From positions 2,155,501 to 2,219,500 of the forward strand of contig JARUPZ010000021.1 in NCBI GenBank assembly GCA_031213475.1: DNA of 64,000 nucleotides. Reading direction: 5' to 3'. Made by a program: the position numbers and the translations under genes. Numbering within the stretch: the first letter of the stretch is position 1; each line of letters begins with the position of its first letter. The notes beneath the pieces were generated by a model. The model saw nothing but the letters and a program-made list of their open reading frames with translations. It was not told where the DNA came from and made no database searches. Origin of the DNA: Nereocystis luetkeana (taxonomy: Eukaryota; Sar; Phaeophyceae; Laminariales; Laminariaceae). Below, in pieces: positions 1 through 64,000 of the stretch.

Positions 1-743
1 TGATTTGGAAATTGGGCGTTGTTACAGAGCTACAATATACGGAGGCACTGCTTTGTTGCCTGCAATAGTCCACAGCGCGGCGTATGTAGTGTACAAAAGA
101 CGACAGAGAGGATTGCATTAACCCCTCGGTAACTCGAATTATTTCGATGGAATTCGGGTGAAGCGGCGGTAGATAGATGACGAGGACCGGATGTTCAAAG
201 CGCAGGAGGGCAGGAAAACATACGTGTTTCGAAGATGACGTCGCCAAGGACAAGATCTTGGAACGTTGCACGAAGGAAGCTTACAAAAGGTAATTTCGGA
301 GTATGTGAGAGATACCAGGTACATTTTTTTTACGCTGCACGAAGTTGATTTTGGAGTACGAGAGGTATACCCGTATATTTTTTTAATAATAAAAAACCTT
401 CTCTTTTTTGGGCAGAAAAGGTACAACGTTTGGCTGATACGACGTGAGGGTGTGGACATGGAGGGGGTCGTTGGAGGTCGGGAATCGAACCGAGAATACT
501 CCTTGGTTTGTTGCAAGCGGGAGAATAAGGCGTGTTGGTGCGTATTGAGGGCTCGTTCGAACGACTGACCTTCATGGTGGGCATTGCCACCAGACCGACA
601 CATTGTTTCACACGTCGGGCAGAGCACGCGATATAAATTAGTAGCAGTCTATTACTACTGAATATCCTGACACGTTGAGCTGTTGTGCGGGATCGGTATG
701 CGTCTACTGCTTGCTGTATATAATAGTGCATCTCCAACCTGTC
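1..743. other. Non-coding stretch with a tRNA B-box-like site
   Basis: No convincing exon is seen. Overlapping open frames on both strands have no recognisable domain and no paired splice signals. A B-box-like GGTTCGATTCCC (minus strand, about 483-497) suggests a decayed tRNA-derived SINE, but no cloverleaf can be folded. The 9-mer TACCAGGTA lies at 313-321. Confidence 0.4.
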
Positions 744-858
744 CTGTTACGGGGGACCATATTAAATAGGACCTACGGTTGACACAAAAACCCATATATA
801 TATCTCGCTATTTTTACGAACAATATTTGGTCCTATTTACTACGTCCCCCCGCAATAG
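744..858 (+). mobile_element. MITE family A, copy 1
   Basis: Short non-coding DNA element with terminal inverted repeats. The left end reads TTACGGGGGACCATA and the right end is its near complement, ending CGCAATAG. The interior carries the family landmark ACAATATTTGGTCC. The element has no coding capacity. Other copies are at 5,258, 14,828, 23,509, 31,994, 38,641 (half) and 47,468. The family is flanked by TA where the ends are well kept, which suits a Tc1/mariner-type mobiliser; in this copy the left TA has decayed to TG. Confidence 0.85.
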
Positions 859-1429
859 ATCATGCAGAGCACTTGGCTTCCACCCAGCAGCGTGAGCTAG
901 ATCGTGCAGATCAGGACTACGTCTGCCCTCAAATAGCTAGAACAAGAAATGGGAATCGATGACCTGTCCAACGTGGACGTTGTTTGATCCATCGCGTGGT
1001 GATTGAGTGAAAACACCAAGCGGATACAGCACGGGACGGTGCTGGCACGCAGTGAGAAGACCACGCGAACAGGCAGTGCTGCTCCTACTGCTGTAGGTAC
1101 CGTGTTATCTCGTGTTGTATTTTAGTTTCTTCACTTTTGCCACTACAGCAGCAGCAGCAGCACTACTGCGCCAGGGAGTCGCTTTTTCGTCGGGCGCCAT
1201 ATATGTATACGATCACTGTTGTTCCACTCTATCTTGCGTCTTGCGTCCATCTTCACATCTCGTCTTTCGACTCAAGCTTCCACTTCAACGTTTGACCGTG
1301 ACGTGAGGGCGAAAGCGGGCATTTTTTATCAGTGTTCCGTCAGAAAAAGAAAGGCGTTTCTGCGTCGGGCGCCATCGCCCCGGCAGTAGTTTACAGGAAC
1401 CCCCAAACAATCAGAGCCCCACCTTCAGT
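859..1429. other. Unannotated stretch with small dispersed repeats
   Basis: The first 120 bases (AGCTAGATCGTGCAGATCAG and a later GGGAATCGATGACCTGTCC) resemble the repeat at 58.44-58.56 kb. The sequence CTACTGCTGTAG near 1,087 is one of many near-palindromic TAC...GTA words in the window. No exon is supported. Confidence 0.4.
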
Positions 1430-1640
1430 TAGGCACCCCCGAAAAAAGGGACCCCCTTTCGCGATAAAGACGACCCCGTTCGCACCTGAAGAGGACCCCG
1501 ATCACGATAAAAGGGGACCCCGACCACGATAAAAGGGGGTCCCTTTCACGATAAAATGGGACCTCCTTCACGATACAGGGGGGGGGGCGAACATACTAAA
1601 GGGGGGTCCCGCATAAGAAAACAGAGGGGCCTGAGCTCAC
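1430..1640. repeat. Short tandem repeat, about 20-24 bp unit
   Basis: Degenerate head-to-tail units of the form GACCCCGATCACGATAAAAG. The same word in diverged form recurs near 3,500-3,590. A run of ten G lies at 1,578-1,587. Confidence 0.7.
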
Positions 1641-2073
1641 GATACACGAGAGGGTTCCCCATTCCAGCCCGCAAATACGATTCCTCATTTCGACCCGACA
1701 TGGCAGACGGCGATTCGATAGTCGGTATCAGACCCCTGTGGCGATTGATACGAGCCTCGCATGTATGTCCGGTATAGGAACCCCGTTGCGATTGATGCCC
1801 CCTCCCCCCTTTTCTGGCTGTTGGTTTTGTTATCTTCCAGTAGGTTGGTTAAGTTTGAAGCCTACGCTCACAACACTTTCGCGTTTAAAATTCGTGTCCT
1901 GTGCCATTTTAATCCGTCGCTCCCGTCAATGTAACCCGTCGCTCCCGGTTTTGTTGAGATTGATGAAGGGGGGCTTTTTGTCGGACCCCTCCATGCAGCG
2001 ATTGGCGTAGGCTCCGCTCACTGAAGGGCTCCGAACGCGTCCGGCATAACTACTATGAGTAGGTGCGTTTTGT
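1641..2073. other. Unannotated stretch downstream of the acidic tail exon
   Basis: Nothing recognisable. If the exon at 2,074-2,822 (minus) is a terminal exon, this would be its 3' untranslated region. No clear polyadenylation signal was picked out. Confidence 0.3.
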
Positions 2074-2822
2074 TCAGAGTCGTCGGCTACCACGGCCAGC
2101 CGCTCCCCCACCCGGTGAGGATGGAGTGCGACGAGACCTGCTCGGGCTGAACTGAGAGCTTTCCGGGGGATTTTCACCGCCGTTAGACTCTTCCTCGTCG
2201 CTGTCGTTATTGACTACCCGCCTGGACGGGTTCGGGCGGCGCGAGCGGGCTCCTCCTCCTCCTCCTCCTCCTCCTCCTCCTCCTGTGCCGCCCAGGGCGC
2301 CGCCTCGGATGTCCTGCTTCGTCTTGGTCATCATGTCCCCGGCTCTGTTGTCAGGCCTCCTACCCCTCCGGGGGGAGGGAGCCGCTTGAACCTCGCTACC
2401 ATCGCCGCCGCCGCCACTGCCGCCGCCGCCGCCGCCGCCACCGCCACCACCGCCACCGCCGCTTCGCTCTTTTCCGTGGGCCGCCTCGTTGCTGTCACTC
2501 CTTTCGTCGTCGCCGAAGGGTGCTGGGCTGTTCTTCCTCCGGTCTCCGCGATACGTGGCCTGCTGACGCCGCGGACTGTGGTTGTTGTGGTTGCCGTAGC
2601 TGTTGTCGTCATCGTCGTGGCTGACGGGTGGCTGGTGGCCGCCCGGGGGGCTCTTCATGAGCCTCGTGCTAGCTTTGAGGTTTCGAGGCTCCTCGGTGGC
2701 GTCCTCCCAGCGTCCTTCGTCGTTGTTTGCTGCTGCACTGTCCGTGCTTCCGCCGTTCCCGAACCCACCGCCGTTGTTGCTGTCGTTGTTATCGTCGTCA
2801 AAGTCCATGTGCACCCGACGAC
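2074..2822 (-). CDS. Acidic, Gly/Asn-rich low-complexity exon, possible cytoplasmic tail
   Basis: The frame is open on the minus strand for about 245 codons and ends at a stop at 2,074. An acceptor-like CATAAG precedes 2,822, just after an in-frame TAA; a start at the internal ATG near 2,808 is the alternative. The product would be disordered: Asp/Asn-rich start, two long poly-Gly runs, Arg-Ser patches (SPSRSRR) and an acidic NNDSDEEES stretch. Such tails occur on nuclear proteins and on the inner side of membrane proteins. It lies downstream of the membrane-helix exon at 11.83 kb on the same strand, so it could be that protein's tail. No family is recognised. The GGN run could also be a simple repeat that happens to stay open. 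Confidence 0.45.
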
Positions 2823-4114
2823 CTTATGGATGTATTTTCGTTTCCAGTGAGTGCAGGGCGGGGGCGGCCGAGGTAAGGGCGAGGGGGGGGGGGGGGGGCA
2901 GTGGCGGGTGAATTTAACCCTTGATCACTGCAATAATACGCATTTTACAAATCCAGGTGTTCATAGGCTGTCCTTTAACCCGCGGGGTGTACTTCGAACG
3001 GGGTTAAGACCATTGAAACTTGAAATATCAGTTTTTTTCTCACCGTCAGCGGTATCTGCAATGCTTGAAAAACAAAGCGTTTGGAATTTTCAAGACAGCA
3101 GTCCCGGTTAGGGCATAAACCACTCAAAGTCGAAGTGGTATGTCCCCAAACGGGACTCCAGTAGTAAAAGGGTGAAATGTACTACAAGGGTCAAGTGGCT
3201 TTTGGGATCCAGGAGTGTGTTGATTGATCTCTGCGGGGATAGACGAAGCTGGCACGGGAACGCGCGGTTGGTGACTCCAGACAGTAACACTCCCCCCCTT
3301 GGATTATTCCCAAGCTGTCGAATCGACTCGCCTCATGAGGAGCAGCACAAAGAGTGACATCAGGAGGCTCGCATATTGTCCCGATGTCCCAGTATCCCAC
3401 TACCGGAATCCTTATCCAGCATGGAACTCCTCAATCTACGATGGATCTTACGCGTCGTGTTCCTTAATACCAGCAACGAACTGTATGGGCCCATGAACAA
3501 CAAAGGCCCCCCTTCAGAGTGAGCGGGGTCCTCTTTCGGCGTGTACGGGGTCTTCTTCTATCGTGAATCGGTCCCCTTTTAGCCCGCTGTTCGGGGGAGG
3601 CTACCCGTAAGAAACTTGAACTGCTGCTGTAAGAAATCGTGCTCAGCGGCAGGCGCCACACTACTGTAGTAGATCGTACCAAGTACCAGGTATGTAATAA
3701 CCCGCGACCGTGGTTGTTGAAGGATAGAGCCACAAAGAAGGTTTCGAGGTTCGCTCAGGTTCGACGTTTCTTGACAGCGACCCCATACTGTCTGGTATGG
3801 AGACCTAAAGCGGTAGGGAGCTAGAACGACAAAAACAAAACCTGAGACTCCTGACTGGAGGAGCTATTTACCCCATTCCCGAAAACAAAATCCAGGATAA
3901 CCCGATGAACGATCCCATCAACCGTCGTGTTTTCCATCTCATCTATATTGTCGTAGGCCCTACAGTAGGCTACTTCTGCATCTCCCTCCCTGTCGTAACC
4001 CGAATCGTTGGTATGGCCACATAACGAGCATTCCTCGTCCCCCGCCGCTACGGTACCACCGTGGTACACGACGAACCATGCCGTGAAACATAAATGGGAT
4101 TCCAACCACATACA
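2823..4114. other. Unannotated stretch with G tract and hairpin remnants
   Basis: Contains a 16-bp G run at 2,883-2,898, a family B hairpin (separate entry) and TACCAGGTA at 3,684-3,692. Words of the GACCCC/CGTGTACGGGG type near 3,520-3,590 resemble the array at 1,430. No exon with paired splice sites was found. Confidence 0.35.
3098..3176. mobile_element. MITE family B, copy 1 (decayed)
   Basis: Hairpin element with arms CAGTCCCGGTTAGGG and CCCCAAACGGGACT, diverged from the better copies at 51,059 and 63,246. The right end keeps AAAAGGGT. Confidence 0.65.
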
Positions 4115-4290
4115 GCAGTAGTAGTGGTGATCCCCCCATAGTGCCGGTTGCCCGCTATTATAGTGCCTGTGGGATCGCTTGGCGCAGAAGGGATCCCGGA
4201 GTCAGTGCGGTACGTAGTGTGCGGAGTAGTGCCGGTTGCCTCAATATATAGTGCCGGTATTTTTGGCTGGCGCAGACGGGCACTATAGAG
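4115..4290. repeat. AGTGCCGGTTGCC repeat
   Basis: The word ATAGTGCCGG occurs several times here, and GGCACTATA occurs in the opposite direction at the right end. The same vocabulary (CACCGGCACTAT, CGACCGGCACTATA) recurs near 20,025-20,065. It looks like a small inverted-repeat element of unknown family. Confidence 0.45.
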
Positions 4291-4327
4291 AAACCACTAC
4301 TGCATGCGGTAGTAGTTCCTCAGCGCC

Positions 4328-4418
4328 TTCTAGAACCGTAGCCCCGTTTTTTTGGACAAACCAGTCAAGTTCCAAGTAGTTTGTCCCCAGAACGAGACTG
4401 CGGTCCTAAAAGGGTTAA
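4328..4418. mobile_element. MITE family B, copy 2
   Basis: Hairpin with left arm AGAACCGTAGCCCCGTTTTT and right arm TTTGTCCCCAGAACGAGACT, ending AAAGGGTTAA. Family B ends (CCCTTTTAG...CTAAAAGGG) next to TTAA match what is known of piggyBac-type target duplication. Confidence 0.75.
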
Positions 4419-4699
4419 GGAGCCCCGTAGTCAGAAATGTTTTAGGCTAAAAAACGGCACACCGATATCGTCGTAGCACAAGTTAGAAATGCGGTACCTT
4501 TCAACCATCTAGAACGGGGGTGAGGCAGCACGAATCCACAGGTGGTCGGCAACCCCTACCCCTCTTGCACAATGTGAGCGTAGAACAATCACACCTCGGA
4601 TAACGTAGCGCATAATGTCTTCTGTTAGCGTTAGGCGCCAGCGAAAAAATACGTTACACTACTGTACGTTAACTACGTTAATTAATTTTGGGATTTCGT

Positions 4700-5257
4700 G
4701 AAAACAGAGTGTTTGTATGCTATGGTACTGGCGGGCGATCGCGTGACATGGTTGGTCTCGTATTGACGGTAGTATCTCGGTTTCACGGTGTTGGAGTATG
4801 CAGTCCATAGCGAGTAACACTATGTTCGTGTGTTGGCGGGATTCCCGGTGGTTATCGTAACATACGTTGAAGGGACAACGTATTGTATGGCCAATAAAAT
4901 GTTCAAGTTATGCTACGGTGTATGATATACGACATCAGCCCGTAGTGAGTAACGTTACGTCGGTGTGTCAACGGAATTCTTTCTTGCTACGGTAACACAT
5001 TTCAGACGGATAGCGTGCATGGCCAATTGAACGCTTACATCCACTCACTGTGTGTGAGTGTGTTGGCGGAATTCCTAGTAGCTATCGTAACACACGTTGG
5101 AGAGATAACGTATATGGCCAATATAACGTTACCATTTTGTCACCGTATCAGCCGCAGCAGCAGTCCGTATCGAGCGACGTTATGCTTGGGTGTTAATGGA
5201 AGTATCGCTACCATAACATACGTCAAGCGGATAACGTACATGATCGATAACACACTA
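4700..5257 (+). repeat. Tandem repeat, about 120-136 bp unit, 4-5 copies
   Basis: Successive units start near 4,800, 4,936, about 5,040 and 5,160. Each has CAGTCCGTAGCGAGTAACG, then GTGTGTTGGCGGAATTCC, TATCGTAACACACGTTG and ATGGCCAATATAACG. The copies have diverged by point changes and small gaps. No shared reading frame is seen. Confidence 0.75.
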
Positions 5258-5368
5258 CTATTACGGGGGACCATAGTTAATAGGACCTATGGTTTACATA
5301 AAAACCTATATATTTAACCTTTTTTACTAACAATATTTGGTCCTATTAACTATGGTCCTCCGTAATAG
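5258..5368 (+). mobile_element. MITE family A, copy 2 (best preserved)
   Basis: The terminal inverted repeats are about 30 bp and differ at one position. They run inward from CTATTACGG and end CCGTAATAG. TA lies directly outside TTACGG and CCGTAA on both sides. The interior is A/T-rich with ACTAACAATATTTGGTCC. This copy serves as the family reference in the window. Confidence 0.9.
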
Positions 5369-6569
5369 CATGATGTGAATGTGTTAGGTCGTACAAGGGA
5401 TACGTTTTATGTAGTAGTATCACAAGATAGCAGATAATGCATATATATCCCAATCGAACATCAACAATGTGTTACTGATGTGATAGCTCGTGCATGCGAG
5501 TATGCAGGTCTCGTTATAGGTGGATAACGTACTGGTGTTATAGATAGATACGATACTGGGGGGGTTCTTAATTGTGTAGACGTTTTGTTTGCGAGGATTC
5601 CCGTTAAAAATATTCCCTGTTTTAGGTTTGCGGGGACCCCCCTAAAATAGCCCCTGTTTTGAGGTTTCAATAATATGGAATACAGAGGCACTTTCACCCG
5701 GGGATGCTATGTTGTCCTCCCCTCCAGGGGATAATTTTGTAGGTGTTCCCTACTGGGATCTCGGGCGAAATTGGATAACACGGCTACATCAGGTCACTCC
5801 ACGACGCCGCTTTACCACTAACACAGGTAACACATAATATATCTCGGGAAGACCCAAAGGGTAACTTCGCAGCATATACTTGGAACGACTTCGGCCCCAA
5901 AAGTAGCTCGGTAACCTAATCATAGGTCCAGATCGACTATTATGATAACGCAGCAGTAACGAATATTTCAAATCAGATCTGTACTGACAGAATAGTGACA
6001 CCATACAAAGGTAATGTGCGAGAGACCTCCGCGTTTTTGCTAGCACCCTAACATAATATTACGTAGGTTTAGGCTGAGACTGTAATGTTGCTTACCTAAG
6101 TTAAATGTTACGTTGTCCGACCCTAAAGCACTCTGACGGGGGGTCCGAATAACCTACTGTTACTAGTGCTGGTGACTACGTTATGTTGTGTTAGTGTGAT
6201 AGTTGTAACGTAATGTTGGGTGTCACTAGTCCTGGCCCACATGGTCAGGTGTTATCTATAACACTCCTCTTAAGGGCAGCAGCATAATATGGGTGTGTTA
6301 TGTCTGAGGCTGAGTAGACAGTAAAATGAGGTCATCATGCAATTAATACAAATCTGCGGATATCGATCTGGGCATGCTAGTTAGGGTGATAACGTACGTG
6401 TGTGGCCAACTCCTAAAATTGTGCTACAAGTAACAGTGTTGGTACATACATGCACGAATCACGGCGTAACATAATGTTTACCGTGCCAGAGCAGGACGAG
6501 ATCGAGCAGAACATAAAGTTAAGGCGTGGACACGTTCGTGGGTTTCCAGTGAACACACGGCGTTGAGGT
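5369..6569. other. Unannotated stretch
   Basis: Rich in words such as TAACGTA and GTTACGTTGT, which recall the tandem repeat just to the left, so it may be a more decayed part of it. No domain, exon or RNA gene recognised. Confidence 0.35.
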
Positions 6570-6803
6570 GTTCTACGATAGAGGTTCACCCTACAGTTTC
6601 TGAGTCTCCTCACTTGAAGAGCTCTATACCTTGCCCGCAACTAACCTCAGTAAAAATCAAATTGCATCCCGTTGAATATCCCCACGGCCCTAGTATACAA
6701 GCAAGTCATTTTTCGAAACAAAAGTATTCCGACGATTTTGGGTTAGGGAGCCCGTCATTCAGAGAACCTTTCAGCCCAAAAGTGCTACCTTTATCGTAGA
6801 ACG
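6570..6803 (+). mobile_element. MITE family C, copy 1
   Basis: Ends are inverted repeats: GTTCTACGATAGAGGT on the left and ACCTTTATCGTAGAAC on the right. The interior has CTCCTCACTTGAAGAGCTC near the left end and CGACGATTTTGGG. The copy at 26,076-26,312 is in the opposite orientation with the same parts. No coding capacity. Confidence 0.8.
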
Positions 6804-7043
6804 CGTCCGTTACCGTGATTGCTCCTCCAGTGCTATGGGCTATGACAGTAAAAAAAATGTGTATTATTGCCAGAACCCATAGCTCCTTTGCTATAACACT
6901 ATGTTAGCACATACATGGCCACGTCCCTGCGTTAGGCCTCATGGCGCAGAAAAGTGTTACCCGAGTGATACGTTATCCTAGGTGTGAAAAACAATCCTTG
7001 TGGAATTGTTGAACAATATACCACGCCACTAATTAGGCGTGCC

Positions 7044-7150
7044 GAATTGAGAGTTTGTCGACACCGTTGCGGTGGGGTTTGCTACATTGCCCAAGGCCTC
7101 CACAAACTAAAGTAGCAAATCCCCACGAGGTGTCGACAAACTCTCAATTC
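7044..7150. mobile_element. MITE family D, near-perfect palindrome
   Basis: The outer 22 bp (GAATTGAGAGTTTGTCGACA...) are matched exactly in reverse complement at the right end. Inner arms GTGGGGTTTGCTAC and GTAGCAAATCCCCAC also pair, so most of the 107 bp folds into one hairpin. A diverged relative lies at 16,310-16,430. Confidence 0.85.
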
Positions 7151-7640
7151 TGTACGGCTACGTAGTGATGTGCTACATTGTTGAAGGTCTCCAAAACAAG
7201 GTGCCTGGTATTGTTTACACCCCTACTGTGCAAGAGGAGGGGTATCGGCCACCTGTGCAGCATCATCCTGCGCGCGTTCCGTACGCAGCATCTCTCCACG
7301 TTGCACTTCAGTCGACAAGTCGGCTGGCTATCAACTGGCTTCATCAGACGACTTACCGACTGACGCTAGTGAGTTGGCTAGCGGCACCTGCCGATTAGTT
7401 ATTGGTCGTAATTTACTGCCGACTCGCAGCTCTTCTTCTAGTAATCCATCGTTTTTGTTCTTGTTTGCTTTTCCCCCCGAACCCCCGAGAAGGTTCATAA
7501 TAATAATGAAATGACACCTGTAGGAAGCCGAGTAGGCTATTGGGCACTAGCGAGCGACGACGAATTAAGATGAGCGTTGCTGCCAACAACGCAGGCTTGT
7601 TAGGTTGTATAGGCTCATGCTATCACCTTGCTGCGCCTTG
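7151..7640. other. Unannotated stretch flanking family D
   Basis: The first 100 bases (GATGTGCTACATTGTTGAAGG, CTACTGTGCAAG) resemble sequence right of the diverged relative at 16,355-16,420, so the mobile unit may extend beyond the hairpin. Nothing else recognised. Confidence 0.35.
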
Positions 7641-7875
7641 GGGGTGAGCTTTGGCGTTTCTCTGCGCTCCCGCGATCCGACGTAGCAGGAGCGTACACCA
7701 TGGCCAAGTTCGCGAAAATAGCAGCGGCGTAACCACGTACATGGCACAACCGAAACAAGGTAGCAGGCGCGTAACAACGTGGCAGAAGCGTGGCAACGTA
7801 GCGGGAGCGTGAAAACATAATAGGAGCGTGACACCTTAGCGGGAGTGTAACAGCGTAACAACACAGTCAAATTAC
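7641..7875 (+). repeat. Short tandem repeat of CGTAGCAGGAGCGTAACAA type
   Basis: Units of about 15-18 bp built on AGCGGGAGCGTGAAAAC and its variants run head-to-tail. No coding reading is preferred. Confidence 0.6.
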
Positions 7876-7959
7876 AGGACCGGGAAACCATGAGGAAGTC
7901 ACCGGCTCGGCCCGTTGCAGTGCTATCGTTGCCTGGCGTACGATACAATGTTTTTGTAC

Positions 7960-8334
7960 TATACATTATTATTGTGGTTTTGGGTGGGATTTCGTGAGAG
8001 CTCCCATGCGACCCCACGAACTCCTGTGAGTGTATCATGGGAGGCCACACGATCCCACCGCGGAATCTCACGGGATACCCAGAGACTTTCCATGCCCCGC
8101 GGGGGGGTCCAGGTGAGGTCTCGCTTGTTCCTGCGAGTCACTGTGATATTTCACGGTGCCAAATGAGTTCCCTCGTAATCCCACCTGGAATCCCGCGAGA
8201 TCCCGCGGGAAATCTCTCCTTGTAAATTTCCGATATATGCCCGTGGAGAATCCACGGGAGTTCCTATGGGAGTTCCCGAGTTCCCATGGGATCCATGACA
8301 TATATCGGGATCCTTTGATGATACCTTCCACCAC
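7960..8334. repeat. Array of degenerate GGGATCCCGCGAGA-type units
   Basis: Units about 10-12 bp long alternate between CCCGCGAG, GGGATCC, ACGGGAG and CCATGGGA words, many of them palindromic. Closely related arrays are at 8,940-9,500 and 40,640-41,360. Open frames here are by-products of the repeat. Confidence 0.65.
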
Positions 8335-8935
8335 TGACACAGGACTGTTCACTTTTTTTGGTTGTTGTTAGCTCTTAGTCTCTATGCTCTTCTCGTATTC
8401 TTGCCTTCCGGCTGATCTTCTTGTGACTTCCTTATGCTGGCCCATCAGCTGGACATATATATCATATAACTGATTGTACCATCAAACAGCAACCTTGTCC
8501 TCGGGACCTGCCTGCACCCTGAGCGCATGATCGTTTCGTGTTTCTTTTTTTTTTCCTTTTTTCCTTTTTTACGTTTTCCTTTTTATGTTTCCCTTCCTTT
8601 ATTCTAATTGCCCCCTCTTTGTGATTATATTTTTTCTTAACCCTTTTTTTTCGAGTGGACTTATAATATCATGGATATGTTCTTGTGGTGTCACTTGGTT
8701 GCAAGTGTTAAGCGATGAGATACTACAGCTCGTTAGTACCGTTTCCCTCACGGGTTGGTATGACACTGCCGCCTTGCGCACCACTTCTTACTTGTTCGCT
8801 TTCTCCCACCATCGAGTTGCATTTCTATCACAGCCTGTTTTTTATCAGACAGTAACTGTTACAGGCAGGATCTCAGGGAAGTAGTGGGCTCATGTACATT
8901 GTGCGAACATCATCTTCACATTTTATAAAACCCGT
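8335..8935. other. Pyrimidine-rich unannotated stretch
   Basis: Long T/C runs lie around 8,540-8,650 on the plus strand. No exon, RNA gene or repeat element is supported. Confidence 0.35.
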
Positions 8936-8939
8936 GAGG

Positions 8940-9500
8940 GTTGTCCCTACCCCAAAGTACCTGTGGGATCCCACGAGATCGTATGGATGCTCACGGGGTC
9001 CCACATGGGTGAACGGGTTGCCGTGTGGTCCCGCGAGTTGTCTTCGTTTTTTTTCCCACGACTTCCCGCAAGTTCCTATGTGATCCGTGGTACTCCCTCG
9101 ACACCCAGCTTGTCTCTCTTTATTTGTTCCCGCGAGTTCCCATTTGTTCCAGCGGATTCTCGTGATTTCGCGGAATTTCCCTCGAGTGTGATCCCGCGAT
9201 AACCCCAACCCTGACCCTAACTCTGACCCTGACCCTAACCGAATGGCATCTTACCGATCTCGTGGTTTCCCATGAAATATGTCCGCGGTTATTTGCACGT
9301 GGTTTCTCGTGGGATCCCGAGACATCCCGCGAGATCTCGGGTGGGATCCCATGGAATCCATAATACCGCGACTTCCCGCGACATTTTGCGCGATCCCACC
9401 TGGAACGTCATTAGAAGCCCCGGTACCCCCCGTGGGATGCGGGGGGGGGGGGGGTGGGGGGCATCCCGAGGTATCCCATGGTACTTGTCACGGTAACCCG
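8940..9500. repeat. Second GGGATCCCGCGAGA-type array with G tract
   Basis: Same degenerate 10-12 bp vocabulary as at 7,960 (TCCCGCGAGTTCCC, GTGGGATCCC). It is interrupted by CCCTAA/CCCTGA telomere-like words at 9,202-9,240 and a 14-bp G run at 9,441-9,454. Confidence 0.65.
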
Positions 9501-9839
9501 CCCAATATCATCAACCATTGGACTCGGCGAGTTGAACATGTTCTCAACGCAAGGATAGCGTCATTGTAGGCAGGGGGTCAATGAAAATGTAGTAGGTACT
9601 GCTGTGAGGGGTGCACTCACGGAAGCGAAGCCTTGTACTTGTCAGCGACTCTTGCCGACGCCTGGCGTTGCGGTGAACGGAAGCCACGAATTCCGAATTT
9701 CGGCCCTCTGAACAGGAAATAGTGAACGAGAGCGCGGTGCAGTGAACACCAGATGGGCTTGAGTATACGACAACAGAACAGTCATGGGTGTCGCGCAACA
9801 ACAGCAGTTCAACAGAACTGTTAGTGTCCCTATTTTTCA

Positions 9840-10520
9840 ATAGCATCGTTATAGTGCCATGCTCCTTTAGCAGCATATATGTAGTTGGTGTCATGATATT
9901 TCAATAGTATCGTTTATGTCATACTCCTACAACAACGTCAGTGTCGATATTCTTCAACATGTACGTCATAATCCTTCAATGACGTCGCCTGTATCATAAT
10001 CCTTCAATAGCATCGTTAGCCCCATACATACCAGCATCGTTGGTGCAAACTTTTTCAGCAAAATCGTCAGTAGCACCGTTTACCTTGATAACATCGTTAT
10101 CGTTGTAGCGGTCCAACAGCATGGTGGTTTGTTTCAATGTTCTTCCAACAACGTGGTCGGGGGCATGCCCCTTCAACAACGTCCATGGTGTCGTAACCCT
10201 CCTACAACACATGCACTATTCACTTCGTGTCCCTTCAACGTCATCGCTATTGTGCTGTAGTTCTTCGGCAGCTCTATTTCAGCATTGTCGTAATATTTCG
10301 GCATTGGCTTAGGGTCAAGCACCTTTCAACATAATAACGCCAGTGTCATAATTATCCACAACCATTGCTAGTGCCAGTAATCTTTCTACATCGCCAGTAG
10401 TATCATAACGGCACCGGAACAGCGTCGCGGTCGCTGTACTGACATTTGCCTTGAACAGCATCGTTAGAGTCGCAATACGTTAACATCGTGACTACTAATA
10501 ATGTTACAATTCTTCTACAC
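9840..10520. repeat. Degenerate array of CAACATCGTTAGTGTCATAATC-like units
   Basis: Words TTCAACAACGTC, AGCATCGTTAG and GTGTCATAATCC recur about every 30-45 bp. The left part (9,501-9,840) shows a weaker form. No frame is kept between units. Confidence 0.55.
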
Positions 10521-11167
10521 ATCGCTCCTGACTCCTGACAAAACATATATATAAAAGATTGCAGCAATACACATGGGGTTGACAGAACTAGGCCTGCGGG
10601 TAGTCCTTAGTATATCCGGGCACTAACTGCTACTGTAGATAGGGTACTGTGCTGCGTGCGGTATCATTACTGTGAGCACGACAACACCTAGCTGATGATG
10701 CCTACGTACTTCTCAACCAATGAGAGAGCTGCCCGCTGTTGCCACCAGCCAAGTAATCGATCGAGACGAAACAATCCTGCCAAGGTCCATTTACCCCTTA
10801 AAAAATACGAAAAAAACGGACATACTACTGTTATTAGACTGATCTTACGGCAGAGGAGCATACCGCCATTTTCGCTAGCATGCTTACGCCACTCGGGCGA
10901 GCGATTCCGTACGTACCTCACTCAAACTTGAACTTTGAAATATTTTGTTGGCGCAAAGTATCAAAACATTCCCATGGCGGTATGCACAGGTCTCGAAAAA
11001 AACTAGAAATGGGCTTAACAGCTCTCGAAGACCGCAAAACAAACAGGGCAAACACTCCACCGAATATCTCTGAGCGGCTGAAATAAACGGCAAAGAAGTG
11101 ATATATCGCCCTACCGCACGTAGCACCAATCCCCGCTTGGGAAGAGTGTGGGAGACCTTGCTTTCAG
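10521..11167. other. Unannotated stretch upstream of a plus-strand exon
   Basis: Would be intron or upstream region if the exon at 11,168 is real. No matching exon with convincing splice sites was found here. Confidence 0.3.
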
Positions 11168-11344
11168 TGCTGTTTGAGTCAAGGCCCTTGTATTGTGGTG
11201 GACAAATGACTGCCGAAACGGTATCTATACCCTATCGCGGCGGTCACCTTACGCACTTCTATTGTGTATCTCTGAATACAACAATCGAGGAAGTTCACGT
11301 ACTGCCTGATGATGGTGTATATTTTACTTCGTGCGAAGTACCAG
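11168..11344 (+). CDS. Candidate internal exon, unknown Cys-containing protein
   Basis: A strong acceptor (CCTTGCTTTCAG) precedes 11,168 and a donor (CCAG then GTAAAC) follows 11,344. The 177 bases give 58 complete codons with 2 leading and 1 trailing base. The peptide includes YCGGQMTAET, RGGHLTHFYCVSLN and EVHVLPDDGVYFTSCEVP, with three cysteines and alternating beta-strand character. No family is recognised. The opposite strand offers nothing comparable. The donor lies inside a TACCAGGTA word (11,339-11,347), so this exon would use that motif as its splice site. No partner exon was identified. Confidence 0.45.
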
Positions 11345-11828
11345 GTAAACAGTCTCCCACATGGGTGTATTGTCTCCTTGAAAAAAACACAATGATCTAA
11401 TCAACACTGTGTATATAAAGCCGTGAATTTGGTACTTACGCCCAACCCATCCATCCACCATCGAATGTACCGCCACAAACACTTGAGATTGGTTTTCAGA
11501 ATCTAACATGCAGTCGACAGCGGGAACGTGACATACAAGTTGGGGTTATACTGTATCCTATATGGTACATACCAGTTGCAAACGAGAACGGTTGGGGGGG
11601 CACCATGGCTTTTTTCTTCGAGAGTGGTTATGAGTGATCAAGACGATGAAGCTCATGGTACACATTGTCGGATGGCAGGAATAAAAATAGAGTAAGAATA
11701 TAATCAAGTACACAAATAACTTCACACAGCAGTATTTCATGCTCGGTATATATCACCAACAGTGTACAGATATGTCGATGTATGTTTAGCTCAACATAGT
11801 GCCACACCATGATCGACCCCACCATCAC
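11345..11828. other. Unannotated stretch between exon candidates on opposite strands
   Basis: Nothing recognised. It separates the plus-strand exon from the minus-strand membrane exon. Confidence 0.3.
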
Positions 11829-11962
11829 CTTGCAGTGGTAAGAGTTGCTTTTTCCATGGTGTTCCTGATGCTGGAGCGTAGAGCTTTCGTGGACCCTAGC
11901 AGCATAACAAGCGTCACCACTACGACGGCACACACGGTAATTATGGTGGTGTCGTCGTGGAG
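11829..11962 (-). CDS. Candidate exon encoding one membrane-spanning helix
   Basis: Read on the minus strand from 11,962, the frame gives LHDDTT, then an 18-residue hydrophobic helix (TIITVCAVVVVTLVMLLG), then STKALRSSIRNTMEKA. The basic residues after the helix suggest the C-terminal side is cytoplasmic. The exon ends at a donor GTGATG after 11,829. The acceptor (CTGAAG) has a poor pyrimidine tract, which is the main weakness. It has 44 codons plus 2 bases. It lies between extracellular-looking exons upstream and the acidic tail exon downstream on the same strand. Confidence 0.4.
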
Positions 11963-12140
11963 CTTCAGGCCGGCCGATCGACATCATCATCGTCCATGCC
12001 CGCACAGCAAGTCCATGCGCGCACAGCGAGCGGCCGTTTGTTGTTCGTTCGTTGCGCCAATAGGGCGTTGTTTTGCCGAGTGCCCCCCGGATACAGGCAC
12101 ACCGAGGCGTGCATAGCAGTGGGCCGAGCGAACGGCACAT

Positions 12141-12270
12141 GGGAGGGAGAAAAGGAGGCAGAAAGTAAGGAAGTCAGGGAAGCAGGGAGAGACGGGGGGA
12201 TGGAGCGAGGGAAAGAGGGAGGGAGAGAGACAGAGAGGGAGAGAGGGGGCGAGGGAGGGAGGGAGGGAGT
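12141..12270. repeat. Purine-rich GGGA/GAGA tract
   Basis: Low-complexity GGGAGGGAGAGAGAC sequence leading into the 17-bp G run at 12,271-12,287 that borders the SINE-like element. Confidence 0.7.
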
Positions 12271-12287
12271 GGGGGGGGGGGGGGGGG

Positions 12288-12800
12288 TACTCGATAGGAG
12301 AGATGTACTCGATCCCATGCATGGCCGTAGTCGTATGACCATAGACCCTCGCATCCCTACAATGCCGGGACGGAGCATGTCGGGTTTTCACCGACCAGGC
12401 AGACATTGCTTGCACCAAGCGCGAAGCGCCGTGAGGTGTTGGGCGAGTCGCATGAAGGGTGAGCTGCGTCCTACTAAGATCCGCTTTTGAGGCGGACTTG
12501 CATATGGACGACAGCTTCAACGAGTTGATTTAATTTCCGGTGTAGGCATTTCCAGAGACAGCAATGGAAGTACTATGTAACTGCCTCTTGGGTGCCTTAC
12601 CTTGAACACTACGTGATACGATCATTCCCAATTGTGCGGAGGAAAGGTTCGTTACCTCGCACAAATGATGTAACTCGACAACCAGCTGTGGGCGACCGCC
12701 AAATAAAAACCAAAAACGGTAACCTGGTTGTCTAGCTCACGTAGTGAGCGGCATGTTTTACAGTGTCGCTGCCAACCGACGCCAACCCAACCTATATAGC
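12288..12800 (-). mobile_element. SINE-like element, full-length copy 1 (poly-C flanked)
   Basis: A 513-bp non-coding element on the minus strand, matching the plus-strand copy at 53,654-54,163 over its whole length. The sense head is CTATATAGGTTGGGTTGG and the sense tail contains CGGCATTGTAGGGATGC, GGCCATGCATG and TCGAGTAC. Both ends run into poly(C) on the sense strand (G runs at 12,271-12,287 and 12,801-12,811 on the plus strand). The tail GAGTAC plus poly(C) matches the LINE 3' end ATGAGTAC plus poly(C), so it probably borrows that LINE's machinery. No clear tRNA promoter boxes were found. Confidence 0.75.
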
Positions 12801-13059
12801 GGGGGGGGGGGAGGGATAGTGGAAGACGGGTGGTATGACTATTGCTTTCTGCGCCATCCGACAAAGTGCAGGGTGGATGTCAAATCACAAGAAATGACGA
12901 GGAAACAGAAAACAAAGACTACCTCCGAAGTATACGTTAAAGCATAGAGGTGCGACAACCAAAAAAGTGAATATTCACACTAACAAGCCTTCTTCAACCA
13001 ACATCACGGCAGTACTAATTGTCGGGCTCAATGCGCTTCAGATTGTTGTGATATCACCC

Positions 13060-13159
13060 CCGTAGATGCACTCGGCGATGAAACACTCTGCTACGGGCCT
13101 ATTGACACCCCGTAGATGCACTCGGCGATGAAACACTCTGCTACGGGCCTATTGACACC
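13060..13159 (+). repeat. Exact 50-bp tandem duplication
   Basis: Two adjacent 50-bp copies (starting CGTAGATGCACTCGGCGATG) are identical. In a region where other repeats are diverged, this points to a very recent duplication or an assembly artefact. Confidence 0.9.
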
Positions 13160-13197
13160 ACTGGATTAAACAAGCCATCCTACTATCAATGCTAATC

Positions 13198-13672
13198 CTT
13201 TTTTTTGATACACGATGGCAACATCATGCGCTTCCTGTCTTTCTCAAGAGAAATTCGAGGGCGCACTGGGATCATATCCCCGACACCGAATTGCTCGTGT
13301 GGCAAAGCAGTAGAGAGTAGAACTCACATAGCAGGAGAATGTGAAGTGCACAAGGAGAAACGGGATGTGTTAGAAGAGGAGATGAGGGAAAGAAAAAGAG
13401 ACGAGGGATGCAGACTAATGTGACATGGAGAAGTTTGGTGCACTAGACAGCAGCGAGACTACGATCGATATCCTAGGAGATAGAGGGTGGCCACAGGCGG
13501 CCAAACAGCAAGGGGATAATAGTAGCTAAACGTTTCTATGGGATGTATGAAAACTACTAAATGGGCACCCTCAACTGTTGGAGGTGTCTCTATTAAGAGA
13601 AGAAACGGTGCTCCGTCTCGAAAGGGATGCGTGGTCAATGGTCAAATGACTAAGGCAAGCAACAAATGAGGA
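13198..13672 (+). mobile_element. LINE 3' fragment, divergent subfamily (copy C)
   Basis: 5'-truncated plus-strand copy. It keeps the finger region (CSCGKAVESRTHIAGEC followed by EVHKEKRDVLEEEM) and the untranslated tail ending GCAAGCAACAAATGAG, then an 11-bp C run at 13,673-13,683 and further C-rich sequence. Upstream of the finger it differs from copies A and B, so it belongs to an older or separate subfamily. Confidence 0.85.
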
Positions 13673-14827
13673 CCCCCCCCCCCTGCCCCCCTCGCCCCCC
13701 CCCTTCCTCCCCGTCGGGAGATCAAAATACATCATGTCGGTTTGTATCTTAAGGGCTTCCTTCGCGGAAATACGCAATATTGGGCATTTCTACGATTGCT
13801 TAGACTCGCCTTTTATCGGTATTTCTTGGATATCCCATCAAAGCCTCGTGGGAGGCCCACGGGATACGCTCGAGAGTCTCGAAAGGGAGTCCAGTGGAAG
13901 TGCAATAAAGCAGATACCACGGGAGCGCCATGGAAGCATCCTAGTCAATGGGATTTCACTAATGCCCCCTTGGAACCCCCCATGGGGGGCAAACGGGAGT
14001 CTTGGGGCGATCTAGGGCAGACCCATGACAGGCCTATGGTAGACTCATGGCAGACCTACGGCAGGCCCATCGAAGACCCATGATCTAGCACCGTGTGTCC
14101 ACCCATGGGCGTCACATGGGAATCCCATGGAAAACCCATGGAAACCCCAAGGGAGAACCATTTTCCCACAGGAGACCCATGGGAGTCCCATGGGATACCC
14201 ATGGAATTTTCATGTGAGACACATGGGCCGGTCTACTGCAGTATAGGCCCACATCAGATATCCATTGCAGACCGGCAGTGGTTTGCAGACGCAGAGTAGA
14301 CCCTGGCAGACCCATTGATGACCCGTGTCATGGGCAACCCATGGGCCAGCTCTCTAAGCCCATGGGACACCCATGGGATACCCAGAGGCCAACACAGCAG
14401 TGATTCCATAGAACTTCTAGGGGGGACCGATGGGACCACAACGAACCTAAGGAAGGCTTATGGGCGACCCATGGGGCCAGTACGATACCCGTACGAGAGG
14501 GGACCCATGGTGAAACACTATGATCCCATGGGAGACTCCGGGAAGATCCATGGGAGACCCATAGCCGACCCACAAGCTAGGACTCTAAAGTCACTACAGT
14601 AGGAGCCCATGGGCCACCCCTGGACCAGCACTAGGAAGCTATGGGTGTCCTATGTGTCTCCATCGGATACCCACGGTCGTCCCACGGAAGTCTCATGGGT
14701 TGGCACTGTGGTCCCATGGGAGACTTAGAAAAGAAGACCCGTGGAAAAATTACGAATGGGAGACCCATGGGCCAACACTATAAACCTGTGGGAGGCCCAC
14801 GGGTAACCCGGGGAGACCCATTAGCCA

Positions 14828-14935
14828 ATACGGGGGTCCATAATGAATAAGACCAAATATTGTTAGTAAACATAACGAAACATATAGGTTTTTGAGTGTA
14901 CCGTAGGTCCTATTTAATATGGTCTCCCGTAATAG
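14828..14935 (-). mobile_element. MITE family A, copy 3
   Basis: Inserted in CATG array I in reverse orientation (AAATATTGTTAG precedes the GTAGGTCCTATTTAATA arm). The right end CCCGTAATAG is intact; the left end has lost a few bases. Its insertion post-dates the array. Confidence 0.85.
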
Positions 14936-16309
14936 TACTACAACCTGATGGGAGACCAATGAGAAACCCACGAGAGACCCATGAGAGACCCCTGAGAGAC
15001 CCTTGGTCCAGCACTAAGACCCCAAAGGGGACCCATGGGAGGTGCATGGGCCGTACTGTCGGGAGTTTCATGGGTTACCCATAGGGCAGGAATACGAACT
15101 CATAGGTGATCCATGCGCGACCTATGCGCCAACACTGAAGCGCCAGCGCTGTAAACTCATGGGACACCCTTACACCAGCACTATATAGGAACGGGAGTTC
15201 CATCGGCCAAAACTGTACGATTCCATGGGAGACTCACGGACGACACATGGGAAAACCATGGCCGACCCGTGAGTCAAGTCGCACTTCGAAGCCATGGGGT
15301 ACCCATGATCGACCCACGAGGCAGTATTATAGTCGCATGGGAGAGCCATGGGGCGACCCATGAGCCAGTCCTGTAAGCACATGGGAAATCCATGGGTCGG
15401 CACATTAAAAAACCGACGGAAATTCCATGGGTTATCCATGGGGTAGCTGTCGACATACCATGGGAATCCCATGGCACAATACTATGATGCCATGGGAGAC
15501 GCATGGATGCCCCACGGGAGACCCACGGGAGACAAATGAGTCAGCGGGAGAAATTAATAGGAAGGCCGTTGGCGACCCATGGTCGATCCTTCGGTCAGTG
15601 CTATAAACGCATGGGCGACCAATGAAGCTGCACTATAAGTGGACGGGAAGTCCCACGGGTTGCCCCTCATATTTCTAGCCATGGACATCCCGTGGTAGTT
15701 CCATAGACCAACGCTACGATCCCATAGAAAACGCACGGGCAACCCATGGGCCTCCCATGGGCCTCCCATGGTGTTACATTTATGGCCCATGGCTCACCTA
15801 TTGGTCTTCTTCGTGTGTTGATAATGGAGCCATGGGTTTAGCATGTAAATCTCATGGGAACACGAAGTCGACTCATGGTACTCCCATGGGTCTCCCATAT
15901 AGGCCTCTCATGGGTTTATAGGTCTGGCCCATGGGTCTCTCATGGGTCTGGCACGGGCCTCCCAGCGGCCTACACCATGCAACTGCCATATGGGTCTCCC
16001 ATAGGGTTACAATGCTGGCCCATGGGTCTCTTATGGGTCTCCCGTGAGGCTCTCATCTAGATTTCCCAAATAATCCTCGTGTTCCCATGGGTATCCCATG
16101 GTTCGTTCAATTCTGGCGCGTGGGTCGCCCATGGATCTTTTTGCGGGTCTTGTGTTTCCCCTGGGATCATACTGTTGGCCTATGGGGCTAGTATGGGTTT
16201 ATGGGAGGCCCACGGATAGCCCATCATAGGTAGCCGGGACCACCCCCCTTGCATACTATGCGCGTCAACAAACACCTGCGGAGACATTGCACAGTGTAGC
16301 ACACTATCA

Positions 16310-16430
16310 AGAGTAGGCGTGCCGAAGTGAGAGACTTATCGACACGTCATGGGGTGTGCTACGTTGTTCAATGTCTCCATAATGGGTTTTTTGGGCCTAC
16401 ATTGTGCAAGGCGGGGGTCCCAGCCATCTT
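16310..16430. mobile_element. Diverged relative of MITE family D
   Basis: GCCGAAGTGAGAGACTTATC and CGACACGTCATGGGGTGTGC correspond to the left arm at 7,040-7,080. The text after it (GTTGTTCAATGTCTCC, ACATTGTGCAAGGCGGGG) matches 7,170-7,245. The right arm is not clear. Confidence 0.5.
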
Positions 16431-16690
16431 TGATGGGAACCCTTAGGTTTATGGGGCTGGTCCATGGGTCGCCAATAGAACTCGCGTGGGCCTCACAAGG
16501 GTGGTTTCTTGGAACTTTCGTGGGTCTCCCACGGGTGGTCTCATAGAACTTCCTTAGTAGGACCTCATTGCTCAAGGTGTTTCTATGGCGCCTCCATGGG
16601 ATCTCCATGACGGTCCCATGGGATTACCATGGGACCCATGGGGCTACCAGTGGAAGCCCATGGGCATTCTTTGGCAGTGGGACTTCCTCC

Positions 16691-17157
16691 TGGGGCTTCC
16701 GAGAACGACAAATACTACTGTATATCAACCGGGTGCTTTGTTGTACCAAAACGCTTGGAAATGGAGTGGTGCCCGGTACAACGTTTGCCGCGTGACATGC
16801 GATAGCGCCGAAGACTACAGCACCTTCGCCTATAGCTCTTGCAACTGTTTTCTTGCAGCGAATAGCCTATTGCTATTTCTTTTACGTTTCGTAATTTTGT
16901 GGTGCGCCTTCAGAGGACGAACAAATGCATCGATAGGCTGCGCTTAGAGCAAGTTTTTTTCGTCGATCCATCAAGCAGATTCAGGTGCCAGAGTATAGAT
17001 TCGGCCGATATCATCACCCATTCATGTAAGGTGGTGTTTGTACCTCGCACATGTAGAGTAGGTGCTATATGGGTATGTTCTCGCCCCACGTGACTACTGC
17101 TGTATTTTTACTGTCGTTACAGTACCGTTGAGTTCGCACAGGGGTGCGTTCGTTTTT
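16691..17157. other. Unannotated stretch
   Basis: No exon with paired splice sites, RNA gene or element is recognised between the CATG array and the duplication at 17,158. Confidence 0.3.
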
Positions 17158-17391
17158 CAACGGTCGATTTATCGAGGACGGGAAGGTTACCAGTACCGAA
17201 AAACCGAACAACAAGGTGTTCTCGGAAAGATCCGGACGAGAGTCTTCCGAAAGCATAATGTTCGGCCTTGTCTAGCGGTCGATTTATCGAGGACGGGAAG
17301 GTTGCGAGTACCGAAACACCGAACAACAAGGTGTTCTCGGAAAGATCCGGACGAGAGCCTACCGAAAGCACAGTGTTCGGCCTTGTCTAGC
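17158..17391 (+). repeat. Tandem duplication, about 116-bp unit
   Basis: Two adjacent copies beginning CGGTCGATTTATCGAGGACG differ at a handful of positions. The period is not a multiple of three, so the reading frame changes between copies and a coding function is unlikely. Each unit ends GTTCGGCCTTGTCTAG. Confidence 0.85.
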
Positions 17392-17929
17392 GCACCCTTA
17401 CCGTCGCTGTCGAGAAAACGAGCGCTGAAGAACGATCTCATCCCCTGTGCAACTCGACGCTCTTTACGGTATACTCCCTGATGCTTTACTTACAACAGTT
17501 GGGTGGCGAAGTAGACCAGCTATCTGACGTAGTATATGTCTAATGCATGTTATCACTGTTATTTTGTTTTCCAAATTCCCTTTCCCATTTTACCGCTGAG
17601 AGCTGCTGGTAGAAAGGGAGCAAGGTCTTGAGTTTTGAAAGAAAAGTTAGAAATCTGCAAAAATCGGGGAGTTGGAAATGTGAAAAACTCGGGAGGGAAA
17701 ACAGTGAACGAGGCAAAGCGAACACACGTCGAACCACCCAAAGGCGCCAGTGAGATACAAAAATTAAATGCAGAATTCTTCAATTTTCCACACGCAACTG
17801 ATAATAACTAAACTACAAGACCTAACCAACTAACGAACTACTGTAGTCGGCAATCTATAATCAGCCAACTCACAGCCAACACTAAGGTTTAAGACGCTCC
17901 ACATATCGGACAGCTCAAATAGCTCATTC
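17392..17929. other. Unannotated stretch
   Basis: Purine/pyrimidine-skewed, with no supported exon or repeat family. Confidence 0.3.
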
Positions 17930-18530
17930 CCACTTTATGATCTGGATATTTCAGAGCAGACAGATCGATTCCTCATCTGTGTGATCTGCATGATCTACAG
18001 TAGCTCATGTTCCTGGGTTACAGTCATGTGCTTCGCTTTATTTAGGAAATATTTCCTGGGGTGGATTTGCGCTCACGGTATACATAGAGTTCCCACACAG
18101 CACCTCATAACGGCGGGCTGTTAGAGATCTAACGTAACAGCCTCGCATAGGGCAGACTACGGCAGTAGGATCTACAACAGAAACAGTAGGTGAAGACCGT
18201 GAAATCTGCATGATCTCGGATATGTCTCCTGGGTTGAATCTGTGCTACGGGCAGCAGACAGGTCCTACACAGCACCTCATCACGGTGGCTTATGACAGAT
18301 CCGGCATCGCATCTCGTATTGGCAGGTTAGGATCTACAGCAGTACAAATGCAGCAGGGGACCTTATAATCTGCTTAATCTAGGGCATGTTTCCTGTGTTG
18401 AATATGGGCTAGAGGATACGTACAGATAGATCCTGCGCCGTACCTCATAACGGTTGGAAATTCCAGGTCCAGCATAGCGTCTCATAATAACAACAGTCTA
18501 GGATCTACAGGTGATCTACATTAAATTATT
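17930..18530 (+). repeat. Degenerate tandem repeat, units about 150-180 bp
   Basis: Words GATCTGCATGATCT, CTCCTGGGTTGAAT, ACAGCACCTCATAACGG and TAGGATCTACAG recur in the same order three to four times. Related sequence lies at 25,540-25,740 and, inverted, at 58,300-58,560, so this is a dispersed family. No conserved frame. Confidence 0.65.
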
Positions 18531-18574
18531 ATATTGCCCGACGTGTGCAATACCGGCATGACATGAAATCGCAC

Positions 18575-18721
18575 CTGCGACTGGCAATCCGGGTCGGAAA
18601 CACATTGCTGGTAGGTGGTGAGGAAGAAAGACATGTTGGACGCCCTGTAGGCGAAGGTAATGTTGTTAGAGTCGCGGATGGCCACGTTGAAAATGTACTC
18701 CACTCCGCTTATCACGGGTGC
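18575..18721 (-). CDS. Candidate internal exon, extracellular beta-rich segment
   Basis: On the minus strand, an acceptor (GTGGCGCAG after a C/T-rich tract) precedes 18,721 and a donor GTGCGA follows 18,575. The exon is 147 bases, exactly 49 codons, phase 0 to 0. It encodes APVISGVEYIFNVAIRDS, then NNITFAYRASNMSFFLTTYQ and QCVSDPDCQSQ: beta-strand pattern, a CxxxxxC pair and one N-glycosylation-type NIT. It resembles an ectodomain piece, but no family is named. It may belong with the exons at 19,036, 26,849, 32,397 and 38,390. Confidence 0.5.
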
Positions 18722-19035
18722 CTGCGCCACGGTATTCGATCGTGGCAGGAAGCAAGGCAGAGCAGGGCAATCGGTGATCAAAGAAGGAGCTGCTGCAACG
18801 TACTTGATTGAGAATCCCCTTTTTTTACATTTCGTACATACACTGCCTGTCAGGAGCTAAACAAACATCGTACGTTGTGTCTTACATCTATTAATATCTA
18901 TCTTTGATACCTGGTATGCCACGAGGCACTCCATCATAGCAGCGTGAACACTACGGTGGTGGTGTTGGTGGTGGTCAAATCATTGCCGTACATGTGACAA
19001 ACTTGTACGAGTGTACAGGCACACGTACCGGGTAC

Positions 19036-19114
19036 CTGGTATGACATATACGATGAGTGTGGGCAACGAAACAGGCGGTGGTTTCGGTCCAGCCACGATG
19101 TTGCTAACGGCAGC
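19036..19114 (-). CDS. Candidate internal exon, Pro-rich beta segment
   Basis: On the minus strand, acceptor AAATGAG precedes 19,114 and donor CCAG then GTACCC follows 19,036. The 79 bases encode AAVSNIVAGP and PPPVSLPTLIVYVIP, ending in phase 1. The donor again lies in a TACCAGGTA word (19,033-19,041). It does not chain directly in phase with the exon at 18,721, so another exon would be needed. The peptide is short and the call is weak. Confidence 0.3.
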
Positions 19115-20559
19115 CTCATTTAGTCAGTCCAGTACCATGTTTGCTTGCCATCCCGCATGTTTTTTATGTGCATGTGCATATGCCGCATATGCATGCAGTA
19201 CTCTCATGGAATGAATATCACGTCAAGCTGTTTTCTCTGGACACAGACGTATCTCTTTCCAGACCCATCGAGCAGGTCTCGCGTTTGTCACTGAGCAATA
19301 TGCCACGGCACATAGGAGTGGTGCCTTATTATTTTCTGGAGCCCAATCATATGAGGAGCTGCTCAATACCTCGCCCGGAACACGACTCTTCGAAGGTGTT
19401 TGTTCGCGCACCCCGACGAACATTTATATGCGCTATGACACTCAATAGTCCTGCTTGAACAAAACTACACGTAACAGTAACGTGCCAGCCGGTGCTGCTG
19501 CCTGCTGTAGGTCCTCACTTGAGGAGCTCAACACGTCAGAGAATATTGAGTTGACAAGTAAGTGGAACCCCTACTACTGCTGTGGGATTGCTCCACTCAC
19601 GTACGTACGTTTGTATGTATGCTGCGTCGGCTGGAGCTATTGATACTGGTATACGATAGTGGGGCTACCCCAAGTTTTTGATTGCCGCATTTTGGGGCAC
19701 TCGCACGTTAGCGGCTGGCTCTGTGTACCTCGCTCATGATTCGACCTGAAAGTAGTTTTGTTTCCGGCGCAAGCGTGGACAAACAATCGGATGCTGGTGA
19801 ATAATCGCGAAACCGAAAAAGCGAAAGCATAGACTGATAGCATTATATTGCGAATGCTTGTAGATGGGGTGCAGCAGTCACTTGGTCGAGTGGCTCTGAT
19901 CGGCTGACAAAAAAAGGACCTGGCAGTGATCCCCCTACATACAGTAGCCTTGGTCTGTCTTTGGAGACAAAAGCTGTGTCGTATTGGAGGAAGAGCCCCT
20001 CTACAGTGCCTGTATGCGCCAACCAGAGACACCGGCACTATGTATCGGCGACCGGCACTATATACTCCGCACACTACCATACTGGTTAATCTCACCTGTG
20101 CCAAGTGGGCAGGCAGCACTGCTACTCAATCGGCATTTCAGAGGGACCACTACCGTATCGTAATGCGGCTCCGACGAAGGGCTGATTTTTCGGGGGCTCA
20201 ATCTTTGACTCACCTTGAAGCCGTGATCCCTTCTGCAATCAGATCTTAACTCCATCATTCCCCGTATATATAATCATTGGTCTTCCATAACTTCCAAGGA
20301 GAATACCACAACATTAGCCCACCCCGATGACCTGGATACGCATAAACATAGGAGCTCCGGGGGAACGCCGATTCCACGATCTAAAACATGAATCGAAGAG
20401 GCGAATGCGCAAGGCCAACTCCCACACCTCCCTTTACGAGACTACTACGCTTCGCGAAGGAACATCAGAAGGGGATACAGGATCGAAGTCTGCACCCGTG
20501 AGGGGTTAAAAAAACGGGTAACACCGGAGGTACTGCCCACATACCAAGCAGGAGGGTGA
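19115..20559. other. Unannotated stretch
   Basis: A plus-strand frame at 19,141-19,458 is open but lacks splice support and homology. The CACCGGCACTAT words near 20,025-20,065 match the repeat at 4,115. Nothing else recognised. Confidence 0.3.
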
Positions 20560-21619
20560 ACTCCGTGTCATTCATGGCTGTATCCCAGCGGGTGATCGCC
20601 GAGAGTATATCCCCCATGCAACATTCCGTGGGTCAAACCAATACATGAGTGATCCCACCGTAGATATGATGGGTCCCCCCTGAGAACCACGGCGCCGCGG
20701 GGCATGCCGTTTGCACCACGGGATGACCCATGTGGCCTACCATGGGACAAGTACGACCATGGCCCATATCATGGTTTATCCCATGGTGCGCCCCATCGTA
20801 CACCCTATGGGGTACACTAAAGTGCTGATATCCCATAGGGCATCCCATGGTGTCCCTTTGGGTGGCCCGTGGAATCCTCAGCAGGATGGACACTTCATGG
20901 AACAACCCACGGTGGAACCCATGAGACAAGCACTCCAGTGGTTCAAGTCGTGTCGCATCCCATGGTGGACTCCATGGTACGTCCCATAGTGTTCAAGATA
21001 TTCCATGAGGTATCCTATGGTGTGCCCCATGGTGGCTTATGGGGTGTCCCACGACATGCCCCACGAAGGAACGATTGCACCGTGGGGTACGCAACTGGAT
21101 ACCACGACATGACCCATGCGGCACCCCATCGGAAAAATCCTAGTATGGCGCATACCATGGCGTATGCATACCATGGCGTATCCAGTGTGCGCGCGCCACG
21201 TGGTACGTACCATGGGACTACTGTAGACGCATTGCATGGGGTACCCCACGGCGTGGCCCATGAAATTTTCCCATCAAGTTCCCGATGGAGGGACAGGTGT
21301 GCCGTGGGGTATGCTTTACGCTCCACGGGATGAACCATGACGTATATCATGGGGTGAACAATTTCATGGCGCACCCTGTTAGGTATACCATGGTGAACCC
21401 CATGGTACACCTTATGGGGTGTATCGAGACTTACTGTAGTACATCCCATGGCGCGCCCCGTGGGGTATGCCAAGGGCATGTTATGGGCGGCCCCATGGTG
21501 AGGCCATGCAGTCGCCTAAGGGTCAGTTCGCGGGATTCTTCGTGCCGCACCCTGCGCTAAACCGTGGTTCACTCCATGGGCTCACCCATGGACTACCACA
21601 TGGGTTGTTCCATCAAGAG

Positions 21620-21925
21620 GTGCCTGTGGATCCCCCCATCAAACAGTCGATTCTCCCAATTGAGAATTACCTTTCCGACGAGATTGAAAAGCGATTGGAA
21701 TGTTTTTTTTCAGGAGGTAAATTTCCCTCACGGTCAAAGTTTGACCCAAGATATACCTTCATTGTTGATAGGTACCGATCGATCCGCAAAAGCAACATCA
21801 AAATCAGCCTTGACGGGCTCGTGAAACAGAAGAGGTGTGAAACTTGGTATTTAGGGGCGAGGCGCCTCGCCCAAAAATCCCGATTTTCTTCGATCTTCGC
21901 TATCTCGGGACTGCATACTCCATGG
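21620..21925. other. Non-repeat island inside CATG array II
   Basis: About 300 bases with none of the array units. It begins CAGTCGATTCTCCCAATTGAG and ends AAAAATCCCGATTTTC. A partly similar start (CTCCTAATCGGAATTTTC, CTTTTCCGATGAGAG) occurs in the second island at 23,830. Both may be copies of one unknown insertion. Confidence 0.4.
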
Positions 21926-23508
21926 GCCACTCCGTGCGGTGCACTCTACCATCATCATTACATACGCCGTGTGCTGTCTCACGGGTGCACCACGGGACGC
22001 TTCATGGGGTTGACTATGACAGCATTTATCCTATGGGTTGTCTCGTGGGCCACCTCGTGGTGTAAATATGCTCTTCGGTGCACCTCGTCAAATACCGGGG
22101 CATGCCTCATGGAGCACCACCCCGTCGCATACCCCATGGCATTCCCCATGGCGCACACCCTATATAATTTTATACCCCATGGGATGTACAACTGGGTGCA
22201 CCATGGGATGATCCACGGGGTACATCATGGTACCAGGTGTGTCCTCAAGTATACATCCCTTGTTTTGCCTCATCGGTCATCCCGAGGTGCAAACGACCGC
22301 GCACCCTGTGACCTAAACGTTCCTCTATGGAGCACCTAGCGGAGCGTAATGGGGGTACCACCGCATGAGATACCCCATGGTATACTCCATGGGGCACACT
22401 ACACCGTAACATACGCCATGGAACGTACCATGGGATACGCCATGGGATGTCTCACTGTGTGCGCCCTGTAATATCGCATGGGAGCATACCCCATAGCATT
22501 AGACGTGGAGTACACCATGCGTTGCCATGGGACAGTATAGTTTGATCCATGGGATATCCCATGAGGAACTCAGTGGGGTTAGCCATGAGATACCCCATGG
22601 GAACATTAAACCCATGGAACTGACGCTTTACCTCATGGAATAACACATAATCGGTAGGAAATAGCCGTGGATTACTCTATTGGTTCCTCCATGGGATTGT
22701 CCATGGAAGTCTTTATTCCCGTGATATACTCCATGGGATACCACGCGGAATTACCCATGTGCAGCGCCATGACACCTCAATAAGCCCATGGAATACACCA
22801 TCCTACTATACCCTATGATACGATTAGGTACATTAAGTCTTGCCATGGAACTCCGCTGATCTCATGAACTATCCCATATTTGAGTATTTGAGTACGAACC
22901 GAACATGGGTTATTTCTATGTCCACATCGTGCGAGATGCAGGGACTACAACGTGTACACGAGTCTGAACATACAGCCTTGGGCATCCCTTGGGGCGAACA
23001 TCCAAATGGGGGTATCTCATGTGGTGTCCCAATGTATATATATCCCATTATATCCCTCCACGGCATACCGCATGATGTAGACCATGGAGATCATGACGTA
23101 TGACGTGCATCCCTATGGTACACCCGATGGGAGTGACCATCCCGAGTTCTACCACAGGACGACCCATGACATATGCCATGGGATACCATGGGACATACCA
23201 TGGCATTCTCGGTGGTATTCCCATAGGCCAGCCCATGGAAAAACGCATGGGGTACCCCACGATACCACCCATGGGCATGCCATCGTATAAACCATGGGAT
23301 GATCCATGGAAGCTTTCGTCTTATGGGATTCTTCACCAGGGATATATATCCCTTGGGACCACCCATGGGGCATACCATGGGATATTCCATGTACGACTAC
23401 CTCCGAAGGGTACCCAAAATAGAAAAAACGTAGCTCATGGGATCATGGTGCTTCCTGGAAAACTCCACGAGGTACCTCAGGGGACACCCACATCCTACCC
23501 TGTACACT

Positions 23509-23622
23509 ACTACGGGGGACTATATTAAATACCAGGTAGGACCTACGGTACACCCAAAAGCCTACACATTTCGCTATTTTTACTAACAATATTTGGTCCT
23601 GTATACAATGGTCCCCCGTAAT
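23509..23622 (+). mobile_element. MITE family A, copy 4, carrying a TACCAGGTA insertion
   Basis: Family A element in array II with right end CCCCCGTAATA. Where other copies read TTAAATAGGACC, this one reads TTAAATACCAGGTAGGACC: 7 extra bases that create TACCAGGTA at 23,530-23,538 by duplicating TA around CCAGG. Confidence 0.9.
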
Positions 23623-25215
23623 ACGAAAAATACCATGGGGCAAGAGTCACGAGTCTTTCCACAGGGTAACCAATAGTGTTTTACCTTGGAATATCATGGG
23701 TTTCCCCTTGTGGTACCCCCTGTTGTGCCCCACGGGACATCCAACTCAAGCGCCACATCACCCATCCATACGTTGAATGCCCCATGATGCATGCCATGGA
23801 CCAACTCATCATGGTTCACTATGGAACGGCCGCTTCTCCTAATCGGAATTTTCTTTTCCGATGAGAGCGATAACCGAAACTACTGGGTGATGTTTTGTTA
23901 GAGTAGAGATGTGTTCCCCTCAGAGTCGAAAAATCACCTGTACAAAATCTCCATTATCAGTGACAGCCGTCGATGAAAAACGTAAAAAAACAGTGTCAGC
24001 ATTGGTTATGGGCTATCCCACGAGCTGGTGTTCCTTGAGGTTTGCCGCGATTCTCACGAGGTGCCCCGTGAAAGGCCCTTTGAGCGATGGGGTATTCGGT
24101 CGTTCGCACCTTGGGACGACACACGAACCTACCCATGGAACATCCACTACCATCCGTGGTGCACCCCGTGATACATACCATGGGGTATGATACATACATG
24201 GAGAATCCCACGGTGCATGTGTGGTACATCTCATGGGGTATAAAATGGTAGAGTGCGCCCCGCGAAGTGACTCATGGAGTATGCCATGGATTATGCCACG
24301 CATGGGATATGCCGTGATGGTGTACCCCATGGGGCATCCCATCGTGCACCTCGTGGTATATGCCATGTGGTATACAATGGTAGAGTGCGCCCCGCGGAGT
24401 GGCCCATGGGGTATGCCATGAATGATGCCACGAGGTGGCGTCCCATGGGGTACGCCGTGATGGTATACCCCACGGGTCATCCCATGGTGCACCCCATTGT
24501 ACACCCCATGGAGCATACAATGGTAGCCTGCGCCCCGTGGAGTGGCTCATGCGGTATGCCATGTAGCATACCACGGGGTGGTGTCCCATGGGGCATGCCG
24601 TCATGTCTCACTAGGTATGGTGTGCCCCGCGAAGTGATCCATGGGGTGTGCCACGGGATGGTGCTTCATGGGGTAAGCCGTAGTGTCTCACCACTGTAGG
24701 CACAATGTTCCCCACGGAGTGACCCATGGGGTATGTCATGGGCTATGCCATGGGCTATGCCACGGAGTGATGCCCAACGGGATATGATGTCGTGTCCGAC
24801 GAGACTCCCCGCTGAGGCAATCTGCGCCATGGGGTATGCCATCGATTGCATCACGGGATGAACCGTTAGGAAACCCACCACGGGATGACCCACGAGACCA
24901 ATCAATGGGATAAACACTCCTCCCATCGTGCACTCCATGGGTCATGTCGTGATGAAACCCATGGTATATTCCACGGAGGTTTGTTATGGTATAGTGCACC
25001 CTGTGGCTTTCCCCGTGGGGTATGCCGCTAGGTATGCCACGGAGTGCTCCTTGGGGACCCATGGGGTGGCCCATGGGTCCTTCCGTGTAGGATGCCCTAT
25101 CGGGCGCCCCGTGGTACACCATTGGACAGCCCTCGGGGCTGGATTGTCACGGACTGGCCTTGGATTGGTCCATGGGGGGACATGTGTGGGTTGCCCCATG
25201 GCTGACCATGGGGGG

Positions 25216-25821
25216 GGCATCCCCTGAGAAGTAAAACACTAAATATTATATCTTGTTTTTTTCTTCCCATTTATTTGTCTTCGCCCTTGTTTTCTTTCTC
25301 CCTTTGCTTGCACTAGTCGCAACTCAGATCCGGGGCCACACAGCAGGCTCTCCTCGCCCCTCCTCACCCACGGTACGTGCCTTGGAAGGCATTTTTATCG
25401 CGAGAAGGGTTCGGCACGTTCTTCCCTCGTCGGCTCGCGTCGATGCTGACACGTAGCTCACCGTACTTCACTGTCTCTTCAGTAGCTCAAGCCATTGATT
25501 TGTTTATTGCCACCAACCACCTCCACTGTGCCGCTATGGAATGTCGTGCAGGATCTGTATACTTCAGCTTCAACCCAGGAAACATGCCCTGGACCACTCA
25601 GGTCGTACAGGTACGGCCTCTCACCGGAAACGCAAGCTGTAGGTCGTGCAGATTGGGGATGCATGTACCTTGAACAATCTATTAGTAGTTCATGATGCAC
25701 TGCTGTATATAACAACCCATGATCTGTCCGCGGTGTGAAACGCTCCCTTTACCCAATCATCACAAATTCGTCGTGGCCTACGTATGACCGGTGCTGCGGT
25801 AGGGGTACATAGCACCTAATT
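25216..25821. repeat. Dispersed GCAGGATCTG repeat and flanks
   Basis: The part at 25,540-25,740 (GTGCAGGATCTGTATACTTC, CAACCCAGGAAACATGCC, GATCTGTCCGCGGTGTGAAAC) matches the families at 17,930, 38,860-38,960 and 58,300. The open frame crossing it is therefore repeat sequence rather than an exon. The left half is unrecognised. Confidence 0.5.
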
Positions 25822-26075
25822 TTGCCTTCTGAAGGTCAGGCTCGCTTGACCTTAAGGAGTTCTACACTATCGCTAAGTGAAAAAATATTTCGAGAAAAAG
25901 GTATAGGTGAAACCCGATTAACTATTCTAACGCATATTGTATATCCTAGGTATATCACGAATCACGTACAAAATCACCGAAGGGGTTCCATCGATATTGG
26001 GCTAAGGAGCTCGGGCGGTCTGAAACATTTAGGCCATTTTGGAGTATCTTCCAAGGAAGTGCACCTTTGGACCCG

Positions 26076-26312
26076 TTGTACGATAGAGGTAACACATTTC
26101 CGCTATTTTTTTTCTGAATGACGGGGTTCCTGGACCCCAAGTCGTCGGAGTGTCAATCTTGATTTCGAAAAAAACGTTTTGTAGACTCGGGCCATGGAAT
26201 TTTTCGCCGCGATGCAATTTTATTTTTGCTGAAGTAAGTGTTCGGGTGAGGTATGGAGCTCCTTACGTGAGGAGCCTCAGAAAAAGTAGCGTGAACCTCT
26301 ATCGTAGAACGC
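26076..26312 (-). mobile_element. MITE family C, copy 2
   Basis: Reverse orientation relative to 6,570. The left end has GTACGATAGAGGT and the right end ACCTCTATCGTAGAACGC, with the internal GGAGCTCCTTACGTGAGGAG inverted motif. The preceding 25,822-26,075 (TTGACCTTAAGGAGTTCTAC, AAAAATATTTCGAG) carries further C-family words, perhaps an older nested copy. Confidence 0.8.
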
Positions 26313-26699
26313 CTCTTTGTACTACTTTGTAAAGTTCTATTAATAGATATTTTACGGAAATAAATGGTCGAAGTCGGGAATCGATAACATCATTTGGGTT
26401 TCGAGGCTGCTGCGTGGTATTATTGGCATGTTGTTGATGTTGTGTGGGTATTTCTTTTTCGCGCAATTTCTTGGTTGAGGGATTTATGTAATGGTCTAGG
26501 TTTATTTTATGGTGAAGGCTCAAATATACTGTGAAGCTGACTTTTACCCCTACGTATCGTGGCGCGCCAATAGTGGAACAGAACTCCTACGAATTTGGAT
26601 ACAGGAGTAGTTCCTCAAGTGAGGCGCCTACGCCGGCCAGAAAAAAAGCCTATGTCCAAAGCATGCTGCACAGTGTGTACATACCCCTAACCGTGTATA
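26313..26699. other. Unannotated stretch with one C-family word
   Basis: GTAGTTCCTCAAGTGAGGCG near 26,607 repeats the internal motif of family C. No exon supported. Confidence 0.35.
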
Positions 26700-26815
26700 G
26701 CACTGCCGCGGCATGCCACGACACTCCCCGACATGCCGTGACATGCCGCAGAATGTCGCGGCAGTGTCCGCGGCATGTCGCGACATGTCGTGGGCGGTGC
26801 CACGAGAAGGTCAGA
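26700..26815. repeat. Palindromic CATGCCGCGACATG array
   Basis: About ten degenerate units of GACATGCCGCGGC type, 10-14 bp apart, similar in style to the CATG arrays. Confidence 0.6.
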
Positions 26816-26848
26816 CAATGTGCATCATACCATACACCTCTGTCTCAC

Positions 26849-27079
26849 CTCGAAGCTGTGCGAGGCTCCGTTGGAGAGCGTTTCCCAGTCCGTCCACCCT
26901 TCCGCCACCCGCTCCATCCCGCACACCGACGAGAACATGCAGTCAGAGTTGTTCATCAGGGACACTCCGTCGGTGGGCGTGGTGCAACCGTGAGGGCCTC
27001 CCCCCGAGCCCTCCGTACCGGTGTAAAGGCTGCTCCAGTACAAGCGGTAGCTTGAGCTTGAGTTTCCTGGTCCGGTCTT
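26849..27079 (-). CDS. Candidate internal exon, extracellular Cys-containing segment
   Basis: On the minus strand, the frame from 27,079 (acceptor CTTGCGAG after a T/C-rich stretch) to 26,849 (donor GTGAGA) is 231 bases, 77 codons, phase 0 to 0. It encodes YRLYWSSLYTGTEGSGGG, CTTPTDGVSLMNNSDCMF, SVCGMERVAEGWTDWETL and ends ASHSFE. Third positions favour G/C and three cysteines are present. No family recognised. The acceptor choice is uncertain by tens of bases. Likely part of the same secreted or surface protein as the other minus-strand exons. Confidence 0.5.
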
Positions 27080-27468
27080 CTCGCAAGCACGGAAGCAAGC
27101 GGATGGCGCACGTGCGGTAATGGGAGGACGCCACGGACGGTGGAGGGGGAGGAGGCAGGTTTCGGGCTACTTTATTTCGAGTTGCGAAGGCGTGCTGTGG
27201 CAGGAAAAGAGCACCCAATTAGTCTGAGCTTCCTCTCTGGTCACAAACGTACGACACGGAGATAGTACATAGTAGTAGATGCACGCAACCGATAAAAATA
27301 ATATGTTGTGAGACACCTATATTCAAAATAATAAGGATGTGCAACCCGACGACGAATTTTTTCACGGGCCTACGGTACGCATATACAAGCAAGGGTACAC
27401 GCACAAAAAGGAAAACGGTGAGATACCGAGATACCCCGCTTATTTCTTTTTTTTATCCCAGACAGGGC
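27080..27468. other. Unannotated stretch before LINE copy A
   Basis: No supported feature. Confidence 0.3.
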
Positions 27469-27845
27469 GGGGGGGGGCGAACTCATTTGTTGCTTGCCTT
27501 AGTCATTTGATCATTGACCACGCATCCCTTTCGGGACGGAGCACCGTTCCTACTCCTAATAGAGACACCTCCAACAATTGGGCGCTCATTACGTTGTTTC
27601 CATGTAATACATAGAAACTTTTTGCTAATCTCATCCCCTTCTTCCTGTTTGACCGCCTGTGGCCACCATCTATCTCCTAGGATAGCGATCGTTTTCTCGC
27701 TGCTATCTAGTGTGTCAAACTCCTCCCTGTCACATTCTTCTATTTCCCTCATCTCCTCTTCTAACACATCCCGTTCCTCCTTGTATATTTCACATTCTCC
27801 TACTAAGTGAGTTCTACTCTCTATCGCTTTGCCACACGGGCACAT

Positions 27846-29291
27846 CTATACATCTATTTCCTCCTCCTCCCGGCTACTGGTATACCTCTTTCTTCTTTCT
27901 GGCAAGTCCAGGTCACCTACACGAAACCGCAGCTTCAGCGTTTCCGCGAAGTCCATTGGGCCGTGCAGAGATGTTTTCATTCCTATTCCTTCCCTCAATC
28001 TCCCGTATATCTCTAGGTGTTTTTCCGATTCCACCTTGTTTCGTAGCGCTAGCCTTTCCCTTCTTTCTATCCTTTCTTCTACTTCTGCCTTGTACTTCCC
28101 AAACTTCCCGGCGAACATCACCTCTTCTTGGTTTCCCCCTATATCCTTCCATACTTTCTCAACTACGCTATCCCACCTTATTCCAGTTCGCCCTTTTGTT
28201 ACTTTCTCCCATATAGCTTTATCAACTATGGCCGGTAACCTCTTATTTGGCATGTTCCTTACTTTATATTGCCATTTCAACTTTCTCATATCCCTGTTTG
28301 TCTTGAGTGGGTGTATTCCCAGGTCTGCTCTTAATACTGTATTACTAGTCGTACTTGAGCATCTTAGGAATTTTGTAGCTGCTGTCATATGTTGTACTGT
28401 TTCCAACTGTTTTACGAGTTTCGCATTCCCTTCCCATGCTTCTCCTGCATATTCTAGCTTTGGTACTATCACATTGATCAGGATACATCTCTTAATCCTG
28501 GTGTCAAGGTGCGAGTCTGTAAGGATCGCATCCATCTTGCCTATGTGTGGTTTACCCTTTCTTATTACTTTTGCTATATGTGTATCCCAAGAGCAGTCTT
28601 TTGAGATCCCTACGCCAAGGTACGTATACTGGTCTACGATCGGCAATTCATCTTCTCCCCACTTCCAACTGGAATTCATCGGGTTCACCTTATCTTCGTT
28701 ACAAACAACTACTGCGCATTTCTTGACGTTCGCCGTCACCCTCCATTTCCTAGTGTATTCTAGCGCGTTCTCTATTTGTTTCTGCAATCCTTCGGGTGTT
28801 TCTGATATCCCCACGAAGTCATCAGCAAACATCAATCCCGACACTGTATCTTCCCCTACCGTGACTCCCTGCCTTGCTGCTTCAACTGCTACTATCAGGT
28901 CGTTACTATATATCTTGAATAGGTTGGGTGATAGCGTACATCCCTGTGCAACTCCTTGTAAAATATCAACATACTTCGATATTTCCCCGTCCAGCATCAC
29001 AGCACTTCTCGCACATTCCGTCATCTTTTTCATCATTCTCCACATCTTTCCTCTGATTCCTATTTCCCATAGTTTTTTCCTCGATCCATTTCTCCATACT
29101 GTGTCGTAGGCCTTCTGTGCATCTATTAATAGAAAGAAACAGTACGTTGTTAGTCCCGCGTCTTTCCTACCTTGGATTATCTTACCTAGAGTGTACACAT
29201 GGTCTACGCAGCTACGGTTTGGCCTAAACCCTGCTTGCCCTTCGCTTATTTTGTCTTCCTTCTCCATCATCAATCCCATTCTATCGTTCAA
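27846..29291 (-). CDS. LINE copy A reverse transcriptase segment
   Basis: Open for about 480 codons. Contains the RT fingers and palm motifs named for the element, including FADD, the catalytic Asp pair of non-LTR RTs (usually F/YADD). The C-terminal part (YTSSREEEEIDV) ends at a stop directly before the zinc-finger segment, which is open in the same frame. Reverse transcribes the element RNA at the nicked target in the usual target-primed mechanism. Over 95% alike by eye to the copy B product. Not a host gene. Confidence 0.9.
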   Translation of the reverse strand: MNDRMGLMMEKEDKISEGQAGFRPNRSCVDHVYTLGKIIQGRKDAGLTTYCFFLLIDAQKAYDTVWRNGSRKKLWEIGIRGKMWRMMKKMTECARSAVMLDGEISKYVDILQGVAQGCTLSPNLFKIYSNDLIVAVEAARQGVTVGEDTVSGLMFADDFVGISETPEGLQKQIENALEYTRKWRVTANVKKCAVVVCNEDKVNPMNSSWKWGEDELPIVDQYTYLGVGISKDCSWDTHIAKVIRKGKPHIGKMDAILTDSHLDTRIKRCILINVIVPKLEYAGEAWEGNAKLVKQLETVQHMTAATKFLRCSSTTSNTVLRADLGIHPLKTNRDMRKLKWQYKVRNMPNKRLPAIVDKAIWEKVTKGRTGIRWDSVVEKVWKDIGGNQEEVMFAGKFGKYKAEVEERIERRERLALRNKVESEKHLEIYGRLREGIGMKTSLHGPMDFAETLKLRFRVGDLDLPERRKRYTSSREEEEIDV

Positions 29292-29951
29292 AATCTTACA
29301 AAATGCTTTGCCTGCTGTGCTTAGCAGCGGTATCCCTCCATAGTTTCACGGGTCAGCCATATCTCCTTTCTTGAATAAGTTTACTACTACTCCTTCTCTC
29401 CACCTCCTAGGTGCGTGCTCGTTTTCCGTATCCAGCTACACAAGATAACCAGCATGGTAAGTAAGCGTTCCTTCTGCCCCGTACTTCATAAATTCATTCA
29501 CTATTTGGTCTGCCCCTGCTTCTTTTCTATTCTCAAGTTTAGCTACACATTTTTTTACCTCTTCCGTTTTGTGAACTCTCTCTGTAACCCTTCCGAACCA
29601 CTGTCTTCCCTTTCTGATGCATCTACGTTCGCCTCTGCCCCCGCGTTGATTTCCTTCTCGAATTCTGCGTCGAACGTTTCGTTGGCTGTGGGTGTTCCTA
29701 GCTTATTACGGCAATGCTCGACAAGTACTTCCCCTTTTCCCTTCGAACTACTAACCATTTTACCGTTCTGTGCTCTTAAGGTAGCTATTCCCGTGTCAGC
29801 CTCTCCTGCTTGTTTGCCCAGTATCCCTTTTATCCCTACCCACATCTGCTTCATCCCGCCCTCAAAGTCTTCATTCGTTTTATTTACTACGTCTTTCCAT
29901 ATCCCTTTCTTCTTCTTCTCTACCATCTCTTTTACTTTCTTTCTAGCTACA

Positions 29952-30740
29952 TCATATTCCTCCCATCCTGTCGTAGTTTTGCTCGATGTATACCTTGCGT
30001 GTGCCTTTCTCCGTACTGTTATTAGCCTCTTTCACTTCTTCATCCCACCATTTTACTGCTCTGTTGCATACTATCAACTTTTCCCCTTTTACTTTACCTG
30101 CTGTGGTCTTGACCAACTTCTCCCATCCTTCTATTATCCTAGCTCCTGCAACATCCCTCTCTATATCGTTCCTTGTTGTACCTATTCTTTCCAATAACTC
30201 GGAAAATTGCTCTGCATTTTTGACCATCTCTTCTCGGAACTCTTCCCGTTTCTCTTCTACTTCTAGTTTATCTATTCTCCATCTGTGTAATTTCCTACCT
30301 CGTCTTTGTTTGATAACTCTTGTCTGTCGGCTGTCTATCCATATTAGACAGTGATCCGTAGTTCCTGCGTCCGCTGCGCATACATGTAGTTCTGTTTCCT
30401 TCCCACTTCCGTTTTCTACTACTACAAAATCCAGGATAGAGCTTTCTCCTTTTTGTATGCACTGTCTAGTCCATTCCGGTTCTGCCTCTTTTACTCTGTC
30501 GTTCAACGTCTTCATCTCGTTGTGTATGAGGAACTTCAACATCTCTTCCCCATTCTTATTTTTTGTTACTTCCCCATACTGTCCAATGCTCTCATTCAGT
30601 TTGCTTGCCTTCCCAATTCTTGAATTAAAATCTCCCACTAGTACTACTTCTCCTTGCCTTTTATACTTCTGTACATCTACTGCTACTCCTCCGAACTTCC
30701 TCTGTATATCTTTTATCGTATTCTTCGACTCTCGGGGCAT
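29952..30740 (-). CDS. LINE copy A endonuclease C-terminal part and linker
   Basis: Open for about 260 codons with VVLVGDFNSRIGK and ADAGTTDHCLIW, matching the GDFN and (S/T)DH motifs of AP-like endonucleases. The N-terminal half with the metal-binding IQESWE lies in a separate open stretch at 30,852-31,037, so the domain is interrupted. This enzyme would nick the target. Given the flanks it may recognise poly(C). Confidence 0.8.
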   Translation of the reverse strand: MPRESKNTIKDIQRKFGGVAVDVQKYKRQGEVVLVGDFNSRIGKASKLNESIGQYGEVTKNKNGEEMLKFLIHNEMKTLNDRVKEAEPEWTRQCIQKGESSILDFVVVENGSGKETELHVCAADAGTTDHCLIWIDSRQTRVIKQRRGRKLHRWRIDKLEVEEKREEFREEMVKNAEQFSELLERIGTTRNDIERDVAGARIIEGWEKLVKTTAGKVKGEKLIVCNRAVKWWDEEVKEANNSTEKGTRKVYIEQNYDRMGGI

Positions 30741-31444
30741 ATAGATGTTTCCTAAGAAGTGATCTTTCGCTCCCCGCTCCCCTGGTATCTTAATCCATAT
30801 GCTTTCGTCGAAGTTAGTGTCTTTGGTCTCCTCTATTATGTCACACAGGTATTATTTGACTAGGAACCCCACGCCCCCCGACCTCCTATTCTTGCTATTC
30901 TGTCCCTTCCTCTTCTTCCCTATCCATGCGTACTCTCCAACTTTGCATCCTATCTCCCCCCCCTCTTTCTCCCATGACTCTTGAATTCCAACTATGTCTA
31001 GGTCGCGCTTACTTGATTGTTCGGCAATTTCGATCAATTAGCGCTCTTCCGTGGCGAACCCACATACGTTCCATGATCCTATTCTCAGCCTATTTTCCTT
31101 TTCACTATCCGCTCTAGTCTTACCTGTTCCTTCTCCGTGGTCGCTATGAGTATTTCTGTCATCTCTTCTTTGAGTATTTTCTTTCCATTTCCGTTTCTGT
31201 TTTCGTCTTCTTGTTCTACGCCCCTATGTTTCTCCCCCATTCCCTGTGAGCCACTTGCTGTTTCCTGCCTCCCCTTACCTTCGTTCACCCTAGGACTACG
31301 TCTTAGTTTCGCTATTCCATTAGCTATACATACTCTCCATCCAAGTCTTCTAACCCATGCCGACACTTTTTCGGTCTCTATTCTCTGCCACTCCATGCTC
31401 GCTTTCGGCTTTATTTAGCGTGACTCGAATGTGGGGGGGGGGGT

Positions 31445-31993
31445 ATACTAAAACCAAGTGAACAAGACTGAAAAACAAAAACGTGTTTAGCTTGTGATGA
31501 TCCCCCACGTCATGACCTAGACATTTTAAGGTATTAATAGACATATTCCCGACCTTTGCATTTACCCAGCCCATCATCTTGTTGCCGGAACACGGGTACA
31601 ATCTGCTTGCAAGCTCTATTATTATTGATAGCACATACATGTATCGTGGGTTGGATCTGTGGTGTGTGAAGATTCTTCTGCACAACGACCTCTAGCAACG
31701 GCAGGCTGGGACGTAAATGTTCTACAGGTAGATCGTGATTGGTCCGGAATGTGAATGGTTGAGGATGTCCGCCAATCAGAGAGAAAGAAACCCGTCTCCC
31801 ATACCAACACCTGCAGCAGTATGGCTCAAGCATGCTGCGAAAGCACGGCACGCATGGGGACGTACTACTACCACCGCTGTACGTATTTCTCCCTTTTCCA
31901 TGCCCGCGCTTGCCTCGAAGATTAATAGTGTGGATTGATTAGGGCAGCCATTACTTCATCTTAATAATAGGTGTTGATTGAAGCTCTTGCCTA
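31445..31993. other. Unannotated stretch with a weak minus-strand exon candidate
   Basis: A minus frame from about 31,825 to a stop at 31,534 follows an acceptor-like CTGCTGCAG and encodes an ordinary-looking peptide (HPQPFTFRTNHDLPVEHL, INNNRACKQIVPVFRQQD). A second frame is open over part of it, so the evidence is weak. No family recognised. Confidence 0.25.
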
Positions 31994-32112
31994 CTATTAC
32001 GGGGGACCACAGTAAACAGGATCAAACATGGTTATGTAGTAAAGTTAGGGAAACATATGATAGGTTTTTCGCGTGTTTCGTAGGTCCTATTCACTATGGT
32101 GCGCCCCATAAT
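31994..32112 (-). mobile_element. MITE family A, copy 5
   Basis: Ends CTATTACGGGGGACCA and TGGTGCGCCCCATAATA. The right arm has mutated. TA flanks TTACGG on the left and lies right of CATAA. Interior in reverse orientation. Confidence 0.8.
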
Positions 32113-32396
32113 AATGAAAAGTCATTGATTAAAGCGATTTCCAACTACTGTACGTACAGGTAGGTATTGCCGATTGAACCTCTTACACGTATAGTAGGCG
32201 TTGATTGAAGCTCTTGTCTCCCACTGACACGTACCGGTACCAGGTACCGATTTAATTAGGCTCTTAACTCGGTTCATTACAGGTACAATAAATAATGGTG
32301 GAAGCTATCACAATACCTTATTATGTTCTCTTAGTTAGGTTGAACCTCTTGAATCCCCTCCCCGGCAGTGGTATAGGTAGACACTGAAAACCCTAC
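32113..32396. other. Short unannotated stretch
   Basis: Would be intron downstream of the exon at 32,397. Contains TACCAGGTA at 32,238-32,246 and repeated TTGATTGAAGCTCTTG words. Confidence 0.35.
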
Positions 32397-32567
32397 CTCG
32401 GAGGCATTGATTGAAACTGCGGCCGTGGATGAGGTGGGCATGGTCGCCTTAAGGATCCCGCCGCCACCGGGAACAGGGGTGTCGACCAAGGTGTTGTACG
32501 TGGCGATGTCGTAGGTGGTAGTCTCGGAATCGTTTCCGGCCGTTACGAAGACCGCATATTCGCTTGC
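32397..32567 (-). CDS. Candidate internal exon, extracellular beta-rich segment
   Basis: On the minus strand, the acceptor follows a C-rich pyrimidine tract (the 14-bp run at 32,575-32,588) and ends AAACAAG. The donor GTAGGG follows 32,397. The exon is 171 bases, 57 codons, phase 0 to 0. It reads ASEYAVFVTAGNDSETTT, YDIATYNTLVDTPVPGGGG, ILKATMPTSSTAAVSINASE, rich in Thr/Ser with NDS and NAS glycosylation-type sites. This is a typical ectodomain composition with strong GC3. No family named. A homopolymer of the kind used by the LINE/SINE pair serves here as polypyrimidine tract. Confidence 0.55.
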
Positions 32568-32589
32568 CTTGTTTGGGGGGGGGGGGGGC

Positions 32590-33229
32590 GGGGAAAGCAG
32601 ATGTTTTTAGGTTCCCCAGGGCGGACGACACGAAAGAGTAACTAGCTTTTCACCAATTTGCTACAGACAGGCAGAATGTGCTCCTGTAGTAGTAGCTGCA
32701 CAACATGGCCGAAGTAGTTTTGGGAAGGGCAATCTCCTTGCTGCAGCAGGAGGCGTGATGTGGTAGGCTTAGGGCCAACCGCCTGAGGGGTGCGACAATA
32801 GGAGTATACCTTAAACTACTAGTAGCACTTTTTTTTTGTCTGGTGCTCCTAGCTCCATACCTTACCCCCGACAAAACTGAGATACACGCGACGACAAACA
32901 CATGTAGGCTTAGCCCGACGGTGCACAATCCAATGGCCTCGTATCGGTGCTACGTAACGAAACGTACTGCGCAACACAAATGGGATGCATGCCGGGTATG
33001 ATAAAGCAGTAGAAATCCCTCAGTTGGTGAGCTCCGCCCTTCAAAAATGTTTCGGTCAAAAAGTGCTGCAACCCTACTTGCAACCCCTATTTCGAACCCC
33101 TAATGGCAGCCCCCTGATCGCAAAGCTTAATTGCAATCCCTAATTACAATCCCTGGTGCATGCTACACGGTAGGTAGGGGTGAAGCGGGGCTTTTCTCGG
33201 GCTCCAGACTTGAGGAGCTCGCTATCCAT
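32590..33229. other. Unannotated stretch with CAACCCCTA-type array
   Basis: From 33,060 to 33,175, degenerate 10-14 bp units (TTGCAACCCCTAT, TTGCAATCCCTAA) run in tandem. C-family words (GTGAGCTCCGCCCTTC, TTTCGGTCAAAAAGTGCT) lie at 33,025-33,070 and 33,195-33,220, so an older family C copy may have been split. Rest unrecognised. Confidence 0.4.
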
Positions 33230-33253
33230 CCCCCCCCCCCCCAAAAAAAAAAA

Positions 33254-33361
33254 CAACTCTGCCTGCCTGGTCAGTGAAAACCCAACATGCTCCGTCCCGG
33301 CATTGTAGGGAGGCGAAGGTCTATGGTCATACGACTGCGGCCATGCATGATAATGAGTTTA
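33254..33361 (+). mobile_element. SINE-like element, truncated copy 2
   Basis: Only the sense 3' part is present (CTGCCTGGTCAGTGAAAACC to GGCCATGCATGATAATGAG). It has poly(C) on both sides: 33,230-33,242, followed by an A run, and 33,362-33,381. A truncated copy with poly(C) at its 5' junction supports insertion into a C tract. Confidence 0.8.
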
Positions 33362-33439
33362 CCCCCCCCCCCCCCCCCCCCACATACACACACAAAAACC
33401 CTCCCAAAACCTGAATTTTCAACAACAACAAAAAAGGTC

Positions 33440-33850
33440 AGCCCAACGAGCCATATGGCCTTAGGTCCATGTCAAGGTATTACCTACTGAGCTAAAGGGG
33501 TAATAGATCGATCGATTACCCAGCCCTAGGATTACCCAGCCCTAGGAAATCCTTACAACACTCTCCCCCCCTCCGAACGGCGGGATATCTGGGGCGTCAG
33601 TACCGTATAAGGCCATACGCTGAGCTACCCGCTTCGTTTCAACACTTACTTGGGGAATTAGGGAGATGTTTTGTGTTCATGGACGCACGCGCAACCAAGC
33701 ACTTCTGAAAAAGAAGTGTTCGAAGTGAGATTCGAACCCGTGTCCTCGACGACGTTAAATGTGAAGGTGTCACCTACCGAACTATTGGCCCTGGGGTAAA
33801 AGATCATTCGATTACCCAGCCCAGGGTTATCGATCGGTCTTTCACCCCTC
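33440..33850 (-). repeat. Cluster of tRNA-derived sequences
   Basis: On the minus strand, three tRNA-like A boxes occur: TAGCTCAGTAGGT near 33,486, TAGCTCAGCGTATGG near 33,622 and TAGTTCGGTAGGTGA near 33,790. A B box GGGTTCGAATCTC lies near 33,735. The first is followed downstream by TTTTTT. None folds into a complete cloverleaf by eye, so they are best read as tRNA pseudogenes or SINE heads. Confidence 0.45.
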
Positions 33851-33924
33851 GATCGATGTTTCACCCCTATATTTCAGTAGGCAATACCATCACCTGTATT
33901 CGGGGGGGGAAACGATATTGGGTA

Positions 33925-34161
33925 CGTAGTAGTTCCTCCGTTGAGGATCCCCGCTAGAGACAGTCAGAAAGCAAACAGCCAAAATGTGCTGTCCCTAAGT
34001 GCAAGCCCTATGTGCTGTAGCCGCAACCCCTGGCGCGTAAAGCACTCGCCGCCTAAACTTTCTGAGGATCGGCACTTGCGAAAGCTCCCATGCAAGCAAG
34101 TGGCCAACGACCGACTGTTAAGTGCCATAAAGAGCGTTGAGAGGCGTTCTACGATAGAGAA
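33925..34161 (-). mobile_element. MITE family C, copy 3 (decayed)
   Basis: Starts GTAGTTCCTCCGTTGAGGATCC and ends GCGTTCTACGATAGAG. The middle has AAAATGTGCTGTCCC, like other C relatives. The length is close to the two good copies. Confidence 0.55.
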
Positions 34162-34731
34162 GCTCACCTTTTTTATTATGAGGCTCTCCTACTGTGTGTG
34201 CCCCCAAGGTATAGTGCGGAACTCAGCGGGGACCAACATATGAATACGACTGAGCGTAAGCTTTTTTTACCCAGATCTCCAAGGAAGATTAAAAAAAAAA
34301 AAAAAAAAACTACACGCATCTCGTACGTGCACGTACGCGCCTAAGCCCAGCAACATAGAGCGCAAGTTTCATGTTCACCCTTCAACAGACGCCCAGAAAT
34401 AAATGACGCCGCGGTGGCTCAGAAAATTTCGCGCAGGTGTGCGATCGTTTTTCAGCTCTCCTTTTCTCTCAACAACGTGACATAGGCGCTAATGTCAACA
34501 CTGCTGTATGTTTCCGTAAAGAACGCGCACTGCTATATATAGGGGATTGTCGTACGGCGGTGTCTACGCACGCATGAACGTCAGGCATGTCCGCTCTATA
34601 TCTGTGGTAGGGCCCCGACCACATAGTCCGCTCGCCATCTGATTTTTCAAGGTTGTGAAAATGCCGCTTTCAAAACATCAAAAACGTTTTGTCGGCCGGC
34701 ATCAGTTTCGCTCTTCGTGCGCCCGTAATCC

Positions 34732-34831
34732 ATTTAGGACTGCAATCCCGTTTTGGGGGGCACTCTACAAACTTAGAATCTGAGCGGTATGTGCCCAAAG
34801 CGACGGGATTGCTGCCGCCCTAAAAGGGTCA
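34732..34831. mobile_element. MITE family B, copy 3
   Basis: Hairpin arms TAGGACTGCAATCCCGTTTT and GCCCAAAGCGACGGGATTGC, right end CCTAAAAGGGTC. Diverged. Confidence 0.7.
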
Positions 34832-34832
34832 A

Positions 34833-35432
34833 GCCTTTTGGGTCCCAGTTATAATAGCGACCTACAAACTGCGAGTAAACGGGCGCACTCCTTGGCAAGC
34901 GTCTACGGTAGGAAGAGCATGCAACACTACAATCTTCACCGCGGCGCGGCGTGCGTGCGTCTTACAGCTCCTTGTGTGGGTTGGTTTAGACTCATGACGC
35001 GTGCTGCGACAGAGGGGTATATCATTGATTTTTGGTGCAGAGCACATTTTTGACTACCGGGACTCCATCTACGAGGGACCCCACCCAAGTATAGTAGAAA
35101 CCCCACTTGTGTTCTACCACTCTCGGTGGAAACTAAACTAAAGTATCGTTTATACATTAATATCAAGACCAACCTGTCCGGACATTTACCCCCGGGGTGG
35201 TACAGGCTTCTCGGTGTACGCCTAGGCTATCCGCTTTCGTTCGGTCTCAAAGATGCATGCTACGTACGGCAGGGGTTGTTTCGCCTACTTTTGTCTGAGA
35301 ATCCTCACTCAAGAAGGTATTTTATATCTCACCCAATTTTGTTCGTTTTTTTCGATAAAATGACACTTCGAAGTATCATGTCACTAGCTAATTCACGAAA
35401 CAAAGTCAGTTAAACACGTCGCGACGGTATTC
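34833..35432. other. Unannotated stretch
   Basis: No exon, RNA gene or repeat was recognised. Confidence 0.3.
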
Positions 35433-35610
35433 CGAGGAGGTTGGGTAAAGTTCCCTGGAGTCGAGGAGTCCAGTCGGTCGGATATATTTTGGTCAAAATG
35501 TGCTATTAATACCAGACATACCTCTATCGTAGGACGCGTCGAAAGTCAGTGTCTGAGAGAGTCATCGTAGTAGAGCTCCTCCTCAAGGGAGCAGCCCCAG
35601 AAAAATATGT
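35433..35610. mobile_element. MITE family C fragments (copy 4)
   Basis: AGTCGAGGAGTCC, TATATTTTGGTCAAAATGTG and CCTCTATCGTAGGACGCGTC are in the usual order, then AGAGCTCCTCCTCAAGGGAG nearby. Truncated or nested copies. Confidence 0.5.
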
Positions 35611-35629
35611 AGGCGCACTGCTAACGAGG

Positions 35630-36045
35630 CATGTGTGGCGCATCCCCTATCCCCCTACCCCGGCAGCATGCCTGCTTTGGATACTGGTTCGTGTGGTTGA
35701 TGCTGTGCTATAACCAAGTTCAAGCAGGTGCACCCCTATCGCAGCATGTGTCATATCCCCTATGCCCCACCCCAGCAGCATGCTTCCTTAGGCTGCTTGT
35801 ATGGCCGATGTTGTGCTTTAATCAAGTCAAAATAGGTGCACTTCTATGGCATGTGTTAGATCCTCCATCCCATACTCCGGCAGCATGCCTCCTTAGGCTG
35901 CTCCGTGTGGGCGATGCTGTACTCAACGAATGTCAAATTAGGTGCACCCCTATCGCAGCATGTGTCACATCCCCTGTCCCCTACCCCGGCAACATACCTC
36001 CTTAGGTGTTTCGTGTGGCCGATGCTTTACTATGTTCAAGTCATT
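35630..36045 (+). repeat. Tandem repeat, about 115-bp unit, 3.5-4 copies
   Basis: Each unit has CATCCCCTATCCCCTACCCC, GGCAGCATGCCTCCTTAGG, CGTGTGGCCGATGCTGT and AGGTGCACCCCTATCGC. Units start near 35,638, 35,752, 35,866 and 35,967. The period is not kept in frame. Confidence 0.75.
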
Positions 36046-36169
36046 TGTTTTCAGCAATGTTTCCACTCTGAAGCCCCAAAGAGGTTAAGCGTATTCCGAG
36101 CATTTGAGGGTTTGCACCTGGCACATCGTTTACTTTGTACATGGGTACTTTGAACACCATGAAAGAGCC

Positions 36170-38160
36170 ATAAACGGAATATGAGAGCCGGACGTAATCC
36201 CATGAACAGCGTATGTGACGCGACCATGCAAGCCCCTCGATAGCACCATGGGAACACCATGGGAGTCCGTGTAAGCACTCTGGAGTCTGGAGGCACCAAG
36301 GGAATCTGTGTAAGCACTCTGGAGGCACCATGGTGGTCCATGAAAGCCCCGTGTAGGCACCATGGAACTACCGTGGAAGCACCACCGACACACTACGGAG
36401 GCACCATGGAAGCACTATGGAGGCACCGTGGAAGCACTACGGAAGCATCATGGAAGAAACATGAAAAAACCCGTGTGAGTGCATTAACGCTCGAGAAAAC
36501 GCATCGTGACAGCGCATGAAAGCACCATGCACACACCATGGAAGCGGTGTGGAAACGGGAGCATCATAGGAGCCCGTGATGCACCACGGAGGCGCCATGT
36601 ATACAATATGGAAGTCCATGAAAGCGGCATGGAGGCACCGTGGGAGTCCAAAAAAGCGCATTTGAACGAAGTCCATCAAACCACGATAAACACAGCGTGA
36701 ACGTATAATCATCACGAAAGCACTACAGCAAGGCAACACCATAAACACAGCATGGTGACATCGGGAGTCCATAAAGTCGCCTCGAAAACCCACCAAAGCA
36801 TCACGGAAACGCCATGAGGTTCCCTGAAGGCGAAAGCACGATCACACCATGAAGTCACTGATAAGACAAGGTACCATCGAAGCAACTGGAAGCCCATGAA
36901 AGCACCATGGGAGTTCACGAAGAGGCGCCATACAGATACCATGCAAGCACCGTGCAAGCATCACGGAAGCACCAGGAAGGCATGACGGGAGACTATGGGA
37001 GTGCATGCCTGGGGTACACGAGTACATCACCACCACGCGGACACCATGAGAACACCCGGAACATCCCATGCGAGCACTATGCAATCACCATAGGATTCCG
37101 TGAAAGCATCATCAATCCCCCATGGGAGTCCAGGGAAGCATCATGAAGGTTAAAGGGGGGCCACGTCAAAGCACCACGAAGGCGCAGTGGAAGCACCACA
37201 GAAGATCATGGAAGCACATACACCACCGTATACGCACTATGAAGCGCTACAGGAGTGCATTAACATGGGGGCACCGTGGAAGCGCTGTGGAAGCACCATG
37301 GAGGCGCCATGAACGCACGATGGGAGTGAAGGAAAAGCGCATGTGTCGAGGCTCTGTCTCTGTGAAGGGAGATGGCAGAGGTGGCACCGAAGTGTCTGTG
37401 AAGATCGCTTGTGATGAAGAAAGAAGATGGTTTGAAATTGGCGCTTAAGTGGCCATCATAGAAGGAATCTTGATCTCAGAGATCAAGAGGAGAATAGGGA
37501 AGGAGAAGGAGTGGAGTGGAGTGGAGTGGAGAGAGTGGAGTGATCGAGGTGGGGCATGCCATCACCTGATCACGAGACAGTGCCCATGCTACGGGCAGGT
37601 GTATTCTACAGCAGCCCGTCAAGGTTCCCTGAACCGTTCCTAGCAATCTCCCCGCAACGTTCTATGTACCGTACTTGTAACGTTCTATGCAACGTTACCT
37701 GATACTTACCTGGTATGGTGGTAAGCTAGCTACCGTGCATTACGATCAGTATGATCGATTTAAGTTGAATACAGTGCGCCGGTAAAAAAGAACAAACTCA
37801 AGTCTCGCCGCACATCGTATTTCTCCGCATATATATATCGTAAAATACTTGGTAAGCTCGTGTGAAGTGACTGCACATCAACATAGATGGGGATCTCAAC
37901 GTCCATACGCTGACAGGGAGCACCATGGAAGTCAGAAATCCATAAAATAATCATGGGAGTCCGTGAGAGCGCATAAATCACTATAAAAGAACCATGGGAT
38001 CGCCACACAAGCCCATGAGGTCACCATGAAGGCACATGAAAAGCACCATGGAGGCACCACGAAGGCACCACGTGGGAGTAACGGAAACGCCATTTATTTA
38101 GCCACCTTGTGGAAGTCATGAGAACATAATTTAGAGATTCCCATGGGGCTTGAAACAAAG
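36170..38160. repeat. CATG-palindrome array III (CACCATGGAGG units)
   Basis: From 36,170 to 37,340 and again 37,905-38,160, degenerate 11-bp units alternate ATGGAGGCACC and ATGGAAGCACT. A non-array gap (37,341-37,904) carries GGAGTGGAGTGGAGTGGAG repeats near 37,512 and unrecognised sequence. Same design as arrays I and II with a different spacer. Confidence 0.8.
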
Positions 38161-38389
38161 TGGTACTAAAATACCAGGTGGGAAAAAGGACGATACGCGT
38201 GGAAAAAGAAAGCACATGGAAACCAAAAGATACCAGAGGTGTAAAACACACAACGAACGGGAAAATAAAGATACTGTGTATCTACCCGTTCGTACCATAC
38301 AAGGAGGAAGAACAAAGAGCCAAGATACTAACCGAAACTGATGGAGGAACGAAAAATCCACAATGATGAGATCAGGTGTGAGGTGTCAC
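38161..38389. other. Short unannotated stretch
   Basis: A-rich. Would be intron downstream of the exon at 38,390. Nothing recognised. Confidence 0.3.
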
Positions 38390-38495
38390 CTGAACCGAAG
38401 TCGTAAGGGTCGCAGGGTTCCAGTTGTCCCTGGAACTGAACGACGGCATGTACGGCCATGAGGCTGGGCTTGCAGTTTTGATGTCCATGCGGGCG
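38390..38495 (-). CDS. Candidate internal exon with two cysteines
   Basis: On the minus strand, acceptor TCTCCCTGCAATGGCAG precedes 38,495 and donor GTGACA follows 38,390. The 106 bases, read in phase 0, encode RPHGHQNCKPSLMAVHAVVQ and FQGQLEPCDPYDFGS, ending in phase 1. The phase fits directly behind the first exon ending at 39,683. Two cysteines and a beta pattern suit an ectodomain. Another frame (NGSARMDIKT...) is also open, which lowers certainty. Confidence 0.4.
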
Positions 38496-38640
38496 CTGCC
38501 ATTGCAGGGAGAGAGCTGCGAAAAAGCGAGCGAACAAAAATAGTTCGGTGCAGCAGGGAGGGGTGCGGCGAAAAAAAAACAACGGAAATCGGACAGATCA
38601 TGTATCCCCATTTGTTCGAGTGATCTACAGTATTCTGTGC

Positions 38641-38672
38641 TACGGGGGACCATAGTAAATAGTACCAGGTAG
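38641..38672 (+). mobile_element. MITE family A half copy with TACCAGGTA
   Basis: Only the left arm is present (ACGGGGGACCATAGTAAATA), followed by GTACCAGGTA at 38,662-38,671. The rest of the element is missing. Confidence 0.65.
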
Positions 38673-38689
38673 TTCCTGGTGGATATTTA

Positions 38690-39428
38690 GGGGCAGATCG
38701 ATCCCTGGCTTGTTGTTTGACCTGCACGCAACTACGCGATCTATTTGTAAATCGTGTTTACCGGGTGGGTGGGAGCCGTGTGGCATGGCTCTCGCGCAAC
38801 ATTTGTTTGCCAGTGGTGGTTCCTTTATGATGGGGCTCTTGCACAAGATCTCAGGACGGGAAAGATAATGGAGGATCTACACGTGCTTGTACCGAGTACC
38901 AGGCAGGCAGATGGTCTACACTATGGAACGTACGGTATCTTGTCCGGAGTGTGAAACATTGTCCGTTTTACCGCACCACATACATCGCGATTGAAAACGT
39001 CCCCCGTGTTGAGCAACGTGCGTGGCCACACCTATCTTTGATAAACACAGCTGCTACGTATGCGTGGCGTAGCGTAGCACAAGACAGTAGTAGTAGACTA
39101 CGGCAGGCAGTACCTTGGACTATACAAGGTATCACTTTATACGGTCGAGACTTCTATTTGCAATACAATACATTACCGCCGCATCATCGCATGGTCCTCG
39201 CTGCCTGGTAGTACTCCTGTGCGTACAATGCTCTTCAAATTCGAAAGTTATTTACTCCAGCGGCAAGCAGAAGTATTATTCGTATGGCAGACTGCAGCGC
39301 AACGCACAGCAAGGATAGATCGCATGCAAAAAAGCACAAAAAAGTGGGTGCAAAGCGACTACAGCACTATGAAAGGCAGGCTTGAGAATGACGCCATGTG
39401 TTTACCAGCCAGCATACGCATAGCTCAC
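38690..39428. other. Unannotated stretch with dispersed repeat words
   Basis: GTATCTTGTCCGGAGTGTGAAAC near 38,936 matches the repeat at 25,720. No exon supported. Confidence 0.35.
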
Positions 39429-39475
39429 CCTGGACATCAAGTTTCCCCTGGGCCATCAGCGTGACCAGCTCGGCG
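39429..39475 (-). pseudogene. Diverged duplicate of the 3' end of the first exon
   Basis: The 47 bases ending at donor GTGAGC match the last 48 or so bases of the exon at 39,683 (CGAGCGCCGAGCTG, CCCAGGGGAAA, CAGGGTGAG). Translation gives SSAELVTLMAQGKLDVQ beside SSAELITLVPRGNLTFR. A one-base length difference means it cannot be spliced in phase 0 after the first exon. It looks like an exon-end duplication, now either unused or an alternative exon. Confidence 0.5.
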
Positions 39476-39682
39476 CTCGAGACAAAACGATGCATCGTGA
39501 CATACCCGCAACAGCAATGATATTCGTCGGCGGTCTGCCGGATGTTTGATAGCGTACGACACAACGATAGATCGTACGCATATCCTGCGAAACGAAAAAA
39601 AAGGGTAGGCTTGATAATAAAGGCGTTTGTTTTACTGCAGTAGTAGTAGAGTACAAGTATGATACCTGTATCTACAACTCAC

Positions 39683-40012
39683 CCTGAACGTCAAATTTCC
39701 CCTGGGCACCAGCGTGATCAGCTCGGCGCTCGAGCTCTCAAGCACCCAGTGGTACAGAGCGCTCTCTCCCCTAGTCAAGTTCTGCCCGGTTACCTGGGCG
39801 TTGTCCACCAGGCACACGCACGGCAATGAGTCGAAAGCCAGCCCACTGGTGGAGTTGACGCAGCACGTTGCCGAATCGACGAGAAGAAGGTGACGAAAAG
39901 AGAGGAGGAGAAGACCGGCCGTGAATAGTGAGTGCGACGCGCGATAGAACGCAAGACGGGGAACTTTATTGAGTAGTTTGCCCCGATTAGTTCCTTCCCT
40001 TGAGGTGCTCAT
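39683..40012 (-). CDS. Candidate first exon of a secreted or membrane protein (signal peptide)
   Basis: On the minus strand, the ATG at 40,012 (a second ATG 24 bases upstream is possible) opens 110 codons to a GTGAGT donor after 39,683, phase 0. A basic start is followed by a hydrophobic stretch (LFTAGLLLLSFRHLLLV) typical of a signal peptide, then TCCVNSTSGLAF, LPCVCLVDNAQVTGQNLT and ALYHWVLESSSAELITLV. Four cysteines and NST/NLT glycosylation-type sites point to an extracellular domain. No family is recognised. It is the natural 5' end for the minus-strand exons at lower coordinates. Confidence 0.5.
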
Positions 40013-40036
40013 TTTACTATGTCGCCCCTCCTTCAT

Positions 40037-40639
40037 AGGGGCACGCGGGACACGGATCAGCGTGTGTGTGTGGTGGCCGTGGCGGTGGGCAGCTGTGTAT
40101 TCGCAGCGCTCCGGTTGAATGATGAATGGATGCCGTATCTCGTTACACACCTACAATCCAGGAGAATCACCACCACAAGTAGAGTACTGCTGCTGTATTC
40201 GGTACATTGTTCAAGGTCTCAAAAAATATCATCAGACATCAGACATCAGAGACAGAGTGATTTGGTATCCAATTAACGGGCGTTTCATGAAACGCTTTTT
40301 CGGCGGCCGTTTGCAAAAAAACAGGGCCCACGTACGTACGAGGTACGTACTGATGATATGCTTTCTTTTTTTGCTTTGTCGCCACTACAGCAGTAGTACA
40401 GCAGTAATACTAGTATTAATAGTACAGTAATATAAAGTACTAGTAGTAGTGTTCACGGTGCACGTTTAGTTACGTTCCAGATCAGTTCTTAATGGCCGTT
40501 CTCGACAAGTCAACGTCCAGAGGGCAAATGTTCGCATCGTTGGGTTTTCGGCGGGTGCCCGTGAGAAATCTCGGTGTTGTTTGTTGTTTTCGTGATCATC
40601 GCCAAAAATCTAGTCCGTGGTCACAGAACAGGCTCTAAT
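40037..40639. other. Unannotated stretch upstream of the first exon
   Basis: Would contain the promoter of the signal-peptide gene. No TATA-like element was assigned. CTACAGCAGTAGTACAGCAG near 40,383 is a dense patch of TAC...GTA words. Confidence 0.3.
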
Positions 40640-41360
40640 AAACTCTGGAGGGTATATCCCGCGAGCTGTTGTGGGATACCATGGAAAGTGACGTATGATG
40701 CCGCAGAATGTCACGGGAGGCCGCGGCTGCCCATGGCAGCCCAATGGGATCCCGCGACATCCCGCGACATCTCGCTTGTGATGTCGACGAGGGAAACAGC
40801 GGGATCCTTCCGGGATTTTCGCGCGCAATTTCCCGCGGGAGCCCTCCATAGGAGACAACGTGCCGCGTGCCGCGGCGGCGGCGGCATGGAATAATTAACG
40901 TGAGTTCCTGCCTCAAAAGCCCCTCGTATTTCCGACCTCTAGAGAGTCTTCTCGGACACAATGACCTACTGCATATATATATGGTTTCACCGAAGAACAC
41001 CAACCAAGCCGGCCTCTTGCCTGGAGTTCGAGTTATTATGGGGTTGGGGTGGTTGGGGCGGGGTGGCACCGTGACTCGAGATCGTCAAACAAAACCACAA
41101 CTCATTCGGTATGACGGAAACTCGTGAAAGAGGTCGTGACATGTCGTGGGAAGTTGCGGGCAATGGGAATTCTCATTGGTTGCGGGATGTCGTGGAATGG
41201 CGTGGGTTTCCATGAGAACTTCTGTGGCAACTACAGTGGAGGCGTGTGGGAGTTGACGTGGAATGTCCCTCGGGACTTCGGGATTCCGTGGGATACCGCC
41301 GTGGGATCCCATGGTGTGCTGCGGAACCCCGCGAGCGCCCACAGGATTCCATGACAGGAT
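40640..41360. repeat. Third GGGATCCCGCGACA-type array
   Basis: Degenerate 10-12 bp palindromic units (CCCGCGACATC, GTGGGATCCCATGG, CATGTCGTGGG), like 7,960-8,334 and 8,940-9,500. A 135-bp gap (40,890-41,080) lacks the unit. Confidence 0.6.
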
Positions 41361-42815
41361 CCGACCAAGAAATAATGATACCAGGTTTCAATCATGCTCG
41401 CTGTAATGGAGGTCAAACGAGGCAGAGGGAGTGGAGCCTTGATGCTTTTCCTTCCTGAGGTAAAATGTCCATGAGAACGCCTGCGAACGGGAACGTGAAT
41501 CATGCTGTGAAATCCTCTACAACCTGTAGCCGTCAAGCTGGAACGGTCCAAAACGAGCAACCGCGTTGACACCGGCGACAAGAAGTGACATAAAACCGGC
41601 TTTTGAGTTTACTGTTTAAGTCTTGATGAGAAAAGTGACCCAATTGACACCGGGAACACGAAAATACCGGAACTGGTAGAACAGAAAAAAAATCAAAGAG
41701 ACCCCAGAAAACGCTGCATGTAAAAAATACGTGATGAGTCGAAAAGGGTTCGAGTACTTAGGACAAAAAACAACGCTTTATTCACCAAAATAACGAAGTT
41801 CGACGCTGAAAAGAAAGGCTGAAGTCTGCTCGCGACAAAAACGAATGCGCTGCGTGGCTCGACTAGTGGCCGCCCGTATTCGCACACACAAGGAAAAAAA
41901 GATAAAACAGCAAGAAGAAGAGAAGCACTTGGGAGCGTTCCCTCTCGTCTATTATCATCAAGACCAATCCTACTACTGTTGGTATACTGCAGGAATTACA
42001 GCGCGTAAACCAGCCCTTATTGCGAATAACCCTTAATTAACTACTGCAGTTATTATGTTACCGCAGTATCGCCGCAAAAGAAATCTAAAAAACTCCCCAA
42101 TTTGAATTTGGGCGCGAGCCCTCACCCTCACCCTCTGCCATGATCAACAATAATAGTATTATCGATTTGTCGTATGATTCTGCCGCGCTTTTGTTCTGGC
42201 GAGTTCTTCACTTTCTGTTCCTTAGTTTTTTTAGAACAACACACTGCACATCGTCAGATGGCAAGCATATATATAAGGTTAATTATTATTATCAACTACC
42301 ACCCCGCGCAGCAAGTCCTTGCGGATAAAACTGCATGCGGATATTATGCCGCCGCAGTTGTGCCGCAGAAGGGGGAAAAAACAACAAAAAAAGCTCGGCG
42401 AAAGAGCAAGAAGACCACCTTACTTCGGGCAACTGCCACTCGAGGGCAACACCCAATAAAAAATCCCATCAATTCGATGTATCTCTACAACAAACGCCCC
42501 ACCAAGTGAGTATTTACTACAAAACGCCCCACCAAGTGAGTATTTGGTCTGATGGCATCAAAAAAAGTACCGAGTAAATGCCTCCAACATATTACCGCAC
42601 TGCTCGGAAACATGGTGTCGGGGAGAGCCTGCTATGTGACTCCGAGTCTGAGTTACGACTACGGAGGAACGACTTCGAAATGCTACAGTAGACCACAAAA
42701 TGTTTTTTCAAATTAGACCGACCCCAGTTGACGCGGGGAAAATAGACAGACGCGGCTGTCAAGAGACACGGGAAGGGTCGTGCGATCGGAAGGGCATGCC
42801 TGCCACGGTAGTAGG
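41361..42815. other. Unannotated stretch with a small direct repeat
   Basis: CGCCCCACCAAGTGAGTATT occurs twice, 30 bp apart, at 42,495 and 42,525. No exon with splice support was found. Confidence 0.35.
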
Positions 42816-43486
42816 GGGCGGGGGGGGGGGGGAAGGGGTACTCATTTATTTGTTGCTTGCCTCAATCGTTTGACCATTGACCACGCATCCCTTTCGAGAC
42901 GGCGCACCGTTCCTACTCCTAATAGAGACACCTCCAACAATTGGGCGCTCATTACGTTGTTTCCATGCATTATTACATAGATTTTTTTGTTAATCGTATC
43001 CCCTTCCTGCGTGGCCGCCTGTGGCCACCATCTATCTCCTAGGATAGCGATCGTTTTCCCGCAGCTATCTAGTGTGTTAAACTCCTCCATGTCACATTCG
43101 TCTATTTCCCTCATCTATCTCCTCTTCTATTACATCCCGTTCCCCCTTGTATATTTCACATTCTCCTACTATGTGAGTTCTACTCTCTATTGCTTTGCCA
43201 CACGGGCACATCTGTGCATCTATTTCCTCCTCCTCCTCCCGGCTACTGGTATACCTCTTTCTTCTTTCTGGCAGGTCCAGGTCTCCTACACGAAAGCGCA
43301 GATTCAGCGTTTTCGCCAAGTCCATTGGGCCGTGCAAAAAAGTTTTCATTCCTATTCCTTCCCTCAACCCCACGTATATCTCTGGGTGTTTTTCCGATTC
43401 CCCCTTATTTCGTAGCGCGAGCCTTTCCCTTCTTTCTTTCCTTTCTTCTACGTCTGCCTTGTACTTCCCAACCTTCCCGGCGGACA

Positions 43487-44662
43487 TCACCTCTTTTTGG
43501 TTTCCCCTATATCCTTCCATATTGTCTCAACTACGCTATCCCACCTTATTCCAGTTCGCCCTTTTGTTACTTTCTCCCATATAGCTTTATCAACTATGGC
43601 CGGTAACCTCTTATTTGGCATGTTCCTTACTTTATATTGCCATTTCAACTTTCTCATATCCCTGTTTGTCTTGAGTGGGTGTATTCCCAGGTCTGCTCTT
43701 AATACTGTATTACTAGTCGTACTTGAGCATCTTAGGAATTTTGTAGCTGCTGTCATATGTTGTACTGTTTCCAACTGTTTTACGAGCTTCGCATTCCCTT
43801 CCCATGCTTCTCCTGCATATTCTAGCTTTGGTACTATCACATTCATCAGGATACATCTCTTAATCCTGGTGTCAAGGTGCGAGTCTGTAAGGATCGCACC
43901 CATCTTGCCTATGTGTGGTTTACCCTTTCCTATTACTTTTGCTATATGTGTATCCCGAGAGCAGTCTTTTGAGATCCCTACGCCAAGGTACGTATACTGG
44001 TCTACGATCGGCAATTCATCTTCTCCCCACTTCCAACTGGAATTCATCGGGTTCACCTTATCTTCGTTACAAACAACTACTACTGCGCATTTCTTGACGT
44101 TCGCCGTCACCCTCCATTTCCTAGTGTATTCTAGCGCGTTCTCTATTTGTTTCTGCAATCCTTCGGGTGTTTCTGATATCCCCACGAAGTCATCAGCAAA
44201 CATCAATCCCGACACTGTATCTTCCCCTACCGTGACTCCCTGCCTTGCTGCTTCAACTGCTACTATCAGGTCGTTACTATATATCTTGAATAGGTTGGGT
44301 GATAGCGTACATCCCTGTGCAACTCCTTGTAAAATATCAACATACTTCGATATTTCCCCGTCCAGCATCACAGCACTTCTCGCACATTCCGTCATTTTTT
44401 TCATCATTCTCCACATCTTTCCTCTGATTCCTATTTCCCATAGTTTTTTCCTCAATCCATTTCTCCATACTGTGTCGTAGGCCTTCTGTGCATCTATTAA
44501 TAGAAAGAAACAGTACGTTGTTAGTCCCGCGTCTTTCCTACCTTGGATTATCTTACCTAGAGTGTACACATGGTCTACGCAGCTACGGTTTGGCCTAAAC
44601 CCTGCTTGCCCTTCGCTTATTTTGTCTTCCTTCTCCATCATCAATCCCATTCTATCGTTCAA
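43487..44662 (-). CDS. LINE copy B reverse transcriptase segment
   Basis: Open for 391 codons, with the same RT motifs as copy A (GFRPNRSC, DAQKAYDTVW, FADDFVG) and one extra Val in AVVVCNE. The frame is lost near IWKDIG, and the finger continues in another frame at 43,520-43,092, which indicates one frameshift. Confidence 0.9.
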   Translation of the reverse strand: MNDRMGLMMEKEDKISEGQAGFRPNRSCVDHVYTLGKIIQGRKDAGLTTYCFFLLIDAQKAYDTVWRNGLRKKLWEIGIRGKMWRMMKKMTECARSAVMLDGEISKYVDILQGVAQGCTLSPNLFKIYSNDLIVAVEAARQGVTVGEDTVSGLMFADDFVGISETPEGLQKQIENALEYTRKWRVTANVKKCAVVVVCNEDKVNPMNSSWKWGEDELPIVDQYTYLGVGISKDCSRDTHIAKVIGKGKPHIGKMGAILTDSHLDTRIKRCILMNVIVPKLEYAGEAWEGNAKLVKQLETVQHMTAATKFLRCSSTTSNTVLRADLGIHPLKTNRDMRKLKWQYKVRNMPNKRLPAIVDKAIWEKVTKGRTGIRWDSVVETIWKDIGETKKR

Positions 44663-44929
44663 AATCTTACAAAATGCTTTGCCTGCTTGCTGTGCTTAGC
44701 AGCGGTATCCCTCCATCGTTTCACGGGTCAGCCTTATCTCCTTTCTTGAACAAGTTTACTACTACTCCTTCTCTCCACCTCCTAGGCGCGTGCTCGTTTT
44801 CCGTATCCAGCTACACAAGATAACCAGCATGGTAAGTAAGCGTTCCTTCTGCCCCGTACTTCATAAATTCATTCACTATTTGGTCTGCCCCTGCTGCTTT
44901 TCTATTCTCAAGTTTAGCTACACATTTTT

Positions 44930-45922
44930 TTACCTCTTCCGTTTTGTGAACTCTCTCTGTAACCCTTCCGAACCACTGTCTTCCCTTTCTGATACATCTA
45001 CGTTCGCCTCTGCCCCCGCGTTGATTTCCTTCTCGAATTCTGCGTCGAGCGTTTCGTTGGCTGTGGGTGTTCCTAGCTTATCACGGTAATGCTCGACAAG
45101 TACTTCCTTTTTTCCCCTCGAACTACTAACCATTTTACCGTTCTGTGCTCTTAAGGTAGCTATTCCCGTGTCAGCCTCTCCTGCTTGTTTGCCCAGTATC
45201 CCTTTTATCCCTACCCACATCTGCTTCATCCCGCCCTCAAAGTCTTCATTCGTTTTATTCACTACGTCTTTCCATATCCCTTTCTGCTTCTTCTCTACCA
45301 TCTCTTTTACTTTCTTTCTAGCTATACATAATATTCCTCCCATCCTGTCGTAGTTTTGCTCGATGTATACCTTGCGTGTGCCTTTCTCCGTACTGTTATT
45401 AGCCTCTTTCACTTCTTCATCCCACCATTTTACTGCTCTGTTGCATACTATCAACTTTTTCCCTATTACTTTACTTGCTGTGGTCTTGACCAACTTCTCC
45501 CATCCTTCTATTATCCTAGTTCCTGCATCATCCCTCTCTATATCGTTCCTTGTTATACCTATTCTTTCCAATAGCTCGGAAAATTGCTCTGCATTTTTGG
45601 CTATCTCTTCTCGGAACTCTTCCCGTTTCTCTTCTACTTCTAGTTCATCTATTCTCCATCTGTGTAATTTCCTACCTCGTCTTTGTTTGATAGCTCTTGT
45701 CTGTCGACTGTCTGTCCATATTAGACAGTGATCCGTAGTTCCTGCGTCCGCTGCGCATACATGTAGTTCTGTTTCCTTCCCACTTCCGTTTTCTACTACT
45801 ACTATAAAGTCAAGGATAGAGCTTTCTCCTTTTTGTATGCACTGTCTAGTCCATTCCGGTTCTGCCTCTTTTACTCTGTCGTTCAACGTCTTCATCTCGT
45901 TGTGTTTGAGGAACTTCAACAT
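44930..45922 (-). CDS. LINE copy B endonuclease C-terminus and linker
   Basis: Open for about 330 codons, joining what is split in copy A. Carries AADAGTTDHCLIW and a Lys/Glu-rich linker to the RT. Upstream at 46,402-46,013 lies the endonuclease N-terminal part (GIQESWEKE, GAGGVGFLVKE). The GDFNS region between them is damaged. Confidence 0.8.
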   Translation of the reverse strand: MLKFLKHNEMKTLNDRVKEAEPEWTRQCIQKGESSILDFIVVVENGSGKETELHVCAADAGTTDHCLIWTDSRQTRAIKQRRGRKLHRWRIDELEVEEKREEFREEIAKNAEQFSELLERIGITRNDIERDDAGTRIIEGWEKLVKTTASKVIGKKLIVCNRAVKWWDEEVKEANNSTEKGTRKVYIEQNYDRMGGILCIARKKVKEMVEKKQKGIWKDVVNKTNEDFEGGMKQMWVGIKGILGKQAGEADTGIATLRAQNGKMVSSSRGKKEVLVEHYRDKLGTPTANETLDAEFEKEINAGAEANVDVSEREDSGSEGLQREFTKRKR

Positions 45923-47068
45923 ATCTTCCCCGTTCTGATTGTTCGTCGTCCGTTGTTCTCATTCAGTTTGCTTGCCTTTTCTTGGATTAATCTCCCACTA
46001 TTAATAGTACACTTATTCTTGCCTCTCATACTTATGTGCATCTGCTGCTAATTCTCCGGACTTCCTCTGTATATATTTTATCGTGTTCTTTGACTCTGGG
46101 GGCATATAGATGTTTCCTAGGAAGTAAAATTTCGCTCCCCGCTCCCCTGGTACCTTAATCCATATGCTTTCGTCGAACTTAGTGTCTTTGGTCTCCTCTA
46201 TTATGTCACACAGATATTCTTTGACTAGGAACCCCACGCCCCCCGCCCCCCTATTCTTGCTATTCTGTCCCTTCCTCTTCTTCCCTATCCATGCGTACTC
46301 TCCAACTTTGCATCCTATCTCCCCCCCCTCTTTCTCCCATGACTCTTGAATTCCAACTATGTCTAGGTCGCGCTTACTTGATTGTTCGGCAATTTCGATC
46401 ATTTAGCGCTCTTCCGTGGCGAACCCACATACGTTCCATGATCCTATTCTCAGCCTATTTTCCTTTTCACTATCCGCTCTAGTCTTACCTGTTGCCCCTT
46501 CTCCGTTGTCGCTACGAGTATTTCTGTCATCTCTTCTTTGAGCATTCTTTCCGTCTCCATTTCCGTTTTGTCTGTTTGTTCCACGCCCCTATGTTTCTCC
46601 CCCATTCCCTGTGAGCCACTTGCTGTTTCCTGCCTCCCCTTACCTTCGTTCACCCTAGGACTACGTCTTAGTTTCGCTATTCCATTAGCTATACATACTC
46701 TCCGTCCCTGTCTTCTAACCCATACCGACACTTTTTATGTCTCTATCCTCAGCCACTCCATGCTCGCTTTCGGCTTTATTTAGCGTGACTCGAAAGTGTT
46801 CTCCCTCTCGTTCTACAATTCCTATTGCGAAGCAGTACAGTCCTACTTCGCCGCGCTTCCTCTTGAACCCAATCCCCCGTCATGTCGCTAGGAACTCCAA
46901 ATATCAGTACTTTGCCCTGCCAATCTTTCTTGCTCCACCCACCCAGCCTCGTCGTCTTTCTCCTAATCTCTTCCGAGAATATCTCCAGCTTGTTTGTGTT
47001 CATAATGGTAGTGGGAAACGTTCAAGTTACTATTAAGAGGACTTCCCAATCCTAGTACTCGTTGGGGG

Positions 47069-47218
47069 ATGTGTACTCGATAGGAGAGATGTACTCGATC
47101 TCATGCATGGCCGTAGTCGTATGACCATAGACCCTCGCATCCCTACAATGCCGGGACGGAGCATATGTCGGGTTTTCACCGACCAGGCAGGCATTGCTTG
47201 CACCAAGCGCGAAACTCG
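47069..47218 (-). mobile_element. SINE-like element, truncated copy 3
   Basis: The sense 3' part runs from the GCTTGGTGCAAGCAATGCC region to TCGAGTACACAT, including the tandem GAGTACATCTCTCCTATC tail. Its 5' side joins 19 C (sense; G 47,221-47,239) and its 3' side joins a short CCCCC, then the 5' start of LINE copy B in the same orientation. Confidence 0.8.
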
Positions 47219-47467
47219 TTGGGGGGGGGGGGGGGGGGGTTACGTTTGGGCTCAAAATCATAGAATTATCTTACCGGTGGGGTCTCCCTCCTCTACATAA
47301 GAGAGGAAATACCCAATACACTTACGTGTGAAGCAATCTTATTACAAGAACGGGGGGGACGAGGAGCGTGACAGATAGATGCTCCTACCTGGTCGGGTAT
47401 CAGTGATGAGTGGCTCCCCCGCCAGAAAGGAACACTACCCAACACACTCATTTCTATCATAAATCAC

Positions 47468-47578
47468 CTATTACGGGGGGCCATAGTTAATAGGACCAAA
47501 TATTGTTAGTAAAAATGGTTAAATATATAGGTTTTTATGTATACCATAGGTCCTGTTAACTATGGTCCCCCGTAATAG
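47468..47578 (-). mobile_element. MITE family A, copy 6
   Basis: Excellent ends CTATTACGGGGGGCCATAG and CTATGGTCCCCCGTAATAG with TA on both sides. Interior in reverse orientation (AAATATTGTTAGTAAAAATG). Confidence 0.9.
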
Positions 47579-48600
47579 TGATAGAATGGGTTTGCCATTT
47601 TCTTCGTAACATGGGATAATGGTGCATCGGGACGCGCCTACGACATCATTGTATAATGTCCCTTGAAGACGATTTTTGGGGGGAGGCAGTTTCTATGTAG
47701 AGCTCTCCATCGCCCATGTTCGGAACATGTGCAAAAAAAGCGCGCACTCTCGTGTCTATACCGTGCGGCATAACTCAGGATCATCGGTAATATGCCAGCA
47801 ATATCGGCAAAAAAAAAAAATGTGTCGGGTTAAAAAAATAGCAAAATCCTCGCGTGCGCTCCACCATACCAGGCTGGTTTGTCGAGACCATCCGCACAAC
47901 GCGCCACAAATGTATCGCACACTGCAAGAAAAACAATCTCGGACGGCTCTCCCGTAGATATCCCCCAAGACCCCCACCAAAAAAGAGAGCTGTACAAAAG
48001 TAAGTCCCTACCCTATCGTTTGTACGCAGCTCTGCTTCTTCTACCCTCGGCTATCAAGCTTGTAGAAATATCATTTCACTTCTCGATAAAAGGGCCGTTT
48101 TACAGATAACAGGTACACGTAGAGTGGTGATCGCATGGATGAAGGAATGAGAAATGTCAGAAAACTGTTTTTTTTTCATCATGTCCAATAAAGAAAATTC
48201 CAGGGGCACCCCAGAAAAATTGACGGGTCAACGGTTCTATTTAGCGAGAAGTGTACGTCATCGCTGTAAACACCTACCTGAGCCAGCCCGTCGACTCGGC
48301 CGCGTAACCACGCGTCATTAATTCTGTAATAACGCTACAGTCTTTCCAACTTTGATCGACTTTGATCGACTATCACGTAATAATCCAAAAGTTTATTATA
48401 TCACCGCGCGACGGTTACCGCTCCGACTCCAAAACACTTGACAACGAACAGTAGTTTTACCGCTACTATTAATTTGACCTCCTGTTGGTAATTGCTATAC
48501 TACGCCATTGTTTACTGACAACAAACAGCAGTTACTACTACTGATACCTTGGTCTGTGGGCAATTGCTGTGTTACGCCATCGTGCCGCTACCACGATCGA
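47579..48600. other. Unannotated stretch
   Basis: No exon, RNA gene or repeat family was recognised. Includes a duplicated TTTGATCGAC near 48,352. Confidence 0.3.
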
Positions 48601-48944
48601 CAACGCCATGCCTCCCCCCGTGCGGAGGAGATCTAAAAAGCTATACCGGGCATATATTTATACATACAGTACACGCTTCATCAACAGCCAACCACTCACA
48701 ACGACGCCACTGCTCATCTACCTGGCATTCGCCACTAGCTTGGGGCAGGCCTGCCCTCTCCACCGCTCCACCCCTCCACCTCCCACAGAAGAAGCAGCCA
48801 CGGTGCTCTCCGACTAACAAGCCTAAATCGTTCTCGCGACCGCTCTGATACATCGACAATTGCGATGGGGGATGGGCTCCCCTCTCCCCTCCGCCATCCA
48901 ACGAAGCAGCAGCAACAGCAGCAGCGCCATCCACCGCAGCAGCA

Positions 48945-48984
<40 letters not shown>

Positions 48985-49800
48985 CAGCAGCAGGAGCAGC
49001 AGCAGGAGCAGCAGCAGCACCAGCACCAGCACCAGCAGCAGCAGCCGTGCCCCGTGAGGAACAAGCCTGCTTTTGTCCGCGCCGCCGCTCTCGTGTATCG
49101 ACTACCACGATGGGGGTGCGCCGCCCTTTCCACCCACCGCAGCAGCACCAGCAGCACCAGCAGCACCAGGACAACCAGCACCAGCAGCCCACCAGCACCA
49201 CCAGCAGACAAGAACGCCTCGAGCCTGGCTCTCCCATCAACGTTGACCAAGCAAGGAGACCGACCGCCTCCTACACGAAAACAAGACAGTTGAGGCCACA
49301 ACTACAGGCGTCGATGCGCCCAAAGAGATCGGTCTCCTGCATCTGATGACAATCTGGCCGGAGACGTAATCCCCGTTTGGGAATAATATTGAGAGCCCAG
49401 ACGGTGAATACATTCACGGCCGGAGTGGAAGCATCTTTGCGATCGAGAGCGTCTCCCAGAGTGTCTCTCGGCCGCCCATTCCATGGGGGAGAAGATGACT
49501 CCTTCGATCGAAACCCTCCACCATACCAACCTAGCCCAGTCAAGCCGACTCCTTCAATCGACTCCTCGTTTCTATTTTCCAAGTCACGGCGTCAAACATG
49601 ACTATCCTCGTCCGGGCACGGCAACTAACTTCGAGGCACGCGACGCCCACTGGAAAGCTAACGAACCAAACGCGCGCCAGCCAAACATAGCATGCAGGCA
49701 GCAGCAGCAGCACCACCACCACCACCACCACTACCACCCTCACCATTTACCTATCGACCAAAGGCTGCGCTAATGGTCTGCACGACAACGTTCCAGCAGC
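48601..49800 (+). repeat. CAG-rich region with imperfect duplication
   Basis: Long CAG run at about 48,905-49,045, a second CAGCACCAG run at 49,140-49,205 and CAG/CAC at 49,700-49,735. Sequence before the first run (CATCGACAATTGCGATGGGG) resembles that before the second (TATCGACTACCACGATGGGG), so the unit was duplicated. Several frames are open (poly-Gln, poly-Ala, poly-Ser). A plus frame ending near 49,601 (DDSFDRNPPPYQPSPVKPTP) looks protein-like, but no splice model is offered. Confidence 0.5.
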
Positions 49801-49859
49801 GTCCCCTCCTCACCCACCCCTGTCCTCTCCTCTTCATCCCTTAAGAATTACACCCAAGT

Positions 49860-50400
49860 TATTGGGTACAACTTCTTGGAATCAGTGTGGGGTCATTTTC
49901 GCACATGGGAAAGGGTTAAAAAGGCAAGGCCCCGAGCCCCTTCCTCCCCGACCTATCCTTCCTTCCCTCCGGCTTGCAAGGTGCCATTTGCGGGTCGATT
50001 TATCGTTTCCGCGCAGAAAATTCCGAAGAAAAATCCGAGAGGGTTGTGGTATTTTTTGGTATTCGTCGTTGGAAATTGCTTCTACAGTGCGGAAACTTCC
50101 GCAGAAAATTCCAAGAGGTTGAGGTATTCGTCGTCGCAAAATTCTTCTGCATGCCCACCGCAACTCTATTTCTGCCCGGAGCACACAATGTCCGACGGCC
50201 AGACGTCGGAAATACGAGTGCCATCACCCCCCCCCTCGCAACCCCCCCCCCCCCTCCCCCCCCCTCCGTGTACGCCTCCGGGCTGCCGTCATGTGTGCAA
50301 ACCCATCGTGTACACCCACCCCGGGTTCTGGGGCTCCTGCCCGCCTTCCGGCGACCGCACCTGGACCTGAATCCCTAAAAAGTACGCCTGCATCACCGGG
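49860..50400 (+). repeat. GCAGAAAATTCC repeats and C tracts
   Basis: TTCCGCGCAGAAAATTCCGA, CTTCCGCAGAAAATTCCAAG and GGTATTCGTCG occur twice to three times in 49,995-50,150. C runs lie at 50,227-50,264. A plus frame downstream of the C tract encodes PPGCRHVCKPIVYTHPGFWG and ends at a stop at 50,368; it may be a terminal exon but lacks a definite acceptor. Confidence 0.4.
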
Positions 50401-51058
50401 AAAACCAATGAAAAGCGGCGGAACAGAAAAAAAGGTTCATCCTTTTAGAGTAGCAGACCCGATTGGTAGCTATAGGGGTGCCCTAAGCCCTACTTCGAAA
50501 AATAAAAGGCCTCGCGCTGGCGGCCCCATGTAAACGTGCACTATTAATAGCCGGCGATTTCGCGAACAACTGAAGAAAAAAGAAACGGACACATGCGGTT
50601 TGAAAAATGAACAGCACCAACCGCACCAACCCAAACGCCCCGAACCCGAATTCCGCAGCGTCAGATTTTATCCCCTTTCAGTAAGAAGCCGGAGCGACAC
50701 ACACAGCTTTGCAAAAAATGAGTTTTCGAGGGAGCTTGTCGGACGCGACAACCAACCGTATATACACGAGAAAAAAAAAAAAAAAAACGAAACCCAACTC
50801 GTTTTTCTTCAAGCCCCAGACAGGGGTGGGGGGTTATTGACAAAATCAAGTAAACACAAGCTGAACAGAAACAAAAAAACAGGTTTGGATTTTATGTAAT
50901 TTATGACAAAAATCCCAACCCGTTACACGAACATTTAATTACGACGTGGTGGCGAGCGCGGAGACGTTTTCTCTGTTTTCATGCGTGTGCGTGTATTTCT
51001 GTGACAGCTCGTGCGTTTTTTCTTCTTCAAAATACATCCTGCCTGAGGTCGTGTGTAT
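50401..51058. other. Unannotated stretch
   Basis: A-rich runs near 50,770-50,790. Would lie downstream of the LOV exons. Nothing recognised. Confidence 0.3.
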
Positions 51059-51150
51059 CCCCTTTAGAACCGCAGTCCCGTTTTGGGGACAAACTGCTTG
51101 AAAGATGACTGGTTTGTCCCCAAAACGGGACTGCGGTTCTAAAAGGGTTA
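51059..51150. mobile_element. MITE family B, copy 4
   Basis: Near-perfect hairpin: arms CTTTAGAACCGCAGTCCCG and CGGGACTGCGGTTCTAAAAG around GTTTTGGGGACAAAC and its complement. Right end AAAGGGTTA. Confidence 0.9.
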
Positions 51151-51238
51151 CAACCCGTATCACGCGCGATCGAAGTATCGCATCACACACATACCGCTTG
51201 TTTTGCAAAAACACCACGACTTTTGACGAACATCCTCC

Positions 51239-51357
51239 ATCTCCCAGCTAGCTGCTGATATTGTACACCAAAAAAGTAAAGAACCCGTTTTTTGCTTGCA
51301 CCCGGGTATAATACATACCTGGTAGGCAACATAAGCCTCTCTTCCTAAACGACTCAC
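51239..51357 (-). CDS. Possible last beta strand of the LOV domain, reading disturbed
   Basis: Minus strand. At 51,278-51,261 a frame reads YFFGVQ, preceded by KKRVL, matching the last LOV strand (usually YFVGVQ, with the flavin-contacting Gln). It is one base out of frame with the main LOV exon. Three readings are possible: (1) a short intron from the GTGAGT donor at 51,357; (2) removal of 7 bases of a TACCAGGTA word (51,316-51,324 in complement), which restores one frame to YFFGVQ; (3) the T-rich stretch is only a polypyrimidine tract before the acceptor ATATCAG. The sequence alone cannot decide. Confidence 0.45.
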
Positions 51358-51504
51358 TAGGTTTCCCGACGCATCGAACAGCGGTGTTAAGAAGAACTGG
51401 TTGTGGAAGGTAGAGCCGTCCTTTTTATAGTTGAGCAGGCAGAGACACGCCTCTCGCTTCTCCTCGACTGCTGCTCGGATCTTAGAGATGTCCCCAGGAT
51501 CCGT
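51358..51504 (-). CDS. LOV (flavin-binding PAS) domain exon, C-terminal half
   Basis: On the minus strand, acceptor GAGTAG precedes 51,504 and donor GTGAGT follows 51,358. The exon is 147 bases, 49 codons, phase 0 to 0. It reads TDPGDISKIRAAVEEK, CLCLLNYKKDGSTFHNQFF, LTPLFDASGNL. In known LOV domains these are the helix after CRFLQG and strands G and H; the two Asn in LLNY and FHNQ are the flavin ring contacts (FHN replaces the usual FWN). LOV domains bind FMN and sense blue light. In stramenopile algae they occur in aureochromes and helmchromes. The partner exon with the photoactive Cys is at 53,253. Family membership beyond LOV cannot be told. Confidence 0.85.
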
Positions 51505-52250
51505 CTACTCGTTGCCTCGTTGTCCGTCGAACATTTTGGCCCAACCGCGCGGTTTTTATTGTTATTTTCGTCGCGTCGTTTTGTTTTTAACAGTTTTCAG
51601 TTTCCCGCGGTCGTTGCCGTGTCAAAATTCGGACAACGGAAATTGTGCATCGAGAATCAAGTTGGAGGCCGCCGACACCACAACATGTTTTTTTGTCGAT
51701 CGAATCAGGTACGCGCAAGGGGCGGGGGGGGGGGTGGGGCGGCGTACACCAGGAGTAGGCAAGAGAGGCGAAGAGGCGGAGACAGTCAGAGGATACACGA
51801 TAGTACGGGGGGGGGGGGGGCATACCAGCATACCAGCACAGCAATCGGAATCAAATAGTGTGTGCAAGCATACGGGAATATATACGAGTTAAGTTTTTTT
51901 GGGTCCATCGTGAGTTCTGACTGCTGTAGCCCCTCGTACTATTAACAGCGCTGGATGATATATCGAAGGAGAATCAATCGGGGTCAACGCGACACTGATA
52001 GGCACAAGAATAAACTGATACTCGAACGATTTCGATATCCGACGCATCGAAGGATTCGTTCATCATCGGCAAAAAGAACAGAGGAGTGCCAGACGCCGGA
52101 GCGAAAAACACCCTCGATACGATATGTCAAAAGTTCGGCAGTTTGACAGCAGGTATATCGGATAGTTCGAGTCGACCTCTAAACCTCAAGCACTGAGCAA
52201 ACACAAAAAGGAGGCAGGAGAACTCATCACTTCTCGCAATGACTACTGCT
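51505..52250. other. Putative LOV intron, left part
   Basis: Holds G runs at 51,724-51,734 and 51,807-51,820. Nothing coding recognised. Confidence 0.4.
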
Positions 52251-52254
52251 GTAG

Positions 52255-53230
52255 GTCGAATAATAGCAATCGTAACGGGAACGGGCACGGAGACGGTAAC
52301 AATGACGGAAACGGATGTGTACGAGTACGGTAACCGTAACAGAAACAGTAACTACAGCGGTAACGTCAACAGCAACGGTAGCGGTATCGGTAACGGTAGC
52401 AGTAACAGTAACGGAAACAGCAACAGTAACTGTGGCGGTAACGGTGATCATAACAGTGACGGTAACGGGTGTGTACGAGTGCAGCAGCCGCAACAGAAAC
52501 AGTAACTACAGCGGTAACGTCAACAGCAACGGTAGCGGTATCGGTAACGGTAGCAGTAACAGTAACGGAAACAGCAACAGTAACTGTAGCGGTAACGGTG
52601 ATGATAAGAGTGACGGTAACGGGTGTGTACGAGTGCAGCAGCCGCAACAGAAACAGGAATTACAGCGGAAACGTCAACAGCAACGGTAGCGGTAGCGGTA
52701 ACGGTATGAGAAACAGTAACAGCAACAGTAGCGGTAACTGTAACGGTAATGGTGATGATAAGAGTAACGGTAACGGGTGTGTGTACGAGTACAGTAACCG
52801 GAACAGTAACAGGAATTACAGCGGTAACGTCAACAGCAACGGTAGCGGCGGTAGCGGCAACAGAAACAGTAACAGCAACGGTAGCGGTAACGATAACAGT
52901 AACGGTAACGGGTGTGTACAAGCACGCTAACCGTAACAGGAGCAGTAACTATGGCGGTACCGTCAACAGCAACGGCAGCGGTAGCGGTAAAGGAAACAGA
53001 AACAGTAACGGTAACTGTAACGGCAGCGGTAACGGTAACGATCACAGTAGCGGTAACGGGCGTGTGCGCGTACGGTAACCGTAGCAGGAGCATCAACTAT
53101 GGCGGTACCGTCAACAGCAACGGTAGCGGAAACGGTAACAGAAACAGTAGCAGTAACAGCAACAGTAACGGTAACAATACCGGTAACGACAACAGTAACG
53201 GTAACGACTACGGTTACGGCAACGGTAAGA
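52255..53230 (+). repeat. GGTAAC hexamer satellite with about 150-bp higher-order units
   Basis: About 1 kb of degenerate 6-bp units (GGTAACG, AACAGT, AACGGTAGC). A marker GGGTGTGTACGAG recurs near 52,315, 52,469, 52,623, 52,776, 52,911 and 53,060, giving steps of about 154, 154, 153, 135 and 149. It lies inside the putative LOV intron. Frames crossing it are open on both strands because the unit is a multiple of three; they are not genes. Confidence 0.9.
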
Positions 53231-53252
53231 CCAGCCCAAAGCGCGACGTCAC

Positions 53253-53277
53253 CTTCGCCCCTTGCAGGAAGCGGCAG
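53253..53277 (-). CDS. Micro-exon with the LOV photoactive Cys motif
   Basis: On the minus strand, 24 bases encode CRFLQGAK, the LOV hallmark (usually NCRFLQG) containing the Cys that forms the flavin adduct. The donor GTGACG follows, and joining in phase 0 to the exon at 51,504 gives CRFLQGAK-TDP, the spacing known for CRFLQGPxTDP. An acceptor GGAGCAG immediately before leaves one C that would complete the expected Asn codon, so a 25-base micro-exon fits. Without that acceptor, the upstream residues (SPAWSS) do not match a LOV domain. The exon for the first half of the domain was not found. Confidence 0.65.
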
Positions 53278-53527
53278 CTGCTCCACGCCGGAGACCGAGC
53301 AGGGCACCAAAACCGACCAATCGCCGCGGAGCACAAGCGAAGCGGCCAGACCATCCCAACGCAACGCAACGCGACGCAGACGATCGGGGAGACGAAGAGC
53401 CGGAGAGATGACGGACGGGCGCGGTACGAAATCAGCACAGTTACCGCGTGGTGCACACAGCATCGCATATGCCAAGTTTTTTCCCCATTGGATTGAAACA
53501 GCAACATTGGCCTTTTTCCGAAACCAA

Positions 53528-53638
53528 GCCACGCGCCCAGACGTTGGAAGTGTCTCTATCAGGAGTAGGAACAGTGCTCCGTCTCGAAAGGGGTGCGTGG
53601 TCGATAGCCAAATAATTACGGCCAGCAACAAATGAGTA
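53528..53638 (+). mobile_element. LINE 3' fragment (copy D)
   Basis: Only about the last 110 bases are present (GTTGGAAGTGTCTCTATCAG, GCTCCGTCTCGAAAGGGGTG, CAGCAACAAATGAGTAC), followed by C-rich 53,641-53,653 and then SINE copy 4 in the same orientation. Confidence 0.85.
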
Positions 53639-53653
53639 CGCCCCCTCCCCCCC

Positions 53654-54163
53654 GTTATATATGTTATATACTGTAGATAGAGTTGGCGTCGATTGACAAG
53701 GACGCTGTAAATCATGCCGCTAACTACGTGAGCTAGACAACCAGAGTACCTTTTTTATTTTTTTCGGCGGTCGGTCATAGCTGGCGATCGAGTTATAGAT
53801 CATTTGTGCGGAATAGAGCACCTTTACTCTGCACAAGGGGAATGATCGCATCACCTATTGCTTATGGTAAGGTACCCACGAGGCAGCACATAGTACCCCC
53901 GTTGCTGTCTCTGGAAGTGGCCACACCGGAAAATGATTCAACTCCTTGAAACCGTCTGTCCTCCAAGTGCAAGTCCGCCTCGCAAGCGATTTTCTTAGTA
54001 GGATGCAGCTCATCCTTCGTACGACTCGCCGAACACCTTACCGCGCTTCGCGCTTGGTGCACGCAGTGTCTGCCTGGTCGGTGGAAACCCGACGTGCTCC
54101 GTCCCGGCATTGTAGCGACGAGAGTATATGGTCATACGTCTACGCCATGCATGAAATCGAGTA
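53654..54163 (+). mobile_element. SINE-like element, full-length copy 4
   Basis: A 510-bp sense copy, collinear with 12,288-12,800. The head GTTATATATGTT is followed by AGAGTTGGCGTCGATTG, CTACGTGAGCTAGACAACCAG, GAGCACCTTTACTCTGC, and the tail CGGCATTGTAGCGACGAG, CGCCATGCATG, ATCGAGTAC. C-rich sequence borders both ends (53,641-53,653 and 54,164-54,176). Confidence 0.85.
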
Positions 54164-54344
54164 CCCCCCCCTCCCCAGTATCGTTCACGACTTGGCCCAG
54201 TTTCGACAAGAAATTGTTGATAGTCAAACTAACTCCTCTATCACATCTTCATTCAACAAAAAAAATCCAGGCGGCCGGCGATAGGGCCAGGGTTTATAAG
54301 CAGGGTTGTTCACGGGACGGGTCAAACCCCGTGGGTCAGGGTAG

Positions 54345-54401
54345 GTCCGGTCGGGTCGGGTCGGGTAAGGTCCTTTACCGACCCGACCCGACCCGACCCG
54401 T
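54345..54401. repeat. GGGTC-repeat hairpin
   Basis: GGTCGGGTCGGGTCGGGTAAGG is answered at once by CCTTTACCGACCCGACCC and a further CGACCCG, giving an almost loopless stem of about 20 bp built of pentamer repeats. Confidence 0.85.
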
Positions 54402-54734
54402 GAGATTAAGCAAAATCCAGGCCCAAGTAGCGGATCGGGTTGTGACCCGTGAAGATCCCTACATGTACCACTTTTTTTTCTTTTTTTTTCTTTTTAGTCA
54501 TCACTTTTACTTTCCAGCCTAACTCGTAGGAGGGTTTACCCTCAGCGATCTTCTGGACAAGCCGTGGTCACAGGTGTCTACCCTTCTCCCCTCGGTACGG
54601 GCCTTTATTTTTTTGTCGCGCATAGGGCTCGGCCTTCCCACTGCTCGTCGATTTCAATCGAATGTGGTAGCTAACTCACGCTCTCGCGCTTTCCGCCAAT
54701 CAATTTCATTTATGCAAGAAAAAGTTCCCACGAG

Positions 54735-54810
54735 CATGCACTCGGTCAGACTCGAACCCACGAAATTGATCTTGATAGGCACGCGGACCACCTACCAAGC
54801 CACCGGGGAC
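54735..54810 (-). repeat. tRNA-derived sequence
   Basis: On the minus strand, A box TGGCTTGGTAGGTGG and B box GGGTTCGAGTCTGAC are spaced as in a tRNA, but the T and acceptor stems do not pair well. Likely a tRNA pseudogene or SINE head, similar in style to the one at 33,730-33,800. Confidence 0.45.
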
Positions 54811-54893
54811 GCCACTATGGGCAAAAATATAAGGACCGTGTATACATTTCATACGAATAGCAATCGGTCCTTATATTTCCGCCCACTGTGGTA
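54805..54893. mobile_element. MITE family E hairpin
   Basis: Arms GGGCAAAAATATAAGGACCG and CGGTCCTTATATTTCCGCCC enclose about 30 bases. A half copy (CGATCCTTATATATCCGCCC) lies at 56,795-56,815. Confidence 0.7.
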
Positions 54894-54995
54894 CATAGAT
54901 GGCCCTTTAACCACTGCATAAAGGACCCCACAACAAATTCCAAGTGATTTGCCCCAAAAACTATGGGTACATAACAGCGGTACTGAAAGTGGTTA

Positions 54996-55090
54996 TAACC
55001 CTTTTAGGGCCACAGCCCCGTTTTGGGACAAACTACTTAAAAATTGTGTGGAATGTCCCCAAAACGGGATTGCAGTTCTAAAAGGGTTAA
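54996..55090. mobile_element. MITE family B, copy 5
   Basis: Ends TAACCCTTTTAGGGCC and TCTAAAAGGGTTAA, with CCCGTTTTGGGAC and GTCCCCAAAACGGGA arms. TTAA is intact on the right. Confidence 0.85.
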
Positions 55091-55369
55091 AGTCAATTAT
55101 CACTCCGGTGGCCGTGAATATAGTCCCCGTTTAGAATATGAACATGAACATCAAATGTTGCTTATATTCTCGGCAAGAGTGGGACATCATTTCAACCATT
55201 TACTTACTCGAAGCCGGGCCAAGGTCTATGGTCCATACGTAGTCTATACACAGCCCGTACAGCTCCGCCCCCCCCCCTCCCCCCTATCGTCATCTCGCCC
55301 GCTTCCTCACTTTCTTCCCTCCACCTCCTCCTTCTCGTACCCCGTAAACCGAGCGAATCCGTCACTGCA

Positions 55370-55825
55370 GAAAATGATAGGGTTGTCCTCCACCTGTCTC
55401 AACGGAGACGCCATGGAGGGCAGGAAGGAGTTCAACCGGGGGTCAGAAGGCGTTGTGGGGGGGGGGGAGGGCAGGAAGGAGTTCAACCGGGGGTCAGAAG
55501 GCGTTGTGGGGGGGGGGGGGGGGGTAATAGTTTGATGATTGCCCGAGTAATGTTACCATTGACCACGCACCCCTTCCGAGACAGTGGGATTGTCTTCCAC
55601 CTGTCTCAACGAAGACTCCACGGGGGCAGGAGTTCAACAGGGGATTATAAGGCGGTGGGGGGGCGGGGGGGTACTTGCGGCATGCATGGCCGCAGTCGTA
55701 TCATCACAGACCCTCGCATACCTACAATGCCGGGGCGGATCACGTCGGGCTTTCACCGACCAAGCAGGGGGGGGGGGGGGGGGCTATATAGAGGCGTAGG
55801 GCAAGGGGGGGGGGGGGGGGGGTGA
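55370..55825 (-). repeat. Composite of G tracts, LINE end and SINE fragment
   Basis: A 51-bp unit (GGGCAGGAAGGAGTTCAACC ... G run) is duplicated at 55,418-55,518. Then come LINE 3' end remnants at 55,525-55,592 (ATTGACCACGCACCCCTTCC), a third diverged copy of the unit, a G run at 55,657-55,671 with one C, SINE copy 5 at 55,672-55,766, and G runs at 55,767-55,783 and 55,805-55,822. All mobile parts are on the minus strand, each bounded by poly(C) in the sense direction. Confidence 0.8.
55672..55766 (-). mobile_element. SINE-like element, truncated copy 5
   Basis: Sense 3' part only (CTGCTTGGTCGGTGAAAGCC to GGCCATGCATGCCGCAAGTAC), with poly(C) directly at both ends. Confidence 0.8.
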
Positions 55826-56440
55826 GCACAACATTGCCCGCCGAGGTGAACTAAACCGACAGAGCCGTTTCAACAACTTAGCAGAAATAGTGTACCGCCA
55901 GATCGTGCCGAATACGACGATACATATATATAAAAGGCACTGGGGGCGGAGGGGTGGGTGCTCCCCCGAACGGTGAAAAGAAGACACGGTATCGCTCTCC
56001 GAACCTTCGCGGAAAACGTGTTCAAATGCCAGGTTCCAACATGTCGCCGAACCGGTTAGATATCACCATTCAGATCATCTGATAATAGATCCTATAAACG
56101 CGCACCGATGTGATACGTTACGCACAGACGAGCCGTATGAGACAGACCCCCCCTCGCCCGACAAAACAACAATTGTCGCAAGAGGGGCCGTGCCATGCAT
56201 ACACATCCCCACCGCCCGACAGAAACGTGATACCTGCAGACCCTGTAGACGGATCCAACATACACCGGGGGGAATACATAAAACCTGCCGCGAGAGACCT
56301 TCGGCAGATCGTGAAGCGGGGATTCACCCGGTCTATGCATAACCGATGCGTGTGTCAACATATCGTGCGTGCCGAAGGCGACATACCGTCTGCGGTGTCG
56401 GGAGCAGAGGAAAAAAAAAACGACCGGCAGCGTAAAGAAA
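55826..56440. other. Unannotated stretch with open frames on both strands
   Basis: A plus frame of about 150 codons spans 56,110-56,559 and a minus frame of 69 codons overlaps it. Neither has a recognisable domain. Confidence 0.25.
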
Positions 56441-56446
56441 CAGCTA

Positions 56447-56551
56447 GAAACTCATGGCGGTTGGACGGTCGCCATATGTGGGGACCTTTCGGTCAACTTT
56501 TTAGCCAGCCACCAACCATTATTCGCGAGCACCACAGCCGTAACCATTGGG
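56447..56551 (+). CDS. Weak candidate exon
   Basis: In one plus frame, the bases before a good GTGAGT donor after 56,551 encode LETHGGWTVAICGDLSVNF and LASHQPLFASTTAVTIG, a hydrophobic, protein-like peptide. The acceptor (GAAACAG) lacks a pyrimidine tract, and another frame is also open through the donor. No family recognised. Confidence 0.25.
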
Positions 56552-56559
56552 GTGAGTAG

Positions 56560-57499
56560 TTTTTGACTTCTCACTTCCGAATATAGCTTTCACAGGACTC
56601 GGCAGATTTTTTTGTTGTTGTTTTTTTTTTGGGGGGGGGGGGGGGCTGTTCGCTACAAGTCGTACAGCAGCACAGCCTGCGCATGTTTATACAAGTAAGA
56701 AACTCACAGACAAGAAATAAACCTTTGGGAAAAACATCTACGCCACTCCGGTTGGGAATACAAGGAGCGCTTTAGAAACAGACATGAAGACCGAGCGATC
56801 CTTATATATCCGCCCATGGGTGAGGCTCACCTTGTTTTTTTGTGGGACGCTAAGAAATTTGCATAAAAGAAAATCGAGCAAAAACAGGGGCGAGTGCTTC
56901 CCGAAATCCTAGACTGTAGTCCATGCTCAACGTGGTTCCAGGTGGTGGCCCGATAAGGTTCTAAGGCTTGCTCGGGATAAGTGTGCTTCGTGGGCGGGCC
57001 CGTTACGTAATCAAGAGATAGGAAGCGAAAATCGTAGGCACGGCGGAACGGGCAGAAAAGAGACATGCAAATCGCGCAGAAAACCCCTGCCCCTTCCACC
57101 CACCCCATCCTACCCCCGCTCTGCGTATTTTTGCTGTGCCGCACCAGGAGTGGGTTGCAAGCAGGTCACAAACATTGCCGCTACGCCCCCCCCCCCCCCC
57201 CCCCCCCCTCTCCGCTTCGCCACACGAGAAAACAAACCAATTTCATGGACGCTGCCATCCATCTACGCAAGAAAGTCCGACCAATCGGCGATTCTTAATA
57301 GGATGCGCCTAGGTTTTTTAGGCTTCTCGCTTAAGGAGCTCCTGCTATCAGTGAGTCAAAACTGGCGTTTGATGAAATGTGACCGCTTACCCCGACGAAC
57401 AATCCCAAGGCCTGTGGGTGTCGGCGAAAATAGTGTGCGACACAACCGGGACAAGGCGTCCCATGCAACGCACATGCCGTACAAGGCATGCCTTATCGA
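56560..57499. other. Unannotated stretch with T/G and C tracts
   Basis: T run joined to 15 G at 56,621-56,645, and a 23-bp C run at 57,186-57,208, the longest in the window. No LINE or SINE sequence was recognised next to these. Family C words (TTAAGGAGCTCCTG) near 57,334. Confidence 0.4.
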
Positions 57500-57614
57500 G
57501 TAGTTCGTCAGTTGAGGAGTGCGTTCTGAATAGTCAGTGAAAAAAATATTACCTCAGAAGGCAAAATCAAAAAAAAAAAAGTGCTACGAGAATATACCCC
57601 TATCGTAGAGCGCG
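57500..57614. mobile_element. MITE family C fragment (copy 5)
   Basis: GTAGTTCGTCAGTTGAGGAG, AAAGTGCTACGAGAATA and CCCTATCGTAGAGCGCGTCC are in the usual family order. Confidence 0.55.
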
Positions 57615-57844
57615 TCCCCTCTTCCCGCCCCGTTCTGGCCGACTTACATTTGGGTCTGTGACGCAGTAGCTGACGTTTTTGCTGTGGTCTGGCCCGCTCA
57701 GCATATCCACAAGTATGGTGTCCTGGTCAACCGTAGGACAAGGATGGGAAGAGCGAAGACAAGGCGTGCCTCTTTAGCTCCTCCGGTGATAACTGTACAC
57801 GCCTCTTAGCCCAGCCTCGATAAAACGGCTTCGCAGTATTTTTC

Positions 57845-58260
57845 TTTATGAACCCTTACCCTAACCTTAACCTTAACGCCGACCGCCTTGGAAAATTCTG
57901 GGAGGATTTTGGGAAAATTCTGGGCATGAGGACGGAATGAGGAGTTCCACTAGTGTGGCCCTACACCTGTGACACCGACCGCACGGGAAAAATCTGGGAA
58001 AATTCTGGGCATGAAGATGGAATGAGGAGTTAGTGTGGACTTCCAGGTACAGTATCAACCATACACCATCAACCATATTGACGAAGCAGGGCCAAAATCC
58101 TACAACGCTACTGACCCTTAGTAAGCCTGACCGCCGGGGAATATTTTCGGTAAGAAGATTGATCGAAAAAGGAGTTGCGTAATGTGGACGTGTGGACTAT
58201 CAACCATTCTGAAGAAGGTGGGCCAAGTCATGAACACTCAAGCCTGCTGACACGGTACCA
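57845..58260 (+). repeat. Degenerate tandem repeat, about 95-130 bp unit
   Basis: GACCGCCTTGGAAAATTCTG, GGGCATGAGGACGGAATGAG and GAGTTCCACTAGTGTGG recur three times in increasingly diverged form. Telomere-like ACCCTAACCTTAACC words lie at the left edge. Confidence 0.6.
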
Positions 58261-59038
58261 AGCCCACCCTGAACACAACAAACGACAGCTCACACGTCGG
58301 ACAGATCACGATCAATCTACAGATAGGTCATCTAGATCCTAACCTGCCGGTGTGAGATGCTATGCAGGATCTGCATAGCGCAAATTCAACCCAGGAAGCC
58401 TGTCCAATACCATGCAGAACATACGGCTCCCACCCGACAACATGAGAGCTAGATCATACAGATCACACAGATCATTCAGATCATGCATCAGCCCGTCCAG
58501 AAAGATCTACAGTATATCATGAGGTGGGAATCGACTACCTGTCCAATGTGTGTTAAACAATGACGGGCGGCAGATGAGGCCAGGTCGTGTGGGGTCTGGA
58601 CCAAGCATGAGTCCGGGGCGATTATCGCTGCGCACACGACTAGATTGGTGGACTCGCAGAAGCTCACGCAAGCAGCAAAAGACTGGAGTGATGTTACACA
58701 TCTCAGCAGGGAACCCGGGAGAATATAATCCTAGGATGGCCAGGTCGCATGCATGCCTAGATATAAGTAGGAAACCCGCTAGGATGTATCCTAGGATGGC
58801 CCAGACGTCACGGAGGGCGGCAGCGATGCGTCCTCCGAAGACACAAGTGCGAGGCAGCCATAGCCGCATACACGACGGGTAGCGAGTTTCTAATTCTGAC
58901 CTCGCCAAAAAGGAGGCTGCCCCTCTCCAAGTCGCTGAAGAATCCATCTAAGTCCGATCACAACGGTCTCCGAGAAAACAGCAGCGGAGTAGCGACACAC
59001 ATCAGTGCCACAAGAGATTTATAGTTCGCAGCAGTTGA
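58261..59038. repeat. Dispersed GATCTGCATAG repeat (inverted) and unannotated flank
   Basis: 58,300-58,560 matches, in reverse, the repeat at 17,930-18,530 and parts of 25,540-25,740 and 890-975. Further right, CCTAGGATGGCCAGG occurs twice (58,731 and 58,790). No exon supported. Confidence 0.45.
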
Positions 59039-59520
59039 TCGTTGATCGCACCAGCACAGAGTCGCAAGCCACAGCGAGGCCCATCCACACAGCGCCAGGC
59101 AGCAGGACAGCCGCTGCCGACGCCGTGCGCACCCAGTATCGTGGATGGAAGCCGTTTGCTGGGCTCCCGGCTGTGCTCCGCTTGTCTCTCGTGTGTTTCC
59201 TGCTGTGCGATATTTTCTACAGCAACCTCTACCTCTGAAATTTACAGCAATAAACTACAGTTAGCACTATCACGGGTCACAACTAGTACCCGATCACATC
59301 AGCACAGAATCACGGGCCATCGCGTATAGAATCAGGGCTGGACCCATCCACACGACACAAGGGCGCAGCACAGCCGCCGCTCATGCCTTGCGCACCCAGT
59401 GTCGCGGATGGGAACCGCTTGCTGCGCTCCCTGCTGTGTACTGCTGGTCTCTCCCGGTGCCTCCTGATGTGCGATCTCTGCTGCGCGCTGCGCGTACAGA
59501 CTCTAGGTCCGGACAGCAAC
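59039..59520 (+). repeat. Two-copy tandem duplication, about 250-bp unit
   Basis: 59,039-59,255 and 59,293-59,520 share GATCGCACCAGCACAGAGTC, GGCCCATCCACAC, GCCGTGCGCACCCAGT, GTCGCGGATGG and CCTGCTGTG in order. In one plus frame both copies encode PCAPSIVDGSRLL-like peptide, but there is no start, splice or homology evidence for coding. Confidence 0.7.
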
Positions 59521-59646
59521 CTCCCGTACCTCTTGAATTCTACGAGAACGGTTTTTGAGACCACCCGCACCTCTCACTACCCCGCTCACGAAACACATTG
59601 ACCACACCTCACAGCTCACATCACACAGCAGCCTGCAGCAGCTCCG

Positions 59647-59976
59647 ATGCTGGCTTGGCTGCTGGCTGTCACTGCTGCTGTCTGTCACTGCCGATGCTCG
59701 GCGTGGCACATCATTTTCTCTACCAGCCAGCGGCGCGCACCGTCGCCCGACGGCAGCAGTGCGCGGTACATCCACGACATTCTGCTGACGGCTGCGCTTG
59801 CTTTGGCTACTCTCGATGATGTCCAGCGCCACAACCCCGACGATGGCTCGGATGAGGGCTTCCCGCACACCTCCTACAGTAGAAACCGCGAGCAGGACGC
59901 GAAGTACAGTAGTTTTCCAACCAAAATTTCGCCTGCCCTATCCGCTGTCCCTCGCATAAAACGCCTCCAGAAATAG
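59647..59976 (+). CDS. Weak candidate small ORF with signal-like start
   Basis: Open from ATG for 109 codons. Begins MLAWLLAVTAAVCHC and includes RYIHDILLTAALALATLDDV and RHNPDDGSDEGF. The opposite strand is open over the same region for 121 codons, so coding strand is uncertain. No family recognised. Confidence 0.25.
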   Translation: MLAWLLAVTAAVCHCRCSAWHIIFSTSQRRAPSPDGSSARYIHDILLTAALALATLDDVQRHNPDDGSDEGFPHTSYSRNREQDAKYSSFPTKISPALSAVPRIKRLQK

Positions 59977-60456
59977 CACAGACCCACAAAATCGACCCCG
60001 ACAGACGATAAGAAGAAGGGATTCCCTGGGATAAACCCAGTCGACATGAGGCACGATCGGAAATCGCTTTTCTCGATCCTTCTAATCCGACTGCACAAGA
60101 AAGGGCCTTACCGAAGATCGAAATCGTCTACTCAGTATACCGATTTGAATTTTATTTTGTCAGTATCATACACCACTCTGTCCGGAATTATAATCCCCAT
60201 TGGGACTCTGATTTGGCAATAAAATGGGGCTTACATTCCCGACCGGAATGGTCCCGAACATCGACTTCCAATACTCGTTCGATATCCATCGCTAAGAGGG
60301 TACAATACCAGGCGCCAGGTATGTACGAGTATAAAAGTATGTTGTACAAGACGCTTCCGCGGAGCGCTACGCTCGCTCAGGAAGGAAAGGTACCTCAAAT
60401 TGCTATACGAAGCGGACAGTGGTCCATGATTGAATACAGTTTTTATATTATCGTAG
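59977..60456. other. Unannotated stretch
   Basis: No supported feature. TATA-like ACGAGTATAAAAG lies near 60,328. Confidence 0.25.
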
Positions 60457-60566
60457 GTGACTTGACAACGCCAAGAGTCCCGCCGCCATGCTTCAGGAGA
60501 AAACAGCTCGGACGCCACATACGCTTCGTCTCCCTGGCGGTTGCCGCACGTGCGTACATAACCCAG
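60457..60566 (+). CDS. Weak candidate exon
   Basis: Acceptor TTTTTATATTATCGTAG and donor ACCCAG then GTAGGG are both good on the plus strand. One of three frames stays open (DLTTPRVPPPCFRRK, RHIRFVSLAVAARAYITQ). On the minus strand the same bases encode an equally protein-like peptide (CGNRQGDEAYVASELFSPEA) but with poor splice sites. Confidence 0.25.
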
Positions 60567-60899
60567 GTAGGGTACTTATTTTCTTCTTTTGATATGCTGT
60601 ACATACGAAAAAAAAGAGAAAGCACAGCACGGCATAGCAGCACCGCAAAAAAAAAATTAAAAAAAAATCGAAAAGAAAAAAAATCCCCGTCCCTCTCGTG
60701 TAATAATTTTCTGCCTGATTGGAACACCTTGCACCGGTAAAAAAAAAAAACTACAACAACAGCAGAGCTTCTCTCTCAGTCTCGTACGCCGCCCGCCCCT
60801 CTCGCGACCACCTCGCCACCGATTCGGTCCGGGAAAAGCTTTCCCTACTCTGTGCCACAGGGAGCCCCGTCGCCCGCCTCGCGTCAAGCCTGGTGCTCA

Positions 60900-61235
60900 C
60901 CGTGGCCGTCGTCCGCCAGCTCGACAATATTGGTACTCGGACTGCGCAGCTCTGCTTCAACTTCAGCGTGGTCGCAAAAAAAAGCACCGCTTGAATCTTA
61001 TCTTGCAATCCCGAACGACCCTTAAACACTTGTACGTACTCTATCAAAATCACAAAAGGAGGCCAGACAGAGCCCATTCACGCATCCCTCGTGCCTCGAG
61101 GCACACGCGACGCCTAGACACGAAATTGGCGGGCCGCCCTCCTTGCAACTCCCCCTCTATCTGCCAGCACCCGCTGACAACCGCGACGGCGAGGGGCTCG
61201 CCCACAGTGCCGTGCTCGGAGTACACGCGCGCACA
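60900..61235 (-). CDS. Weak minus-strand exon candidates
   Basis: Two G/C-ending-codon frames: about 61,223-61,090 (EHGTVGEPLAVAVVSGCWQI, GELQGGRPANFVSRR), preceded by a strong T/C tract, and a stretch ending at a GTGAGC donor at about 60,908 (SPSTNIVELADDGHG). They could be upstream exons of the LOV gene on the same strand, but no LOV sequence is seen in them. Confidence 0.25.
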
Positions 61236-61239
61236 CGAA

Positions 61240-62300
61240 ACGAAAGAATAAAAAAGGGGAAAAGGACCGAAAGCGCCAAGAGAGATGGAGAAAACAAAAA
61301 AAAACACTGGAAAGTTCCGCCGAGTAATAAAGGGAGGCGGTTCCCAAGTGGGAGCTCTGAGAGGCCAGGGATGTACCAACCAAGCACGCTCAGGGAATGA
61401 GATCTAACTACGTGGTTCTATATACCTGTTGGTTGAAAACGCCAAGGTTGATCTACGGAAATGAATATATTAATGATACCAAAGGTCACCAGGTGGCGCC
61501 GCGCGAGTTGCGTACTAATAATTATGTGAGATTTCCTACTTTTTCGAACATCTCTCTTCATACGAGCCCTTTTTTGGCGAAACGCTACGGACTGCAAGTT
61601 AGTCGACACGGGAAACCCGGCCGGACACATTGGTCGAGGTCCAGGCGCGATCTGCGAAGTGTGGAGAGCGTGGCAAGCGCGCTCATTTTTGGGTTTTTTT
61701 TCGGCGGGAGGGATAACACGCTTACGCTTTCCCTGGTTCCAGTACCAGCGGCCTTATTTTGTACGGTACGGTCGTAGCGGGGGTTTGTTGGGGGGGGGGG
61801 GGGGAGGTTCCCTTTTTGATAGGCTCTCATGCTCACACAGCCCACACATATACCAGGTAGACAACAGACAACATGCACAGGGCACAACGTCACAACCATG
61901 CCGCCCATACGCCGTGCGTGTGCGAAACACCCAGACGCGCTGTACTGTTGTGGCTGGTTGTGTTTATCGAACCCTGCGGTCCGTAACCCACCATCTGCCT
62001 CTCTTTGGTGCTGCTCTATGCGTGACAGATCCACGCACACTGGATGGAAATGTAAGGAGCGTTTGGATTAAATGGGAGTACCCCGACGCTACTAATATTT
62101 TCGACATTTTGTGTTTCTCGCCCGGGGCACAACACAGAAATCTACCGCAGATATCGGACAGCAAGCAAAGAACACTAACAGCGTTGTTACAACCCCCACC
62201 TACCACCACAACAAGCAACAGCGGGCCACACCACGCTCGTGTCGCAGGTCTGTGGTGTAGTGCTGTGGCTAGTTGCTTTATCGGAGGCTGCGGTCCGTCA
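61240..62300. other. Unannotated stretch with G tract
   Basis: G run at 61,790-61,804, TACCAGGTA at 61,851-61,859. Long plus frames exist but lack support. Confidence 0.3.
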
Positions 62301-62307
62301 TCTATCA

Positions 62308-62359
62308 TCCCCACTTCTCTCTCTCTCTCTCTCTCTCGCTCTCTGCTGTGCTGCTGCTG

Positions 62360-62398
<39 letters not shown>

Positions 62399-62400
62399 GC
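62308..62400 (+). repeat. CT and CTG microsatellites
   Basis: A (CT)n run is followed by a (CTG)n run of about 14 units. Open frames across it are low complexity (poly-Leu, poly-Cys, poly-Ala). Confidence 0.95.
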
Positions 62401-63245
62401 ATGTGTGTACGGTGTGTCGTGCGCGGCGCGAAAAACAATACCAGTCATCTGGATGGTCACGATGCCCGATCATGGATTTGAAGGCGCGAGTTCGATCCTC
62501 GCAGAGATCACCATGTCTATTTTGTTGTCACTTTTTTACTTTTTTCTGTCAACTTGTTTTTTGCAACATGTACGCAACCCAAACACCACAGACAACAAAC
62601 AGCACATGAACAGCAGTGCAGGACGCGTGCTGTAACCAGCTGGCTATTACGCTATACACGCCTGCCGCCCAACAGCTGTATTGTTGTCCTATTATTAATA
62701 TCAATAGTACCAGGTAGGTGTTTTTTTATCGGACCCTCCGATCTGTAGAGCTGTGGGTGTCTCTGGTGCTGTGCCATGTATGCATGCTGCCATAGGTACA
62801 ACAACACTGCTGCTGCTGCTGCAGTGCGCTTTTCGTGGGCAGCCGAGTGCGGTCGAGAGTATCTAGCCCCTTCTTCGACGCATACTTTTATATTTCTGTA
62901 GATAGTGTCCCACTATGATTATACTGCTGTGGTCCGGCTGCTGTGTTCCGTGTGCCACGTGTGTGTGTGGGTTGCGTGCGTGCCGCGTGTCACGCGTGGA
63001 GTGCTTTCAAGTTTTTTTTTTTGGTCGGTAGTCCTCTGGTTTTGTGCGGGAGGGGGCTTCTTCTCCGTGAGCGCCACAACAAAAAACATGCATAAACATA
63101 CTGACCAATACGTATATATGACACAATACTCGTGGCGGAATCATTAAGAAAGTCTAGAAGCGTTTCAGTCAACACTACGTATTAATAGTAAAAACAGTGC
63201 CGCAATTTCCAGGTATAGTTTGTGCCCAAAAAACAGGTGCAGTTT
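62401..63245. other. Unannotated stretch
   Basis: A perfect T-arm-like GCGAGTTCGATCCTCGC at about 62,487-62,503 suggests a tRNA relic, but no acceptor pairing fits. TACCAGGTA at 62,708-62,716. Otherwise nothing recognised. Confidence 0.35.
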
Positions 63246-63344
63246 TAACCCTTTTAGAACCGCAGTCCCGTTTTGGGGACAAACCACTCAAACTTCAAGT
63301 AGTTTGTCCCCAAAACGGGACTGCGGTTCTAAAGGGGTTAAAAG
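63246..63344. mobile_element. MITE family B, copy 6 (best preserved)
   Basis: TTAA followed by CCCTTTTAGAACCGCAG on the left and CTGCGGTTCTAAAGGGG then TTAA on the right. The arms pair over about 45 bp. CCC...GGG ends inside TTAA match the known piggyBac superfamily signature. Confidence 0.9.
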
Positions 63345-64000
63345 GGTCTAAAGCCAGTACCACTATTATCAATAGTACTGGTTGTATATCTAAATGTACC
63401 GCGGTAATATGCAGATGTTTCAGAACCTCGTAACAATCATTGTATCATATCATACCACCAGATCGTACCAGATATGCGTATGCTGTACGTATCGTTTCAA
63501 TTCGTTTTTGCGCTTCTCCCTTACGCTGTAGGCACGTCCCACGTCGCGGAGGGAACCTTGTACCTGGTATATATGTTACCGCCCTGCCATACCGTACCGT
63601 ACCGGGTACATAAAACCAGGGTCACGGGTCACCAGGGTGCGGCGCGTGCTTGAGAAAAGGGTCTACTGCTGTCTACTCTACCAGGACTGATTGCAGTCTA
63701 CAGACTTCAGCAGTCTACAGCAACAGTCCAGACGTGGAATCTACTGCCGTCCAGTCACTATACCGCGGTATACATGGTATGTACGAGGTAAGGTGGTTCA
63801 CCATACATATACTCGTACGTACGTAGGCCGACAGAGTTTTATTCAAGATTTTACGTTATAGAGCTGGAACAGCAGCAGCTGGTACGTAGCTGCAAGCAGT
63901 TGATTGAGGTAGGCTGCCTCCTCTGGTAGCGGCGCCACTGCCTGTGTGCCCATCTCATGCTTCTAGTCGTCGGCCCTCACCATTCCTGAAAGCTTGCGCT
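63345..64000. repeat. Short dispersed words, no gene
   Basis: TACTGCTGTCTAC, CAGTCTACAGACTTC and TCAGCAGTCTACAGC recur at 63,660-63,760, and TACCTGGTA lies at 63,561-63,569. No exon or RNA gene recognised. Confidence 0.35.

Follow-up and report, generated by a model that had tools for sequence, protein, structure and literature searches.

A brown-algal LINE and a non-autonomous partner that probably insert into poly(C)

The DNA analysed here, a 64-kb stretch (herein the window) of a 465 Mb brown-algal assembly, carries a LINE and a shorter element whose ends adjoin runs of C. We conclude, with a probability of about 0.87, that these are a brown-algal LINE and its non-autonomous partner, both of which inserted into poly(C) by target-primed reverse transcription. 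Most of the copies that we sampled across the genome run at their 3' end into a C tract, read on the sense strand. An earlier note on this stretch had listed five LINE 3' ends and five SINE-like copies with C-rich sense tails; all ten exist (table 1), with a tail run of at least 8 C in 7 of them. The further description of tails ending in GAGTAC or ATGAG fits eight of the ten, the two copies at 55.5-55.8 kb ending in CTATTAC and CAAGTAC.

Anatomy of the LINE and its partner

LINE copies A and B are 95% identical across 4 kb, and the LINE frames match RVT_1 (9.5e-23 and 2.1e-23), indicating a reverse transcriptase of the non-LTR retrotransposon type; 5' truncation and target-site duplications of variable length are likewise seen, as in non-LTR retrotransposons. 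One of the two window frames has a weak match to PF14529 (8.6e-5, below the Pfam cut-off) and the other has none, and relatives of the LINE (P0085, P0087) have precomputed PF14529/PF03372 matches together with RVT_1; the endonuclease, as judged from sequence, is probably of the AP type. No 3' UTR follows the LINE stop codon, the TGA lying within the terminal AAATGAGTAC. A very short 3' UTR is a trait of the RTE / RTE-X clade, whereas the AT- or A-rich repeat tail described for RTE (available sections of PMC3747384 and PMC1291365) is absent, the tail here being C.

Table 1. Coordinates of the LINE copies, partner copies and associated C runs in the window.
Feature	Position	Strand	Remarks
LINE copy A	27465..31432	sense minus	5'-truncated, coding region broken; RT frame 27846-29291
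C9 (sense), 3' tail of LINE A	27469..27477	-	
C11 (sense), abuts 5' junction of LINE A	31433..31443	-	
LINE copy B	42833 to about 47054	sense minus	truncation point inside 5' UTR of longer genomic copies
C13 (sense), 3' tail of LINE B	42820..42832	-	
LINE 3' piece	13284..13672	+	then C11 at 13673-13683; 5' junction without C run of at least 7
LINE 3' piece	53533..53639	+	C5TC7 tail 53641-53653, then full-length partner directly
LINE 3' fragment	55525..55582	-	C17 tail 55508-55524
Full-length partner	12288..12800	-	C17 tail 12271-12287; C11 at 5' end 12801-12811
Full-length partner	53654..54163	+	C8 tail 54164-54171
Partner, 5'-truncated	47075..47213	-	C5 tail; C19 at 47221-47239
Partner, 5'-truncated	33259..33361	+	C13 at 33230-33242; C20 at 33362-33381
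Partner, 5'-truncated	55671..55766	-	C17 at 55767-55783; tail C7GC7 at 55657-55671

The partner, which starts with GTTGGGTTGGCGTCGGTTGG when full-length, combines the two LINE termini with unrelated sequence in between. A 3' terminal box is common to LINE and partner (35 aligned ends of the two), and about 45 nt of the LINE 5' end recur in the partner (E 1.8e-5; score 33, where 2000 shuffles reach no more than 24). ARAGORN found no tRNA gene in five partner loci under its bacterial code setting, an Rfam search of one copy gave no match up to E 1 (degenerate A/B boxes fall outside such a search) and Rfam at the gathering threshold over the whole window pointed to no known-RNA origin; no tRNA or known-RNA origin of the partner thus emerged from these searches, and the idea was set aside. 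Given these results and its LINE 5' terminus, the partner looks like a LINE-derived non-autonomous element rather than a classical SINE, so that of the earlier idea of a SINE sharing the LINE 3' end, the common 3' end stands and the class probably does not. A 3' hairpin (TGGTC/GACTA) that seemed plausible by eye was dropped; RNAalifold picked other pairs, with no compensatory change and no covariation for a 3' RNA stem.

C runs and target-site duplications at the junctions

The 5' junction was readable in 63 copies, 10 in the window and 53 sampled elsewhere in the genome (the loci L009 and L016 belong to the window, and five of the 28 other LINE loci, L013, L015, L018, L031 and L033, have no usable 5' junction). 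Searches of separate genome-contig and viral-contig collections yielded no further DNA of the family. Within 45 nt upstream, in element sense, 44 of the 63 copies have a C run of at least 7 and none has a G run of that length. C7 or more occurs in 1.3% of window 45-mers (240 of 18,274, both strands), against which the 5' excess has a binomial p of about 7e-68. On the 3' side C7 or more is found in 51/63 copies, and it lies at most 30 nt from the 3' end in all 30 LINE loci; most copies thus have the repeat on both sides above background, the pattern looked for in repeat targeting. A C run of 7-17 lies at the start of every one of the four full-length LINEs, either abutting it or no more than 8 nt away, and the same holds for a fifth copy that falls about 120 nt short of full length. 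Likewise, proline runs of at least 3 follow partner copies in other DNA in 44 of 119 tails, versus 9 of 215 control windows.

Within the window the association exceeds chance: of its 32 C/G runs of at least 8, 15 are found no more than 70 nt from the end of an element, each of them C on the sense strand of that element, 2 fall within LINE copies but on the opposite strand, and the other 15 are far from any copy. The 5' poly(C) reported earlier at 31433, 33230, 47221 and 55767 is present at each place, and a fifth run, overlooked then, stands flush with the full-length partner at 12801. The LINE pieces at 13284, 53533 and 55582 have no C run of at least 7 within 45 nt of the 5' junction, and LINE B has C5 only, the C19 lying past a partner that landed there later. 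In the sample as a whole a C7 run is missing 5' in 19/63 and 3' in 12/63 copies; age, rearrangement or a long duplication could account for these, as could a minority of entries at other sites.

An exact target-site duplication of at least 10 nt with at least 4 non-C letters flanks 10 of 62 copies (L064, which looks like a paralogue of L059, was dropped), versus 0.8 expected (40 re-pairings; mean 0.8, maximum 2). Just these 10 of 62 are distinguishable from C-only duplications, and mostly-C ones (L022, L025, L028) were left out of the evidence. The exact duplications begin at the C tract and reach 6-10 nt beyond it, and the duplicated string opens with 4-12 C in nine of the ten and with a single C in L052, whose 5' copy follows C11. 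Because nine of the ten start in the C run, the C tract predates the insertion where a duplication is readable. In the window, the truncated partner at 47075-47213 is flanked by CCCCCAACGAGT (47214-47225 and 47057-47068), and the LINE fragment at 55525-55582 is bracketed by a diverged repeat, some 88 bp of flanking DNA present on either side (55380-55467 and 55587-55669, 80.7% identical), which we read as a long target-site duplication. The empty-site evidence consists of target-site duplications within one assembly; same-locus matches within 351 kb proved to be other element chains and overlapping loci instead of true empty alleles and were not counted.

A tails-only reading is very improbable: the element RNA would carry a C tail where L1 RNA carries an A tail, and the 5' runs would be tails of earlier copies or chance. 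Such a reading would account for the 3' tracts of the 51 copies and, by a crude pattern, 17 of the 44 5' tracts follow tail-like sequence; the same crude pattern, however, finds no preceding tail signature at the other 27 of 44, and in the duplications of L030, L035, L046, L059 and others the 5' C tract is separated from the element by target letters other than C, so that the tract there is target DNA. We give still less credence to 5' runs made after insertion, through untemplated addition of C or G by the reverse transcriptase or through end-joining. Several 5' runs, among them those of L011, L069 and LINE A of the window, are flush with the element, as such addition would have it, but where duplications are readable the C run stands 6-10 nt off the element and the intervening target letters recur after the 3' tract. 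Insertion into poly(C), which the earlier note had proposed and had held open to refutation by a majority of copies without C at the 5' junction, is supported by the 44 of 63 5' runs and by the duplications, as a preference that is strong and not absolute.

Head-to-tail chains and a proposed mechanism

Neighbouring elements have the same orientation in 66 of 68 pairs (72 before removal of four seen twice in L040/L043), and 53 of these 66 joints carry a run of at least 6 C. An overlap of 1-7 nt is seen in seven of the 68 pairs, some of which (e.g., in L015, L029 and L050) look like internal rearrangements; without the seven, orientation is the same in 59/61 and a C run marks the joint in 52/59. 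Among 100 partner places listed for one contig, neighbours lie on the same strand in 8/8 cases at <700 bp, 5/7 at 700-3500 bp, 9/17 at 3.5-20 kb and 36/67 beyond. The head-to-tail order with C tracts noted earlier at 53.5-54.2, 47.2 to 42.8 and 55.5-55.8 kb is as described. In the sampled copies, chains form as new copies enter C tracts beside older ones, in the same direction. An array near 12-18 kb on contig C1 looks partly tandemly duplicated.

Poly(C) is liable to slippage and mis-assembly, and recombination or assembly joins between C tracts, in place of insertion, might be held to produce chains, which are frequent and include the C1 array just mentioned. We consider this highly unlikely, since duplications with non-element flanks on both sides occur (L030, L035, L046) and the LINE-C-partner order is also present in another contig, where P0107 continues past a LINE end, across seven prolines, and into a partner.

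For insertion into poly(C), we hypothesize that the endonuclease would first nick the G strand opposite the C tract, and that the 3'-OH of this strand would pair with the terminal C residues of the element RNA (...GAGUAC-C), whose transcription may extend into the flanking C tract, and prime cDNA synthesis. The second strand would be cut some 6-10 nt past the tract, or rarely about 80-90 nt, so that the tract would be duplicated and each event would leave a C tract on either side, where further copies could therefore stack head-to-tail; the partner would be mobilised because it has the 3' terminal box in common with the LINE. As for the earlier note's statement that each insertion extends a target, we infer this from the duplications. 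The odds are about even, in our judgment, for a broader proposal in which element and target are one self-propagating system: the pair ends where poly(C) begins, copies the tract by target-site duplication and reuses the tracts left behind, long poly(C) tracts of this genome owe their origin and spread mainly to the pair, whose directional chains grow within them, and the C tail of the RNA may be transcribed from the target tract, tail and target being the same.

Significance and comparison with known systems

If true, a plain homopolymer, poly(C), joins the list of LINE targets and provides a natural case of tail and target coinciding, so that the role of RNA-to-target base-pairing in target choice becomes directly testable. 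The pair would also offer a source for the poly(C) tracts of this genome, explain its one-directional element chains, suggest an origin for the 5' end in partner elements of the Ectocarpus kind and represent selfish DNA that renews its own landing sites.

A repeat-targeting LINE with a partner is an already known kind; a poly(C) target seeding chains was not found in the literature searched. Dong targets TAA repeats, Waldo targets ACAY repeats, and TRAS/SART, LINEs of telomere repeats, stack in one direction. Togen inserts in (TG)n (excerpted text of PMC4640811); like Dong and Waldo it enters a simple repeat, whereas the target here is a homopolymer, and Togen is placed near NeSL, a group with a restriction-like endonuclease, whereas relatives of the present LINE carry AP-type domains. 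TRAS/SART and, according to passages of PMC12857005, FoTeR also use a repeat as landing site, there at chromosome ends and here in interspersed C tracts.

Ectocarpus, also a brown alga, is known to have an abundant RTE-X pair: its RTE-X LINEs and a non-autonomous element, RTEX-N1_Ec32, which measures about 600 bp and is likewise abundant, share a common 3' end, as do the LINE and partner here (sections of PMC12477816). Ectocarpus proteins match the LINE reverse transcriptase, for example at 71% over 81% (P0006) and 52% over 89% (P0003) of the query. The authors were unable to place the 5' region of RTEX-N1_Ec32, whereas that of the present partner matches the LINE 5' end, and C tails, poly(C) targets and chains are not mentioned for the Ectocarpus pair in those sections. 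RTE-clade LINE/SINE pairs such as Bov-B/Bov-A2 combine a short 3' UTR with a partner that has the LINE 3' end and sometimes the 5' end (PMC3747384, PMC1291365, in part), and green-algal RTEX elements have non-A repeat tails, including (CA)n, (CAA)n and (CCAT)n (PMC3747384, in part). In contrast to these, as far as those partial texts describe them, the brown-algal LINE has no 3' UTR at all and a (C)n tail, and its tail is the sequence of its target.

Poly(C) tracts and duplications at element junctions

A run of at least seven C lies within 30 nt past the 3′ end of the LINE at 30 of 30 LINE loci, one of which (L019) is without GAGTAC at that end; because these loci are the best 30 of 44 matches (with 40 of 4,204 candidates scored), the sample is biased toward young copies. 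The 30 partner loci are the first listed places of an exact 19-letter partner core, all on contig C1 of the same assembly, a choice that is independent of the junction and partly clustered. With the ten copies of the window and 23 of the LINE loci, they gave 63 copies at which the 5′ junction was read on the element sense strand. In the 45 nt upstream, C7 or longer is present in 18/23 copies of the full-length class (which counts the LINE copy L075, later found to be ~120 nt short) and in 26/40 truncated copies, against a background of 240/18,274 45-mers from both strands of the window, and G7 or longer is present in 0/63. C5 or C6 is found at six of the 19 copies lacking the longer 5′ run. 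The 3′ side carries C7 or longer in 51/63 copies and G7 or longer in one (L035, past its C tract). The C-run lengths may be wrong in assemblies; orientation and the non-C letters of duplications are independent of exact lengths.

Target-site duplications were sought as exact matches, containing four or more non-C letters, between the 5′ side of the junction (26 nt of flank and 3 nt of element) and the initial 70 nt of 3′ flank. Duplications of at least 10 nt occur in 10 of 62 copies, compared with a mean of 0.8 and a maximum of 2 in 40 re-pairings of flanks among copies. In these ten, the leading C are followed by 7–10 other positions, one possibly element-derived, and because these target letters come between the element and the 5′ C run, the run itself belongs to the target. 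The element has a fixed orientation relative to the tract; where duplications are readable, the C tract predates the insertion and the duplication spans the tract to 6–10 nt past it. Apparent long, diverged duplications are also seen at the 55.5-kb LINE fragment of the window (~88 bp, 80.7% identical in self-comparison) and, by eye, at L063. Adjoining the 55.5-kb chain is a stretch that could be read by eye as a putative PAS/LOV-type exon; it contains a 51-bp tandem repeat in which a C tract is included.

Features of LINE and partner copies (L, genomic locus; kb names and "window", copies or positions in the window)
Feature	Copy	Position or letters
Duplication	L020	begins C9
Duplication	L026	begins C11
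Duplication	L030	C9-TGCGTG on each side
Duplication	L035	C11-ACCCCGGCTC on each side
Duplication	L037	begins C9
Duplication	L072/L024	begins C4
Duplication	47.2 kb (5′-truncated partner)	begins C5
Duplication	L046	C12-GCCTCGCAC on each side
Duplication	L052	begins C1
Duplication	L059	begins C9
No 5′ C7+ run (loci, 15)	L019, L027, L029, L072, L040, L043, L044, L049, L050, L051, L056, L058, L063, L064, L067	
No 5′ C7+ run (window, 4)	LINE B, 13.3 kb, 53.5 kb, 55.5 kb	
No 3′ C7+ run (12)	47.2 kb, L041, L044, L049, L052, L054, L055, L056, L058, L064, L065, L067	
Stretch with putative PAS/LOV-type exon	window	55230-55470
Duplicated partner 3′ terminus	window	12288-12320; 47071-47100
Inverted-repeat element	L013	~56-158
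Inverted-repeat element	L018	~227-333
Inverted-repeat element	L023	~1300-1403
Inverted-repeat element	L033	~285-383
Inverted-repeat element	L040, L072	

Same-direction chains

The chains run in the same direction. Neighbouring elements at most 100 bp apart form 72 pairs in the window and 55 loci taken together (56 sequences), or 68 when the four seen twice are counted once; 66 of these share an orientation, and a C run of at least six occupies the joint in 53 of the 66 and in both opposite pairs. Partner places on C1 share a strand in 8/8 pairs within 700 bp, 5/7 at 700–3500 bp, 9/17 at 3.5–20 kb and 36/67 beyond 20 kb. An order of insertion events is readable at L037, where the C tract that separates a full-length partner from an older LINE end contains a LINE whose 18-letter duplication is exact. 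At ~12–18 kb of C1 (L040–L043), at least eight partner copies form an array, all head-to-tail, some units of which look to have been tandemly duplicated afterwards.

Open frames spanning the partner in other contigs served as a proxy (120 listed of 665 matches). Among these, 119 copies have 16 readable residues beyond the partner end, and 44 of them show a run of at least three prolines (CCN codons) there, compared with 9/215 control windows of the same frames. On another contig, P0107 starts in a LINE end, crosses seven prolines and continues into a partner; proline-rich read-through is also seen after the LINE ends of P0044 and P0072, and less clearly in an Ectocarpus protein (P0046). This evidence is weaker than that from DNA, because proline codons are not always CCC.

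Anatomy and relatives of the two elements

Within the window, self-comparison shows two LINE copies that are long and 95% identical across 4 kb, as well as three 3′ pieces; the domain search gives a clear RT domain and a weak endonuclease match. The LINE protein of relatives terminates at ...GCVVNGQMTKASNK, the DNA form of which is AACAAATGAGTAC, then C; the stop codon therefore lies within the final ten letters and a 3′ UTR is absent. The assembly totals 465,085,209 bases, of which the window occupies 2155501-2219500 on contig C21. The longest LINE copies in it reach ~5.9 kb and carry tandem repeats in their 5′ UTR; the coding region is broken in 5/5 copies examined. In the 5′ region of L075 (L080), ~570 bp is inverted relative to another copy. 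Most of the RT relatives with a name are proteins from Ectocarpus; beyond these, Laminaria digitata has a record with partner-like frames and Sphacelaria rigidula a LINE frame, a range that makes a brown alga the very probable host. The protein P0020 (84% identity to the LINE over 42% of the query) is assigned to a Parasphingorhabdus metagenome assembly, where algal DNA probably contaminates a bacterial bin. The 150 RT matches scored genome-wide (~126–130 bits), with frames of up to 1293 aa, seem to represent another RT family, more uniform than the poly(C) LINE.

The partner, an element of ~510 bp with five copies in the window by self-comparison, has in common with the LINE ~55 nt of its 3′ end and ~45 nt of its 5′ end; the partner middle matched nothing in the LINE, and the partner copies tested yielded neither a tRNA nor an Rfam family. 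The genome contains 8,138 occurrences of the exact 19-letter partner core (reversed control, 0). One subfamily, with many copies, has a duplicated 3′ terminus, ATCGAGTAC-ATCTCTCCT-ATCGAGTAC, which also appears as EYISPIEY in open frames of other contigs. Several LINE and partner copies are interrupted by a ~100-bp insertion whose ends form terminal inverted repeats (TTACGGGGG...CCCCCGTAA); it resembles a non-autonomous DNA transposon of small size.

Proposed insertion steps and known systems

The steps of insertion are inferred, on the model of the target-primed reverse transcription described for R2 (PMC3747384). The first nick would be placed in the G strand, pairing of the C-ended RNA would provide priming, and a later cut would fall downstream.

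Microsatellite-targeting LINEs and LINE/SINE pairs are already known kinds of element. Ectocarpus has an abundant RTE-X LINE with a non-autonomous partner (PMC12477816), likely relatives of the pair described here, and the passages of that account consulted mention neither a C tail nor a poly(C) target. Among the matches listed from the open-access literature, where bracketed "poly(C)" is not searchable, no poly(C)-targeting LINE was found; the poly(C) target would thus be the new aspect of an element that otherwise falls within known kinds of LINE.
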